The position numbers and the translations under genes are program-made. A DNA stretch of 64,000 nucleotides from Astropecten irregularis. Its lineage: Eukaryota; Echinodermata; Asteroidea; Paxillosida; Astropectinidae. Location: the NCBI GenBank assembly GCA_963971285.1, contig OZ020258.1, forward strand, positions 3,162,001 through 3,226,000, in the 5' to 3' direction. The notes below the pieces were generated by a model. That model was not told the origin of the DNA. It made no database searches and was given only the letters and a program-made list of their open reading frames with translations. Positions 1-64,000 of the stretch are shown piece by piece. Within the stretch, counting starts at the first letter, position 1. Every line of letters begins with the position of its first letter.

Positions 1-460
1 CAGGCGTCAATTTGGTTTGGCATTGGTGTTGAAATGGATACACGTAGGCGTCTCAAATCGTACAAAAGCGATTTCTGTATAGGCTTACTTATAATAGCGA
101 CTTGAGTGTGGCTCTCGACACACTAACGTGATGAAATTGAAGCCGGCTATTCTGTGGTCTTATAACATTGTTTGACATTGTGTGACAAGATGACTTGGAC
201 TTCTTCACATCTTTCTGTATAAGAAAATCGATCACAGTATTACAATGCAAGATAATACAATACACTGTGCCACATAGGAATATAATACATGTACCAACAA
301 TAATTCCACAACAATACGCATTAGTGATTCACATTGTCTGCATGTACTGTATGACGAAAGGTTAACAGGATTAGGAGCGCAATTTCACTTTGGTAATGAA
401 ATTGAAATGTATGAATAGAAGGCTGTAAGTGTAAATGTAAACACAAGAACGGATTTCTTT
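1..460. other. No gene seen
   Basis: AT-rich non-coding sequence with no open frame of note and no match to the repeat families of this window. It ends where a partial family-A element begins. Confidence 0.5.
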
Positions 461-566
461 GGGCACCGTATGGGACTGAAATTTTCACATATGACCATTA
501 CTGTATCTACCTTTTGCCCAAGAATCTGTATTTCTTTGGCAAAAACCAGTATGATATTACCTTTAA
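461..566 (+). mobile_element. MITE-like family A, 3' fragment (A1)
   Basis: Only the right end is kept: the GGGCACCGTATGGGACTGAA block, the ATCTGTATTTCTTTG block, and the terminus ATGATATTACCTTTAA. I orient family A so that the half running from CAGAAATGTTCACAG to the TTTATCCAG block is on the left. No coding capacity. Confidence 0.75.
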
Positions 567-838
567 TAATTTCGGTTATTGAGGGTTATTGAAGGGTACA
601 TTTCAGGTTATATTTGTATGCGTTAATTTATACCTTACCTTTGCACTTTTCCCAGTGTTTTTACTTCTGGGCATTTGTACATGAGTGGTTTTACTGATAC
701 ACGATAATTTGGCATCCCATTCAGGCATGTAAGGGAAGGTGGTATACTTATATGATCATATCTTGCAATACTTCCGAGTGTTAGATGTTATCGTGTTTAC
801 TGATATAGTGATATGAAACAGACTGATTTTCTGTGTGC

Positions 839-1205
839 TTAAAGGTACAGTACACGATTGGTAACGTGCCCAAAACAAAAATGTTTACAAATTTACGTAT
901 ACCTTTCAGTGTATGAAGATTGCTGGTAGAAACATATACCGTTAAAATAGTTCCGCCTGAAATGGTGCATTTATCCAGGATTTAGTAAAACATAGACTGA
1001 AAAACAGTTTTGATCTCGGAGTAAGATCAAAACTATTCTATATTCTATAAGAAAAATGAGTAGATTTTTCCCAATTTTCTCCGGACTCAGATGTCCGATT
1101 GAGCTTAAATGTTCTCAGGTTTATTATATCATGTACATGCTGGATTCAGAGACAAAGTGTGGGTGTTGTTCTGTGACATTTACCAATCATGTATTGTACC
1201 TTTAA
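839..1205 (+). mobile_element. MITE-like family B, near full length (B1)
   Basis: Starts TTAAAGGTACAGTAC and ends GTATTGTACCTTTAA, so the termini are inverted repeats inside TTAA. The left half (CAGGGTATGAAGATGG-like block, CCGCCTGAAATGG, TTTATCCAG) is shared with family A. The right half (TCAGATGTCCGATTGAGCT block) is specific to B. Non-autonomous, about 370 bp. TTAA at both ends would fit a TTAA-targeting transposase, but this is not proven because TTAA could be part of the terminus. Confidence 0.85.
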
Positions 1206-1642
1206 AGCTTCATCTAATGTGAGGTTCCAAAGGAATACTGACATGATTGATTCAGACTACAATCTGTACGTCATGTTCAATACATCATCACACAGACAGA
1301 CACAAGAGAACTACATCTGAATTGATCATGTCAAGTAGTCTTTTCTCATAGGATTATATGCAGGACTTAATGCACAGATAATGCCTATAAACGACAATCT
1401 CTTTTCCCCAGAGTGTACACGTTACCTTTTCATGCAAATGATTACGCTCGAGAAATGCACTTGATTTGAAGCATACTGCTTATTTTTATCCCTGCATCCA
1501 AAACAGTAAAATTGTCTTTATATTGATGACATTAGACAGGTGTAATGTGTATGCACAGGTGGACACGTAATTGAAAGATGTCTTGCATACACGGCGATGA
1601 TACGGCAATGTCTGGTTAAAGCACCACAGTATTCGTTTATTT

Positions 1643-2016
1643 TTAAAGGTAATACCATACTTTGGTTTTTATCATAAAAATACAGATCCATGGGCAAAAA
1701 TATCAAGGAAGATACAGTAACAGTCATCTGTGGCAATTTCAGTCCCATACGGTGCCCACTTTTTGAGAAAACACTATAGACAGTGAAAAACGGCCACCGA
1801 GTATTTCTTAAGTCTTTTCTCTTTTATTTTTGATCTTTAAACTTGATCAACAATAATTTTGGTCACTGGTTTTTTTTTGGATAAATACAGCAGTCCGACA
1901 GAAAGATTTTTTACGATTATGTTTGTACCATCACCATCTGTATACCCTGTAAGTTATAGGTAAATCTGTGAAGATTTCTGTTTCGGTATGCTACCAAAGT
2001 ATGATACTACCTTTAA
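1643..2016 (-). mobile_element. MITE-like family A, near full length (A2)
   Basis: Begins TTAAAGGTAATACCATACTT and ends AGTATGATACTACCTTTAA. Contains the internal GATCTTTAAACTTGATC palindrome remnant and the TTTCAGTCCCATACGGTGCC block. A TAGGCCTA octamer lies just outside the right end. Short open frames on both strands are part of the element, not genes. Confidence 0.85.
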
Positions 2017-2814
2017 CACATAGGCCTACTCATCCAAAGCTAGTTGAGAACATTTTTATATTATTTGTATCCCTTTACTCAGTATCAAAACTTCCATGCA
2101 CCAAATGTTGTGCACAAAGCCTAGTTAATGTTTCTGTGAACTTTGGAATTAAATCATCAGACAGCATGTGTTGATAATTATATAATTGATCAATGCCCTG
2201 TCATTATATGAAACATTTATTGCACGGCTTTACAGTGCGGTCTTTGCACAGTGACGTATACAAACAGTATTCAGTTGTCAAACAAACAATGTGTAGTCAG
2301 TATTGTGTGGGATTCCTTGAAATAGTCAGCATTGGAATAAATTAATTGCACGGAGGTCTGTGAACTCAATTATGAATGGTTTGACAGGTAAAGTTGTCAC
2401 ACTGGAGGCATTCATTACCACCAATAACAATATATGAAGGGTTTTTCTGCTTGTGAAAAGGGGGTACTGCGAGCCCTACCTGTGCTTGACCCAAATTGAA
2501 GGAAGGTTCAAAAATCACTTTGTCAAGATTCGAAAAGAAAACTGGAAAGGATGTGAGTACTTGAAGAGCACACAGCAAGTGTTCACGTTTTCTTGGAAAT
2601 GTACATTTGAGCGTGTGGGACGCATGGGACTGCATGTCATGGGTTAATACTAACACTCCCCCAGAAGAACACTTTGTCATTGCTCCCATACAAGGCCGAC
2701 TGATACACCCACTCAACGTGACAATCTGGCTTCCGCTGTGTACCAATTCATGTTGCCCTAGATGGCATTTACAATCATGCAGCAATATTGCTCTGACAAC
2801 TTCCCCTTTCCAAA
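2017..2814. other. No gene recognised; one unassigned open frame
   Basis: The minus frame at 2366-2785 is open for 139 codons (first Met to stop) and rich in Cys and His, but I recognise no family, domain or signal in it. The opposite strand also carries open frames across the same bases. No splice or promoter evidence supports a gene. Confidence 0.35.
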
Positions 2815-2898
2815 CTGTCTTTGATGACTGAATTAAGCGTAATACCGTATATATACTGCAGTATACGGTATTACGCTTAATTCAGTCATCAAAGACAG
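2815..2898. repeat. Perfect 36-bp inverted repeat (cruciform/hairpin)
   Basis: The arms at 2815-2850 and 2863-2898 are exact reverse complements over 36 bases, separated by a 12-base spacer (ATATACTGCAGT). The arms begin CTGTCTTTGATGACTG and end CATCAAAGACAG. The absence of any mismatch implies a recent origin or maintenance. It sits about 15 bases left of a family-B element but shares no sequence with it. Confidence 0.95.
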
Positions 2899-2913
2899 TA
2901 TACTGTATACTAT

Positions 2914-3289
2914 AAATGTACAATACATGATTGGTGAAGGTCACAGAACAGCACTCAAACTTAGTCTGATCCAGTATGTTCATGAAATGATAAACCTGTG
3001 AAAATTTGAGCTCAATCGGACATCAGTCTGAGTCACGAGAAAATAGCGAAAAAACTACTCACTTTTTCTTATAAAACATGAAGAATGGAGTTGATTGATA
3101 TTTACCCTGATATCAAAACTGTTTTCGGTAAGTTGTTTGACTAATTTCATGATAAATACACAATTTCAGGCGGAAATATTTGAACGGTAGGCCTACGTTT
3201 CTACCAGCACCATCTTCATATCCTGTAAATAAAGTAAATCTGTGAACATTTCTGTTTAGGTAGGCCTATGTTACCAATCCTGTACTTTA
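2914..3289 (-). mobile_element. MITE-like family B with two GGCCTA insertions (B2)
   Basis: Near full-length minus-orientation copy, from a TGTACAATACATGATTGG end to CCAATCCTGTACTTTAG. Compared with other B copies it carries two exact extra hexamers: GGTA becomes GGTAGGCCTA at 3188-3195 and at 3261-3268. Otherwise it follows the family. Confidence 0.85.
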
Positions 3290-3966
3290 GCATCGTTGAA
3301 TAACTGGTCAATTATAGGTAAATGACCGCCACACCTTGGTCACAGTTTTGCTTATTTATTTATGCATCTAGAAGCGACGATTTGAAAAGTCAAACTTGTT
3401 GGTTCTCCTTGAACGCTATCGGGAAAAAACGATTAAACGCACTAAGTCAAAAGGCAAACAACCGTCACGAAATAAGCGGAAATCAGTTTTCAATTGACAC
3501 TGAGTGATAGGCATCCCACGCCATATGTAATTACTGAAGCTGACCTTTCAAAGTGTAATGTGATAATGTACTCATGAATTTCCATCATAGTAAAGCACAA
3601 TTAGTGTAGCAATGGAATCGGACAACTTGACCTAGACATTATATGTGTCAAGAGTGAATACAAACAGTGTCATTGTGGACGTTCATATACCCCACTCAGT
3701 GCCTACAGGGGGTCATGGTAGAGGAGGCGTTGATAGATATGTGTCCTAGCTTTATATTCAAGCTACACCAGGAAAGTACTACACCAGTCACCACTTATCA
3801 AGCTCAATTTCAAAGTACCTAGGAATTGAAATGCCTCAGGATATCACGTGTACTAAACATACTAGACATGATGGTATGTAAGCTTCCACTGGTTTAAAAA
3901 TAAAGAAACATGCATCATGGAAGAAGAACCCACCCCCTTCTCCGTCACAAGTCATCGCCTTCATCC
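3290..3966. other. No gene seen
   Basis: Non-coding sequence with no recognised repeat. A 61-codon plus frame at 3322-3507 has no recognisable content. Confidence 0.4.
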
Positions 3967-4323
3967 TTAAAGTTAACATCATACTTTGGTTTTTGTCAAA
4001 GAAATACAGATTCATGGGCAAAAATATCAAGACAGATACAGTAACAGTCATCTGTGAAAATTTCAGTCCCTTGTGGTGCCCATGCACTTTTTGAGAAAAC
4101 AGTGAACAGCCACAGTATATCTTAAGTCTTTTGTCTTTAGTTATTGATCTTTTAAAAGATCAACAAGATTTTCGGTCGTTGTTTTAATAATTTCTGGATG
4201 AATACAGCATTTCAGGCGGAAACATCTATGTTTCCACCACCACCATCTTTATACCCTGTAGGTTATACGTACATCTGTGAACACTGTTTTGGTTTCTTAC
4301 CAAAGTATGATACTACCGTTACT
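3967..4323 (-). mobile_element. MITE-like family A, near full length (A3)
   Basis: The left end is TTAAAGTTAACATCATACTT and the right end CAAAGTATGATACTACCGTT. It keeps the internal GATCTTTTAAAAGATC palindrome and the GTTTCCACCACCACCATC block. Confidence 0.85.
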
Positions 4324-5110
4324 CTAACCTTATCTGTTCATTGCAACTATCAAGGCAGTATCTTATCTTAATGGAATGTAAATTTGTAAGTAAAAACAAA
4401 GTAAAAAGTTATGAACATGCAATATAATGTAAGACCAGACGTTATAAAGAGAAGCTCTAAAGGTTTACCCAAGTCACACCACGGGTCATTTCCGGACGCT
4501 GGTGGCAAGGAACTGGTTGTCTCGAAGAGTGTAAGAGATACATCTCAACCTACATACAAGCATGACATACATTTTGTCAAGGACTATGTACTGTAGCAGT
4601 TCGACCTCCGTCTGATCTACTTCATGTATGGAGCAACAGTGTCATGAAATATAGGTCATGTTTAGACACGGATCCAACAATGTGTATAATACAGGTGCTA
4701 GTAATACGGCACACGGGAACATTAAATACCGTTCAACTTATGACCCAGTACTACGGATCGTCTGGACTGTGTAAATTCTCTATATGATTCAAATGTTGAC
4801 CAAGAGTTCACGACTTTTGAGAGTTTGTATACATTCTACATCTTACTTACACGGTGATGTATAATGTATGGATAATAATACGCAATCTTTGTTGTATACT
4901 CAAACTTGTCTCTGTTGATCTAAGGTCTATGAGACTGACATTTTACTGTGCAGACACATGATTCGATCAACAATAACATGATCAAGTTGGCTGGAGTGAA
5001 AATTTGCCCGAGATGGATTCTGCTTTTCAAGAAAGGCCACGCCGTCACAGAATGATCCAAAATGGAAAAGACATTGAAAAGTTAAAAAAGCCAAATTGAT
5101 TGGGTATGTG
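4324..5110. other. No gene seen
   Basis: Non-coding. A 61-codon plus frame at 4411-4596 has no recognisable domain. Confidence 0.4.
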
Positions 5111-5215
5111 ACGGTATGTTTCTACCACCACCATCTCCATACCCTGTAAATTTTACGTAAAATCAGTGAACATTTCTGTATTGGTTTCTTACCAAAGTAT
5201 GATAGCCCCTTTAAT
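5111..5215 (-). mobile_element. MITE-like family A, terminal fragment (A4)
   Basis: About 105 bp of the shared A/B left half with the family-A terminus: ACGGTATGTTTCTACC through CCAAAGTATGATAG and TTTAA. Confidence 0.75.
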
Positions 5216-7065
5216 GTTACTAGCATTGTAACTGATCCTTGGTATGTGTGATTCTGACTTGCAAATGAGGCAAGAAGCTTGTCGGCCTGTAACACCTCCA
5301 ATTATGACTGCATAGCTCAGTCGGTACTCCACTAGAAGTGATTCACCGTCATTAATGTTTAACGAATTTACATTAATATTTTCCATTAATATTTTTTTGG
5401 TAAAAGAACAAGACATGTGATGAGTTTCATTTCATGCTTTAAAAAAAACACCCTGCCCTAAATAATTATGACAGTGTAGTTGGTGATATCTGCATGTCAT
5501 TGGCCGAGCGTACAGTTCTATGTGGACTCCCACAGTCCGTGAAAGTTTGAACTGCCCTCGGGCTCGCCGAAGAGGTCCCCTTGGCTGCATGCAGTCTGTG
5601 ATTAAAATGAAAAACAATACACAAAACCGTACTTCACTGACCTGGGCATGGGTTTTAAACCGTGCACATGTGGGAATAACCTATGCAAGGTCACCACTGA
5701 CACATTCGTGGAGATTGTTAAGAATGGAAATAATAATTCTTCGTCGAAACTCGAAATAACAATCTTTCCAACACGACAAGCTTGAAATATGACACTATTC
5801 ATTTTGGTCGGCCAAATCGACGTGAACTATTATAAAAACGCGTAAAGGATGTCCACTTATCCCATTCTAAATAGAAGATGGTAACTAAATTGTTTTGACA
5901 ATCCAAAGTGGCTCCAGTCTCACGCGGTATCGTCCCATGATTCTCTCAGTCTAGTTTCATTATTGTCGAAGGCTCATATTGGCAACTTATAACTCTAACT
6001 TGTGCTGCTGTGCAGTGAATCAATTAGCCACATGAAGGGAAGAACGGCCACGTCCCTCTCAGTTATTCACAGAAAGAGAAGATGATGAAATATTAACCCA
6101 ATGATAAACTAAATACCTTCTGTAAATTACATACCTCTAAATTTCTAAACGTCCTTTCATCTTTGTTTTTGGATATCCTGCCCTGTTCCCTAATGTCATA
6201 CCATTATACTTCGTTATTGCTTTATTTATTACCTGTATAGTTGAATATCTACAGAAAATGTAGATAAAAGACCATACATCAATCATACCTTGACAAGTAA
6301 GTGAATTTTTCATGGGATGGATTTCACCAAACACTAAGATTATTGTTAAGATGAGTTGTTAGTATCACAATAGTGATTTGTATTGTGACATCACAGTTGC
6401 TTAGCAATTAAAATTGGTTCGCATTTAAAATTAATCTCGGTGCTTCGTAAAATCTGTTTTGTTTTATTATAAAGTTTGTTTGTTTGTTTGTTTACGGTTT
6501 GACGTTTCATTGTGGACGGGCCAGCTTGAACGTGCACATGTATATAGTGCAGTGTTTGACTGATCAGAATGCATTTCTCTTATTACCTTGTCTGTCATTA
6601 AAGTTATTTTTTATCTTCTGACATTTCCTTGTTTCTAAAAAATAACGGAAATCTTACTGATTGGATCTTTGCACGTGGTACTGGTTTGGGGACAATAAAG
6701 GTACGCCTCATTATTCTATAAATAAGATCACATTCTGCCACCAAATGAAGACTGATTCAAAGTCCCAATTAGTGCGTAATAGGACTGCATGTTGAATTGC
6801 TAATGATGTTTGCTTAGTAAACAAACTCATATGGTAAGCACGTTTCACGAATGCCTGTCACTTCAATCACACAATGAAACATCTTTAATGGATTTGATGC
6901 AAGCATGTCAGACCTGCTAAGCTAGTGAAGATAAGATCGATCCAGACAGAACGTTTCAATTACAAGCAGACCCAAATCAGGTGCGACCGACTACGTGGCC
7001 ACCACACTGTATAATAAATATACCAGCATGATCTTAAAACTTCATGACTATTATTATACTAACCA
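5216..7065. other. No gene recognised
   Basis: About 1.85 kb without a supportable gene or known repeat. Short overlapping frames on both strands (60-79 codons) look like chance. A small TTTG tetranucleotide run lies at 6474-6494. Confidence 0.4.
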
Positions 7066-7307
7066 GGGGCCAATTTGAAAGAGCTGAATGTGCCTAAGCA
7101 CAAACAACCTTAGTGAATAAAATCAGTAGCCCTACTGCCAGGCAAAACTCCTTGCGAATGTTATGCTCAGCAAACAATGGAAAAAAAAACAAGTCAAAAG
7201 CAGTAAACATCACATGGAAATTCGGTTGGTAATCTTGTTTTATCAAGAAAGATTTTTCTTGCTTATGCAAATTTGGTGCTTAAGCAGCTCTATGAAAAAT
7301 TTGACCC
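7066..7307. mobile_element. MITE-like family C, divergent subfamily (C1)
   Basis: Ends are GGGGCCAATTTGAAAGAGCT and AGCTCTATGAAAAATTTGACC. The interior (CTCCTTGCGAATGTTATGCT) matches the copy at 18,531 but not the other C copies, so it defines a subfamily sharing only termini and part of the right half. Confidence 0.8.
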
Positions 7308-7605
7308 AGTTATCTCGTATCATGTAATGATACATCTCGTGAATGACATGAACGGATATCTTGTTTCAGTTACTGTTGGCACCTATCTACAAATCCGACC
7401 ATTGTTATTAAGAAAATGTAACACAAACTACCAGCATGAGGTACGGTGGGAACACTTAGATCAAAAGGCATCATTTCTGAAATTAGGTATAGGTTTTGAA
7501 TTTCTCTGATCATTTTAACCACAAATGACCCAGAGCTGTCAAACGTCCATGTGAATTGTGCTAATCTGGTGATTTAGGCTAGCTCTTTAGATACATGTAG
7601 GCCTA

Positions 7606-7888
7606 CATGAAATAATAAACCTGTGAATATTTGAGCTCCATCGGACAACTGTGTCAAGAGAAAATAGCGAAAATTTCAATGTTTCTTATAAAAGTTTAAG
7701 AATGGTTTTGATCCTACCCCGAGATCAAAACTGTTTTCGGTCTTTGTTTTACTCATGGCTGGATAAATACACCATTTCAGACGGAAATATTTTAACGATA
7801 TGTTTTTATCAGCACCATCTTCATACCCTGTAAGTTATACGTAAATCTGTGAACATTTCTGCTTGGGTATGTTACCAATCCTGTACTG
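7606..7888 (-). mobile_element. MITE-like family B, truncated, with a GGCCTA insertion (B3)
   Basis: Contains the B-specific TTTGAGCTCCATCGGAC block and the end GTTACCAATCCTGTACT. At 7598-7605 the family's ATGTACATG is ATGTAGGCCTACATG, an exact six-base insertion at TA on the edge of the copy. The outermost part of the terminus is missing. Confidence 0.8.
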
Positions 7889-8888
7889 AATAATGTCTTT
7901 ATACTGGTTTTATCGACAGGTAAAAGATCACCTACGTTGAGCTAGTAGAACGTTATTTATATGACAAGGATATGAAGAAACGATTTCCAAGGCTGAACCC
8001 CAACAGCACGTGTGAGACTTGTAATACAAATCCTCCTATAGCGTAAGACTGGCCTTGGACAGATAAATGAAAAACATACTGGTTGGGGCTCATATATACT
8101 CATGCTGTAATACTCGTGGTCATGCCTGTACATGTTCTATCATTTAATCAGGTGTGTTCCTGTTTTCAGTAATGAGAAAGGAAGGATATTTGGAATGCTT
8201 TAACAAGCCCAAATAGACCATTCTTTGTGTAGCTTTATTTGCCTCGCTTTTTCGACCAATAATTGGCACTTAGTATTGTCCGGAGACTGATATCCGCTTG
8301 TTGTGCGCACAATTTCTATAATTCGAAAAATGACCAGGAATGGGTCGGTCGTCCTTGGAGGCGGAAATCAGACGGTTAAACTGCAGTCGTCTAGACTGGA
8401 CCCACAATAGTTTCATACAGAAAGCAACCAATATAGTACGATCGAATGTGGAATTACAACTTTTACTACCGTGCCAAGAAAATCCTCAAGCTATACGGCG
8501 CTAAGCCTTACACAGTAAGAATGTCGACCCAATGTTTTTACCTCACGCTACGTCCAACTCCAATCGTCCAAGCCAAAGAACATACACAAGTACATGTACA
8601 CATACATTCCGAGCATCAATTCAACAAATGATGTTGTTGCTTACATCATGGAGGAAGGAACACACTTGCTCTGATCATGGAGAATGTTCCATTCAATGCT
8701 CCTAACGCTCATCCCATGAACGCACGTTCTGTATAAATCGGTGTAGCATAATTACATTCTGTGTTAACATTCCTACATGGTTGCCAAACGTTCTCTAACT
8801 ATCAAATCTGTTAAACGACTAGACATACAATTGGGTGTTTTTAAATTACCGGGAATTGAAGGTCCCACAAGTGCCGGCTGATTGTGTG
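7889..8888. other. No gene seen
   Basis: Non-coding, with only a 61-codon plus frame at 8446-8631 of no recognised identity. Confidence 0.4.
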
Positions 8889-9172
8889 GTCTAGTTTGAT
8901 TTTCCTCGGGGTTGGAACCGGATCGAACTCCGGGATTACCTTTTCACACTTCGAAATCGGATCGAATTCAACCTTGGTAGGGACCAGGGTTGAAAAATCT
9001 CTACCCGGTTCCAAACTGCATTTTTTTTTCGCTGTGAACTGTGTCATATCAGCCGGTTCACCATAGGCCCTAAACGTAGTGTGAATGTTGCATATTTGAT
9101 CCGGTTCAAAAACTTGCCGGGCTGAACTGGGATGGATCCGGGTTGGTTTCAACACGGATCGAAAAGGAGGTG
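8889..9172 (-). mobile_element. MITE-like family F, degraded copy (F1)
   Basis: Reverse-complement relative of the intact copy at 63,286-63,636: it shares GAACCGGATCGAA, ACCAGGGTTGA, the CGGTTCCAAACTGCATTT stretch and TTTCAACACGGATCGAAAA. The terminal inverted repeats are not preserved. Small frames here are part of the element. Confidence 0.75.
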
Positions 9173-9278
9173 TGCAATAAGAGACGCTATGCCTACATGA
9201 GAGTCTGGTGTTTCATTCCCAGCAGGATCACGTTTAAAGACTCAAATTGGTCAAAGGCTAAAGATCCAATAGAAATCG

Positions 9279-9510
9279 AAACGTCAGGCCCTGAAAGACG
9301 TCATCATTGCGTCATGCGCCGACACGTCGCGTTGACTCTTTCCGTCGGGGCGCACTTCAATTCTCTGTATAGTAGTTGCAAAGGAGGCGGAACGTCGGGC
9401 GGCACCACGGACTTATCACGATGCCAGTTGCTTCGCCTATAATTTGTAGCCTGTAGGCCTATATTGCACTTGCAAAAGAGGCGACGTGATGGTGGATAAG
9501 GGCGATGTTG
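9279..9510. promoter_or_regulatory. CpG-dense patch with CRE-like sites
   Basis: An isolated stretch with roughly 20 CpGs in a CpG-poor surrounding. It contains GACGTCAT and GCGTCAT (CRE/ATF-like) and two TTGCAAA-GAGGCG direct repeats. It could be a promoter, an enhancer or part of an unrecognised repeat. No confident gene lies beside it. Confidence 0.25.
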
Positions 9511-10514
9511 AAGGCGACATGCGACGCAGTTTTGTCGTCTTCAGAACATCATGCATAATGTATAACAACTAGACCTACACATTTTCTGCACGACAGGTGA
9601 AAGCGTGGCCCCTTGCTCCCCCTCCTCCCCACTGTCTTCTCTGTGTTTCAGGGACACTGAGGTGCACTTTGGCATGTGGTTTGAACTACCAGTCTGCAAT
9701 CTGTGCTGATTTATTAGCAGTGCAACTGAAACGTACACCGGAAGTTAAATCTTCTCTGACAACATCAGTATGTAGGTCTATCCGTGCTATTTGGATAGCT
9801 CTAGCCTTGCAGTGAGATACACTGCGCTGTACTGTCAGGGTGACAACCACAAAACACACGACAGGTGCTGACTAGAAATGAGAGTAAATACCACAGTGTA
9901 TGGCAACACTGATATGTGCATAGTTTCATCTCATCAAAACACCTGTCCGAAGACATCGACTCCGCCTTATTGCAGCACCTGTTCAATAACATATGAAAAA
10001 AACCTTGTACGTGTTTGGCGTCTGAAGCTCAACATCTTTGCATGGATTTATATGTTGATATGTTAGGCAGTTCAGAACGACTCAATATCCGCCGCGCTCC
10101 CTGACTAATTCTGAACAAATGTATTAGTACTGAGACCCAGTTTCGTTATACTGTGGAGCAACGTCCCTAGATCTTCTAACAATTGTTCCTTGAACCTTCC
10201 TCCATGCTTGAGCGTGGTGGAACATTTTGTGTTCTGAACACATGTGGCTGATAGATAGTCTGGTCAAGATGCAGATGACAGTGCATCACCTTGCTGAATT
10301 ACAGGAACATGATGATTTTGTGACAACGCGGCAATCTCCCCGTCAGATCATGGGACCGTTTCCGTCATGAGTCAACCCGGACTGGCAGTTGGGAAACACC
10401 CTCGATCCTTATACTCGGCGCCTTCAAGTTCCAAGTCAATCTCCTCCCATGATCCATTCTAAGTAAGGGTACTAGAAGGAAAGAGGTTACAGAGATCACA
10501 AGCAAGGAAGACAT

Positions 10515-10647
10515 AGGGCGTTTACGAAAAGGAGGCTCAGGCTTCGGCTCCATTTCGTGAATCAATTTTTAAATAACAGGTATCAAAATAGAGACTTTTG
10601 GCTGCGGTTGCAGCGGTTCGGAAATTTATTCTCTGGTTTGAAAAGAA
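10515..10647 (+). mobile_element. Fold-back family G, truncated copy (G1)
   Basis: Begins GGGCGTTTACGAAAAGGAGG, matching the terminus of the complete copy at 49,181-49,582. It continues with AATAGAGACTTTTGGCTGCG and TTCTCTGGTTTGAAAAG, both also found in that copy on the opposite strand. It is cut off by a family-A fragment. Confidence 0.75.
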
Positions 10648-10701
10648 AATCTGTGAACAATTCTGTTTTGGTTTCTTACCAAAGTATGATATTACCTTTA
10701 A
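10648..10701 (-). mobile_element. MITE-like family A, terminal fragment (A5)
   Basis: Only 54 bp of the terminus, TCTGTGAACAATTCTG through AAGTATGATATTACCTTTAA, joined directly to the truncated G element. Confidence 0.7.
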
Positions 10702-10802
10702 TATCATATTGGTCAAGCAACAAGATATTCGGAGGAGTTCCAAGATCAGTGGCCTTAGCACGCACCAGAGGTATGCGGCACTATGCAACCAATGATATAA
10801 TC

Positions 10803-11028
10803 TTGGGCCATTTTTTTCTGCTTAGCACAAAAGTTGGTAAGCGTGACATTTCTGTCTTAATAAAAACAGGGTTAACAACCAAATTTCCATGTGTTGTGTA
10901 GCGCTTGTAATTGTTCTTTGGCTGTTGTTCGCTGACCATGAAATTTTAAACGCTGGTTTGTTTTATTGGGTAAGACATTTTTCTGCTAAGCAAATGTTTT
11001 TGCTAAGCAGTGCTGGGAAATTGGCCCC
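10803..11028 (-). mobile_element. MITE-like family C (C2)
   Basis: Ends TTGGGCCATTTTTTTCTGC and GCTGGGAAATTGGCCCC. The interior includes GTGTTGTGTAGCGCTTGTAA and TTTGGCTGTTGTTCGCTGAC. Plus-strand open frames at 10,557-11,266 run through it and are not genes. Confidence 0.8.
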
Positions 11029-11504
11029 TGTGCCCTGTCGAGGAAGAGGCGCCCATATTGGCCGTCTAGCTGACCCTGTGTCAGAATACTCGGATGTAAC
11101 AGCACCCACCGCCCCCAGTACAATGTACACACTCTGTGCAGTAGACCATCCTACCTCCATGAGTGGACTACAAACCACATCAGGTGTGACTCACACAACT
11201 ATACCGGAAGTCTTACACAATAACAATCACCTGCGTGTTACAATGAAGCAGATTATCTGGGTATGATTGTCTGTGCATATTTGCCGCGATAAAAAGACTC
11301 TTATTCACTGATAATGCTGAAGCGTGCATCCCTTTTCATGAAGTTGAGTTTATTTTTGCAAAAGATGAATTAATGACGCTCGTTTGAAGTTGGTGGTCTC
11401 CTTTTTTTTCTGAGAAAAAAAGGTGTCATGACTGTTTCAAGGTATCTTGGAGTTCATATTCGCATTTGATGGTGGTGCCCATTGCTCTGTCACGGAAGCT
11501 AGAG

Positions 11505-11806
11505 TTAAAGGTTATATCATACTTTGGTTTTTGACAAAGAAATGCAGATTCATGGACAAACATATCAAGGAAGATACAGTAACAGTCATCTGTGAAAATT
11601 TCAGTCCCAAACGATGCCCACCTTTTGAGAAAACAGTGAAAAACGGCCACAGTATTTTTTTTAAAGTCTTTTCTCTTTCGGTCGTTGTTTTACTAATTTC
11701 TGGATAATTGATACACCATTTCAGGCGGTATTTGTTTTATAATTATACGTAAATCTGTGAACATTTCTGTTTTGGTGTCATACCTAAGTATGATATACTA
11801 CCTTAA
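11505..11806 (-). mobile_element. MITE-like family A with internal deletion (A6)
   Basis: Starts TTAAAGGTTATATCATACTT and ends AAGTATGATATACTACCTTAA. The internal GATC palindrome region and part of the TTCTACCACCACC block are deleted, giving about 300 bp instead of about 370. Confidence 0.85.
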
Positions 11807-11875
11807 TCATACTGCATCACAATTGGCGGAAAAGACGAAATAAAACACATTTTTTTAGTCAGTCCAACAGACCTG

Positions 11876-12171
11876 GACCCAATTTCATGGAACCATTACG
11901 GCCTATTTTTGTGCTTACGGGCACTGCCTATGCCTGAAATCTATTTCATGGAATGCGTAAGCAAGACTTTCGGTTAGCGAAGAATGTATATGTTAACCGT
12001 GATCATTTTCTGCTAACGCGCTGTCGTATGCATTCTGCAGAAATTCCTTGCTTACTGTCACCGTCAAAAGAAAACTCTCCCGTGAAATACGCTAACCGTA
12101 ACCAAAACAAGTCTGCTACCGTAAACGAAGAATTTTTGGTAACGGTAACGGATTCCATGAAATTGGGCCCT
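11876..12171. mobile_element. MITE-like family D (D1)
   Basis: Terminal inverted repeats GGACCCAATTTCATGGAACC and GATTCCATGAAATTGGGCCC. The interior is rich in GCTAACCGTAACC/GGTAACGGTAACG motifs that can fold on themselves. The outer dozen bases resemble family C, suggesting mobilisation by the same or related enzymes (inference). Confidence 0.75.
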
Positions 12172-12683
12172 GCTAAGATAACGTGACTTTTTGACTGATG
12201 AATAAAAATGCATGCACAAGAACTTTAAAGGGTATATACCTGAAATCAAAACTCAGAAAGCACTTTCATCCCTATCACAGGTAACCTTTCAGTTGGTATA
12301 CAAATTCAGAGTCTGTTCAGTGAGCGGGAACCAGTCTATGACTCGCCAGGCCGTGGGCAATGAGACTTGATCGTTGAGTTCCAACTTTGAGGTTTTAAGT
12401 TTATGACAATACACAGCTTTTCCCGAAGCCACGAATAGACAGGTCCCTTGCGTGTCGTTGGCAATGAACAGGTTGTGTCATTGATAACATTGAGTAATCG
12501 AACAGTTTCCCAACAACTTCCGTAATGTGATCAATGGGGAAACTAGTGGGGAAGTCGTTGCCACGCTGCAGGCTGCAATGTCTGGCCCGCCAAGTCAATC
12601 ATGATGCATTCATTTCATATACCTATGGCGTGCGATATACCGCCAAGAACGATCATAAGTACAGTATACAGTACGTCTTGATA

Positions 12684-13004
12684 TTAAAGGTAATATCATA
12701 CTTTGGTTTTTGGCAAAGAAATACAGATTCATGGGCATAAATATCAAGGAAGATACAGTAACAGTCACCTGTGAACATTTCAGTCCCATACGATGCCCAC
12801 TTTTTGAGAAAACAGTGAAAAACGGCCACAGTATTTCTGAAGTCTTTTCTCTTTTATTTTTGATCTTTTAAAAGATCAAAAACCATTTTGGTCACTGGTT
12901 TTACTCTTTTCTGGATAAATACAGCATTTCAGACAGAACATTTTTTAACGGTATGTTATCTACCATTTACCATGGCCATCTTTATACCCTGTAAGTTTAA
13001 GTTA
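12684..13004 (-). mobile_element. MITE-like family A, truncated (A7)
   Basis: Begins TTAAAGGTAATATCATACTT and keeps the palindrome GATCTTTTAAAAGATC. It stops after the CCCTGTAAGTT block, where a family-E fragment starts within a few bases. Confidence 0.85.
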
Positions 13005-13011
13005 TAATTCC

Positions 13012-13240
13012 AGAATAAGTGGCCAATACATAATGAAAGAAAGATGAAAATCGGGTTTTGAGGTTGGGTAACTCAGTTTTAGTTTTCCCCCACAATTTCA
13101 GTCCAATTTTTCTCAAATTCTACATGGTGATATCCAAGACATGGCTGTATCATATATCTGAATCTTGAAGTAATAAACAGTTTAATTTTAATACAATGGT
13201 TCTCAACACTGTTGCGTTTTTGGGGGACACGCTGTATATG
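13012..13240 (-). mobile_element. MITE-like family E, one end (E3)
   Basis: Shares AGATGAAAATCGGGTTTTGA and TTCTACATGGTGATA with the full copies at 28,333 and 30,892. Ends GTTGCGTTTTTGGGGGACAC followed by GCTGTATATG. The other terminus is replaced by the family-A element. Confidence 0.8.
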
Positions 13241-13604
13241 ATATCATGAAGGCACCTCCTTACGAGACCACCATGTACAGGTTTTGCAAGTAACTGACTA
13301 TCACGATTAAAAATGCCTTGCTATGCAAAGCAGCTTAATTCATTTATCGCTTCAAAAATCTATAAGCCCTAAGTTGATACTCAAACAACACTTGTAGATG
13401 TCAAGCATCTTGTTATATTGCTGTGTAAACTTGGCAAAGTAGGAGGTCTGTGAAGCCAGCAGTACGGTGTGTGTGGTGCTGCTGAAAGTGTCAGGATGAT
13501 AATTACTCAAAGAACCGCATTTTGTGGGTGTGTGTTTGTGTGAAAGCCTGGCTATACAGTTGCTTATGCAGTGCGAAAAGTTCATCATGCTCTTCATGGT
13601 AATA

Positions 13605-13966
13605 TTAAAGGTACTGTAGTATCATACTTTGGTAAGAAACCAAAACAGAAATGTTCACAGATTTACCTTTAACTTACAGGGTATGAAGATGGTGATGGTA
13701 GAAACATACCGTTCAATTTTTTTCTGCCTGAAATGCTGTATTTATCAAGAATTATTTTGAAATTATTTTGGATCTTTTAGAGATACAAAATTTAAGAGAA
13801 AAGACTTAAGAAATACTGAGACCGTTTTCACTGTTTTCTCAAAAAGTGGGCAACGCCATGGGACTGAAATGTGCTCAGATGATCGTTACTGTATCTTCCT
13901 TGATAATCTTGCCCATGAATCTGTATTTCTTTGACAAAAAACAACAAAGTATGATACTACCTTTAC
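13605..13966 (+). mobile_element. MITE-like family A, near full length (A8)
   Basis: From TTAAAGGTACTGTAGTATC to AAAGTATGATACTACCTTTA. It is joined almost directly to a family-B element, giving a tandem composite of about 720 bp. Confidence 0.85.
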
Positions 13967-13967
13967 G

Positions 13968-14322
13968 ACAAAGATAACAACCCAAAACAGAAATGTTCAC
14001 AGATTTACGTATATAACTTTCAGGGTATGAAGATGGTGCTAGTAGGAACATATCGGTATATTATTTCCGCCTGAAATGGGGTATTTTTCCATAAAGAGTA
14101 CAACCAAACACCAAAACATCTTTTATCTTGGTAAGATCAACAATCCTTCAAGTTTTAAAGGAAAAACCGGGTCAGGTTTTCGCTATTTTCTCGGGCGGGA
14201 CTCGCATGTCCGATTGAGCTGAAATGTTCACAGGTTTATAATTTTATGTACATGCTGGATTATAAAAAAAAAAGTGTGAGAGCTGTTCTGTCACCATTAC
14301 CAACGTTAGACACGCCCTTTAA
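13968..14322 (+). mobile_element. MITE-like family B, left terminus lost (B4)
   Basis: Starts in AACCCAAAACAGAAATG without the family terminus and ends CGCCCTTTAA. Contains the TCGCATGTCCGATTGAGCT block. It abuts A8 within two bases. Confidence 0.8.
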
Positions 14323-14714
14323 ACTTGATAGCACTGCCAAAATAATACTTTATCTGGAATAAAAAGTAAAAGATCGCAGACGTCTCAATTATTTATCATT
14401 CATTCAATAAATATCACATAACCTTTTAACCATAATTGATAACCACTGCTATTACCCACGTCCTCCGTGCAATCTTATCATACTGGACCACATACTCCGG
14501 ATTAATACTTGTTTGTAAGTTGTAAACTTTAATAGTTGGTTTCAAGACTGTGCTGGGATGTTGACTGTGGTACAAGGCGTGCTGGTTGCATCCTAATGTT
14601 TGTACGTCTTGTTTAAAGTCGTTGACCTATGAGTGTTTGTTCTACAACCACTCCAATTATCCATCTTGAATAACAGATCGGAGTGTAGATACAAGCACAG
14701 TACCTATTAAACCT

Positions 14715-14955
14715 GGGGCCAATTTCATAGAGCTGCTTAGCACAAAAAATTGCTTAGCACAAAAATAGCTTGGCCAATAAAACAAACCACCATTGAAAAT
14801 TCCATTTGATATTCATGGTCAGCGAAAAACAGCCAAAGACCAATTGCAAGTGATACACAACACGCGGGAATTTGGTTGTTAATCCTGTTTTTACTAAAAC
14901 AGAAATGTCATGCTTAGCGAGTTTTAGTGCTAAGCAGCTCTATGAAATTGGCCCC
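14715..14955 (+). mobile_element. MITE-like family C, intact (C3)
   Basis: Clean terminal inverted repeats GGGGCCAATTTCATAGAGCT and AGCTCTATGAAATTGGCCCC enclose about 240 bp with TTAGCACAAAAA repeats near both ends. It serves as the reference copy. No coding capacity. Confidence 0.9.
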
Positions 14956-15390
14956 AGTCAGAGCAAGGCAACATAACTTGCCTATACTGTATACAGATAG
15001 GGTATAATAACACTGTGTTGCATGCAGGAGATTTTAGCACCTTCCTATTAGATGTTATTGTCTTGGAGTATTATGGCAAACCTAAATTGGTCTTACCTTT
15101 ATAGCTAAAGTTTTACTGTCTCACGCCCTGTGGCGATGTACACCCATTGCTTCATAATACAATACAGTATATGTTTATGTGATGTGTGGCCATTGAGGAC
15201 TGTCATAACATGGAATTAGGCCGACCGTCCTGATGAATGTCTTGTAGGAACTAATCCAAGCAGTTCTATACGGTCTTGTCATTGTAAAGGTGAGACGAAG
15301 GAGCTAGACCATGTAATCAATGACAAGAGTGACAATGGAAACGTTTGTAATACAAGTTCGTACACGTTGGCCATACACAATGTGGATTAC

Positions 15391-15660
15391 AGCATGGAGC
15401 TATGGAAGCTAGCTCCATGATTACAGTAGCTAAAAGCAGAATGTAGGCCTACTCCGTCAACAATTTCGGTAACATTTTCGGTAACATGTTGCCAAGGTAG
15501 GGCAACACATCTGTGCAACACGACTTTGGGCCCTGCGTACACCAGCAACATTTTGGCCAATATGTTACCAAGATGTTGCTGCGACATGTTACCCAACTTG
15601 TTTTGCTCTGTGTATACTGACATCATTTTCAGCAACAAGGTACCTGGGCAACATGTTACA
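15391..15660. repeat. Small fold-back region with ACATGTTRCC motifs
   Basis: Opens with a 9-base perfect hairpin (CATGGAGCT/AGCTCCATG, 15,393-15,419). It is followed by several direct and inverted versions of GTAACATGTTGCC, ending GGGCAACATGTTAC. It may be a decayed fold-back element. The minus frame at 15,387-15,638 lies wholly inside it and is not counted as a gene. Confidence 0.45.
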
Positions 15661-16352
15661 AAATAAATGTAATGCGTGTAACTTTGAAGGTCAAAGACGA
15701 ATTAGAATAAAGAACAGACATTCTAGAAGTACATGTATATAGTTTCATTTCACTTGTGTTATGCTAAACAATAAATGTAATACAACTTGTCCCAATATGG
15801 GGAAATATTGGAGAACTTCCTTCTCTATGATTTACGATCTCCATGCTTTCTGGTGATAAATTGAGGAAGTCACAAATTCCCACAGGCAGTAGTGTAACCC
15901 TGAACTAATTCAAATTGTAGAGGGACCATTTGTGTTATCGCTTGGGCCTTCTGCTTAGGACCTGTGTGTTTTACACCAGTGTAAACACTTCTGGGGGACC
16001 TATGGGCACAGAAACGGATGTTTTCAGTTCAGAATGATTTCTCGCAACGGAAACTCTGTTATTATTTTTCAATGATCAGAATGCAACTAGTTATTTGGTT
16101 GCGTGGTTAAATACTTTCACAGATCTGGCCTTGGTCCGTACATCGCTGCATGCAGAGCATTGGGCCGGCCAGGTATAAGCAGCATTTATTATAGGCCTAC
16201 ATAACAACCTGTTATTTTTAGAAAAATAAGAATTCGTGATTTCCTTTTATTACGAAGGAGCTCTTGTGTAGTTTCACCTAGTTAGTACGTCAGCAATAAC
16301 TGATTACTGATTTATCTTAGATCAGCTGGCAGGAGGTGGCACATTACGGGGG
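15661..16352. other. No gene seen
   Basis: Non-coding between repeats. A TAGGCCTA octamer sits at 16,192-16,199. Confidence 0.4.
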
Positions 16353-16510
16353 AAATACTGTGGCTGTTATTCAGTGTTATCTCAAAATGTGGTCACCGTA
16401 TGGGACTGAAATTGTCACAGATGATTGTGACTGTATCTTCCTTATCTTACTTTTGCGCATGTGAATCTGTATTTCTTTGACATGAACCAAACTATGATAC
16501 TACTTTTTAA
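16353..16510 (+). mobile_element. MITE-like family A, right-half fragment (A9)
   Basis: Runs from AAATACTGTGGCTGTTATTC through CACCGTATGGGACTGAA to CTATGATACTACTTTTTAA. Confidence 0.75.
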
Positions 16511-16697
16511 ATGAAAAATGTGGACGGTCGGTAATACAAATTAAAGTCTGTTTCCTTCAGTTTGAAAACTTCTGCTCATTCAAATAATGTATAACTTGAC
16601 TCATGATTGTTACAGCAGTGTGGATTCAACTGCTTGGGTTGATTTCACCAAACTCATCGTAACTTACTATCAATCGTAGGATTCTTTGAGGCATTGC

Positions 16698-16852
16698 CAC
16701 GTGCTGTGTATCACCCCCTGTGATTGTTCTTTGGCTGTTGTTAGCTGATCATGAATATCAAAATAATGGATCTTTAATGGTGGTTTGTTTTATTGGGCAT
16801 CAAGACTTTTTTGCGCTAACTTTTGTGCTTAGCAGGTGTATGAGATTGGCCC
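16698..16852 (-). mobile_element. MITE-like family C, truncated (C4)
   Basis: Carries TTCTTTGGCTGTTGTTAGCT and TGGTGGTTTGTTTTATTGGG and the terminus TGAGATTGGCCC. The opposite end is missing. The 112-codon plus frame at 16,720-17,058 starts inside it and is not supported as a gene. Confidence 0.75.
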
Positions 16853-17360
16853 AGGACATTTACAGGCACCGTCGCGTCGCCCCATCTGAATCCGAATGTT
16901 GCATTTCAAAGACGGAGACTGTCACAAGTTTCAGACTGGAACGGTCAGAACACAGAAGGCGTACACAGGTTGCAGACGGCCGGGTGGCGAGCTCCTGTGC
17001 AGTACCCCAAAGTACCAGTCCTCGGAATATCTGTTTTCTGTCTAGGCCTACAATTTGATGTATTTAGACTACACGATTTCCATTGAAGGAGATACTGGTC
17101 TAAAAGACAAGACCGACATGATATAGACGAAGATGTTTGATGCCAGCTGAAGAGATCTGACTCATCACCAATGAGGGTTAAGAGTTGACTGGGATGGGAG
17201 GGTGCGGAAACACTAAGCCATCTTCTAAAATAGAAACTACATATGCAATTCCCCGTTTTCGATAATCGGAGCTCATGACACGTGTGCAGGCGCGTTTACT
17301 AACTCGCTAATACTTATCAAAATGCACTACATTATGCATCAGGTTTACCACCTTTTATCT

Positions 17361-17530
17361 GGGCCCAATTTCATGGAATCCGTTACCGTTTAGCAAATTC
17401 TTCGCTTACGGTAGCAGACTTTTTTTGGTTACGGTTAGCGTATTTCACGGGAGAGATTTCTTTTTAGTAACGGTAAGCAAGGATTTTGTGCAAGAATGCA
17501 TATGACAGCGCGTTAGCAGAAAATAATCAC
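17361..17530. mobile_element. MITE-like family D, truncated (D2)
   Basis: Begins GGGCCCAATTTCATGGAATC, follows D1 in reverse complement (GCGCGTTAGCAGAAAAT), and is cut where a family-E tail begins. Confidence 0.75.
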
Positions 17531-17544
17531 ACTCACTGCATCCC

Positions 17545-17640
17545 AAATCTGAATCTTCAAGTGATAAACATTTTATTTTTCATATAATACTTCCGACGCA
17601 AAGTGTTGCGTTTTTTTGGGGGGGACACCCTGTATATGTA
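17545..17640 (-). mobile_element. MITE-like family E, terminal fragment (E4)
   Basis: About 95 bp: ATCTGAATCTTCAAGTGATA, the AAAGTGTTGCGTTTTTTTGG block, and the terminus GACACCCTGTATATG. Confidence 0.75.
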
Positions 17641-18436
17641 GATTCTTCGTGATCTAACAGAGGACATAGAAAAATTACATAGTTCACATCAAGTCTAATT
17701 CAAGGCATTTATTTGTCCTTCAGTAATCATGCAGGTACCCACAACCTATAACTAAGCAGTATCATGTTAGCAGCTTGTTTCACTTTATCATTCGGAAAAT
17801 AAGTCACGCACGAGGCCAAAGACCCATGAATTTCAAAACAGCCCGAAACCAAAATCCTTGAAGGTTGTTATAATGAGGACTACAGAGATGTGTGTATGAT
17901 ACAATTCACCTTTGCTACATGTATACCTATGTATGAAGTGTGTGCTGTGTACGCACTCGCTATTGTACAATCTTTACACGGGTAATGAAAAGAGGGTCCT
18001 AGGCACGTTTACACACTCCATTTGAAAGTTCAAGTCAATCGACTTCAATAATCATATTGACCCAGCACTTAGGTACTGTAATCAGTATACTAGGGCCTGT
18101 CATGACTTCATGCGAGAAAAATCATCAAATAAATGATTCATATCATGATAAGAATTTTTGTTTTACAGTGTATGTAGTTTTGAATCATTATGCGAACAGT
18201 TAGGATGTATTGTGAACACAAGTAAACTTTGGAGAGACAAGTTATAAACGTGTTTGAATATTCATGTTTGACCCTTACCTGACCTGTATCAGAGGCCATG
18301 TGGACTGTAAGCGTAATAAGAGGCTTATGGTTTTCTCTCGTGTGTGGTGCAATTTTGCCGTTACTGAGGAAAGATTTAAATTTAACTACATCTGTCAGCT
18401 CTCATGCTCTGCCGGCCCTGTGTGTTGTACTCTGCA
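17641..18436. other. No gene seen
   Basis: AT-rich non-coding. The 80-codon plus frames at 18,264-18,546 end in the TGTGC simple repeat and look like chance. Confidence 0.4.
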
Positions 18437-18505
18437 CTGCTGTGCTGTGTTGTGCTGCACTGTGCTGTGCTGTGCTGTGCTGTGTGCTATGCTCTGCTCA
18501 GTGCA
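18437..18505 (+). repeat. TGTGC pentanucleotide microsatellite
   Basis: Imperfect run of TGTGC/TGTGT units ending GCTCTGCTCAGTGC. Confidence 0.85.
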
Positions 18506-18530
18506 CTGATCTGACTGTCCGGAATAACCA

Positions 18531-18775
18531 GGGGCCAATTTCATAGAGCTGCTAAGCTCCAACATTTTTCTTAAGCACCAAAAACCTTGATAAAATCAAA
18601 TCAGTATGTCAGCCAAACTCCTTGCGAATGTTATACTCAGCAAGCAATGGCTGAATACAAATCAAAAGCAGTAAGTCCGTCACATGAACATTTGGTTGGC
18701 AATCCTGTTTGATCGAGGAAGACTTTTCATGCTTAAGCAAATTTTGTGCTTAAGCAGCTCTACGAAATTTGGTCC
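18531..18775. mobile_element. MITE-like family C, divergent subfamily (C5)
   Basis: Ends GGGGCCAATTTCATAGAGCT and AGCTCTACGAAATTTGGTCC. The interior matches the copy at 7066 (CTCCTTGCGAATGTTATACT), so these two form a subfamily. Confidence 0.85.
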
Positions 18776-19367
18776 AGGTGCTTAGAAAATGCCAGGATGA
18801 GCTAGTGATATTGAATCCTGGCACTTCTATCCCCATTGTCCCATTGACGACAGTGAATCACCAACTACATGTTCATTTCAATGCTCGGGAAAACGTGCGA
18901 GTTATAGCAGTTTAATTCATGCCGTGTTTTATAACTCAACCTTCGTTTGTCTGCCCGGGTATTATTAAATAACTGCAATGTGTACTGGTCTACATATACT
19001 GTGCAAGTCATGCTAATGATGACGACGAGCTTAAATTCATTTTTGGTCGTTAGCTTAAAGCTTTGAAATAAAATAGAAATTCAAAAGGTTGTAATTCTGT
19101 GATTATACTGGTATAGGCCTATCGCTGATTTTCAATTATTAAGACCATCTTGTATGATGCATAGATAGTGAACATTCAGGGCAGATGACGTAATGAAAAC
19201 ACGTAGACGACTTGGGAAGACCCAAGCTTAATATTTTGATCCTCCAGACCCAGTTGCCCAAATCCTGGATTTGTGTCAGCCTTATGTTTATTGTATTCAC
19301 TGTCTAGGCTATACATACAACTAGGATCCACCAGCCATAATGATATCATGGGTGCTGCAGCCGTCAG

Positions 19368-19825
19368 TTAAACCGAATTGTAACGTGAAAGCGTGCATAT
19401 ACAAACATTACACCAGGGCTCTTCCTATAGCTCATACTTTGGTAAGAAACCAAAATAGAAATGTTCACAGATTTACGTATAACTTACAGGGTATGAAGAT
19501 GGTGGTGGTAGAAACATACTGTTAACATTTTTCCGCCTGAGATGGTGTATTTATCCAGAAGTAAAACAACGACCGAAAATCTTTTAACAGATCAAAAATA
19601 AAGGAGAAAAGACTTAAGAAATACTGTGGCTGTTTTTCACCGTTCTCAAAAGGTGGCCACCGTATGGGACAGAAATTTTCACAGATGACTGTTACTGTAT
19701 CTGTCTTGATTTGCCCATGAATCTGTATTCCTTTGATAAAAATCAAAGTATGATATTACCTTTAAACCGAATTGTAACGTGAAAGCGTGCATATACAAAC
19801 GTTAGACCATCTCTTCCTATAGCTA
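19368..19825 (+). mobile_element. MITE-like family A flanked by a 64-bp direct duplication (A10)
   Basis: The element is about 19,433-19,764. The same roughly 64 bp of flank (TTAAACCGAATTGTAACGTG through CTCTTCCTATAGCT) appears at 19,368-19,432 and again at 19,762-19,825, with a few differences. The left terminus of the element is missing exactly where the left flank copy ends. The right terminus ATGATATTACCTTTAA is intact and merges with the right flank copy. Confidence 0.85.
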
Positions 19826-21999
19826 TACCATGATGGAGCTCTTCCTAGCTCCATGGTTAGCTAGACGGGACTGACCATTAATGGCACTGTCGAGACAGCG
19901 GCTGATCCTTCGCCTGGCCTTGGTGAGATGTGGAAGAAGCAACCGGCCCCTGGGAGTTTAGTACCACATGCACGGACACACTATTCAAGCAGCCATCAGC
20001 CCATCACATCCCACTGCACATCCAGATACTATTAAAGAGTTGAGGTCAGACAGGTTTTGACCGTAAATCAGGACACGGGGGCATAGACACATAATGATCG
20101 GTCGATCTAGAGGTGATCGAAACTCTGTCTTATCCTGTGGCGTCTGTGTTATTTGCGCGCTGAGAATAAAGTGTCCCATTCACAATGAAATCAGACCAGG
20201 AAATCAGCGGGTAGACTTACAATTTCTTGTTTTACCGTCAAACAAGGGACTTCAAAAACATGTCCATTTTGGAATTAACGAACCGACAGCATGATTAATG
20301 CCGTGTTTTTCAATAACAAAGAAAATTTCAAACCCGCATCTTTGTCATTATCACAATAATAGATGAAAGTGCAAAAGATCATGTCATCGTATACAAGTAA
20401 ATCAAGGCTTCATTTGACGAACTTTATCGGTAATAAAACCTGTTTGTTGTGTTGAGGTTTGTTTTCTTTTTCATTTTATCTTATTATTGGAAGACACAGG
20501 ACACTAAAAGCTGAAACCCGTTGTTGAAACTCCACGAATGCCCACAAGAATTTACAATGCCTCGAAGAAAATAAAATGGAAAGGTGACCACTTAGTTTGA
20601 CCGACACAGGAAGTGAGGAATGCATTCAAAATACAACCGAATCGGAACTCCAAATTTAAGCGCCTATAAATAATATTCACATGTGGAAAGATAAGGCTGT
20701 AGCATAATGTTGGCTGTGACCGACAGGTTTCCAACTGTGCATAACTGTGGAAATATTCGGCGACTGGGTTCAAACACACTAACTCCCGGCCACTTCCAAC
20801 AAGCACAAATTATCAGTGGTTAGGTATTATGAATAATGCTCCTGAATCAGTAGAGAAAGAAAAGTCCTTAATAATATTCAAGTCATCGCAAAATATGCGA
20901 TTGTCTATGGTAAGGAACCACAGCAGCAGTTTTTTTTTTTAAATCCTGGTCATCATTGACAACTTTGAAATCCACAGCGTCATACTGATACCCAAATTGG
21001 CTTCCAGCTTGCTGCTTTATTTTCACTGCCAGGAAAAATCCATAAACCACACAGGCATTTGCGTGTTTCGAATACCGCTGCGTTCTTTGAAAATGTTTCG
21101 ATTGACCCGGCTTATATGATTGAGGCTTGTAAAAAGGAATCGAGACGGTTGTTGCAAAACAACTTCAATATAAAAAGTGAGTCGAGGGCCGCTGCTTAAT
21201 TTTCCAAGGCTCTGTCGACACATTTAAGGACAGGTAAATACTTTTATAACCTTCGACCGAAGAAAAACCCGAAGAGCTTTTGAAAACATTTTATGATGGC
21301 TTGGAGCAACGCCAAGAATTGTTTGGCGATCACGATAATTTGGGATTTAGACAAGGCTATTGTACCGTTTCAAGATGCAATACACGGGTGACAAAGTGGG
21401 CAGGCTCATGACCCTGGGTATTAGTCTATTCGCTAACTTTACAAAGGCCAAAAAAGCACCTCGTGGCGGACCATGCTGTGTTCATGGTGTGTGTTAAGTA
21501 CTACCTTGTTTGCACATGTAAATTTGAGGTTACGTGTTACTGATGTATAGGGAGATTTTGCGCTCGGTGTTATGGAAAGAACACGTGCTTGATGGTACAT
21601 GTACACATGTATAATAGCAAAGCCCCTCGTTTAGTAATACACATGTACCACCAAAGTGTTAATTCGAAAGTGCCAATGTTTGTCGAATGTATAAGAAGAG
21701 AAATGTCATTCATAAAATCATCCAAGGGAATTTGTCTGAAATTTGTCACAGTTCCTTCTGAACACTGAAGCTACACACAGTCTAAAATTCGCGTATTTCT
21801 GTATTAGTTTGCAATGAACAACACAACAAGTTAGTAAGATGTAGGGAGGTTTAGAGAATAAAGTTGACCAGATAATAAAATACATATTCCACACAAATAG
21901 TTCATATTACAACCTCTGGATAGGTTATTGTATATTATTAAGTTGCTTCATCCACCGCTCGTTCAATATTAAGTATAAGTTATGCGTACCAAAGTTTTA
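19826..21999. other. No gene recognised; repeat-free flank downstream of SoxC
   Basis: Unique-looking non-coding sequence with none of the transposon families found elsewhere in the window. Short frames of 60-84 codons have no recognisable content. On the minus strand an AATAAA lies at 21,016-21,021 and could be a distal polyadenylation signal for SoxC, but that would imply a 3' UTR of about 2.4 kb. Confidence 0.35.
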
Positions 22000-23459
22000 G
22001 TATCAAATCAGAAAAAAATCTACTCAAAATATATTTACAAAATATTATTACAATGTCAGGAAATATATTTTTCTCGAATGTTCATTCATTTCACAAAGTG
22101 GTTGGTTCTTTTTCGTAGGAAAATGTCACACCAAAATGGTATTTTGTTTTTTTGTCACAGGCTTTTTCATAGCAAAAAATGTCGGAATAAAAAATAAGTC
22201 TTATACAAAAATTTCGTCACAGAATTTGGGCAGACATTCTTTCGCAGTAAGCAGAATTTTTTTAAACAAAGTTGACTGCAGCATGGAAACAAATCGTCCA
22301 CAAGGTACATAAATACACGCGGCATGTAAGAAGACGAACATTTTTTCTTTTAAAACATTTATAAACAATAGATAGAGTCTACGGAAGATAAATTTGAATG
22401 TACAAAATAGACACAAAATAGTATATTAAAATTAGCGAGGAAAATCTACAATAGTACAAATATACATAAGTGCTCCTCATTTTGTATTCTGTTTGTTTCT
22501 TTCGTTCGTTTAGTTTCGTTTCAAATTATTGTGTAAAGTCCATTTTTTTGTATCAATGTGTCTTGTGTATCGTCACTGTTGTCAAGAAAATCAAAAAGTT
22601 CAATTCAATTTGTTGTCCAAAAAAGATAAAATGAAACATTTCTGCATATTTGTTTTCAAGTCTCATTTTTAATTTTGTGAATATTTGCATCCGTTTATAA
22701 TACCAAAAACCTAGTGAGGAATTTGAGCCAACATTTACCAAACGCAAATGGAGCAGTAATAGTAAATCAAACTCATATCTACTGTACACAATTTGGACAC
22801 AAACAAATATTAATAGCTATATTGTAAGGTATTGTACAAAAATGTTGCATAAATAATAATTTCAATAAAATTAAGATAAAACTGTACAGCTTTTTTTCTT
22901 TAACAAATAAGACTTCAAGGAAAAATCGAAAATGAGTCGTGAAAGTAGACAAAAAAAGTCTGACAATCGTACTGTAATGTAAACAAGGGCGTTTTGTGAA
23001 TGCTTTCCAACGGGAAAAAAATGTAAAAAAAAGTGTACAATAACGTGACCGGTGTTGAATTAAACAAATACAAGACAAAAGTTTGCTGCAGGCATAATAA
23101 CTGAGTTCAAGGGTATAATTTCGACAACGTCGGGCACACACAACGGCTATACGGTGCCAAAGTCACCGCGTACTATCAGCAAAGTGACTCGGGGTCGGGT
23201 CCCCTAGTGAGCGGGTCCCGGTCAGTCTATTTGGGCACAGTTCGGTGCTGATGATATGTAGACGTGTCTGGGCCGTGGTGATAAGAACGCAGACCACGAC
23301 TCAGGCAATGCCCAACAGTTTTCTATTTTCGTGGAATAAATGAAAACAGAAACAGTTGGGCACGTATACAAGTTAGTGTTTTCTCTTGTGGCTAGCATAA
23401 CACAATGAGGCAGCTGGTTTCCAAGGCTGTGAGATTTTTTTAAAATCTGCTTCCGTTTT
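22000..23459 (-). other. Probable AT-rich 3' UTR of SoxC
   Basis: Immediately downstream of the SoxC stop codon. The distal part (about 22,000-23,100) is markedly AT-rich. On the minus strand it contains ATTTA pentamers, a Pumilio-type TGTAAATA (22,032-22,039) and an ATTAAA (22,668-22,673). Vertebrate Sox4/Sox11 mRNAs have long AU-rich 3' UTRs, so the same is plausible here. The true end is unknown. Small frames within it are not genes. Confidence 0.45.
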
Positions 23460-24584
23460 CTAGTTCGTACACGCAGAGATTAAGGAAGCAAAACTAGTGT
23501 CCAGCCAATCGCCTTGAATCATCTCACTCACCTCTGGAGTCATGTAGTCAGGGAACTCGAAATGTGACCCGTTACTGCTGCATGAGTCCAGTGGGCTCAG
23601 GTCGTCTGCTAGAGAACCCAAATCCTGCAACGAACCAAAGTCAAAATTTGGCCATGTCGATGTGAACAATTCCTCAGTCAGACCGGCGAGAGGGTTATTT
23701 GGCTGGGCGACATTCAAGTCCGTATGAGTACTGTTATTGTTAACGGGAACAGTGGAAGGTTGCTGTTGTTGTAGTTGTTGATGATGATGCTGATGATGTT
23801 GCTGCTTGATCATTACAGGAGCAATCCGTTGGTGATGCTGCTGTACTTCGGGCTGTTGTGGTTTACTGCACACATCAACGTATTCCTCGTACATACTCCT
23901 ACCGTCAACGGGAGAGTCTGGTGTTGATCCAGTGGGGCTCGATGGGACCTTGGCTGGCGGGGTAAGTTGCGTCGATCCCAGATCGATAGCCTTGCTAGCT
24001 TTGATACTCTCCCTGAATTTCTTGTCAATGGTGAGCTTCAGCTTAGGGACACGGTCAGCTTTGCTGTGATGATGGCGAGATGAGTTCTTGTTCTTGTTCT
24101 TGGAGCTATGCTTGTGCTTGGTGACACCACCGGTACGGGCTGGGTTTTCTTGTTTGGTGGTGGGCTTGGCCTTCTTTCTCGGGCGATACTTGTAGTCGGG
24201 ATACTCCTGCATGTGTAGCAACCTCAGCCTCTCTGCTTCCTCAACGAATGGGCCCTTCTGAGTCTCGTTCAGAGTCTTCCATCTGCGTCCCAGCCGCTTG
24301 GAAATCTCGGCGTTGTGCATCTCAGGTTGCGTCTCCATGATCTTTCTTCTCTCGATTTGTGACCAGACCATGAAAGCGTTCATGGGCCTCTTGATGTGAC
24401 CGTTGTTGGCTTTCCAGTTAGTCTGGCAAATGTCCTCTGCAATGTCCAGCGTGGATTGTTGCAGTATCGCACCCAGATCAATGCCCGACATACTCAAGTC
24501 GCTGCCCGTGCTACTCTCCGGAGAACTTGGTCCGCTGGATTGACCGCTACCGATCAGGCTTATGCTCTGCGTCTGAGGTACCAT
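23460..24584 (-). CDS. SoxC: SoxC (Sox4/11/12-type) HMG-box transcription factor
   Basis: Intronless frame of 374 codons. The HMG box spans about residues 63-141, with RPMNAFMVW at 66-74 (the Phe-Met wedge that inserts in the DNA minor groove), [14 protein letters not shown] at 90-103 and [13 protein letters not shown] at its end. The basic clusters at both ends of the box are the usual Sox nuclear-localisation signals. A Lys/His/Ser-rich linker (about 152-182) and a Gln/His tract (about 248-276) follow. An acidic C-terminal domain contains [20 protein letters not shown] (343-362), the recognisable SoxC activation motif. SoxC proteins bind ACAAT-type DNA in the nucleus and drive neural and progenitor differentiation. 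The start is the first ATG after an in-frame TAG at 24,663-24,665 and has a strong context (ACAACCATGG). Unusual: the extreme C-terminus reads SLISACTN, not the FTY-type end of vertebrate SoxC. The family call is firm; orthology within the animal is inferred. Confidence 0.97.
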
Positions 24585-24665
24585 GGTTGTAAAGTGTTCC
24601 GTCTCTGATGTGACGACGATTACTTCAGTTGAAAGTGAGGTATTAACGGTATATTGGAATGACTA

Positions 24666-25021
24666 CACACACAAAATTCCCCAAATGCAGTGTTGTATGA
24701 GCACAGGTGAATTGGTTATCAGTTCATGTATGATATTGGTTCACTGATTCAAAGCTTAGCCCCGCATGGAGCGATGGTGACTGAGTAACACATATTACAC
24801 ACACGACTCGTATTATTCTTGACTCAGAATGATGGAAACAAATTGGCCCGCGTAGAATTTATGCTACACACCAACACAATCGACGTCACGGTTGTGGAAA
24901 TGGTACGGCCAATCAGCGTGTGAGATGACGCGTAACCACACCCCCAGCTTCCTGTGTGGGCGGTGCCTATGGGTCATTAGTATAATCTATGAAAATAAAG
25001 CAGTGGCGGATCGGTGACTCA
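24666..25021 (-). promoter_or_regulatory. Probable SoxC promoter region
   Basis: Upstream flank of SoxC with a cluster of common promoter motifs: a CRE-like CGACGTCACG (24,881-24,890), a CCAAT box (24,909-24,913), a CACCC stretch (about 24,937-24,945), a GGGCGG GC box (24,958-24,963), and two AP-1-like TGACTCA sites (24,820-24,826 and 25,015-25,021). No convincing TATA box was seen. The transcription start is not determinable from sequence alone, and a 5' UTR intron cannot be excluded. Confidence 0.4.
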
Positions 25022-27414
25022 CGCTATGTGTGTGGGTCATGCTGTGGACATGTACATGTGTATCATGCACATGTATTCATAGCGTGTTGTTGTACCCTAC
25101 GATGTACGATAAAGTGTACATGTATTTCAACATGTCTCGAGCGCTGTAACATCTGTATTACATTGCATTGAGTGATTTCTACAGCTCTCAAAACTTCAAG
25201 ACAAGCAAAAAACCCAAACATAATGACATTTCAGCCATCCATGTTTTACTGGGATTGATCGTGAGGTTACTTCAAAAACCCAATGATCATTTCCTTATGA
25301 TTCCACAATATCAAACTAAAGCTTTCCCCAAGCTGTTTTCCCAAAACTCACACAACTTAAAAGTTGTTTTGTAGAACCCCCAAGAACTCCAAATCCCCCT
25401 CGTTGGTATAAACTTTTATTCCGCCGGCGGAGCTCTTAAACTTGAGAGGCTATAAAACGTTAGTGTCTAGGGCAGGTGGTTTGGGGGACAGGACAACAGG
25501 CGGCGCAATACCTTCCTGACGGCTGGGCATAACCGAGGCCCCGTTTCCATAACTTGGGGTCAGGGTTAAGGGGTCACTACACCAAACATGATTGGACACA
25601 TGTAAACTCTATACCAAGGTTGCCTTCCAAATAAACAGCGCATAGGGTGCTGACGACTATTTTGCAGTTTTTATTGAATCATGATTGAATGTTGCTCAGA
25701 TGCCTTGCTTCTAATTCTTACTGAAGATGGACGCCTTCGGCTCATTCTGTTATTTTTGCTTTAATACAAGTTACAACGTGAAGTATTATAGTAACTTCCA
25801 CTTCCTTGGGATTGTACTCATAATAGCACAGATCGGCCAGCTCTAGAACCGTAGAAAACAAATTTAAATAGTCTTTAATGTACTGCAAAGTTGTGAATAA
25901 TCGACAATTGTCGTAACTTTATTTCGACGTAGTTTTATAATTAATGACACACTTATTCCAACAACAATAATACGTCTTGTGCTCACAGTTTCCCAATGTT
26001 ATAATTCTCTGAAATAACACGTTGTTTGGTGGTCCAAGTGGTATAAGTCGTGTAAGCCTAGTAGGCCTACAACTTACAAGTAGTTGGATCTTTTCACTAA
26101 AATTCTGTAAAATCAAATTATGTCCACTGTTTAATCTAGAATGTCAACTCGTTAGTTATTCGCAGAACTAGTAAGACATCCTGAAAAAAAGTCAAAATGT
26201 CATCGTGGGCATAAGCATCTCAGCGAATTTCTTTAGCGTAATGTGTAATAGCGAATCAGGCCTGCTTGTGTGTTTCATGTATATTACGCCAGGTATTCCA
26301 AAATGGCTCGTGGGAATAGGTTGCAATCTGCAATATTCCAGATAGTCAGTAAAATGGTATACTGTAAGAAAGTGAAACTGTGCGCCATGAAAATCACATC
26401 CTATCTTTCCTCCATGATATTACACTTCACCTCTCAAATGCACTGGGCCCGGTACAACCAGCCTTACTCCACAACTGTATGGTACAACAGCCCATGCATG
26501 TATCACACAGCTACAAGTGTACAAAAATATGGTATGTTTGGTCCGGACCGTCAGCCTGTCTTGGTGGTGTCCCCTAGGAATCCTGTTTTACTGCCCCATA
26601 ACCGTTTACTGCAGTAACATTTAATATCATGATACGACCCCCTTATGAACGCCTTGAATAACTGACAATTTTCTCCCTTATTTTCACGAGGAAGAGACAC
26701 TTCTGAGATGAGAAACATAACGCCAAGTTTAGAGTAATCGATCTTTTACAGGGTCGTGCACTTTGAATCATTCAAAAAAGCAGGAAATTAATTTTTGTCC
26801 TAAAAAAAGTTGGGAAGGTTTGTTGCTTCGAAAGTGAAACGCTGGCCTGAAAGGGAACCCAAAGATCAATATTTCGGATTCGGTTCTTTTTTTTTTGTTA
26901 GTGTTTTCCCCCCATCCCATGCGAGGGTCGCGTGCCAAAGATTGCACAATGGCTGTGGTGAGAGCCCCTTATGAATAATCCAGTGGACTACCCGTGGCGT
27001 ACATAGGCGTGGCTTATTCCAACAGGCACGTGGCGGGTCTGTAAAGGGTGCGTGATTGGCACACCACGGGAGATTGGTGGTGGTTTTTTTCTCTCCAGGA
27101 TTCACGGTTCCCAGTTTTGGTGGCCATTATGGTACCAAGCTTAGACAGGCTGTTCCAGACATCATCACACCCCCACCCGGTAAAAAAGTATTCGCAATCT
27201 TGCAGCAATTCCAAAGGTCCTTTGCCGCAAAATAAATGGTGTAACTGCGAAATACCTTGTAATACTTTCGTTACAATTTAACTTTTATTGATAAAGTTTT
27301 GATACATAAAGTGATTATTCTAGGACAGTTGGGACATTTTATCTATGAGAAACTTAGGCATACATTTCGAGATGTCTGTGTACAGACCAAAAGCTGCTGG
27401 TTTCTTTTAAAAAT
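25022..27414. other. No gene recognised; repeat-free flank upstream of SoxC
   Basis: About 2.4 kb of non-coding sequence lacking every transposon family of the window. A 115-codon plus frame at 26,270-26,617 and overlapping frames near 26,866-27,281 have no recognisable domains. It may hold SoxC regulatory DNA (inference from the repeat-free state). Confidence 0.35.
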
Positions 27415-27779
27415 TTAAACAGTACAGGATTGGTAACATACCCAAACAGAAATGTTCACAGATTTACGTATAACTTTCAGGTTATGAAGATGGTGCCAAT
27501 AGAAACATACCGTTAAAATAATTTCGGCTGAACTTGGTGTATTTATCCAGAAATTAGTAAAACAAAGATTGAAAACAGTTTTGATCTTGGGATAAGATCA
27601 AAACCATTCTTTTTGTTTTATTAGAAAAACTGAGTCGGTTTTTCGCTATTTTCCACGGTGACTCAGATGTCCGATTGTGCTCAAATTTTCACAGGTGTTT
27701 TGTTTTATGTACATGTTGGATAAGACAAACTTGAGAGTGCTGTTCTGTGATCGTTACCAATCTTGTATTATACCTTTAA
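27415..27779 (+). mobile_element. MITE-like family B, near full length (B5)
   Basis: TTAAACAGTACAGGATTGG to CTTGTATTATACCTTTAA, with the AGATGTCCGATTGTGCTCAA block. It marks the upstream edge of the repeat-free SoxC zone. Confidence 0.85.
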
Positions 27780-28332
27780 GATGAAGTGAACTTAAAGATC
27801 ATAAAAGTTGTTACCAAAGGTAAATGCTTTCGTCCGATGTACGCCCAGCAGACGCAGTGCCTACGTTAACCTGTCATCATCAGGCAGTCTTGTATGACAC
27901 AAAAAGCTTCGTTACTCAGCCTTTGGCACTCAGACGGCCACAATTGTAATGAATTTTATCAAACCCATTGCCATGATAACACTGAAGTTTAGTTTTGTAC
28001 TATTTACGGTACGACTACTTTTCAAGTGTTCGAAAGTGATATGCAAAATCCAACGGGGGTGCAATCACCTTGCCATGATGTTCAGAATGAACCGCACTGG
28101 CTGAAAAATAACCGCACTGACTGAAAAATTAAGATTGTTCGTACCGTGCCTACGGCTCCAAGTGGAAATGTCACTAGTATCAATTAATGTAATGGCCAGA
28201 GGACATTCTCTCTCTCTTCCATGTTTCCATAGACACGTTTTCCTTGACATTCAGCAATATTTATTACTCTCAAAACAGGAGTGCTAATATACAGATACGT
28301 CTTTCACAACCGCATAATGGATGGCAGGCTTA
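27780..28332. other. No gene seen
   Basis: Non-coding. It includes a short local duplication (ACCGCACTGGCTGAAAAATA and ACCGCACTGACTGAAAAATT, 28,090-28,130). Confidence 0.4.
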
Positions 28333-28766
28333 TACAGGGTGTCCCAGAAAAAAACGCAATACTGTGTCGGGACCCATAATGTTAAAATTAAATTGTTTAT
28401 CACCTCAAGATTCAGCTATATGATACTCATCCATGTCTTGGCTATCACCATGTAGAATCTAAGCAAAATCGGGCTGAAATTGGCGAAAATATTACCAATT
28501 CAAAAGAGTACTCTTTAAAAACAAATTTGCAGTATTCCTGAGAATAAGTAGTCAATGCACACATAATGTGTATTGAAAGAAAGATGAAAATCGGGTTTTG
28601 AGGTTGGGTAATTTCGTCTGAGTTTTCCCCTCAATTTTTGTCAAATTGTGCTCAAATTCTACATGGTGATAGCCAAGATATGGTTGTATCACATATCTGA
28701 ATCCGAGTGATAAACAGTTAAATTTGCATATAATAGTTCTCGACACAAAGTGTTGCGTTTTTTTAA
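28333..28766 (+). mobile_element. MITE-like family E, right terminus lost (E1)
   Basis: Starts TACAGGGTGTCCCAGAAAAA after TA. Its interior matches the copy at 30,892 in opposite orientation. It ends at GTGTTGCGTTTTTTTAAGG, where the GGGACACCCTGTA terminus should be but is absent. Long internal repeats around TTCTACATGGTGATAGCC allow a fold-back structure. Confidence 0.85.
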
Positions 28767-29593
28767 GGAGAACATGAACAAAATCAGTTCAGTTTCAAGC
28801 CACGAATTCTTTCCTTTTGATCCACCACAAGCAGCGCACCTGTTGGACAGTTGTTTGGAGTCGCCTTCATCAACAGAAGTAGGACCTCAATTCCCTTACA
28901 CAAACATCTTCACCAACTGGGTCTATACCTGAAAATCGAACAACAAAATATTATGATCACAAACTTGTGTAATAATGACACATTTGCAATTATTATCTTT
29001 TCACACTAAAAAAAAAACACAAAAAAAAAAACAGAGAGAAGACACATCAGGCACGTGTTCTTCAACGTGTGTGCGTGAATATAATATAGACTTGAAAGAA
29101 AAAGAGTCCTGCATTTAAAAAAAAGTGCCAATCATAAGGTATGGATTTAACCTTGCACTAAAATAATATTGTGCGCCAATAATATCGGTGGAGTACAATG
29201 GTGGTAGGCAGAGATAGTTTAGACTGTTGAGGCCAGTCTGGCGGTCTGACAAAGCAGTAAGTACGGCCTTGGTAGCTGTCATAGCACGGATCGACGGAAC
29301 GTGCGACAAATAAGTTGGTCGCGAGCGGAGGTATGAATTCGTGTTATTCTTTAGTTGAGAATCGGGTTGACCCGCCCTACAAACAATTGAACCTGCTTTC
29401 AAGACAGCACGGAATACATACATTTAGAATGATAAAGGAAAATCCAAACTAAAACGACTGGGAGGGACCAATTTATTTTTAAACCCCACCTGATGAAAAC
29501 TACTTAGTTTAAATAAACAAGTAAAGTTAAGTCTTATACTGAATACATTTGAATATGGCAGGCCTTAACAAATGGAAAGTAATGTATTTAAGT
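28767..29593. other. Possible short coding remnant, otherwise no gene
   Basis: The plus frame ending at 28,932 is open for about 45 codons after the element and reads like ordinary protein (...SHEFFPFDPPQAAHLLDSC...), ending at TGA. It could be a terminal exon or pseudogene fragment, but no family is recognised and no strong acceptor site precedes it. The minus frame at 29,115-29,423 (102 codons) is also unassigned. An A-rich stretch lies at 29,009-29,032. Confidence 0.2.
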
Positions 29594-29865
29594 TTAACGG
29601 TAGAGTACAGAATTGGTAACATACCCAAACAGAAATGTTCAAAGATTTACCTATAACTTTCAAGGTATGAAGATGGTGCAGGTACAAACTTACTGTTAAA
29701 ATATTTCCACCTGAAATGCAGTAATTATCCAGAGATTAGTAAAAACAACAAATAAATAAGAACAAAAAAAAAATACTGTGGCTGTTTTTCACTGTTTTCT
29801 CACTAAGTGGGCATTTTCAAACTTTCACAGATGACTGTTACTGTATCTGTGATAGGCGTGATACT
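29594..29865 (+). mobile_element. Chimeric family B/A MITE (B6)
   Basis: The left end and shared half are family B (GTAGAGTACAGAATTGGTAA). The right part switches at about 29,760 to family-A sequence (AATACTGTGGCTGTTTTTCA, GATGACTGTTACTGTATCTG). The right terminus is missing. Confidence 0.8.
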
Positions 29866-29933
29866 AGTGATAGGCGAACACTAATTGTATACTCGTGGAT
29901 TTCATTTTAGTTTAACTTGTTTTTAATTTAATC

Positions 29934-30045
29934 ATCAAATACATGTAAAACCACAATGGAAACTGACTGAGTTTTATGTCATTGAAAGGAGTGAACAAAA
30001 AACATTGACTGGAGCGGGATTCGAACCAGCGACCTCCTGAATTAG
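29934..30045 (-). repeat. tRNA-derived SINE-like fragment
   Basis: Read on the minus strand, 30,018-30,028 is GGTTCGAATCC, a perfect tRNA B box, in the context CGCTGGTTCGAATCCCGCTC as in a tRNA T arm. No matching A box, anticodon arm or acceptor pairing is found upstream, so this is not a functional tRNA gene. The plus-strand start (ATCAAATAC...ACCACAATGGAAACTGACTG) resembles the outer arms of the fold-back element at 39,075-39,461. Confidence 0.5.
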
Positions 30046-30891
30046 GTTTTAGTTTAACTAGGTTAATTAGTTATTCATGATTCGTACAATGCGTCTTTGT
30101 TGTGTGTCCGAGTTAAAGATCATTTCTACTGCGAAATTTAAATGGAACTCGGCACCATTCTTGGCCATTCTAATTTCCTATCGTGACACTCATTCTATTG
30201 TCGCAGGCGTCAGTGGTGAAGATTTCCCAGAGGGGTGAGAAGCAACTAATCTAACAGCGTGTTTACTTTACCTCGATAGGGTTTTCGTGTACTACATAGT
30301 GTAGCCAACATCTGTGCATCTGTAATTTGTACCCCGCTACCCTTAAAAAGAAAACCACAGGGAATGTTATCGATTGCACATTTTGATGTAGAATGTAAAT
30401 TCAGCCATTGGACCATTCATGGTTTAATATTTAAACTGAATTTATTTCGTTGCCAACCAAGGAATGTTGAAGACAAGTCCGGTCAATGCAGTGTGGTGTA
30501 ACCGTTAAGAGAAACTTCACAATTAAGTGTTAAGATTAATCGTAAAAGTTTGCTAGGAATTCGTAATCATTCTGTTGAGCGTGCCAGCTATAGTTGTTAT
30601 CAGATGGATCAATACTATTGATAAAGTGAACAGGATATGAGAGCTACCAAGTATCGCTGGCACCTGCCTGGAATTAGGCAGAAACTACCCTATGAAAGCT
30701 TCGCTTTAGTCCGCATTAAACACCTGGTTCGATCGCTGATAATACCCCCTTCACCCCACTCATCCCTCAATAAGGTATAATCTTTCAAGAAAGGTACAAG
30801 GAATGTCATGATACAGTTAAGTCCTGTAGCAATTTCTTCACTGAAGACACATAGGAATGATGTATTATGGCTCTGTAACAAGGTCACACTA
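30046..30891. other. No gene seen
   Basis: Non-coding, AT-rich, with no recognised repeat. Confidence 0.4.
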
Positions 30892-31335
30892 TACAGGGTG
30901 TCCCCAAAAAACGCAACACTTGTGTCGAGAACTATTATATGAAAATTAAACTGTTTATCACTTTAAGATTCAGATATGTGATACAGCTATGTCTTGGCTA
31001 TCACCATGTACAATTTGAGCAAAATTGGACAACAATTGAGTGAAAAACTAAGACTGATTACTCAACCTCAAAACCCGATTTTCATCTTTCTTTCATACAC
31101 ATGTGTGTATTGACCACTATGCGTGTTAATGTTATCCTTGCAAATTTGTTTTTAAGGAGTACTCTTTCATTTGGTCATATTTTCGCCAATTTCAGCCCGA
31201 ATATGCTTAAAATTCTACATGGTGATAGCCAGGACATGGCTGTATCACATACCTGAATCTTGAAGTGATTAAGAGTTTAATTTTAACATAATGAGTACCG
31301 ACATAGTGTTGCGTTTTTTTCTGGGACACCCTGTA
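30892..31335 (-). mobile_element. MITE-like family E, intact (E2)
   Basis: Both termini are present: TACAGGGTGTCCCCAAAAAA and its inverted counterpart ending GGGACACCCTGTA, each flanked by TA. TA flanks and CAGGGTG termini fit a Tc1/mariner-type non-autonomous element (inference). About 444 bp, no coding capacity. Confidence 0.88.
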
Positions 31336-32606
31336 TAAATTAGATTCATTTACAGTTTAATAATTATGTCTCATGCAAATTAATCAGCTACTCTGTCCTT
31401 AGCCCATGGATGACCGTTCAAGACCAGATTACTCCTGTCTCCCTTTCTTCCCCTTGGTAACCAAATTTCCCATGAATGTATAGAACTTCAATGGTCAAGA
31501 AAGGTGCAGTGTGCGACCGGAAGCAGAATGACCATGACTGGGGGAATATTGTGATGTTGCTCGGTGCATGCAGTCTGCGGCGCCAGGGCAGCTGCTTCCC
31601 CCACGACGGGTCAGAAGCATTCCTTGGTTCAGAAAACAAACAAAAACTTATGAGTCTCATTCAACTTTTTGATTCCATGTTGAGAAAAAAAAATCATGGT
31701 GCCAGTCATTTACCACAGTATTATAAGTACCTATAGAAGGAGAATGCGGTTTCATTAAAAAAAACTGGACTTTAATCCGGCTTTTGTGTCAGGTACCGGA
31801 GCAAACATTTTAATGAGTATGCATCGGGGTTGCTGTGCAGTAAGGTGGTTGTACGCGCGGCACGTGTCGGATAGTTTGCCACGCGACAGCCCTATTCATC
31901 CCATTCACAGCTTAAGGCCACAACAACGAGGCCTGCTATCTGATTGGCTGGCTAGATTTTAATGATGTTCCCAAAATAGCTCCCATTGCTGGGTAACAAG
32001 TGCCTGTACAATTTGGCCAATACGGGGTAGGGCAAGGGGGGACAATCCCGCCTGAATTATTCCCTGATTGGACTCGGCTCTGGCATGGGGTCAGCCGGTA
32101 GGGACATCGTCCAGAGCGCCTGTCAGTCACGTGATGGTAATCCTGAAATCTGCAGGTCTAAATACCGTGGATCGGTAGTATTATGGGAAGAGAATTAACT
32201 ACATATATCTCAGCCACTGGGTTACAAAACCGGTTATCAGTCCTGAGAAAATACACTGACTTGCCCGTTATTTTTCAAAAGATTTTGATCAAAGTGATGC
32301 TGAAAAATCACGTATAAAGGGAGTTTTTCCCACGACCTCTTTTCATTTTCATTGTGAGAAAGTTAAAATTCTTGCCGTGATCTTCTCAAACTGAAAGGGG
32401 ATGGAAAACAGTGTGCGACGTTAATTTTCAAGTGAGCCCAATAACCTAATGTAACTAAGCAGTAATTCTTGGTGTATATTGATTTTTCTAACTTTCAAAT
32501 TCATGAATCAAATACATGTACTTCGGTAGCAAACACTGGTCCAAAAAGTGGTTGGAAATCAGAAGTTAGCCCTAAGTTCACGGAAGCCCAGAAAACAGTC
32601 AACTAT
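31336..32606. other. No gene recognised; CCAAT/E-box-rich patch
   Basis: About 1.27 kb non-coding. The part at 31,850-32,160 contains several CCAAT-type motifs (GATTGGCT, TTGGCCAAT, GATTGGAC) and a CACGTG E-box (about 32,128), which might be regulatory. Small frames here are unassigned. Confidence 0.25.
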
Positions 32607-32719
32607 AGGCCAAGTTCGTTTGTGACGAATCCTGTGGATCCGGATCCCATTTTAGCGTACCCTGCATAGGACGTGGATCCAAAAATCTGGGATCCTTTTC
32701 CTTAAACAAACAGGCCCTA
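32607..32719. mobile_element. Short palindromic family H (H2)
   Basis: About 110 bp containing GGATCCCATTTTAGCGTACC and TTAAACAAACAGGCCC. It matches the element nested at 49,415-49,534. Confidence 0.75.
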
Positions 32720-33392
32720 TATCGTCATTATGAATATCATGTTTATCGCCATGATGCTGCATAAGATGTGACAGGTGTTTTACTATATACAAATAAGGGA
32801 CTGTCCCATTTTTCGGAGAATTTCGGTAAACCCCCTATTCCGCCCGATCCACCGAACATGATATTAAAAATACACACATTAACCACATACTGATTACCAT
32901 AACGTCTTTATCGATAAGGAATAAAGACTGGAATCTGTCAATGTCAACGGAAAGGTGCACGAGGGTTCGAGGGTGCGCCTTTTAGCACTATGGCCCTGGG
33001 CTGGTTTAGTTGTTATGGAACAATCACTTCAACGAAACCCAAAGGGGGAACCCTGCAAAGTACCGGGAAATGTACCTACTCACATAATAAAGATCCTATA
33101 CACTGTAACTGTATTCCATCTACACTATTTGTATTGACAATTTATCTACAATTTGCACCTGTTATTTCCTCATGACTCTAATTCCTGTCATAAAACAGGG
33201 AACAAACAAAAATCTTTGAATTACGATTTGAATAAAACTGTAAGCAAATGCAGCCAGCAGCTGTGGTATTGCAATTGAAAGAGGCACAAACTAGAAACAT
33301 TTAGGAAGTCATAAAATAATGAGTTCAAGAATGATACACAAAGAGAGCCATAGGTGAACATAAGGTAAACCATGAGGGAACTCAAATTCAAA
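32720..33392. other. No gene seen
   Basis: Non-coding. Minus and plus frames of 60-67 codons have no recognisable content. Confidence 0.4.
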
Positions 33393-33429
33393 TTAAAGGT
33401 ACGGTGCAGAATCGGTAATGCCAAAACTG
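33393..33429 (+). mobile_element. MITE-like family B, end fragment (B10)
   Basis: About 37 bp: TTAAAGGTACGGTGCAGAAT and a GGTAATGCCAAAACTG tail. Confidence 0.6.
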
Positions 33430-33948
33430 TTGAGAGTGGACGCTTACTATTTAAAAAGCCGATGTAAAAACAGTCTTTCTGTGACTACCTCAAACTGTAT
33501 GACGGCACAAACTTCACAGTTAAATTTGAAGCCATAACCTAAATTTATGTACCGTATCAGCATGGTGTGCTGATTTGTTCCCTTCGGAAGTTTGATTTAT
33601 AACACGATAGGTGTTCTGGGTGAAACAAAGTTACACAAACTTCTCCTTTTACTGAACTTCCAGGTTTCTTTCTCGCTAGAGGTGGATGGTGTTTATACAA
33701 TGTATTTCATGGAAGAGGATCATCAAAGTTCAGTCGTTAGACAATACTTCCCCCACAGGAAGCCCTCCCAAACTGCGTTGGAATCAACTCCATTAAATGG
33801 AGTGCAGGAATATTGGTAGAAAAACGTGCCACAACCACAAGCGGCCTAGTGACCGGATAATGTAAACATCGCCTGGAATAGTTTGAGGATTTTAAGGGAA
33901 ATACTTTGGGATCAAATTTCAGAGAATGTCGAGAACACATTGCGCTTG

Positions 33949-34447
33949 TTAAAAGTACAGTACATGATTGGTAACAAACCTAAACAGAAATGTTCACAGA
34001 ATTACGTATAACTTTCAGGGTATGGTACAGTACATGATTGGTAACATACCCAAACAGAAATGTTCACAGAATTACGTATAACTTTCAGGGTATGGTACAG
34101 TGCAGGATTGGTAACATACCTAAACAGAAATGTCCACAGATTTCACGTATACCCTTCAGGGTATGAAGATGGTGCTGGTAGAAACATACTAATCAAATAT
34201 CTCCACCTGAAATGGTGTATTTATCCAGAAATAAGTAAAACATTGAGCTTTGACTAAAACAGTTTTGATCTTGTGCTGAGACCAAAACCATTCTTTATGT
34301 TTTATAAGAAAAATTGAGTTGGTTTTTGATATTTTCTAGTGACTCGGATGTCTGATTGAGCACCCGAATTTTCACAGGTTTATCATTTCATGTACAAAGT
34401 GTGAGTACTGCTTTGTGACCTTTACCATGCATGTATTATACCTTTAA
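33949..34447 (+). mobile_element. MITE-like family B with a triplicated left end (B7)
   Basis: The terminal 70 bp (GTACAGTACATGATTGGTAA to TTTCAGGGTATG) occurs three times in a row, at 33,955-34,024, 34,025-34,094 and from 34,095. The normal element then continues to CATGTATTATACCTTTAA. Units 1 and 2 are nearly identical and share a GAATTACG variant; unit 3 has diverged more. Confidence 0.9.
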
Positions 34448-35147
34448 ATTAAAGACTTTGGTGATACACAGTACACAGATCTTTCAAATGAGTGAAACAA
34501 ACACCGTAACAAGTTTTGACGTGGCAGGTGACTATATTCCACTCATGGTAAATATTCAATGGGGCTTTCATCCTAGAAAACTCATCTGGTTATCTCAGAA
34601 CAGACGTTAGGAATCCTGTATCACATTATAAAATCAACATTTAAAAAATTATAGTAAACTAAAAGAGAATGGACATCATGCCTATAGCCTTGGTCCTTGG
34701 AATAGGAAAGGGCACCAACGAGAGCACAAGTGACAGTGTCAACCGATGACCGTCAAGAAGGTAGATGGTCCGAGGATAATTATACAATGCCCCTAGGCTA
34801 AATAATATTTTGAAGCGAGGCGAATGCATTGATTGAAGCGAGGCGAATGCATCGGCAGGTTAACTTGGAGGAAATCCAAGGTCTCGCTGACCTGAGTTGC
34901 CTTCTCGGGAGTCAAGATGCCCATCAGTGGCGGGTCATGTTCGTAGTACGAGGCCAAAGCTAAAGGCAAGGCAAGGGTTTCTGTTGTGTGTTTAGAGGTC
35001 GTTGGCTGATGATGCTGCTGAATAGTATATTCAGGAAGTAGATCGAATATTCACTTCATAAATACATGTACTTCAATGGAGCTGGTAACCTATACCTAAG
35101 GTATAGGGCAACTTCCATTGCACGAGAATTATGAATGAATAAAAAGC
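34448..35147. other. No gene seen
   Basis: Non-coding. It contains a small tandem duplication of GAAGCGAGGCGAATGCAT (34,813-34,851). Confidence 0.5.
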
Positions 35148-35523
35148 TTAAAGGTAATATCATACTTTGGTTTTAATCAAAGAAATACAGATTTATTGGC
35201 AGAAATATCAAGACAGATACAATAACAGTCATCAGTTTTCTGTTTAAAATTCAGTCCCATACGGTGCTTACTTTATATAAAACAGTTAAAAACAGCCACA
35301 GTATTTCTTAAGTCTTTTCTCTTTTATTTTTGATCTTTTAAAAGATCAAAAAGATTTTAAGTCGCTGTTTTACTAATTTCTGGATAAATACACCATTTCA
35401 GGCGAACAAATTTTAACGGTATGTTTCTACCACCACCATCTGACCCTGTAACTTATACGTAAATATGTGTACATTTCTGTTTTGGTTTCTTACCAAAGAA
35501 TGACACGGTACCCGGGCCTTTAA
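35148..35523 (-). mobile_element. MITE-like family A, near full length (A11)
   Basis: TTAAAGGTAATATCATACTT at one end. The other end is disturbed (GAATGACACGGTACCCGGGC) before CCTTTAA. Contains the GATCTTTTAAAAGATC palindrome. Confidence 0.85.
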
Positions 35524-35710
35524 AAATGCAGATTTGAGGTTTAGTAGACAGTAACCTTCTGTAGTGCAATTGAAGAAATAATTTGGATGAACTGACCAAT
35601 TCAGTTGCATGTAATCAAAAGAGATTATGAGTTAAAGTAATTTAGGACTCGATGTTGCAGTCCAAGATTTCTTCCCTGTGAGTACAAGTACTTTATTTTG
35701 AACTAACACC

Positions 35711-35958
35711 GGGGCCAATTTCATAGAGATGCTTAGCACAAAAAAATTGCTTAGCACAAAAATGGCTTGCCCAATAAACTGACAAACCACCATTGAAAAT
35801 TCCATTTGATATTCATGGTGAGCGAAACAACAGCCAAAGATTGCAAGTGATACACAACACATGGAAATTTGGTTGTTTAGGCCTATCCTGTTTGATCAAG
35901 ACAGAAAAGTCATGCTTAGCGATTTTTTTGTGCTAAGCAGCTCTATGAAATTGGCCCC
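35711..35958 (+). mobile_element. MITE-like family C, intact, with a GGCCTA insertion (C6)
   Basis: Ends GGGGCCAATTTCATAGAGAT and AGCTCTATGAAATTGGCCCC. At 35,878-35,885 the family's GTTGTTAATCC is GTTGTTTAGGCCTATCC, a six-base insertion at TA. Confidence 0.9.
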
Positions 35959-37390
35959 AGGACTGTTGAGCGCTTAATGAAGTAGGCTTATGGAGTGTTG
36001 TTGGAACATTGTAATATATTTTGAAACAACGCAATTTATTTGCACTTCAAGTAGGGAGTCTACATCAAACCTGAATTGTTGTAAATTTTCTGTCTCTTTT
36101 TGGCGGAAATCACCACACAGGCAAGTGAATTTTACACATGTCTGTCTCGCGTGTATATTTTTTTATGAATGGGCCATTGAAATGATAAATGTCACGAACC
36201 AAAGGGTAAAGGTAAAAGGAACAATACATCATGGGCAAAATGGCCCCTCTAAAAATAAATTAAATTGCATATACAGGTAGCGGTCTGTAGAGCAAATAAG
36301 CCCAGACAATTACGGCTGCTTATTCGGCACCGGTAAAAAATATTAATAACAATGACCAATTGAAACTCTATGGCTATTCAACTATGACCGGTTTAACTAT
36401 GGAACGCGCCGGGCACGCGTAACCACTAAACCATGCATTTGAAGCTTTATACCTTGAATGAACGAATCAATACTTTCAAAAGATCCGTGTTGAAAAAAAA
36501 AAGTTCAAGCCATAAAACCCTCATGCATAAGGTAAACAAAAGTCCACATAAAGATCGGAACAGGTGTTCCCCAGGTGCCCGCACAAAAGAGGCCCAGTCG
36601 TCACGTGACACACAGCTGTCTGCCATAAGAAACTTATTAGGGATCGGGCCCCTATTACTATTGTGATAATTGGTGGCCCTGCGGTTCCGTCAGCTTATCA
36701 CAAGTATTTGCGCTCTTTTAACCTTTCAACAAACAATGTGAAATGTCAAAGGTACAAACTCAAATATACAAAAGTAAAGGAAGCTTGGTTGTTCAATACA
36801 GTTATTCCATGGGTTATGATTCCAATATTAACGGTACTTTCAGGTCCTGGAATAGTACCATGTATCAAATAAAACTAAAACATATTGGAATGCAGTTTCT
36901 AGCACCATTAAACCTCATTTGCAGTGTTTCGAAAAAGAACATCATTTCAAATAATTAGTAACCTTTCAATTATTGTTTTTAGTTTCGATAATGTTAAGAA
37001 AACTTGTTAGTATTGAAGTTCCGTTAAGGACTGGTAACCATATGATGCGTAATTGGACTCCAATTGGAATTGAAATGCATGGAAATCATTTTAAAAGGTC
37101 GAATTTTCAATAGATGCTATAGAAAGGAAATACGCTTGAGTAATTAACATGGTAATTGGTGACGCTAAGGTTCAATTATAGTGCACGATGCATTATAATA
37201 TGCACACGGAGTTGAACCTCTATATATGCAATACACTCAAATGTCCGATTGGGTTTCTATGATCATGGAAACTTTTTTTTTTTTTTTTTTTTTACAAAAT
37301 AACCACCACACACCAAGCCCTTATGCACAAAAGGCCCCTTAAATATACAAATGGAAATTATTAATATCCGGGTTCCTTAAAAGACTTTAC
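35959..37390. other. No gene recognised
   Basis: About 1.4 kb non-coding. Frames of 69-96 codons are unassigned. A 21-base poly(T) run lies at 37,273-37,293. Confidence 0.4.
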
Positions 37391-37761
37391 TAAGGTAGTA
37401 TCATACTTTGGTAGCATACCGAAACTGAAATCCTCACAAATTTACCTGTAACTTACAGGGTGTAAAGATGGTGATGGTAGAAACATATTACCGTTTAAAA
37501 GTTTATGCCTGAAATGCTATAGGCCTATAGTAAATAAAACCAAAAACAATTTTGATCTTTTCAATAATTTAAAGATAAAAATAACGGTGAAAAGATTTAA
37601 GAAATACAGTGGGCGTTTTTCACTGTTTTCTCAAAAAGTGGGCACCGTATGGAACTGGAAATTTCACAGATGACTGATCCTGTACCTTTCTTGATATTTA
37701 GTTTGCCGATCACGAATCTGCATTTAAGTTGACAACATTCAAAGTATTATATTACCTTCAA
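37391..37761 (+). mobile_element. MITE-like family A (A12)
   Basis: TAAGGTAGTATCATACTTTG to AAAGTATTATATTACCTTCA. A TAGGCCTA at 37,520-37,527 replaces part of the TTTATCCAG block. Confidence 0.85.
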
Positions 37762-38390
37762 GTACTTTACTCGCGTGACAAATTTACAACTTCCCAACTT
37801 TGAATTGGAACAATGATAATAATATACAGACCCACTTTTTTCGCAACATTAAATAATATCAAACGCGCCGAGGCCTACACTGACCAAGACCGTACCATTT
37901 TACCGCCTTTCACACGCCTCAATCAAAACCCACAAATTAGTAAAAGATCGATTTCAAATGTTGCCGTATTTCTCCATTGCTTGAACTGGTCGGTTGTCAC
38001 TGCGGTGTTGCTACAAGGCGGTTGGAATCGATCGATACGAAGTGAGGACTCCGTCAATTTGTAACGCTCAGTTTGTTCTAGTTATAGCCTACATGAAATT
38101 CGAATCTGCCTATAGAATGGCACCTTAATTGCAGTAGGGGACCGCTAACGCGTAGCATCAAGCGTGTTCTTGCCTACTATACACAATTATTACACGAACC
38201 GTCACACATGATATAGAGCGGAAAGGGCTCCTCAATTTTGAAGGGTTACATGTCAACAATTAAAGCCATCTTCAAGATACTGCCAACTTACTCACTTAGC
38301 ATTACAGCCATTACAACTAATTAAACCGTAGCAAGTACAAGTAATACACTGCTGCAAACTACTCATCAGCCAAAATAACCTGAAATATAT
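37762..38390. other. No gene seen
   Basis: Non-coding. The 83-codon plus frame at 37,813-38,064 is unassigned. Confidence 0.35.
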
Positions 38391-38512
38391 CAAATGCTTA
38401 GAGTTAGGAGGGCCTGACGCGTTTCGATCCTAGCAGGATCCTTTCTCAAAGCCTTTGAGAAAGATCCTGCTAGGATCGAAACGCATCAGGCCCTTCTAAC
38501 CCTTAGCATTTA
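38391..38512. mobile_element. Long hairpin, fold-back family I (I1)
   Basis: Two arms of about 60 bases meet almost without a loop. The left arm runs from AAATGCTTAGAGTTAGGAGG to AGGATCCTTTCTCAAAG; the right arm is its near-exact reverse complement (a handful of mismatches, one indel). The core is GTTTCGATCCTAGCAGGATC. Confidence 0.9.
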
Positions 38513-39074
38513 AACAGCAAGTAATTAATGATACACACATTTAATATATGAATTTATTTCTACCAAATACAATCAGGTATAGAGTGGAATAGTGCTAACT
38601 GGTCTTTGCAAGACATCCCACGCCTCTCAACAATTCGATCTTGAGATTTTTGGCCCAGCGGTGCCAACTCGTATATAAAAAAGTCCATAGATTCTGTCCA
38701 AGCGTACTTGAATGGCCACGTGGACGGCACGCGAGCACTTCTGAACCCCGCTCATTCTCATTCAAATCAGGGCAAGAAAATCCCCCAGGCGCCGTCGTGA
38801 CCCCACAAAAACCCCAACAACAAACCCCGGTATCCTGTATAGTATAGAACGAGTAGGGAGAACCATAGAACTAGGAACAGTGCAATGGGAGAACATTCAA
38901 CTACATCAATGGGAAAAAGACTCCTGATATCATTGGCGACAAGTGTCTTTCCGTAGTTTATTGGATGGACATTGGTCCTTATAGAGCTTTAGTTTTCTAC
39001 AGGTTTTTTTTTTTTCGAGTTGTTCCTATTCCACAAATTTTAATCAAATTTTAATCCTAAGAATTTTCAAAACA

Positions 39075-39461
39075 ATCATCAAATAACCAAAAGGGAAACT
39101 GACTACCTGTTATTTTTCAAAACAGGTAATAAAGAGCTGCTAAATAAGTCCTCACCATCCAAAATTAAAGACCCCACTTATATCAAATGCTTGGAGTTAT
39201 GAAGACTGACGTTTCGATCCTATAACAGGATCTTTCTAAACGAAAATTCTGCTGTATAATTTTGTTTCTTAGTTCGGAAAGCGAACTTCAATTCCGTGTT
39301 AAAGTTGGGGCCCTATACCAACTTCAATTTAAATCTATTGAATACAAGTAATAAGCCTTCAATAAAGTTTGTAGCCTTCGATAAAGATCCTGCTAGGATC
39401 GAAACGCGTCAGGCCATGCTAAAAAACAGGTAGTCAGTTTCCCTTGTGGTTATTTGATGAT
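39075..39461. mobile_element. Double-armed fold-back element, family I relative (I2)
   Basis: Two nested inverted repeats. The outer arms at 39,075-39,111 and 39,425-39,461 (ATCAAATAACCAAAAGGGAA and its complement) match at nearly every base over 37. The inner arms at 39,183-39,239 and 39,379-39,415 carry the same GTTTCGATCCT and AGATCCTGCTAGGATC motifs as the hairpin at 38,391. About 140 bases of loop contain AT-rich sequence. Confidence 0.8.
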
Positions 39462-39844
39462 ATACCCGATATATACCTGCCAACTAAAAGAAATTTGTAA
39501 ATTTATTGAAGATTGCACTAAAGTTGCGGTTGGTTGCAATTTGTTTATGACACTGTGAAAGTGTGCAATCCTGTTTCACATAAAAAGAAAACTTGCGTCT
39601 ATAATCTACAGGTATCGAGTCTTTATTACTGATGTTATGTTACTGAAATAATTAAAAGTGACAAAATTGTGGTTCATTGATTCATACTTGGATTGCACCC
39701 GTAATCATAGTTCGGCAGGATTCTTCCATGAAAGAAAAACGAAAAACTAGAGGCATTACTCCACAAGCATTATAATCTATGGTATAGTGGGTATACATGT
39801 ATCTGAAGTATTTCAAACAGATTGCATGTAGAATCCATCTGATA

Positions 39845-40197
39845 TTAAACTATCATACTTTGATAGCATACCGAAACAGAAATCTTCACAGATTTACCTA
39901 TAACTTACAGGGTATGAAGATAGTGATGGTAAAAACATACCATTAAAATGTTTCTGCCTGAAATGCTGCATTTATCCAGAACAGAGTAAAACCAGTGATC
40001 AAAATTATTCTTGATCTTTTAAAGATAAAAAATAAAAGACTTTAGAAATACTGTGGGTGTTTTTCACTTTTTTTCTCAAAAAGTGGGCACCGTATGGGAC
40101 TGAAATTTTCACAGATGACAGTTAGTGTCTGCCTTGATATTTTTGCCCATGAATCTTTATTTCTTTGACAAAAACCAAAGTATGATATTACCTTTAA
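39845..40197 (+). mobile_element. MITE-like family A, near full length (A13)
   Basis: Starts TTAAACTATCATACTTTGAT and ends AAGTATGATATTACCTTTAA. The minus frame of 95 codons across its right part is not a gene. Confidence 0.85.
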
Positions 40198-41606
40198 CAG
40201 GTCAGTAAAAATTTCAAGACTATTCAAGAATTTGGTGGATTCGCCATAATGGTATACTTTATTGAGTATCATGTAACGGTTCATTCTACTTGAGATTTTT
40301 GCCCCAAACCCTTTAATTCCATTTCCCAATGAGATTCTTGAGCCATTTTTCTATTAGTATTTTTTAAGCTTGGCTAATTTGAAGGCGGACTCGCACCACT
40401 TCCCTTGCTTGCCTTCCCATGGCTTCCCATCAACCCTCTCAGTTTGACACGTGGCTATCAGCCAATCACAATGCATCACACATTCTGTGGCGTCAGTCGC
40501 CCAGGCCAGCAGATGTCTACACATAATGAAGGTCGATTATTTGTTCTCTCCTTCTATAATAAGCCGCAGTATACGGGCCCGCCCGTAGCCATAATATGCA
40601 AAGACTTTTGTGTTCCAAAAGAACTCTTAAGCCGTGGCACGCGAGTTCTGTGCATACTTGGTTGTGGATAGGTGGGTACACACAACAATCCCAAGATTGT
40701 TAAAAGGCAGGATGGCACATAGACACAAAGAGGGGAATTGTTCTCTAAGATTATCATTGCTTTGAGAAAGATAGGAGGCAAACAACATGATGGTATTGAG
40801 TATTGACGCAAGTAACACTGCAGATAGACTTAGTCAATACCTATTTCAGATATGATGTAACACCGACTTGGGGTGTTTGCCACACAGCTTAAGCCCACGC
40901 GACTCGAAAAAATCCATCTGCGCCGATTGTCGAAGGATGTTTTCATAGCTATCACCATGACAACCAATCAATATTGGTCTTTTCAAAAAAGAAAAAAAAT
41001 ATGGCCCCCCGTCTAAAGACCGTACCCCCTCACCAATCACTAAACATGAAACAACGGGAATAGAGTACGGGTCAATATTGCGGGTCGCGTGCGGCTAACA
41101 AAGATCGTGTTTGCTTCTGATGCCCAGCGGAGGCTTACGCCTCGGTCCCCGGTGACGATTGAAAGGGGGCTCTGGGAGACTTTAGTAGGACCATAGGACC
41201 ACCTTGGTGGACTGGTAGAGAACAAACACAAAATGAGAGGCTACACAATCACACATAGGCGCCATATTCTATAATACCATACGCGTCACCTTTTACTCTA
41301 ATACCAAAAGTAAACCTACTTTTGAAATAGTCAAACGAAAATAATAGTTACGAAGAAACTTAGATTTTTTTGGTGAGTGCGATGCTAAATTCTGCATTGA
41401 AATTCTTATCAGGAAACAAAACAAACTTTTAATCTCTCCACGGGTTTTCAATACAAAAGTCGTGAAAACTAAAACCAAAAGTTACTGCATATTAGGCGCC
41501 TATATCATTTCGTTAAATCTGTGATAACGAAATGCTCGTTCAAAATAGAAGAACTAAATTAGTTCAGAAATGGAATTACAAGTTTAGTCTTATATTTATT
41601 ATGCGT
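40198..41606. other. No gene recognised
   Basis: About 1.4 kb of non-coding sequence. Overlapping 60-88-codon frames occur on both strands with no recognised domains. Confidence 0.4.
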
Positions 41607-41983
41607 TTAAAGGTAGTACAATACATGTATCATACTTGGTAAGAGACAAAAACAGAAACGTTCACAGATTTACGTATAACTTTCAGGGTATGAAGATGAT
41701 TCTAGTAAAACATACCGTTAAAATATTTCTGCCTGAAATAGTGTATTTATCCAGAAAATATTAAATTACCGAAAATCTTTTTGATCTTTTAAATGATCAA
41801 AAATAAGAGAGAAAAGACTTCAGAAATACTGTGGCTGTTTTTCACTGTTTTCACACACAAACAAAATTTGGCACCGTATGGGACTGAAATTTTCAAAGAT
41901 GACTGTTGCTGTATCTGTCTTGATATTTTTGCACATGTATCTGTATTTCTTTGATAAAAACCGAAGTATGAGATTACCTTTAA
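41607..41983 (+). mobile_element. MITE-like family A, near full length (A14)
   Basis: TTAAAGGTAGTACAATACAT to GTATGAGATTACCTTTAA, with a ten-base insertion in the left terminus. The 119-codon minus frame at 41,820-42,179 is partly inside it and not a gene. Confidence 0.85.
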
Positions 41984-43365
41984 GAAATATATAGACCAGA
42001 AGAGTTATATGGACCTTCATTTCATTTACTGTTGATGCCCTTCGAGCCATTGCGTTGCATTGTTCCTTGGCTGTTTGTTTCTTACGCACCAATGGTGATT
42101 GACAGAAAGCATCCGACTGTGAGCCAATTGGAAACCATCCACAATATTTTCGTTTGGGTTTTTGCTTCGTGCTGCCCAAATTGTCCGAGCAAGAGTGGAA
42201 TTATGCATGGTTAATACGGCGTTATGACCTGGAGACAGCAGACCTAGCAAACAAGTAGAAGTGACTTCTATCCTTCAATATCCAGACGAGTTGTAGTACT
42301 ATAATACAGCACAGGAAGTTGATCTCATATAGGCATGGATATACGCTATTTAATTAATACCTTTTACAGGCAATGACACACCAAAATGTACAGACATGGA
42401 TAATGGCTATAGACCTACATAGCGAAGCTGGATGTTTTAGAAGTGTCTTAGAATCCACATCAGTCGACTAAAAAGCGTCTCGAGTATCATTAACCAAGTC
42501 AGATTTCAAAATGGTAATTTTAAAAAAGAAATTTTAAGAAAGAAAGAAATATGCTTCAAGGGAAAGAAACACATACACCAAACTTAATACATTATGACTA
42601 TATGAGCTGTAGACATCATTCAACATCTAAATTAAAATGCACATGCTGTAGTTTATCGTAAAAGTAAAAACTGATGAAATACCAAACAAAAAATAAGTAC
42701 CAGGCCTAATAGTAGCCATCTGCGTTTCTTATTGTAAATGTATTGATTAAGCTGGCTTCACCGATGCGAAAGATAGCTACAGCAGCGCAATTCGTACACG
42801 CAGTTATTGATTCTATGTCTGACTTTACTTTTTTGTGGTTATCATCAGTTTGTGTCATTATAGTACCGCGGTAAACTATGGACCAAGCATTTGTTATTGT
42901 TAGCCCCTCCGAAACGGTATGCCGCCGCGTACATTTCAGCCTGAAAATGGAATCGCCTCGCCTCGCTTATCAGTTATTTCATCGGGGGCGCACGCGTGCG
43001 GCATAATCACATATTTCTGTTAAAAGCTTAGTACAAACATAGAGTGGTCGCCAAATATAATATACGCCAACGGTTGTCTAACCACACTATTCAGCACAAA
43101 AACAGAACTGGTGGTTTTTAAAAATAACATTCTGGCCGTGGTCTCAGTTTCTACAAATATTAATGAATGATTAATGGTTGGTGCTGGTATAGGTTGGTGA
43201 AAAGTGACTTAGAACAGTGGACATAGGTGGGTATAAATCTTGCCATTCGCGATAAATAAAGCAATTTGGTGAACCAGTAGATAGTAAATAGCAAACAGTA
43301 AAGCAAATGCACGTTTGAAGGTCTCTATATGATGAATTTAAAAAGAATGCCAAACCAGAATTCTC
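41984..43365. other. No gene recognised
   Basis: About 1.4 kb non-coding, no recognised repeat. Confidence 0.4.
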
Positions 43366-43723
43366 TTAAAGGTAATATCATACTTTGGTTTTTATCAAGA
43401 AATACTGATTCATAGGCAAACATATCAAGACAGATAAAGTAACTGTCATCTGTGAAAATTTCAGTCCCATACGGTGCCCACTTTTCGGAGAAAACAGTGA
43501 AAAACAGCCACAGGTTTTCTTAAGTCTTTTCTCTTTTATTTTCGATCTTTTAAAAGATCAAAAAGATTTTCGGCCGTTGTTTTACTCATTTCTGGATAAA
43601 TACACCATTTCAGGCGGAAAAAAATGTAACGGTATGTTTCTACCACCACCATCTTCATACCCTGAAAGTTATACGTAAATCTGTGAACATTTCTGTTTTG
43701 GTTTCTTATGATACTACCATTAA
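43366..43723 (-). mobile_element. MITE-like family A, near full length (A15)
   Basis: TTAAAGGTAATATCATACTT to TTCTTATGATACTACCATTAA. The CCAAAG part of the right terminal repeat is deleted. Confidence 0.85.
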
Positions 43724-43913
43724 ACTGTAAACTTACACCGTACCGTGTATAGTCTCCATGCTCAGGCTCAATTCACCATCTACTTGTCAGCATGATTCAT
43801 AGACCCAAAGAGTATCACGTATCCACCTGGAATTAAAAACAAAACGAAGTTGGAATAAAGTCTACTTTATCTTCGTGTGGGCAACAATGGAAAATATTAT
43901 TTTTGTTTTGAAT

Positions 43914-44285
43914 GTAATATCATACTTTGGTATCCATACCGAAACAGAAATCTCCACAGATTTACCTATAACTTACAGGGTATAAAGATGGTGATGGTAG
44001 AAACATACATTTAGCATTTTCCGCCTGAAATGGTGTATTTATCAAGAAAAGAGTAGCCTAAAATCAATGACCAAAAAACAATTTTGATATTTAAAAGATC
44101 AAAAACAACGGTGAAAAGATTTTTAAAATACCGTGGATGGGCGTTTTTTCCCTGTTTTCTCAAAACTGAAGTGGGCACCGTATGGGACTGGCAGTTTCAC
44201 AGATGACTGTTACAGTATCTGTCTTGATATTTTTGCCTATGAATCTGCATTTCTTTGATAAAAAGCAAAGTATGATTACCTTCAA
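43914..44285 (+). mobile_element. MITE-like family A, near full length (A16)
   Basis: GTAATATCATACTTTGGTAT to GCAAAGTATGATTACCTTCAA. It lies about 190 bp from A15 in opposite orientation. Confidence 0.85.
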
Positions 44286-46077
44286 CTGTATATGATATTT
44301 ACATCACATTTCACGATTAGAAAAGGTTGGAAATCTAGGTGCTCTGGTTTTGATTATTTTGTTTGCATATTAGTTTGTTTGTTTTACAGTGCGAATGAAG
44401 TTTTGAAAACTGCATACACAGTCATGCTGGAACTTGAACGAGACCCAATTGTGGTCGGTATACACACAAGGGACTGAATATTCACTGTGAAAGGATAGGA
44501 ACCTTTCTTAAAACCCTCTACCCCGGTCAGCGCGTCACATCCAGAGGGCACAATAATTGCTCATGTCAAGTAATGCTCCAAACCGCCCAAATTTTCCACG
44601 CCAGAACACTCTAATATCGGAGTCACAATAGGCTGGACCCCAAGATATAAACCGGTGCTGGATTGGTGTGATCGGGGGATTGTAAAGAAACCCTTATAAC
44701 CCCAAGGATGGAAAACACGACTGAACCTTTTTTTGGAAAACACCAACAAAACACATCCAGGCAAGAGAGGACTTCCTGAAGTGAGATTTTTTTTCAGGTC
44801 CTATATGGCACAGGACCCTCGGGGACTACTTAAAGCTGAAAAAATGAATCCATGAACCCAATGAACGCAATTTTACCAAAAAGGATTTAACCGTATATGC
44901 TTCCTATAATACTTGAATAATTTATTAGAAAAAAGTGTGGCATATCAGAGGGATTATAAGGCACAACGGCCCTTCAGGTTAGGCTTAAATGCTGAGACAC
45001 CAAAATTAGAATTAATTCACATTTACACGGAGGAAAAACTGAGAAGAAGTTAAAGTCAAGAGTTGGTAGAGAGATCAAAATGTTGATAAGAATATCTCAT
45101 AAGGGTAATTTACGCTATGTGGATGCAGTGGTTTGGCAATGCGGTTGTATCCAGGTCTTATACCCGCGGCATGTATGCATGCAAACGGCCATCACCTCAT
45201 GCCGCTCTTTATTCAACTGGCCTCTGGTTTGAACCCCAAAAGTTTCTATAAGCTGCAGCCAACGAACTCTAGGCGCTGAAATAATATTCAAAAGTTCAGA
45301 CGGGCTTCGTGAAAGGATCAGCATAACTACCCCGAGGGGAAGGTGAGCCGAGGAACGTGGCCCGGCTTTAGAAAAAAAGTTTCAATAACTTGGTAGGAAG
45401 TTCAAGAATAAGTCGGGGAGAAAAAGCTTTTGACCTTGTTTAGCAGCCCTAGCAGTGTGTTTTTGCTTGTCTATTGACTGTCAACATCAACTTGTGGGGT
45501 CAGGCACCTGTTAGGTGCACGCGTGCCCAGACTTGTCTACCTATAACAGGTCGAGACCCTGGTCTCCTCACAGAGGACCAACACTTCCTATCCATCACAT
45601 TCTCCCTCATGCGCTAATTTCCTCAACATTTGAATATGAGGTGATAACGCTGGTTCCAAACTACGAAAGGCTCATGGCAGGCGTGCATTCGCAATGCCAA
45701 CACAAAAGTGTAACTTCTGAAAAACGTTTCCTCTCTCTGTAAATTTGTATGTTTGCCGCACTGCTTCCGAGAGTCAAGTTTCCAGATATTTGGGAGTTTG
45801 TTCTCCTTTTAAAAAAATGTTTTCCTTAGTTTAACTTTAAATGAAAAACCCAGTTTCGCCTTTCCTGTAATAAGCCTATCAAACGAATTTTTCTGTTTCA
45901 GTGTAAAAAACGTTTTCATTTCTAGTCCTTACCTCTTTCATAATTCTATGTGATCTCATGATCACTCTGCTGTTATATGAACAAGTAACCATTCATCCTT
46001 ACAACTGATATGAAATTAATACTGAAAAACAGCACGGGACTAAAACATTATTTCATATCTCCAATATGCTCATGATA
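44286..46077. other. No gene recognised
   Basis: About 1.8 kb non-coding with frames of 60-75 codons that have no identifiable content. Confidence 0.4.
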
Positions 46078-46714
46078 CGGAGCTCCACGAGTGCCACTCA
46101 ACTTCAGTATCCAGATACTGACTACACAAGTAATCTTGCCAAGTCGACTTATCAAGCCTTAAAAGTCTTATCGAGATAATTTATTCATACAAGATGACTA
46201 AGAAGTCATAACCGTGATCATTTCTCGCCAAGACGACTTACTGAAAGAAGGAAGTCGACTTGTCCCGATAGTTGCAAAGACGACTTACTAAAACTGAGGT
46301 TATTCATATCAGGATAAGACTACTTATTAGATGCACTTCGTTGACTTGGCCAGATAAATTATCAGGATATGTTGACTTTTCGTTTTCCCCAAAAGTCATC
46401 TTGTTGAGATAATCATTGAGACAAGACGACTTTTACCACTGCGAAAGTCGACTTGGCGAGAAAGATTTTGTGGTTATTTGGATAAGTGGAATGTCACTCG
46501 TGGAGCTCCATAGCTCAAAGAATCTGAGGGAATTGTTGCCTTGGCCACATAAATTATCAGGATAAGTCGACTTTTCGTTCTTCCTAAAAAAGGTGACATC
46601 TTGTTGAGATAATTATTGAGACAAAACGACTTTTACCACTCCATAAGTCGACTAAGATAAATCATGTGGTTATGGCACTTGTGGAGCTCCGTAGCTCATA
46701 GAATCTGAGGGAAC
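46078..46714. mobile_element. Fold-back element with iterated GTCGACTT motifs and a duplicated half (J)
   Basis: Terminal inverted repeats CGGAGCTCCACGAGTGCCAC (46,078-46,098) and GTCACTCGTGGAGCTCC (about 46,493-46,509). Between them lie about a dozen versions of AAGTCGACTT or AAGACGACTT on both strands. The right-hand half (about 46,343-46,534) is tandemly repeated at about 46,544-46,714, ending in a second CACTTGTGGAGCTCC terminus. No coding capacity. Confidence 0.8.
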
Positions 46715-47839
46715 TTGTCATTAGGAGAAGCGGACCAATCATGTTGATGGAAGCATGGATGCAGGTGCTAGACTGCTTATTTCATAGACCCTCCATATCT
46801 TTCTGATCAAAACCTCTCCAATTTGACAGCATCCCATTATTTAGATACGGCTCAAATAATCCCCTGAGCCTGCGCAACCCATATCATGAATATTCAAAAA
46901 CTCCCTCTTGGGATTTCTAAAAGGCGAGCGGCCCGAGCGAGATGACACCATGCAGCAGCCACAAATCAAAACCCCCGTCCAGGAATGAAACCTTGTATTA
47001 ATGTTGTCCAATCGTGCTTCGTGTCTTGCCTTCCCCTCCTTGAAGACACACTGCTTTTCCCGGCCTAACGGGAGAACCATCTAATGCCATTTTTTTTTTC
47101 TTCTTCGCCTTTCCAAGGGTACCTCTTGTGATCCGTTTTGGGGGTAACACTAGCCCCAAATTGGGTCAATAGCACAAGAAACTCCACTAGCAATAATCAT
47201 GGGCTCGGCTTTCATATCCTGAGGGTTGTGTATTGAAGACTCGCGTGCTAAGATTGTGTTACCGCCCGCTCTCCATCCACCATCGGACCCCAAAAGCGGT
47301 ACATTCCCCTCCGCTTTTCTTCCCCCTTTTTTATTGAGCTTTTGATTGGTGCGCTTTTTTTTTGTTCGGAAGTACACCTCACCTATAATGCAGGTTGTTC
47401 GACTATGATGCAGTCTTTAATGTGACAGCCAAGTGTATAGGGTCTCTATACCGCCTGACTTTGCTTGTCGACTGATCTCGCCCGAGCTCCATCCAGCAAA
47501 AAAGCGAAATGCATTCGGACAAAAGTTCTGGGTTGTTTGTTTTAGCTGGAGGGCGATACACTGTGGTGGTGTGAAAGGTGTGAAAAAGTGTGTAAGGATT
47601 GTGAATCGATGTTGGTTGTGATTTCAGATGTCCAAGACTGCTCAAGTGCTTAGATTGATAACAAGAACCACGGCCAATTACGCATTTACCTCCTCACCCA
47701 TTCCACACATCACCGTATACTTCATGGTTTCCAACATCTCCGGAGTGCTCTTGGTTTGTTCTCGGTGTTTGTATGTGGATTTTCTCTTTCCTTTTCCTTT
47801 TATGTATTAATTGAAGCTGTACAACTGGCAAATGTGATT
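46715..47839. other. No gene recognised
   Basis: About 1.1 kb non-coding. Several frames of 60-80 codons overlap on both strands, unassigned. Confidence 0.4.
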
Positions 47840-48720
47840 TGAAGATTATGAATTGCACTGGACTGAATTGAGTGAAATGGCCTGACTTAGCATGGAAGGA
47901 CTGAATTGATATGAAGGTATATGGGATGGATTTGTTGGGTTTGAGGTCATATGTCTGCTTCAAGGACATGGTTAAGGCATGACTGAATTGGATGGAATTG
48001 AATTGAATTCATTGACTGAGAGTAGGTTAAAATTTGATTGTATTGCATTAGGTTTGGGCTGGTTCGGTTTGAACTGGACTGGACTGAACTGGACTGGACT
48101 GAAACAGGACTGAACTGAACTGGACTGGACTGGACTGGACTGAACTGAGCCTGGACTGGACTGGACTGCCCCTGGACTGGACTGGACTGGACTGGACTGC
48201 CCCTGGACTGGACTGGACTGCCCCCCTGGACTGGACTGGACTGGACTGCCCCTGGACTGGACTGGACTGCCCCTGGACTGGACTGGACTGGACTGGACTG
48301 GACTGCCCCTGGACTGGACTGGACTGGACTGCCCCTGGACTGGACTGGACTGTCCCTGGACTGGACTGGACTGCCCCTGGACTGGACTGGACTGCCCCTG
48401 GACTGGACTGGACTGCCCCTGGACTGGACTGGACTGCCATGGACTGGACTGGACTGCCATGGACTGAACCTGGCCTGGACTAAACTGCCCTGGACTGGAT
48501 TGGACTGGACAAGACCTGAACTTGGCAGAAAGTGGACTGGAATAGAGTGGATGAACTGGAGCAAGACTGGACAGGACAAAACTTGACAAAAACTGGACCA
48601 GACAAAAACTGGATGTTGGCTTTATTTGAACTGGACTAAGTTTTATAAGATCCAACTGAATTTTGTGTCAATTTGTATGAATTGCATTGCATTGCATATG
48701 ATTAAATTGAATTTAAATGT
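47840..48720. repeat. GGACT pentanucleotide array with degenerate flanks
   Basis: The core (about 48,070-48,500) is built of GGACT units, many grouped into a 21-bp higher unit, CCCCT followed by three GGACT-type repeats and a G. Both flanks decay into looser GAATT/GGATT/GCATT pentamers. The minus strand is open in all three frames here (up to 227 codons, Ser-Pro-Val-Gln repeats) simply because CCAGT repeats contain no stop. I do not call a gene. Confidence 0.9.
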
Positions 48721-48723
48721 CTG

Positions 48724-48734
48724 CCCCCCCCCCC
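48724..48734 (+). repeat. Poly(C) run
   Basis: Eleven consecutive C between the pentanucleotide array and a family-B fragment. Confidence 0.9.
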
Positions 48735-48770
48735 TCTAAAATCTCCATCTGAATTATAGGCTAAATGTGT

Positions 48771-48947
48771 AAAACTGTTTTTGGTCTTTGTTTGACTAAT
48801 TTCTTGATAAATACAGCATTTCAGACAGAAATATTTTAACGGTATGTTTCTACCAGCACCATCTTCATACCCTGAAAGTTATACATGTACATAAATCTGT
48901 GAACATTTTTGTTTGGGTATGTTACCAATCCAGTAATGTACCTTTAA
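48771..48947 (-). mobile_element. MITE-like family B, left-half fragment (B8)
   Basis: AAAACTGTTTTTGGTCTTTG through CTACCAGCACCATCTTCATA to CAGTAATGTACCTTTAA. Only the half shared with family A plus the B terminus is kept. Confidence 0.8.
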
Positions 48948-49180
48948 TACAAATGCAATTTGATACACCATTAAATCGGGGTAAAGGATTTGAAATTATC
49001 TGCTACACAATCAAACACACTATAGGCCTACACTAGAAATACATCTCATCATATAAATTAACAATGAACAACACATAAATCATGAACAAATGTATAGCTA
49101 TCCCAAATCATATCTTATATAAAAATGAATTTTTCAATATGCTAATCAATCAGTAATATAACAACAACAGCTCACATAGG

Positions 49181-49582
49181 GGGTTAACGAAATGGAGGCT
49201 TGGGCTCGGGCTCAGGATCCATCTCTGTCATCCTTGTGCTCGAAATAGGTTGTGGTTTTTCAATGAAGCTGCAGCTCTGTTTTCCTTTTCAAACCAGAGA
49301 ACCTACTTCAGATCCGCAGCCAAAAGCCTCTATTTTGATACCCGTTATATTAGAATGAATTCATGAAATGGAGCCTGAGCCCGATCCTGAGCAAGAGCCA
49401 GAGCCTGAGCCCGAGGGCCTGTATGTTTAATGCACAGGATCATGGATTCTACTGATCCAGATCCCATTTTAGTGTACCCTGCATATGACATGGATCCCCA
49501 AATCTGGGATCCTGTGCATTAAACAAACAGGCCCTGTGTCTGAGCCTGAGCCTGAGACTGAGCCTCCGTTTCGTAAACACCC
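49181..49582. mobile_element. Fold-back family G, complete, interrupted by family H (G2)
   Basis: Terminal repeats: GGGTTAACGAAATGGAGGCT at the left, and the inverted AGCCTCCGTTTCGTAAACAC at the right. Sub-terminal stretches are purine/pyrimidine-biased GAGCCTGAGCCC runs. A family-H element sits at 49,415-49,534. The remaining interior matches the truncated copy at 10,515. Confidence 0.8.
49415..49534. mobile_element. Short palindromic family H, nested insertion (H1)
   Basis: Begins GGGCCTGTATGTTTAATGCA and ends TGCATTAAACAAACAGGCCC, giving near-palindromic arms with GGATCC cores. It lies inside element G2, so it inserted later. Confidence 0.85.
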
Positions 49583-49928
49583 ACAGTCTTACCTATGATA
49601 CACACTGAACGTCCTGGATTGTTATTCATCATCATGACACGTTGTTAGGAAGATTCTAGCTGTTTCAGGAGGTGGCATTCAGTCATAGTGGGAATCAGTC
49701 AGAGTACGTCTTATCCAATAAGCAGTCTACATATTCACTACCTGTCAGTAAAACATTATTTCAGAGAGGCAGCTGTAGCAATAATGTCTTATTGGGGTCA
49801 CAGGGAAAGGTTCATTTGCTAGTCTGATGTGTCTGCTTTTTGCACCTGTTGTTGTCAAAAAAATATTCAGTAGGATTCCAGACTTATGTCAAAGGTCACA
49901 TACTGTCAGCAACAATCAACTCAAGCTA
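49583..49928. other. No gene seen
   Basis: Non-coding. A donor-like ATAG|GTAAGA occurs on the minus strand at about 49,592, but no open exon precedes it. Confidence 0.35.
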
Positions 49929-50170
49929 GGGCCAATTTCATAGAGATGCTTAGCACAAAAAAATTGCCCAGCACAAAAATAGCTTGCCTAATAAAACAAA
50001 CCATCATTGAAAATTCCATTTGATATTCATGGTCAGCGAACAACAGCCAAAGAACAATTGCAAGCGATACACAACACATGGACATTTGGCTGTTAATCCT
50101 GTTTTTATTAAGGCAGAAATGTCATGCTTAGCGATTTTTGTGTGCTAAGCAGCTGTACGAAATTGGCCCC
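49929..50170 (+). mobile_element. MITE-like family C, intact (C7)
   Basis: GGGCCAATTTCATAGAGATG to AGCTGTACGAAATTGGCCCC. Confidence 0.88.
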
Positions 50171-50603
50171 TGGTTGATACCAACAATCTCACATCTTGCA
50201 ATAATGGTGGTTGTGCCTGTAATTACAGAGATGGTAAGTATTTATTGTGGGCTAAGTACTACAAGACAGCAATGATTCTACCATCTGGATTCAAGGTTTA
50301 AAGGTTGTATTTGACTGTATGTACAATTGGTTCTGCTTCATGCATAAGCTGGCCTAATCATCCTTGTACCGGATAATGCACACCAAATGGGATACTGTAC
50401 ATGAGACACTTCCAATCTTTGATGGATTGGACTCGTCCCAAAATATTGTGGCACTAATCAACAGCTCGCACAGAAATTCTGAGTGAAAATTGGTGTTTTT
50501 AATTGATATGGAATCATGCATCACACAGAGAGTGATTAGTTACATGCATTGTGTATCCCACATTGTGTTCTATGTTATGAAAATTGGAGACAATGGTCTG
50601 ATA
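50171..50603. other. No gene seen
   Basis: Non-coding flank of the 49-bp array, with no open exon recognised on either strand. Confidence 0.4.
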
Positions 50604-53600
50604 TATGTACTCCTATTACCACACACACAACTAAACTAGCACATCTCCATACCTTGTACCCCTATTACCACCCACTCAACTAAACTAGCCCATCTCCTTA
50701 CCTTGTACCCCTATTAGCACCCACTCAACTAAACTAGCCCATCTCCTTACCTTGTACCCCTATTACCACCCACTCAACTAAACTAGCCCATCTCCTTACC
50801 TTGTACCCCTATTACCACCCACTCAACTAAACTAGCCTATCTCCTTACCTTGTACCCCTATTAGCACCCACTCAACTAAACTAGCCCATCTCCTTACCTT
50901 GTACCCCTATTACCACCCACTCAACTAAACTAGCCCATCTCCTTACCTTGTACCCCTATTACCATCCACTCAACTAAACTAGCCCATCTCCTTACCTTGT
51001 ACCCCTATTACCACCCACTCAACTAAACTAGCCCATCTCCTTACCCTGTTCCCCTATTACCATCCACTCAACTAAACTAGCCCATCTCCTTACCTTGTAC
51101 CCCTATTACCACCCACTCAACTAAACTAGCCCATCTCCTTACCCTGTTCCCCTATTACCACCCACTCAACTAAACTAGCCCATCTCCTTACCTTGTACCC
51201 CTATTACCGCCCACTCAACTAAACTAGCCCATCTCCTTACCCTGTACCCCTATTACCATCCACTCAACTAAACTAGCCCATCTCCTTACCTTGTACCCCT
51301 ATTACCACCCACTCAACTAAACTAGCCCATCTCCTTACCCTGTACCCCTATTACCACCCACTCAACTAAACTAGCCCATCTCCTTACCTTGTACCCCTAT
51401 TACCACCCACTCAACTAAACTAGCCCATCTTCTTACCTTGTACCCCTATTACCGCCCACTCAACTAAACTAGCCCATCTCCATACCTTGTACCCCTATTA
51501 CCACCCACTCAACTAAACTAGCCCATCTCCTTACCCTGTACCCCTATTACCATCAACTCAACTAAACTAGCCCATCTCCTTACCTTGTACCCCTATTACC
51601 ACCCACTCAACTAAACTAGCCCATCTCCTTACCCTGTACCCCTATTACCACCCACTCAACTAAACTAGCCCATCTCCTTACCTTGTACCCCTATTACCAC
51701 CCACTCAACTAAACTAGCCCATCTTCTTACCTTGTACCCCTATTACCACCCACTCAACTAAACTAGCCCATCTCCATACCTTGTACCCCTATTACCACCC
51801 ACTCAACTAAACTAGCCCATCTTCTTACCTTGTACCCCTATTACCACCCACTCAACTAAACTAGCCCATCTCCTTACCTTGTACCCCTATTACCACCCAC
51901 TCAACTAAACTAGCCCATCTTCTTACCTTGTACCCCTATTACCACCCACTCAACTAAACTAGCCCATCTCCTTACCCTGTACCCCTATTACCACCCACTC
52001 AACTAAACTAGCCCATCTCCTTACCTTGTACCCCTATTACCACCCACTCAACTAAACTAGCCCATCTTCTTACCTTGTACCCCTATTACCACCCACTCAA
52101 CTAAACTAGCCCATCTCCATACCTTGTACCCCTATTACCACCCACTCAACTAAACTAGCCCATCTCCTTACCTTGTACCCCTATTACCACCCACTCAACT
52201 AAACTAGCCCATCTCCTTACCTTGTACCCCTATTACCACCCACTCAACTAAACTAGCCCATCTTCTTACCTTGTACCCCTATTACCACCCACTCAACTAA
52301 ACTAGCCCATCTCCTTACCCTGTACCCCTATTACCACCCACTCAACTAAACTAGCCCATCTCCTTACCTTGTACCCCTATTACCACCCACTCAACTAAAC
52401 TAGCCCATCTTCTTACCTTGTACCCCTATTACCACCCACTCAACTAAACTAGCCCATCTCCATACCTTGTACCCCTATTACCACCCACTCAACTAAACTA
52501 GCCCATCTCCTTACCTTGTACCCCTATTACCACCCACTCAACTAAACTAGCCCATCTTCTTACCTTGTACCCCTATTACCACCCACTCAACTAAACTAGC
52601 CCATCTCCTTATCCTGTATCCCTAATACCATCCACTCAACTAAACTAGCCCATCTCCTTACCTTGTACCCCTATTACCACCCACTCAACTAAACTAGCCC
52701 ATCTCCTTACCCTGTACCCCTATTACCATCCACTCAACTAAACTAGCCCATCTCCTTACCTTGTACCCCTATTACCACCCACTCAACTAAACTAGCCCAT
52801 CTTCTTACCTTGTACCCCTATTACCACCCACTCAACTAAACTAGCCCATCTCCTTACCCTGTACCCCTATTACCATCCACTCAACTAAACTAGCCCATCT
52901 CCTTACCTTGTACCCCTATTACCACCCACTCAACTAAACTAGCCCATCTTCTTACCTTGTACCCCTATTACCACCCACTCAACTAAACTAGCCCATCTCC
53001 TTACCCTGTATCCCTATTACCATCCACTCAACTAAACTAGCCCATCTCCTTACCTTGTACCCCTATTACCACCCACTCAACTAAACTAGCCCATCTCCTT
53101 ACCCTGTACCCCTATTACCATCCACTCAACTAAACTAGCCCATCTCCTTACCTTGTACCCCTATTACCACCCACTCAACTAAACTAGCCCATCTTCTTAC
53201 CTTGTACCCCTATTACCACCCACTCAACTAAACTAGCCCATCTCCTTACCCTGTACCCCTATTACCATCCACTCAACTAAACTAGCCCATCTCCTTACCT
53301 TGTACCCCTATTACCACCCACTCAACTAAACTAGCCCATCTCCTTACCTTGTACCCCTATTACCATCCACTCAACTAAACTAGCCCATCTCCTTACCTTG
53401 TACCCCTATTATCATCCACTCAACTAAACTAGCCCATCTCCTTACCCTGTATCCCTATTACCACCCACTCAACTAAACTAGCCCATCTCCTTACCTTGTA
53501 CCCCTATTACCACCCACTCAACTAAACTAGCCCATCTCCTTACCTTGTACCCCTATTACCACCTACTCAACTAAACTAGCCCATCTCCTTACCTTGTACC

Positions 53601-54180
53601 CCTATTACCACCCACTCAACTAAACTAGCCCATCTCCTTACCTTGTACCCCTATTACCACCCACTCAACTAAACTAGCCCATCTCCTTACCTTGTACCCC
53701 TATTACCACCCACTCAACTAAACTAGCCCATCTCCTTACCTTGTACCCCTATTACCACCCACTCAACTAAACTAGCCCATCTCCTTACCTTGTACCCCTA
53801 TTACCACCCACTCAACTAAACTAGCCCATCTCCTTACCTTGTACCCCTATTACCACCAACTCAACTAAACTAGCCCATCTCCTTACCTTGCACCCCTATT
53901 ACCATCCACTCAATTAAACTAGCCCATCTCCTTACCTTGTACCCCTATTACCACCCACTCAACTAAACTAGCCCATCTCCTTACCTTGTACCCCTATTAC
54001 CACCCACTCAACTAAACTAGCCCATCTCCTTACCTTGTACCCCTATTACCACCCACTCAACTAAACTAGCCCATCTCCTTACATTGTACCCCTATTACCA
54101 CCCACTCAACTAAACTAGCCCATCTCCTTACCTTGTACCCCTATTACCACCTACTCAACTAAACTAGCCCATCTCCTTAC
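50604..54180 (-). repeat. 49-bp minisatellite, about 73 units
   Basis: Unit landmarks on the plus strand are CTTGTACCCCTATTACC, CACTCAACTAAACTAGCCC, and ATCTCCTTAC. Unit starts fall at 50,702 plus multiples of 49 wherever I checked (50,653, 52,172, 53,152, 54,132, 54,181), so about 3.5 kb shows no net insertion or deletion. Variation is by substitution only: CTTGT/CCTGT, CCACCC/CCATCC, CTCCTTA/CTTCTTA/CTCCATA. The first units are the most diverged; 53,470-54,170 is nearly uniform. Every frame contains stops. On the minus strand most units contain CAAG|GTAAGG or GTAAGA, a good 5' splice-donor match. Confidence 0.97.
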
Positions 54181-54331
54181 CTTGCGACTCTATTGCCATT
54201 CCACATGGACTACAGATGTACACCATCTCATGCCCTGTGGTCTGAGGGTGTATATCTGGTGATTGACCAACCAAGCCCAGGCCCTCGGGTGCATACCTCC
54301 AGAACTTCACTCTCTGATTCATAACTGTATT
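54181..54331 (-). CDS. Candidate internal exon of an unidentified minus-strand gene
   Basis: A 151-bp interval between an acceptor-like site (TTTATTTTTGACTACAG, intron side) and a donor-like site (CGCAAG|GTAAGG). It is open in the first frame for 50 codons plus one base. The peptide starts NTVMNQRVKFWRYAPEGLGL and contains YICSPCGMAIESQ near its end, with a Cys-x-x-Cys pair. I do not recognise the family, and found no neighbouring exon that splices to it. The donor is at the same place as the first unit boundary of the 49-bp array. The last 49 bases, in array phase, weakly resemble the unit (GAGATGG, AATAG and CAAG in common). So either the exon end seeded the array, or this is only the array's decayed edge. 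A 50-codon open frame alone could occur by chance. Confidence 0.35.
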
Positions 54332-54982
54332 CTGTAGTCAAAAATAAACAAACAAAGTGCAAAATACATGAATTTCCACTTTCAACAATGCTGGAACAAG
54401 TTCAGATTGACACCAGTCTTAGTACAATGGAATGTCACTATAACAAACACCGTTATTCTTATGTTATTAAAGATGTACTCCATCTTAATTAAAATCAGGA
54501 TCAGGATCAAGTACATTGTTATGTCAAATATATTTTAACGATGTTTAGGTACAACACACAACTGAAATTGATCAAGCTAAGGTATTGGGGCAGTGTGACC
54601 TCAAATACACTCAATGTCCCAATATTTCAGATTATGATACGTCATGCCGACTCAAAAATAGCCTTATACACCTGATAATGGGATGGAAATTGTGGATTGG
54701 GACGTAATGCATTCTTGAAACTTCTAGAAGACAGAAGGGCACTTCTTGTTCACGGGTTTCCAATTTCAATTTGCATTCTGACCTCAAATATGACCACCAA
54801 CTGTAATCAGAGTACGCGTAAAAGCAAATCATTGAAGACAAAATTTGAAAATAAGACAAAATAGTTCACCAGATGTCAAGATGGATGAATATTAGAAAAA
54901 GCAAGTTTTTGATAATTTGACAAACCTTGCCAGTTTTCTTTGCCTGATATTACTCAGTTCTTATTATATTGTTCAACTTGTT
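54332..54982. other. No gene seen; intron-like
   Basis: AT-rich non-coding. The minus frame at 54,632-54,859 (75 codons) has no recognisable content. Confidence 0.4.
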
Positions 54983-55346
54983 TTAAAGGTACAGTACAGG
55001 ATTAGTAGCATACCAAAACAGAAATGATAACAGATTTATGTATAAATTTCAGGGTATGAAGAAGTGCTGGTAGAAATTTATACCGTTAAAATATTTCCGC
55101 CTTAAAAAGGGTGTATTTATCCAGAAATTAGTGAAACAAACGCCAAAAACAGTTTTGATCTCGGGGTAAGATCAAAACCATTATTTATGTTTTATAAGAA
55201 AAATTGAGTTGCGTTTATTGCTATTTCTCGTGACTCAGATGTCCGATTGAGCTCAAATTTTCACAGGTAGTATTTCATGTATGTTTGATCAAACAAAGTT
55301 TGAGTACTGTTCTGTGACCTTTACCAATTATGTATTATACCTTTAA
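54983..55346 (+). mobile_element. MITE-like family B, near full length (B9)
   Basis: TTAAAGGTACAGTACAGGAT to ATTATGTATTATACCTTTAA, with the AGATGTCCGATTGAGCTCAA block. Confidence 0.88.
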
Positions 55347-56882
55347 TGGTAAGATGCTTACATGACACTGTGAGTTTTTGCTGTGAAAGAATCACTGATA
55401 TGATTACAAAGATTTCTAACCTTTGTGTGGCCAATAGTCATCAACACTGATAAAGCAGACCGGAGGATAAAAGATACAGGTAAGATATACATGTACTTCA
55501 ACAAACCACTCGATAAAAATAAATACACTAGACTAGCCAGGAGTTCAATGACATGTGTATTTTTATTAAATACAATTACGGGGCCTTTCTCTATAAGTAG
55601 ACAAAAAAGAAATGTCACCAGAATCCCTGGTGCCGAAGAGAATATGCTTAAACAAGTGTAAGTCTAGATGGCACATTAGCGCAGAGTATCGGCTGCTGAC
55701 CCATCCGATAAAACACTTCATCTCTTCTACCTCTCTGAATAATCTCTGTGTCCCTGGAAACTCTAACTGACCAATTATGGATTCAATATGCCACTCCATG
55801 CGCACCCGCACACGTAGGATGATAATATGAGTTACCAGCTATGCCATACATGACACCTCTTAGTGAGCATCTCTTATAAAGACTAGCCTGACTCGTCAGC
55901 AGTTACTGTAAGGTCGCTTACGGCATTCATACTCTAGTACAATGCCACTACACTCCGCAAAGATGTCATACGATATACACCACCGAGTCACACATGCATG
56001 TTACATTCCAAAACATAATTACAACTAGGTTCTTGTTTCTATCATCAGTCATTCAGATCAATGCCTATCGCAACTGATAAGCACTCCCCGATGTTGAACA
56101 ATACCATAATTACACTATGATAAGTGTTGTATCATTTTTCTCTGCCGTTGGAAAATTGTCAACCTCTCCACATCACCTTTCACTTTCAGTACTCCTTATA
56201 CATGTATCTACTAGCCACAGAAAACAGGACCAGCCTCAAACATCGATATAATGAAACTAACAGTATTTTTCGGAGGCAGTTTTACAGCAGCCCCGTAGCA
56301 CGGAAGCTTGTGTGAAAGACCAGTCGCGTTTGTAGCCTCTTCGTGTTGATGTTCGCTATAGGGCTACAACTCAAGATGAACAGTTATGAAATTAAAAATC
56401 TTGAGACTCACTCTTGCACCTGTTTTCACCTGCAGCTAAAGGCTACTTAAGGAAAGTGACTGCTGGAAATGTATCAATTATGCACATATTGCCCACAACA
56501 AGACTTCATGTTAATCGATAAATCCTGCGTGCATGTACATGTACATGTATGCAGGTAATACACAAGTTGACTTCGCCACAAGCAAATCCAGGTACACTTT
56601 TTATTTCTTTTTTTTAAATACGAGATTGAGGGAATTGTGGCTAAAAAGGTAAAGTGCAGTCCCCAAAAAATAATATATAGATAAAAGTAGAATCCAAATC
56701 CTATTCCATCATTTCTTTCACTAAATTGTGTCAAAATATGGAATCACATTTTCAGGAAAGTTACAGCTTTTTAATCAGGCATTAAGGTGCTGGAAAAACA
56801 ATTTCTCATGTATCCCAAGATGATTTCATTTAGTGAAATTGAAAAATTTTGTACAGGAATGGCACTATCTTAGAAGTGTACA
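55347..56882. other. No gene recognised
   Basis: About 1.5 kb. Overlapping frames of 78-86 codons lie at 55,358-55,811 on both strands, and a donor-like ACAG|GTAAGA on the plus strand at about 55,486; no family is recognised. An A-box-like TAGCGCAGAGTATCGG (about 55,676) has no matching B box. Confidence 0.3.
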
Positions 56883-57133
56883 GGGGCCAATTTTTTCGGC
56901 CCTGCTTAGCACAAAAAATTTGCTAAGCATGACATTTCTGTCTTAACAAAAACAGGATTAACAACCCAATTTCCATGTGTTGTGTATCACTTGTGATTGT
57001 TCTAGCAGTTGTTCACTGACAATGAATATTAAATGGAATTTTTAATATGGTGGTAGTGTTGCATTGAGTGTGCAAGACATTTTTGTGCTAAGCAATTTGT
57101 TGGACTTGCTTAGCAGCTCCATGAAATTGGCCC
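56883..57133 (-). mobile_element. MITE-like family C (C8)
   Basis: GGGGCCAATTTTTTCGGCCC to AGCTCCATGAAATTGGCCC, with TTAGCACAAAAA sub-terminal repeats. Confidence 0.85.
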
Positions 57134-57613
57134 AAGGTAGGTTGATGAATATGGTGTCATACTCAGTGAGCTAGTGAGACATGTTTGACAGGTTGTAAGT
57201 CTGATGCTTACACCTCCCTTCTCCCCCAACATCATGAGTCATACATGACTGACCAGAATACCTCAATTGCCTCTATTATCCAGGGCATTGCAAACAATCA
57301 GACCAAGCAATAGATTATTATGAGTTGGCAACATCTTCAGCATCTTAGGTCATCAGACCTATTCCACGCACACTTGTGGCGGAGAGCGTAAAGCCACAAG
57401 CATGACGCACTAGCGGCTAGTGGGGTATGATGCACAATATTAATCTGATGTCATTCTTAACTCACATTACATCATCAAGAATCTCCTCTAATAATCATCT
57501 TTCAGAAACCTGGCTAGTTCTAAATGGCATCAAATTATTTTCATTTACTGAATAGTATTCTTAGACTTATTGTCATAATTCTTTAAAATGTACAATTATT
57601 GGAACATTTAGCG
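57134..57613. other. No gene seen
   Basis: Non-coding flank of the 26-bp array. Confidence 0.4.
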
Positions 57614-59924
57614 AACGAGGTTCAATAGTCTGAGATACCAATAAGGTTCAATAGATACCAATGAGGTTCAATAGTCTGAGATACCAATGAGGTTCAATAG
57701 TCTGAGATACCAATGAGGTTCAATAGTCTGATATACCAATGAGGCTCAATAGCTTGAGATACCAATGAGGTTCAATAGTCTGAGATACCAATGAGGCTCA
57801 ATAGTCCCAGATACCAATGATGTTCAATAGTCTGAGATACCAATGAGGTTCAATAGTCTGAGATACCAATGAGGTTCAATAGTCTGAGATACCAATGAGG
57901 TTCAATAGTCTGAGATACCAATGAGGTTCAATAGCCTGAGATACCAATGAGGTTCAATAGCCTGAGATACCAATGAGGTTCAATAGTCTGAGACACTAAT
58001 GAGATTCAATAGTCTGAGATACCAATGAGGTTCAATAGTCTGAGATACCAATGCGGTTCAATAGTCTGAGATACCAATGTGGTTCATTAGTCCGAGATAC
58101 CAATGAGGTTCAACACTTTGAGATACCAATGAGGTTCAATAGCCTGAGATACCAATGAGGTTCAATGGTGTGAGATACCAATGTGGTTCAATAGCCTGAG
58201 ATACCAATGAGGTTCAATAGTCTGAGATACCAATGAGGTTCAATGGTGTGAGATACCAATGTGGTTCAATAGCCTGAGATACCAATGAGGTTCAATAGTC
58301 TGAGATACCAATGAGGTTCAATGGTGTGAGATACCAATGTGGTTCAATAGCCTGAGATACCAATGAGGTTCAATGGTGTGAGATACCAATGAGGTTCAAT
58401 AGCCTGAGATACCAATGAGGTTCAATGGTGTGAGATACCAATGAGGTTCAATAGCCTGAGATACCAATGAGGTTCAATAGTCTGAGATACCAATGAGGTT
58501 CAATAGTCTGAGATACCAATGCGGTTCAATAGCCTGAGATACCAATGAGGCTCAATAGTCCGAGATACCAATGAGGTTCAATAGTCTGAGATACCAATGA
58601 GGTTCAATAGTCCCAGATACCAATGAGGTTCAGTAGACCAAGATACCAATGAGGTTCAATAGTCTGAGATACCAATGAGGTTCAATAGTCCCAGATACCA
58701 ATGAGGTTCAATAGTCTGAGATACCAATGAGGTTCAAAAGTCTGAGATACCAATGAGGTTCAATAGTCTGAGATACCAATGAGGTTCAATAGTCTGAGAT
58801 TCCAATGAGGTTCAATAGTCTGAGATACCAATGAGGTTCAATAGTCTGAGATACCAATGAGGTTCAATAGTCTGAGATACCAATGAGGTTCAATAGTCTG
58901 AGATACCAATGAGGCTCAATAGTCTCAGCTACCAATGAGGTTCAATAGTCTGAGATACCAATGAGGTTCAATAGTCTGAGATACCAATGAGGTTCAATAG
59001 TCTGAGATACCAATGAGGCTCAATAGTCCCAGATACCAATGAGGTTCAATAGTGTGAGATACCAATGAGGTTCAATAGTCTGAGATACCAATGAGGTTCA
59101 ATAGTCTGAGATACCAATGAGGTTCAATGGTGTGAGATACCAATGAGGTTCAATGGTGTGAGATACCAATGAGGCTCAATAGTCCCAGATACCAATGAGG
59201 TTCAATGGTGTGAGATACCAATGAGGTTCAATAGTCTGAGATACCAATGAGGTTCAATAGTCTGAGATACCAATGAGGTTCAATGGTGTGAGATACCAAT
59301 GAGGTTCAATAGTCTGAGATACCAATGAGGTTCAATGGTGTGAGATACCAATGAGGTTCAATAGTCTGTGATACCAATGAGGCTCAATAGTCTAAGATAC
59401 CAATGAGGTTCAATAGTCCGAGATACCAATGAGGTTCAATAGTCCGAGATACCAATGAGGTTCAATAGTCTGAGATACCAATGAGGTTCAATAGTCCGAG
59501 ATACCAATGAGGTTCAATAGTCTGAGATACCAATGAGGTTCAATAGTCTGTGATACCAATGAGGTTCAATAGCCTGAGATACCAATGTGGTTCAATAGTC
59601 TGAGATACCAATGAGGTTCAATAGTCTGAGACACTAATGAGGTTCAATAGTCTGAGATACCAATGAGGTTCAATAGTCTGAGATACCAATGAGGTTCAAT
59701 AGTCTGTGATACCAATGAGGTTCAATAGCCTGAGATACCAATGTGGTTCAATAGTCTGAGATACCAATGAGGTTCAATAGCCTGAGATACCAATGTGGTT
59801 CAATAGTCTGAGATACCAATGAGGTTCAATAGTCTGAGACACTAATGAGGTTCAAAAGTCTGAGATACCAATGAGGTTCAAAAGTCTGAGATACCAATGA
59901 GGTTCAATAGCTTGAGATACCAAT
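57614..59924 (+). repeat. 26-bp minisatellite, about 89 units
   Basis: The unit reads ATGAGGTTCAATAGTC then TGAGATACCA. Apart from one shortened unit near 57,640, the phase is constant: ATGAGG occurs at 57,661 and again exactly 85 units later at 59,871. Substitution variants (CAATGGTGTGAG, ATGTGGTTC, AGCCTGAG, GAGACACTAATGAG) recur at multiples of 26. No long open frame and no recognised function. Confidence 0.97.
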
Positions 59925-60667
59925 TGTGCATGCACACAAGCACACCCACCACACGTCTGCATGGTTGCAATGTTTGTCTGAGATCCGTTGTGACGTCACA
60001 GCATTTAGCCTGCTATTTTTAGCCCAAGTGCGGAGCGCTATTGCAACAGTTACGTAAGCTTGTATACGCGCCAACAACAAAAATGCTTCCCAAATGGAGT
60101 ATTTATTCTTGCACCTCATGGCTAGACACTCTTATAATCTGCAACGTGTAATGTCCATTAATGCTTAATAATAGCATCTCTTGGCCATCCATCATAAGTG
60201 TAATTTGGTTGGAACGAGCTTCAGCAATTTGCATGTAGAGTTATCAATGGTCTGAATGGCCCTGATTGATGTGATCCTCAAATAATTTAATGTCCAGGGA
60301 ACCCCCCCCCCCCCCACCCTCTAAAAAAAGAAGAAGAATTGTGTGCGGTGTTACATTCAGCAAAGAGAGGAAAGCCATGAATGTATGAAAATGATGACTA
60401 TCCATGGACAGCTACAGAGTAAGAAGGCATACACTGTAATCATGAGTCACACAAATTAATCATACTCTCTCAAGTACTGAAACATTTTATGATGCAATAC
60501 ATTTCTGCAACTGTACCACTTTCCTGAAAGAATGAATCAGGCCTACTCAACAAAATAATTACCCCCAAATACACAATATACAGGACATAAGTACAGTGTA
60601 CCAACCTCTAACACACTGGATCACCAAATTCAAAATGCAGCACCATAACATGGACATGTTGTCCATG
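59925..60667. other. No gene recognised
   Basis: Non-coding. A perfect CRE (TGACGTCA) lies at about 59,990-59,997, and a 14-base poly(C) run at 60,302-60,315. Confidence 0.35.
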
Positions 60668-61042
60668 TTAAGGGTAATATCATACTTTGGTAGCATACTG
60701 AAACAGAAATCTTCACAGATTTATTTAAAACTAATACAGGGTATAAACATAGATGGTAGAAACATACCGTTAAAATATTTCTGCCTGAAAAGCTGTATTT
60801 ATCCAGAATAACCAATGACCAAAAACAATTTTGATCTTTTAAAAATAAAAAATAACAGTGAAAAGACTGAAAAATAGTGAAACAGTTAAAAATAAAGTTG
60901 ACGTTTTCCACTGTTTTCTCAAAAAGTTGGCACCGTATGGGACTGAAAATTTTACAGCTGACTGTTACTGTATCCTCCTTGATATTTTTGCCCATGAATC
61001 TGCATTTCATTAACAAAAACCACAGTATGATATTACCTTTAA
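60668..61042 (+). mobile_element. MITE-like family A, near full length (A17)
   Basis: TTAAGGGTAATATCATACTT to ACAGTATGATATTACCTTTAA. The 141-codon minus frame at 60,630-61,055 lies almost entirely inside it and is not a gene. Confidence 0.88.
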
Positions 61043-61246
61043 ACGTATTTAGCATAGTAGAAATGCAGAATGAAAGGAAAGTTTAGTATAAAATTGTTAC
61101 TGCCAGTGCGAGCTTGATGATTTTTAAGGATAGTCAAATTATTTGGCTTGAAATACCCCTTGCTGTATAGAGATAATAATAATTTATATACACCAACTGT
61201 GACACATGATATCATTATGCAAATTTTCTAAGATCAAGACTATACG

Positions 61247-61514
61247 ACGTGCTATTGCCGTGCCGAACTTAAATCAAATGAGTGCAGCAATAGCATGGCA
61301 GTAGTGCGGCAGTTGCGCTAAATGCTGAGCTAAATTAAAAGTGTCGCACCACTTCTTTTCCAAATACCGATAGCGCGGCAGACCCTGCCAAAGAGCATGC
61401 CGTCACAGTGCCGAACTCAATTTGCCGAGCCAAATACACACTAAACGCTGCGCTATTGCCGTGCCAAACTTGAAAATGTATAATTATTTGAGTTTGACAC
61501 GGCAGTAGCACAGC
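61247..61514. repeat. Fold-back repeat with GCTATTGCCGTGCC motifs (K)
   Basis: GCTATTGCCGTGCC occurs directly at 61,251 and 61,452, and inverted at 61,491-61,509. The last two form a 19-base hairpin with 17 pairs. GCGGCAG, TGCCGTCACAGTGCCGAACT and TTTGCCGAGCC fragments lie between. Probably a decayed fold-back element. Confidence 0.6.
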
Positions 61515-61598
61515 GTATAGCCTATGCCTAATTGTCAATACAGAATAGCGGCATATTGATTTTATAAAAAAACAAGGTAGCTGTTCCCAATCCTCCCG

Positions 61599-61614
61599 CC
61601 CCCCCCCCCCCCCC
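61599..61614 (+). repeat. Poly(C) run
   Basis: Sixteen consecutive C. The length may be unreliable in an assembly. Confidence 0.9.
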
Positions 61615-61828
61615 ACTATTTCACTGCCAATTGGCAGCACAAGGTCACGCATTAAAGCCTATATTCTTACAGAGCTATAGTTTGAGCACAGGAAGCAATT
61701 AGATAGTCTTGATCAAGGTTGAATGCTCACAGCTCCTCGTACTGTCGCAGTCTTCACAGTACTTACTGTCAGGCCACAGAAATCCTTTCAGATTTGCAGC
61801 GGACTGAAAGAAATATCTTCTTTCATCA

Positions 61829-62067
61829 GGGGCCAATTTCATAGAAATGCTTAGCACGAAAATTTGCTAAGCATGACATTGCTGTCTTAATAAAAACAGG
61901 TTTAACAACCAAATGTCCATGTGTTGTGCATCACTTGTAATTGTTCTTTGGCTGTTGTTCACTGACCATGAATATCAAATGGAATTTTCAATGGTGGTTT
62001 GTTTTATTGGGCGATACATGTTTGTGCTAAGCACATTTTTGTGCTTAGCAGCTCTATGAAAATGGCC
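61829..62067 (-). mobile_element. MITE-like family C, intact (C9)
   Basis: GGGGCCAATTTCATAGAAAT to AGCTCTATGAAAATGGCC, with TTTGGCTGTTGTTCACTGAC inside. Confidence 0.88.
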
Positions 62068-63285
62068 TCTGTGCAGCTCCTGCCTATTATTGTCATGAGT
62101 CACATGAGATCTGTGAGTGAGTGACTTTAGTCTGTTGGACTTAGACTGTGAGTCACTGTTCATGTAGGCCTACATGCCCTGTAGTCTCAACATGGAGCTG
62201 AGTGAGTCAAATCACACTGGAGTCCAACTCAGGCTGAGTCATAATAAGCAATACTTGTAAGCATTCCCGCGCGCTTCACGCGCAACCTCAGCGTCGTGAT
62301 GGTACTAGCAGCGCTTTACATTCAAAAAATGCATAGTCTATCGATTACCCGTGTTCCGTCTCAAGGGAGGCTTGCGAAATGTTACACTGTGCCATGTGGA
62401 AGGACGCAAAAGCAGCCAGCATAAAACCGTTTTGTAAGATTTCGCGTCCATGAGAAAAAGTCTCAATGGTTGAGAGTTTTGTTTTGCTCTGTGTGAAACG
62501 GCATTAAGTGCATTAAGTTTCTAACCCATATTGTCAACTTCAACTTTGGCAACTCAGTTGACTTTCCATGTTTACGTCAGTCACACACAATCGCAGTTAT
62601 TTGGCCTTGCATCCAGAATTACTAAATTACTGAATTTAAATATTTAATAAGTGGAACCACTGGCAATGATTTCACAACCAGCCCAACTAATATACAGCCC
62701 TGGATATACCACTTAGAGAGTAGTCCTTCGATTCAATCTAACCTTTCTGCTGAAATAAAAATCTATTTGTGTCAGGGTTGGTCTGACCTGGATCGGAATG
62801 GCCAACCACCTTGCCAAGCCAACCCCAAAATCCTGACTGTAACTGCAACATTGAAATGCTTCCTAAAATTGAATTTTCTCCGAAGTCGTTTCTAATCGAA
62901 TCAGCTATTAGAGATTGTATGAAAATGACTGGAGGTATAAGTGCACGTGTGTCTCTCAGTGTCCTCCTAAGCACTGATAAGTCAGTGCCCTGCTTGTTCA
63001 AGCATCTACCGTAATTCATAACCCTATGTATGATGCGTCATATCAGGAGAAGGGATTCCCTATCTAGTACAGCACAGCGTAGAAGCTTAGATGAAAATGA
63101 GACATCATATTCATACAGCTGTCAATATGGTCTCCTAGGTCACATGTACTAATGAATCAGTATACACTAACCCATCATTACAGTAAGTAATAACCCAACC
63201 ACACACTCACCCAGTGCATGTCTGTAGTACATCTAGGAGGATGTGTAAACACAAGCTCTGATTTGACGCAGAATGAGCAAGACTA
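62068..63285. other. No gene recognised
   Basis: About 1.2 kb. The region 62,738-63,019 is open on both strands (93 codons minus, 67 codons plus) without recognisable content; a donor-like CCAG|GTCAGA occurs on the minus strand in this interval. Not strong enough to call an exon. Confidence 0.3.
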
Positions 63286-63636
63286 GAGGCCTTTTCACAC
63301 TATCTCCTTTTCGATCCGTGTTGAAACTAACCCGGATCCACCCCAGTTCAGCCCGGCAAGTTTTTGAACCGGATCGAAGAGACGCAACATTCACACTACG
63401 TTAATGGTGAACCGGCTCATACAACACAGATCACGCGTCACACGGCGCAAAATGCAGTTTGGAACCGGGTTGAGATTTTCAACCCTGCTCCCTACCAGGG
63501 TTGATTTCGATCCGGCTAGACCGTCCTACCCGGGTTGGCTCGGGGTTGAAAATTTTCAAGTGTGAAAAGGGTTGAAAAAAATCTCGGGGTTCGATCCGGT
63601 TCCAACCCCGAGATTTTGGATAGTGTGAAAAGGCCT
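63286..63636 (+). mobile_element. MITE-like family F, intact (F2)
   Basis: Perfect 18-base terminal inverted repeats (AGGCCTTTTCACACTATC) enclose 351 bp of CGGATC/GGGTTGAA-rich sequence. It is flanked by TAG on both sides, a possible 3-bp target duplication. The interior folds on itself through CCGGATCGAA and GGTTGAAA repeats. Non-autonomous. The superfamily is uncertain (three-base duplications fit PIF/Harbinger; the TTTCACAC end is also seen in other groups). Confidence 0.88.
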
Positions 63637-64000
63637 TAGTTGTGTCACTGCGGCCAGCAATTTAGACAGTGAACGTGACTCACGATCGATCATTAAACAC
63701 CTCATCCTTTTGTTTCAAGTGACTGAGCATTAGCCTTGTTTATTCTATGCAAATTGCCTAATAGCCCAATTGATTCAAGGGGGGTGTAGTGCTAAGCACT
63801 TATTGAATTTGAGGATATAATTAGGATTGACTGAGTATACGTATACATGCAAGCAATAAGATACCTGTAGGCTGTCTAGACGACATAATAGTCTCATTTC
63901 AACATGTGTGCATGCCAGCATGTAGCATTTTAATGTGCAACTCTTACACAATTATTCTTATTAGGTTTTCTAGACTAGGGGAAATAATTATAAAATATAT
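63637..64000. other. No gene seen
   Basis: AT-rich non-coding sequence running off the window. Confidence 0.4.

Follow-up and report, generated by a model that had tools for sequence, protein, structure and literature searches.

A recurrent six-base insertion at TA in Astropecten irregularis as a probable transposon excision footprint

Our results show that the palindrome TAGGCCTA arises recurrently in the genome of Astropecten irregularis through a six-base gain at TA. Within a MITE family, the gains at one TA are independent events, and at two TAs the four-base gaps that separate the flanking TAs are palindromic in clear excess. TAGGCCTA is likely to be mainly a footprint left by the excision of a TA-inserting cut-and-paste transposon, one of the Tc1/mariner (IS630) kind.

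The palindrome in the window and its empty sites

The window, the whole stretch of 64,000 nucleotides analysed here, contains 14 copies of TAGGCCTA. Every position given for them in the initial annotation is exact. The number expected by chance is 0.65 from dinucleotide shuffles, of which 0 of 100 reach 14, and 0.6 from an order-3 Markov model with three satellite arrays masked. Under the same model and masking, the octamer ranks third among the 31,447 8-mers observed in the window. The copies and related features are as follows (window coordinates, no strand assigned).

2021..2028, TAGGCCTA slightly outside an A-family end
2908..3383, B2, a B-family repeat interval with two insertions
3188..3195, TAGGCCTA in MITE copy B2, TA to TAGGCCTA, six bases gained
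3261..3268, TAGGCCTA in MITE copy B2, clean six-base gain against sisters
7598..7605, TAGGCCTA at the ragged end of B3, sisters CATG-TA-CATG
9454..9461, TAGGCCTA without sister sequence
15444..15451, TAGGCCTA without sister sequence
16192..16199, TAGGCCTA without sister sequence
17043..17050, TAGGCCTA without sister sequence
19114..19121, TAGGCCTA without sister sequence
26062..26069, TAGGCCTA without sister sequence
35683..35984, C6, a C-family repeat interval carrying an insertion
35878..35885, TAGGCCTA in C-family copy C6, six bases gained plus one substitution
37520..37527, TAGGCCTA in an A-family copy, sequence replaced, not a clean insertion
44054..44060, TAGCCTA in an A-family copy, probably a variant shorter by one base (TA to TA-GCC-TA)
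48882..48889, TA changed to TACATGTA by insertion within a B-family copy, putative second footprint class
49023..49030, TAGGCCTA outside a B-family end
62165..62172, TAGGCCTA within CATGTAGGCCTACATG, site without sister

Four of these sites had been proposed to show the state before insertion in sister copies. The comparison is clean at 3261, where a single 6-base gap is present in eight of the ten site-spanning BLAST alignments (sisters TATG in seven, TTTG in one); the remaining two are more divergent. B2 indeed carries two insertions, the one at 3188 being a six-base gain plus one adjacent transition (TATG to TACG). At 35878 the gain requires an extra A-to-T change because the majority of sisters read TTGTTAATCC. 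At 7598 the change from CATG-TA-CATG to CATG-TAGGCCTA-CATG is legible in the multiple alignment; the BLAST alignment stops at the ragged end of B3. For half of the 14 octamers, the seven marked above as without sister, no sister sequence is informative at the octamer itself. TA-flanked gains of at least four bases in the window's insertion catalogue are TAGGCCTA (n = 3) and TACATGTA (n = 1).

Recurrence at one TA and abundance in the genome

Across the B-type MITE copies of the genome, the TA at 3261 is empty in 5,035 copies and carries the exact insertion in 10, which are spread over eight contigs. With the empty state this common, the octamer does not look like an ancestral sequence deleted in sister copies. 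For the 10 inserted and 10 empty copies that we compared (L067 and w34050, which overlaps w34120, were left out), mean identity is 76.5% among the inserted copies and 77.9% between inserted and empty copies. The nearest neighbour of an inserted copy is another inserted copy in 4 of 10 cases, with a shuffle mean of 4.7. Because the inserted copies resemble the compared empties at least as closely as they resemble one another, the insertion must recur: these copies do not form a subfamily, and the events at this TA are independent. Hence, the recurrent change from TA to TA-GGCC-TA that had been proposed is supported by a 6-bp gain in 10 unclustered copies at one TA of the B family.

Genome-wide, TAGGCCTA occurs 67,886 times in 475,729,200 bases (475.7 Mb). 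The scaled-up Markov model predicts about 4,500, so the frequency lies about 15-fold above expectation, and the reversed word, a control that contains CpG, occurs 5,378 times. The roughly 63,000 octamers in excess include some copied inside duplicated segments. Since some such segments (L014/L015, L019-L021) carry octamers at fixed spacings, a share of the genome-wide total is copied.

The insertion spectrum and its possible sources

The range of insertions at two TAs was obtained with a free-gap pattern search, and all values given here refer to the places listed (100 of 197 for the first TA, 100 of 307 for the second). Among these places, the commonest gap length between TAs is four bases at both. 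The first TA has 33 four-base gaps, 14 of which are palindromic (GGCC 6, CATG 4, CCGG 4) vs. 1/16 by chance (p = 4 × 10−9). At the second TA, 28 of 38 are palindromic (CATG 15, GGCC 11, CCGG 1, TATA 1), again vs. 1/16 (p = 5 × 10−26). The non-palindromic four-base gaps (19/33 and 10/38, respectively) include CCTG (4) and TGGG (3). Minor gaps among the places listed for both TAs are CAG (4), CTG (1), CACTG (2) and CAGTG (3, two of which sit 482 bp apart on C8), together with the G/C-type gaps GGGCC (2), GGCCC (2), GGGGCC (1) and CCCCGG (1). These minor gaps fit remnants of TIRs; GGGCC and GGCCC could alternatively result from one-base slippage, and slippage may likewise explain the single-T (14) and TG (7) gaps at the first TA.

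Other TA-flanked gains in a larger catalogue are TAGGGGCCTA, TAGCCCCCCTA, TACCGGTA and TATTACTA. After TAGGGGCCTA and TAGCCCCCCTA, a TIR consisting of a G run was considered; TA stands before 6 of 50 runs of at least six G, a share only slightly above background. Among words of the form TA-G(n)C(m)-TA, the 2/2 form stands out (37 vs. 2.2).

The spectrum at the two TAs is in line with excision footprints left by several Tc1/mariner-type families; the non-palindromic four-base gaps do not fit. Suppose that a transposon of this kind inserts at TA and thereby duplicates it. A transposase would then make each break at excision, with a cut stagger of probably two nucleotides, and would leave the first two bases of the transposon on either flank. 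End joining would produce TA + GG + CC + TA in place of the original TA, and the source of the GGCC class would have, or would have had, TA-GG..CC-TA ends. CA..TG ends, likewise processed, would lead to TACATGTA and CC..GG ends to TACCGGTA, and imprecise cutting or repair would account for the minor forms of three, five and six bases.

For the CATG class, elements with suitable ends reside in the genome. The DDE_3 transposons L029-L031 have CAC..GTG ends, which match the CACTG and CAGTG gaps. L029 (TA-CACTGG..CCAGTG-TA, with DDE_3) provides matching ends and the TA duplication; in L030 and L031 one end each appears to be damaged. The footprint of C. elegans Tc1 is TA-CATG-TA, the identical word to the TACATGTA class. 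In the genome studied here, where CA..TG-ended elements are present, this word occurs 156,842 times vs. 75,642 for the reversed word, a control that is itself high.

For the GGCC class, we found no resident TA-GG[G/C]..CC-TA element in the roughly 240 kb scanned (window and fetched loci). The matches of the GG..CC scan lie inside longer inverted repeats, in the L024 element and in one 190-bp foldback. This foldback (L007:8776-8965) was set aside: its end words have similar counterparts that lack TA, so its TA flanks may be coincidental. Nor did we see, in the one assembly, a site for which one copy holds an element and another the scar. An exact B-family 20-mer had no match in viral contigs, a set that possibly does not contain the window's own genome. 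The initial suggestion, excision of a transposon that targets TA and ends in GG..CC, is supported as far as the footprint is concerned; for the main class, a resident element with the required ends and matching targets was not found.

One could argue against transposon excision as the main source that some 63,000 excess octamers with few or no visible insertions need a very high ratio of excision to retention. A ghost transposon is a tentative answer that we consider somewhat less probable than even: a family that targeted TA, had GG(G)..(C)CC ends and left tens of thousands of scars but almost no retained copies. Such a family would be almost without copies because excision far outpaces the fixation of insertions, and its end sequence and target preference would be readable from the scars alone.

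Alternatively, the GGCC scars could stem from the resident L024-type family, which has a DDE_3 transposase and the ends TA-GGTTTTCCCGG..CCGGGAAAACC-TA (TA-GGTTTT..AAAACC-TA). Its ends, TA duplication and transposase all fit. Exact TIR ends number 308 + 312 genome-wide, the copy L045 has the TA duplication (ATTG-TA-GG..CC-TA-TAGT), and a search gave 42 matches from 40 scored of 903 first-look candidates. A relative, L028, is 66.6% identical to L024 over 673 bp; no TIR was found in it. However, 14 of the 15 left ends seen read TATA-GG, that is, A before TA, whereas GTAGGCCTAC makes up 11,840 of the 67,886 scars, and the pooled octamer flanks have 43% G and 27% A at −1. The third base T of this family also predicts TAGG[A/T]CCTA, which is at background level (1,877 genome-wide vs. 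14,710 for TAGG[C/G]CCTA). Because the targets differ and the predicted variants are not enriched, the family is a poor main source, and we regard this origin as unlikely.

Equally unlikely is that palindromic tetramers are added at TA by a process other than transposition, such as error-prone repair or a host nuclease that leaves palindromic overhangs. Such a process would explain GGCC scars without a source element having been seen, as well as hot spots common to both classes: on C1, 7 of 38 GGCC and CATG octamers in the initial 325 kb co-localise within 30 bp vs. 0.66 under uniform placement, a result that agrees with excision as well. However, the main words together with CAG and CACTG are the expected leftovers of TIR ends, and the genome does contain CAC..GTG ends. 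A generic process should also not prefer two or three of the 16 palindromes; the spectrum at the two TAs favours transposon excision. That the word merely reflects word bias, a selected binding site or a copied repeat-family word, without insertion, is highly improbable: the duplicated segments with fixed spacings agree with copying, but the MITE empty sites and the unclustered copies at one TA do not, and one-mismatch neighbours of the octamer are hardly enriched in the window (19 vs. 14.5).

Relation to known footprints

If TAGGCCTA is an excision footprint, its mechanism is of a known kind. Tc1/mariner transposons leave 2- or 3-nt 3' overhangs, whose repair creates a footprint with a TA duplication (PMC3878927, PMC8151067). 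Footprints have been tabulated for several of them, including Sleeping Beauty (C(A/T)GTA), Himar1 and Hsmar1 (PMC3878927). Like these IS630-Tc1-mariner footprints, the insertions in A. irregularis duplicate TA, hold a few terminal element bases between the TAs and come with minor length variants of the sort left by end-joining repair (PMC3878927). Unlike in the passage of that paper that tabulates footprints, the core here is GGCC, and unlike for known Tc1/mariner footprints, there are tens of thousands of scars and the main source element was not found. ISL2EU/PHIS transposons are ruled out by their target, an AT duplicated within AATT (PMC4482050), whereas the dinucleotide duplicated here is TA.

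Stowaway MITEs in Triticeae leave 1–4 bp TIR fragments inside TA duplications, which were read from empty sites, as they were here (PMC1925063). The Triticeae footprints described there come from one gene intron across species, whereas ours form a genome-wide spectrum of mostly 2+2 palindromes. In the literature searched, we found no description of the palindrome word, of over-represented palindromes of such a kind or of genome-wide footprints; the scale, the missing source and a spectrum read from paralogues were likewise not found there.

If our reading is true, old high-copy MITEs are thousands of parallel recorders of transposon arrivals and departures. At each TA one could read the end sequence, the cut stagger and the outcome of repair, also where a family has no copies left, and cut-and-paste traffic that is missed by copy counts would become quantifiable. 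Our reading would also account for a word in strong excess that one might otherwise take for a regulatory motif.

The base preceding TAGGCCTA shows a preference of its own. A purine stands at −1 in 26 of 28 window flanks, and in a sample of 13 loci it does so in only about 65% of 38, vs. a background of 55%.

Abundance and form of the octamers

The octamer TAGGCCTA (TA-GGCC-TA) has 14 occurrences in the window, and their positions match those given by the initial annotation exactly; 0.65 occurrences are expected from shuffles and 0.6 from an order-3 Markov model. It ranks third among the 31,447 8-mers observed once satellites are masked. The sole other TA-N4-TA palindrome that is clearly enriched in the window is TACATGTA (TA-CATG-TA; 17 versus 2.55 expected), which we take to be the classic Tc1 footprint. 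In an independent sample of 13 loci of ten kb, one each on 13 contigs, there are 19 copies of TAGGCCTA (1.26 expected) and 20 of TACATGTA (3.31 expected). In this sample (L001–L013), TGACGTCA comes second among palindromes by enrichment (20 versus 2.72).

The excess extends to the genome, as the initial annotation had proposed to check. In the assembly (G000; 475,729,200 bases in 168 contigs, the window being C22:3162001-3226000) TAGGCCTA occurs 67,886 times. The corresponding expectation of roughly 4,500, scaled from 2.2 per 231,635 sampled letters, is approximate because the sample takes in 11 loci chosen for transposases; the reversed-word control gives 5,378. For TACATGTA the count is 156,842 and the control, high in its own right, 75,642. 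Part of the octamer count is copied by duplicated segments (L014/L015, 93% identical; L019–L021, about 95%).

When the 231,635 letters are scored for TA-G(n)C(m)-TA words, the 2/2 class alone greatly exceeds its expected number (37 versus 2.2), and 2/3 and 3/2 jointly reach 6 versus 0.9. Genome-wide, TAGG[C/G]CCTA occurs 14,710 times versus 1,877 for TAGG[A/T]CCTA. This excess is consistent with retention of a third base from one end, either G or C; slippage by a single base within GG or CC would produce it too. In the window, words one mismatch away from TAGGCCTA are in slight excess (19 versus 14.5 expected), so many scars are intact.

In the window a purine precedes the scar in 26 of 28 TAGGCCTA flanks and 31 of 34 TACATGTA flanks (background 55%); for TAGGCCTA this drops to about 65% of 38 flanks in the 13-locus sample. 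The preceding base in pooled flanks is G in 43% and A in 27%, and GTAGGCCTAC accounts for 11,840 of the 67,886 genomic occurrences. GGCC and CATG scars cluster: in the first 325 kb of contig C1, 7 of 38 lie within 30 bp, compared with 0.66 under uniform placement. Fetched cluster spots are strings of short words split by TA, including GGCC, CATG and CTG.

Gain at TA and its recurrence

Repeat copies in the window were compared with sister copies with no target word preset, scoring gains of 3–40 bases that are missing in at least three sisters and in a quarter of the sisters covering the site. Twenty-three gains passed, and those of at least four bases that are flanked by TA number four:

3188, TA to TAGGCCTA
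3261, TA to TAGGCCTA
35878, TA to TAGGCCTA
48882, TA to TACATGTA

The insertion that turns TA into TAGGCCTA, described in the initial annotation, is recovered by this word-free comparison. Comparison with a sister copy at 44054 suggests a gain one base shorter, TA to TAGCCTA. With the fetched loci included, 32 gains of 4–40 bases passed, eight of them TA-flanked: three of TAGGCCTA and one each of TACATGTA, TAGGGGCCTA, TAGCCCCCCTA, TACCGGTA and TATTACTA. A further gain of TACATGTA is seen between L014 and L015.

Genome-wide, the B-family string around 3261 (the first TA) has 5,035 empty copies; 10 copies, on 8 contigs, carry a gain of exactly GGCCTA. The nine other inserted copies and seven empty ones were fetched and aligned with the window copies; kinship was compared over 10 inserted and 10 empty copies, two rows having been dropped beforehand (L067; w34050, overlapping w34120). 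Mean identity is 76.5% between inserted copies and 77.9% between inserted and empty ones, and the nearest neighbour of an inserted copy is itself inserted in 4 of 10 cases (chance expectation 4.7). Because inserted copies are no closer to each other than to empties, the GGCC insertion arose here independently more than once, in agreement with the recurrence originally claimed. Independence was examined at this TA, for GGCC alone. One inserted copy, L065, bears a second TAGGCCTA at a different TA of the element. A B-family element end also stands in three 70-bp tandem copies at 33955-34165.

Insertion spectrum at two TAs

Two TAs were searched genome-wide with a free gap of 1–12 bases between TAs; a few of the places adjoin or overlap and may count one event twice. 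Among the first 100 of 197 places at the first TA, 14 of the 33 four-base gaps are palindromic (GGCC 6, CATG 4, CCGG 4). The others include CCTG (4), TGGG (3) and GGCT (2), and other lengths include CAG (3), CCG (2), CAGTG (3), GGGCC (1) and GGCCC (1). Single-T gaps (14) and TG gaps (7) also occur among these 100; together with CCTG they may be slippage or other footprint types.

At the second TA (flanks ACGGTA/TATGTTTCTACC), 28 of 38 four-base gaps among the first 100 of 307 places are palindromic (CATG 15, GGCC 11, CCGG 1, TATA 1). Longer gaps there include CACTG (2) and GGGCC, GGCCC, GGGGCC and CCCCGG (1 each). Nested gaps, such as GGCCTA (3) and GGGCCTATAA, also appear among these 100 and suggest repeated events at one TA. 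Two to three of sixteen palindromes at TA, with minor forms extending them, are expected from terminal remnants of cut-and-paste elements.

Probable excision footprints and their candidate sources

The best explanation of the TAGGCCTA and TACATGTA scars is that they are excision footprints of several Tc1/mariner-type families. Such an element would insert and duplicate TA, and on its exit two of its terminal bases would stay on either side. This footprint mechanism is already known: for Tc1/mariner-type elements, overhangs of 2 or 3 nt and footprints within the TA duplication are established (PMC3878927, PMC8151067). No description of a footprint with a GGCC core, of scars in such numbers or of MITE paralogues serving as recorders turned up in the open-licence literature searched.

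A search for DDE_3 (PF13358) returned 11 transposase matches. The ends of L029 (TA-CACTGG..CCAGTG-TA) and of L030 and L031 (CACTGCCCTG; 99.8% mutual identity) indicate that elements capable of leaving TACATGTA are present in the genome. L024 has TA-GGTTTTCCCGG..CCGGGAAAACC-TA ends, 308 and 312 exact copies of which exist genome-wide, and both of its open parts match DDE_3, one over and one under the curated cut-off. In L045 a TA duplication flanks GG..CC ends. Together L024 and L045 show that a TA transposon with GG..CC ends is resident in the genome. The L024 type is unlikely as the main GGCC source: its left ends read TATA-GG in 14 of 15 seen, and the variants predicted by its third base T are not enriched. 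The chief gap in the excision reading is that about 240 kb scanned held no better GG..CC source, which may be a family excising faster than its insertions fix.

Other elements were noted. At L007:8776-8965 lies a foldback element of 190 bp whose ends read TA-GGTTTGCGGTGACACC; words resembling these ends also stand elsewhere with no TA beside them. The window's remaining features are:

28330-28797 and 30890-31354, two mariner-like repeats whose ends read TACAGGGTGTCCC (at 28331 and 30890, reversed at 31337)
near 13031-13240, a fragment related to these repeats
48073-48613, satellite array, ACTGG-type 5/21/26-bp repeat
50606-54184, satellite array, 49-bp unit, 73 copies
57617-59924, satellite array, 26-bp unit, 89 copies
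23463-24662, minus strand, 400-codon open frame with an HMG box, which marks the window as animal DNA

The window is otherwise repeat-rich, and the solved structures (PDB chains) nearest to the HMG-box frame are SOX-11 and SOX-4.
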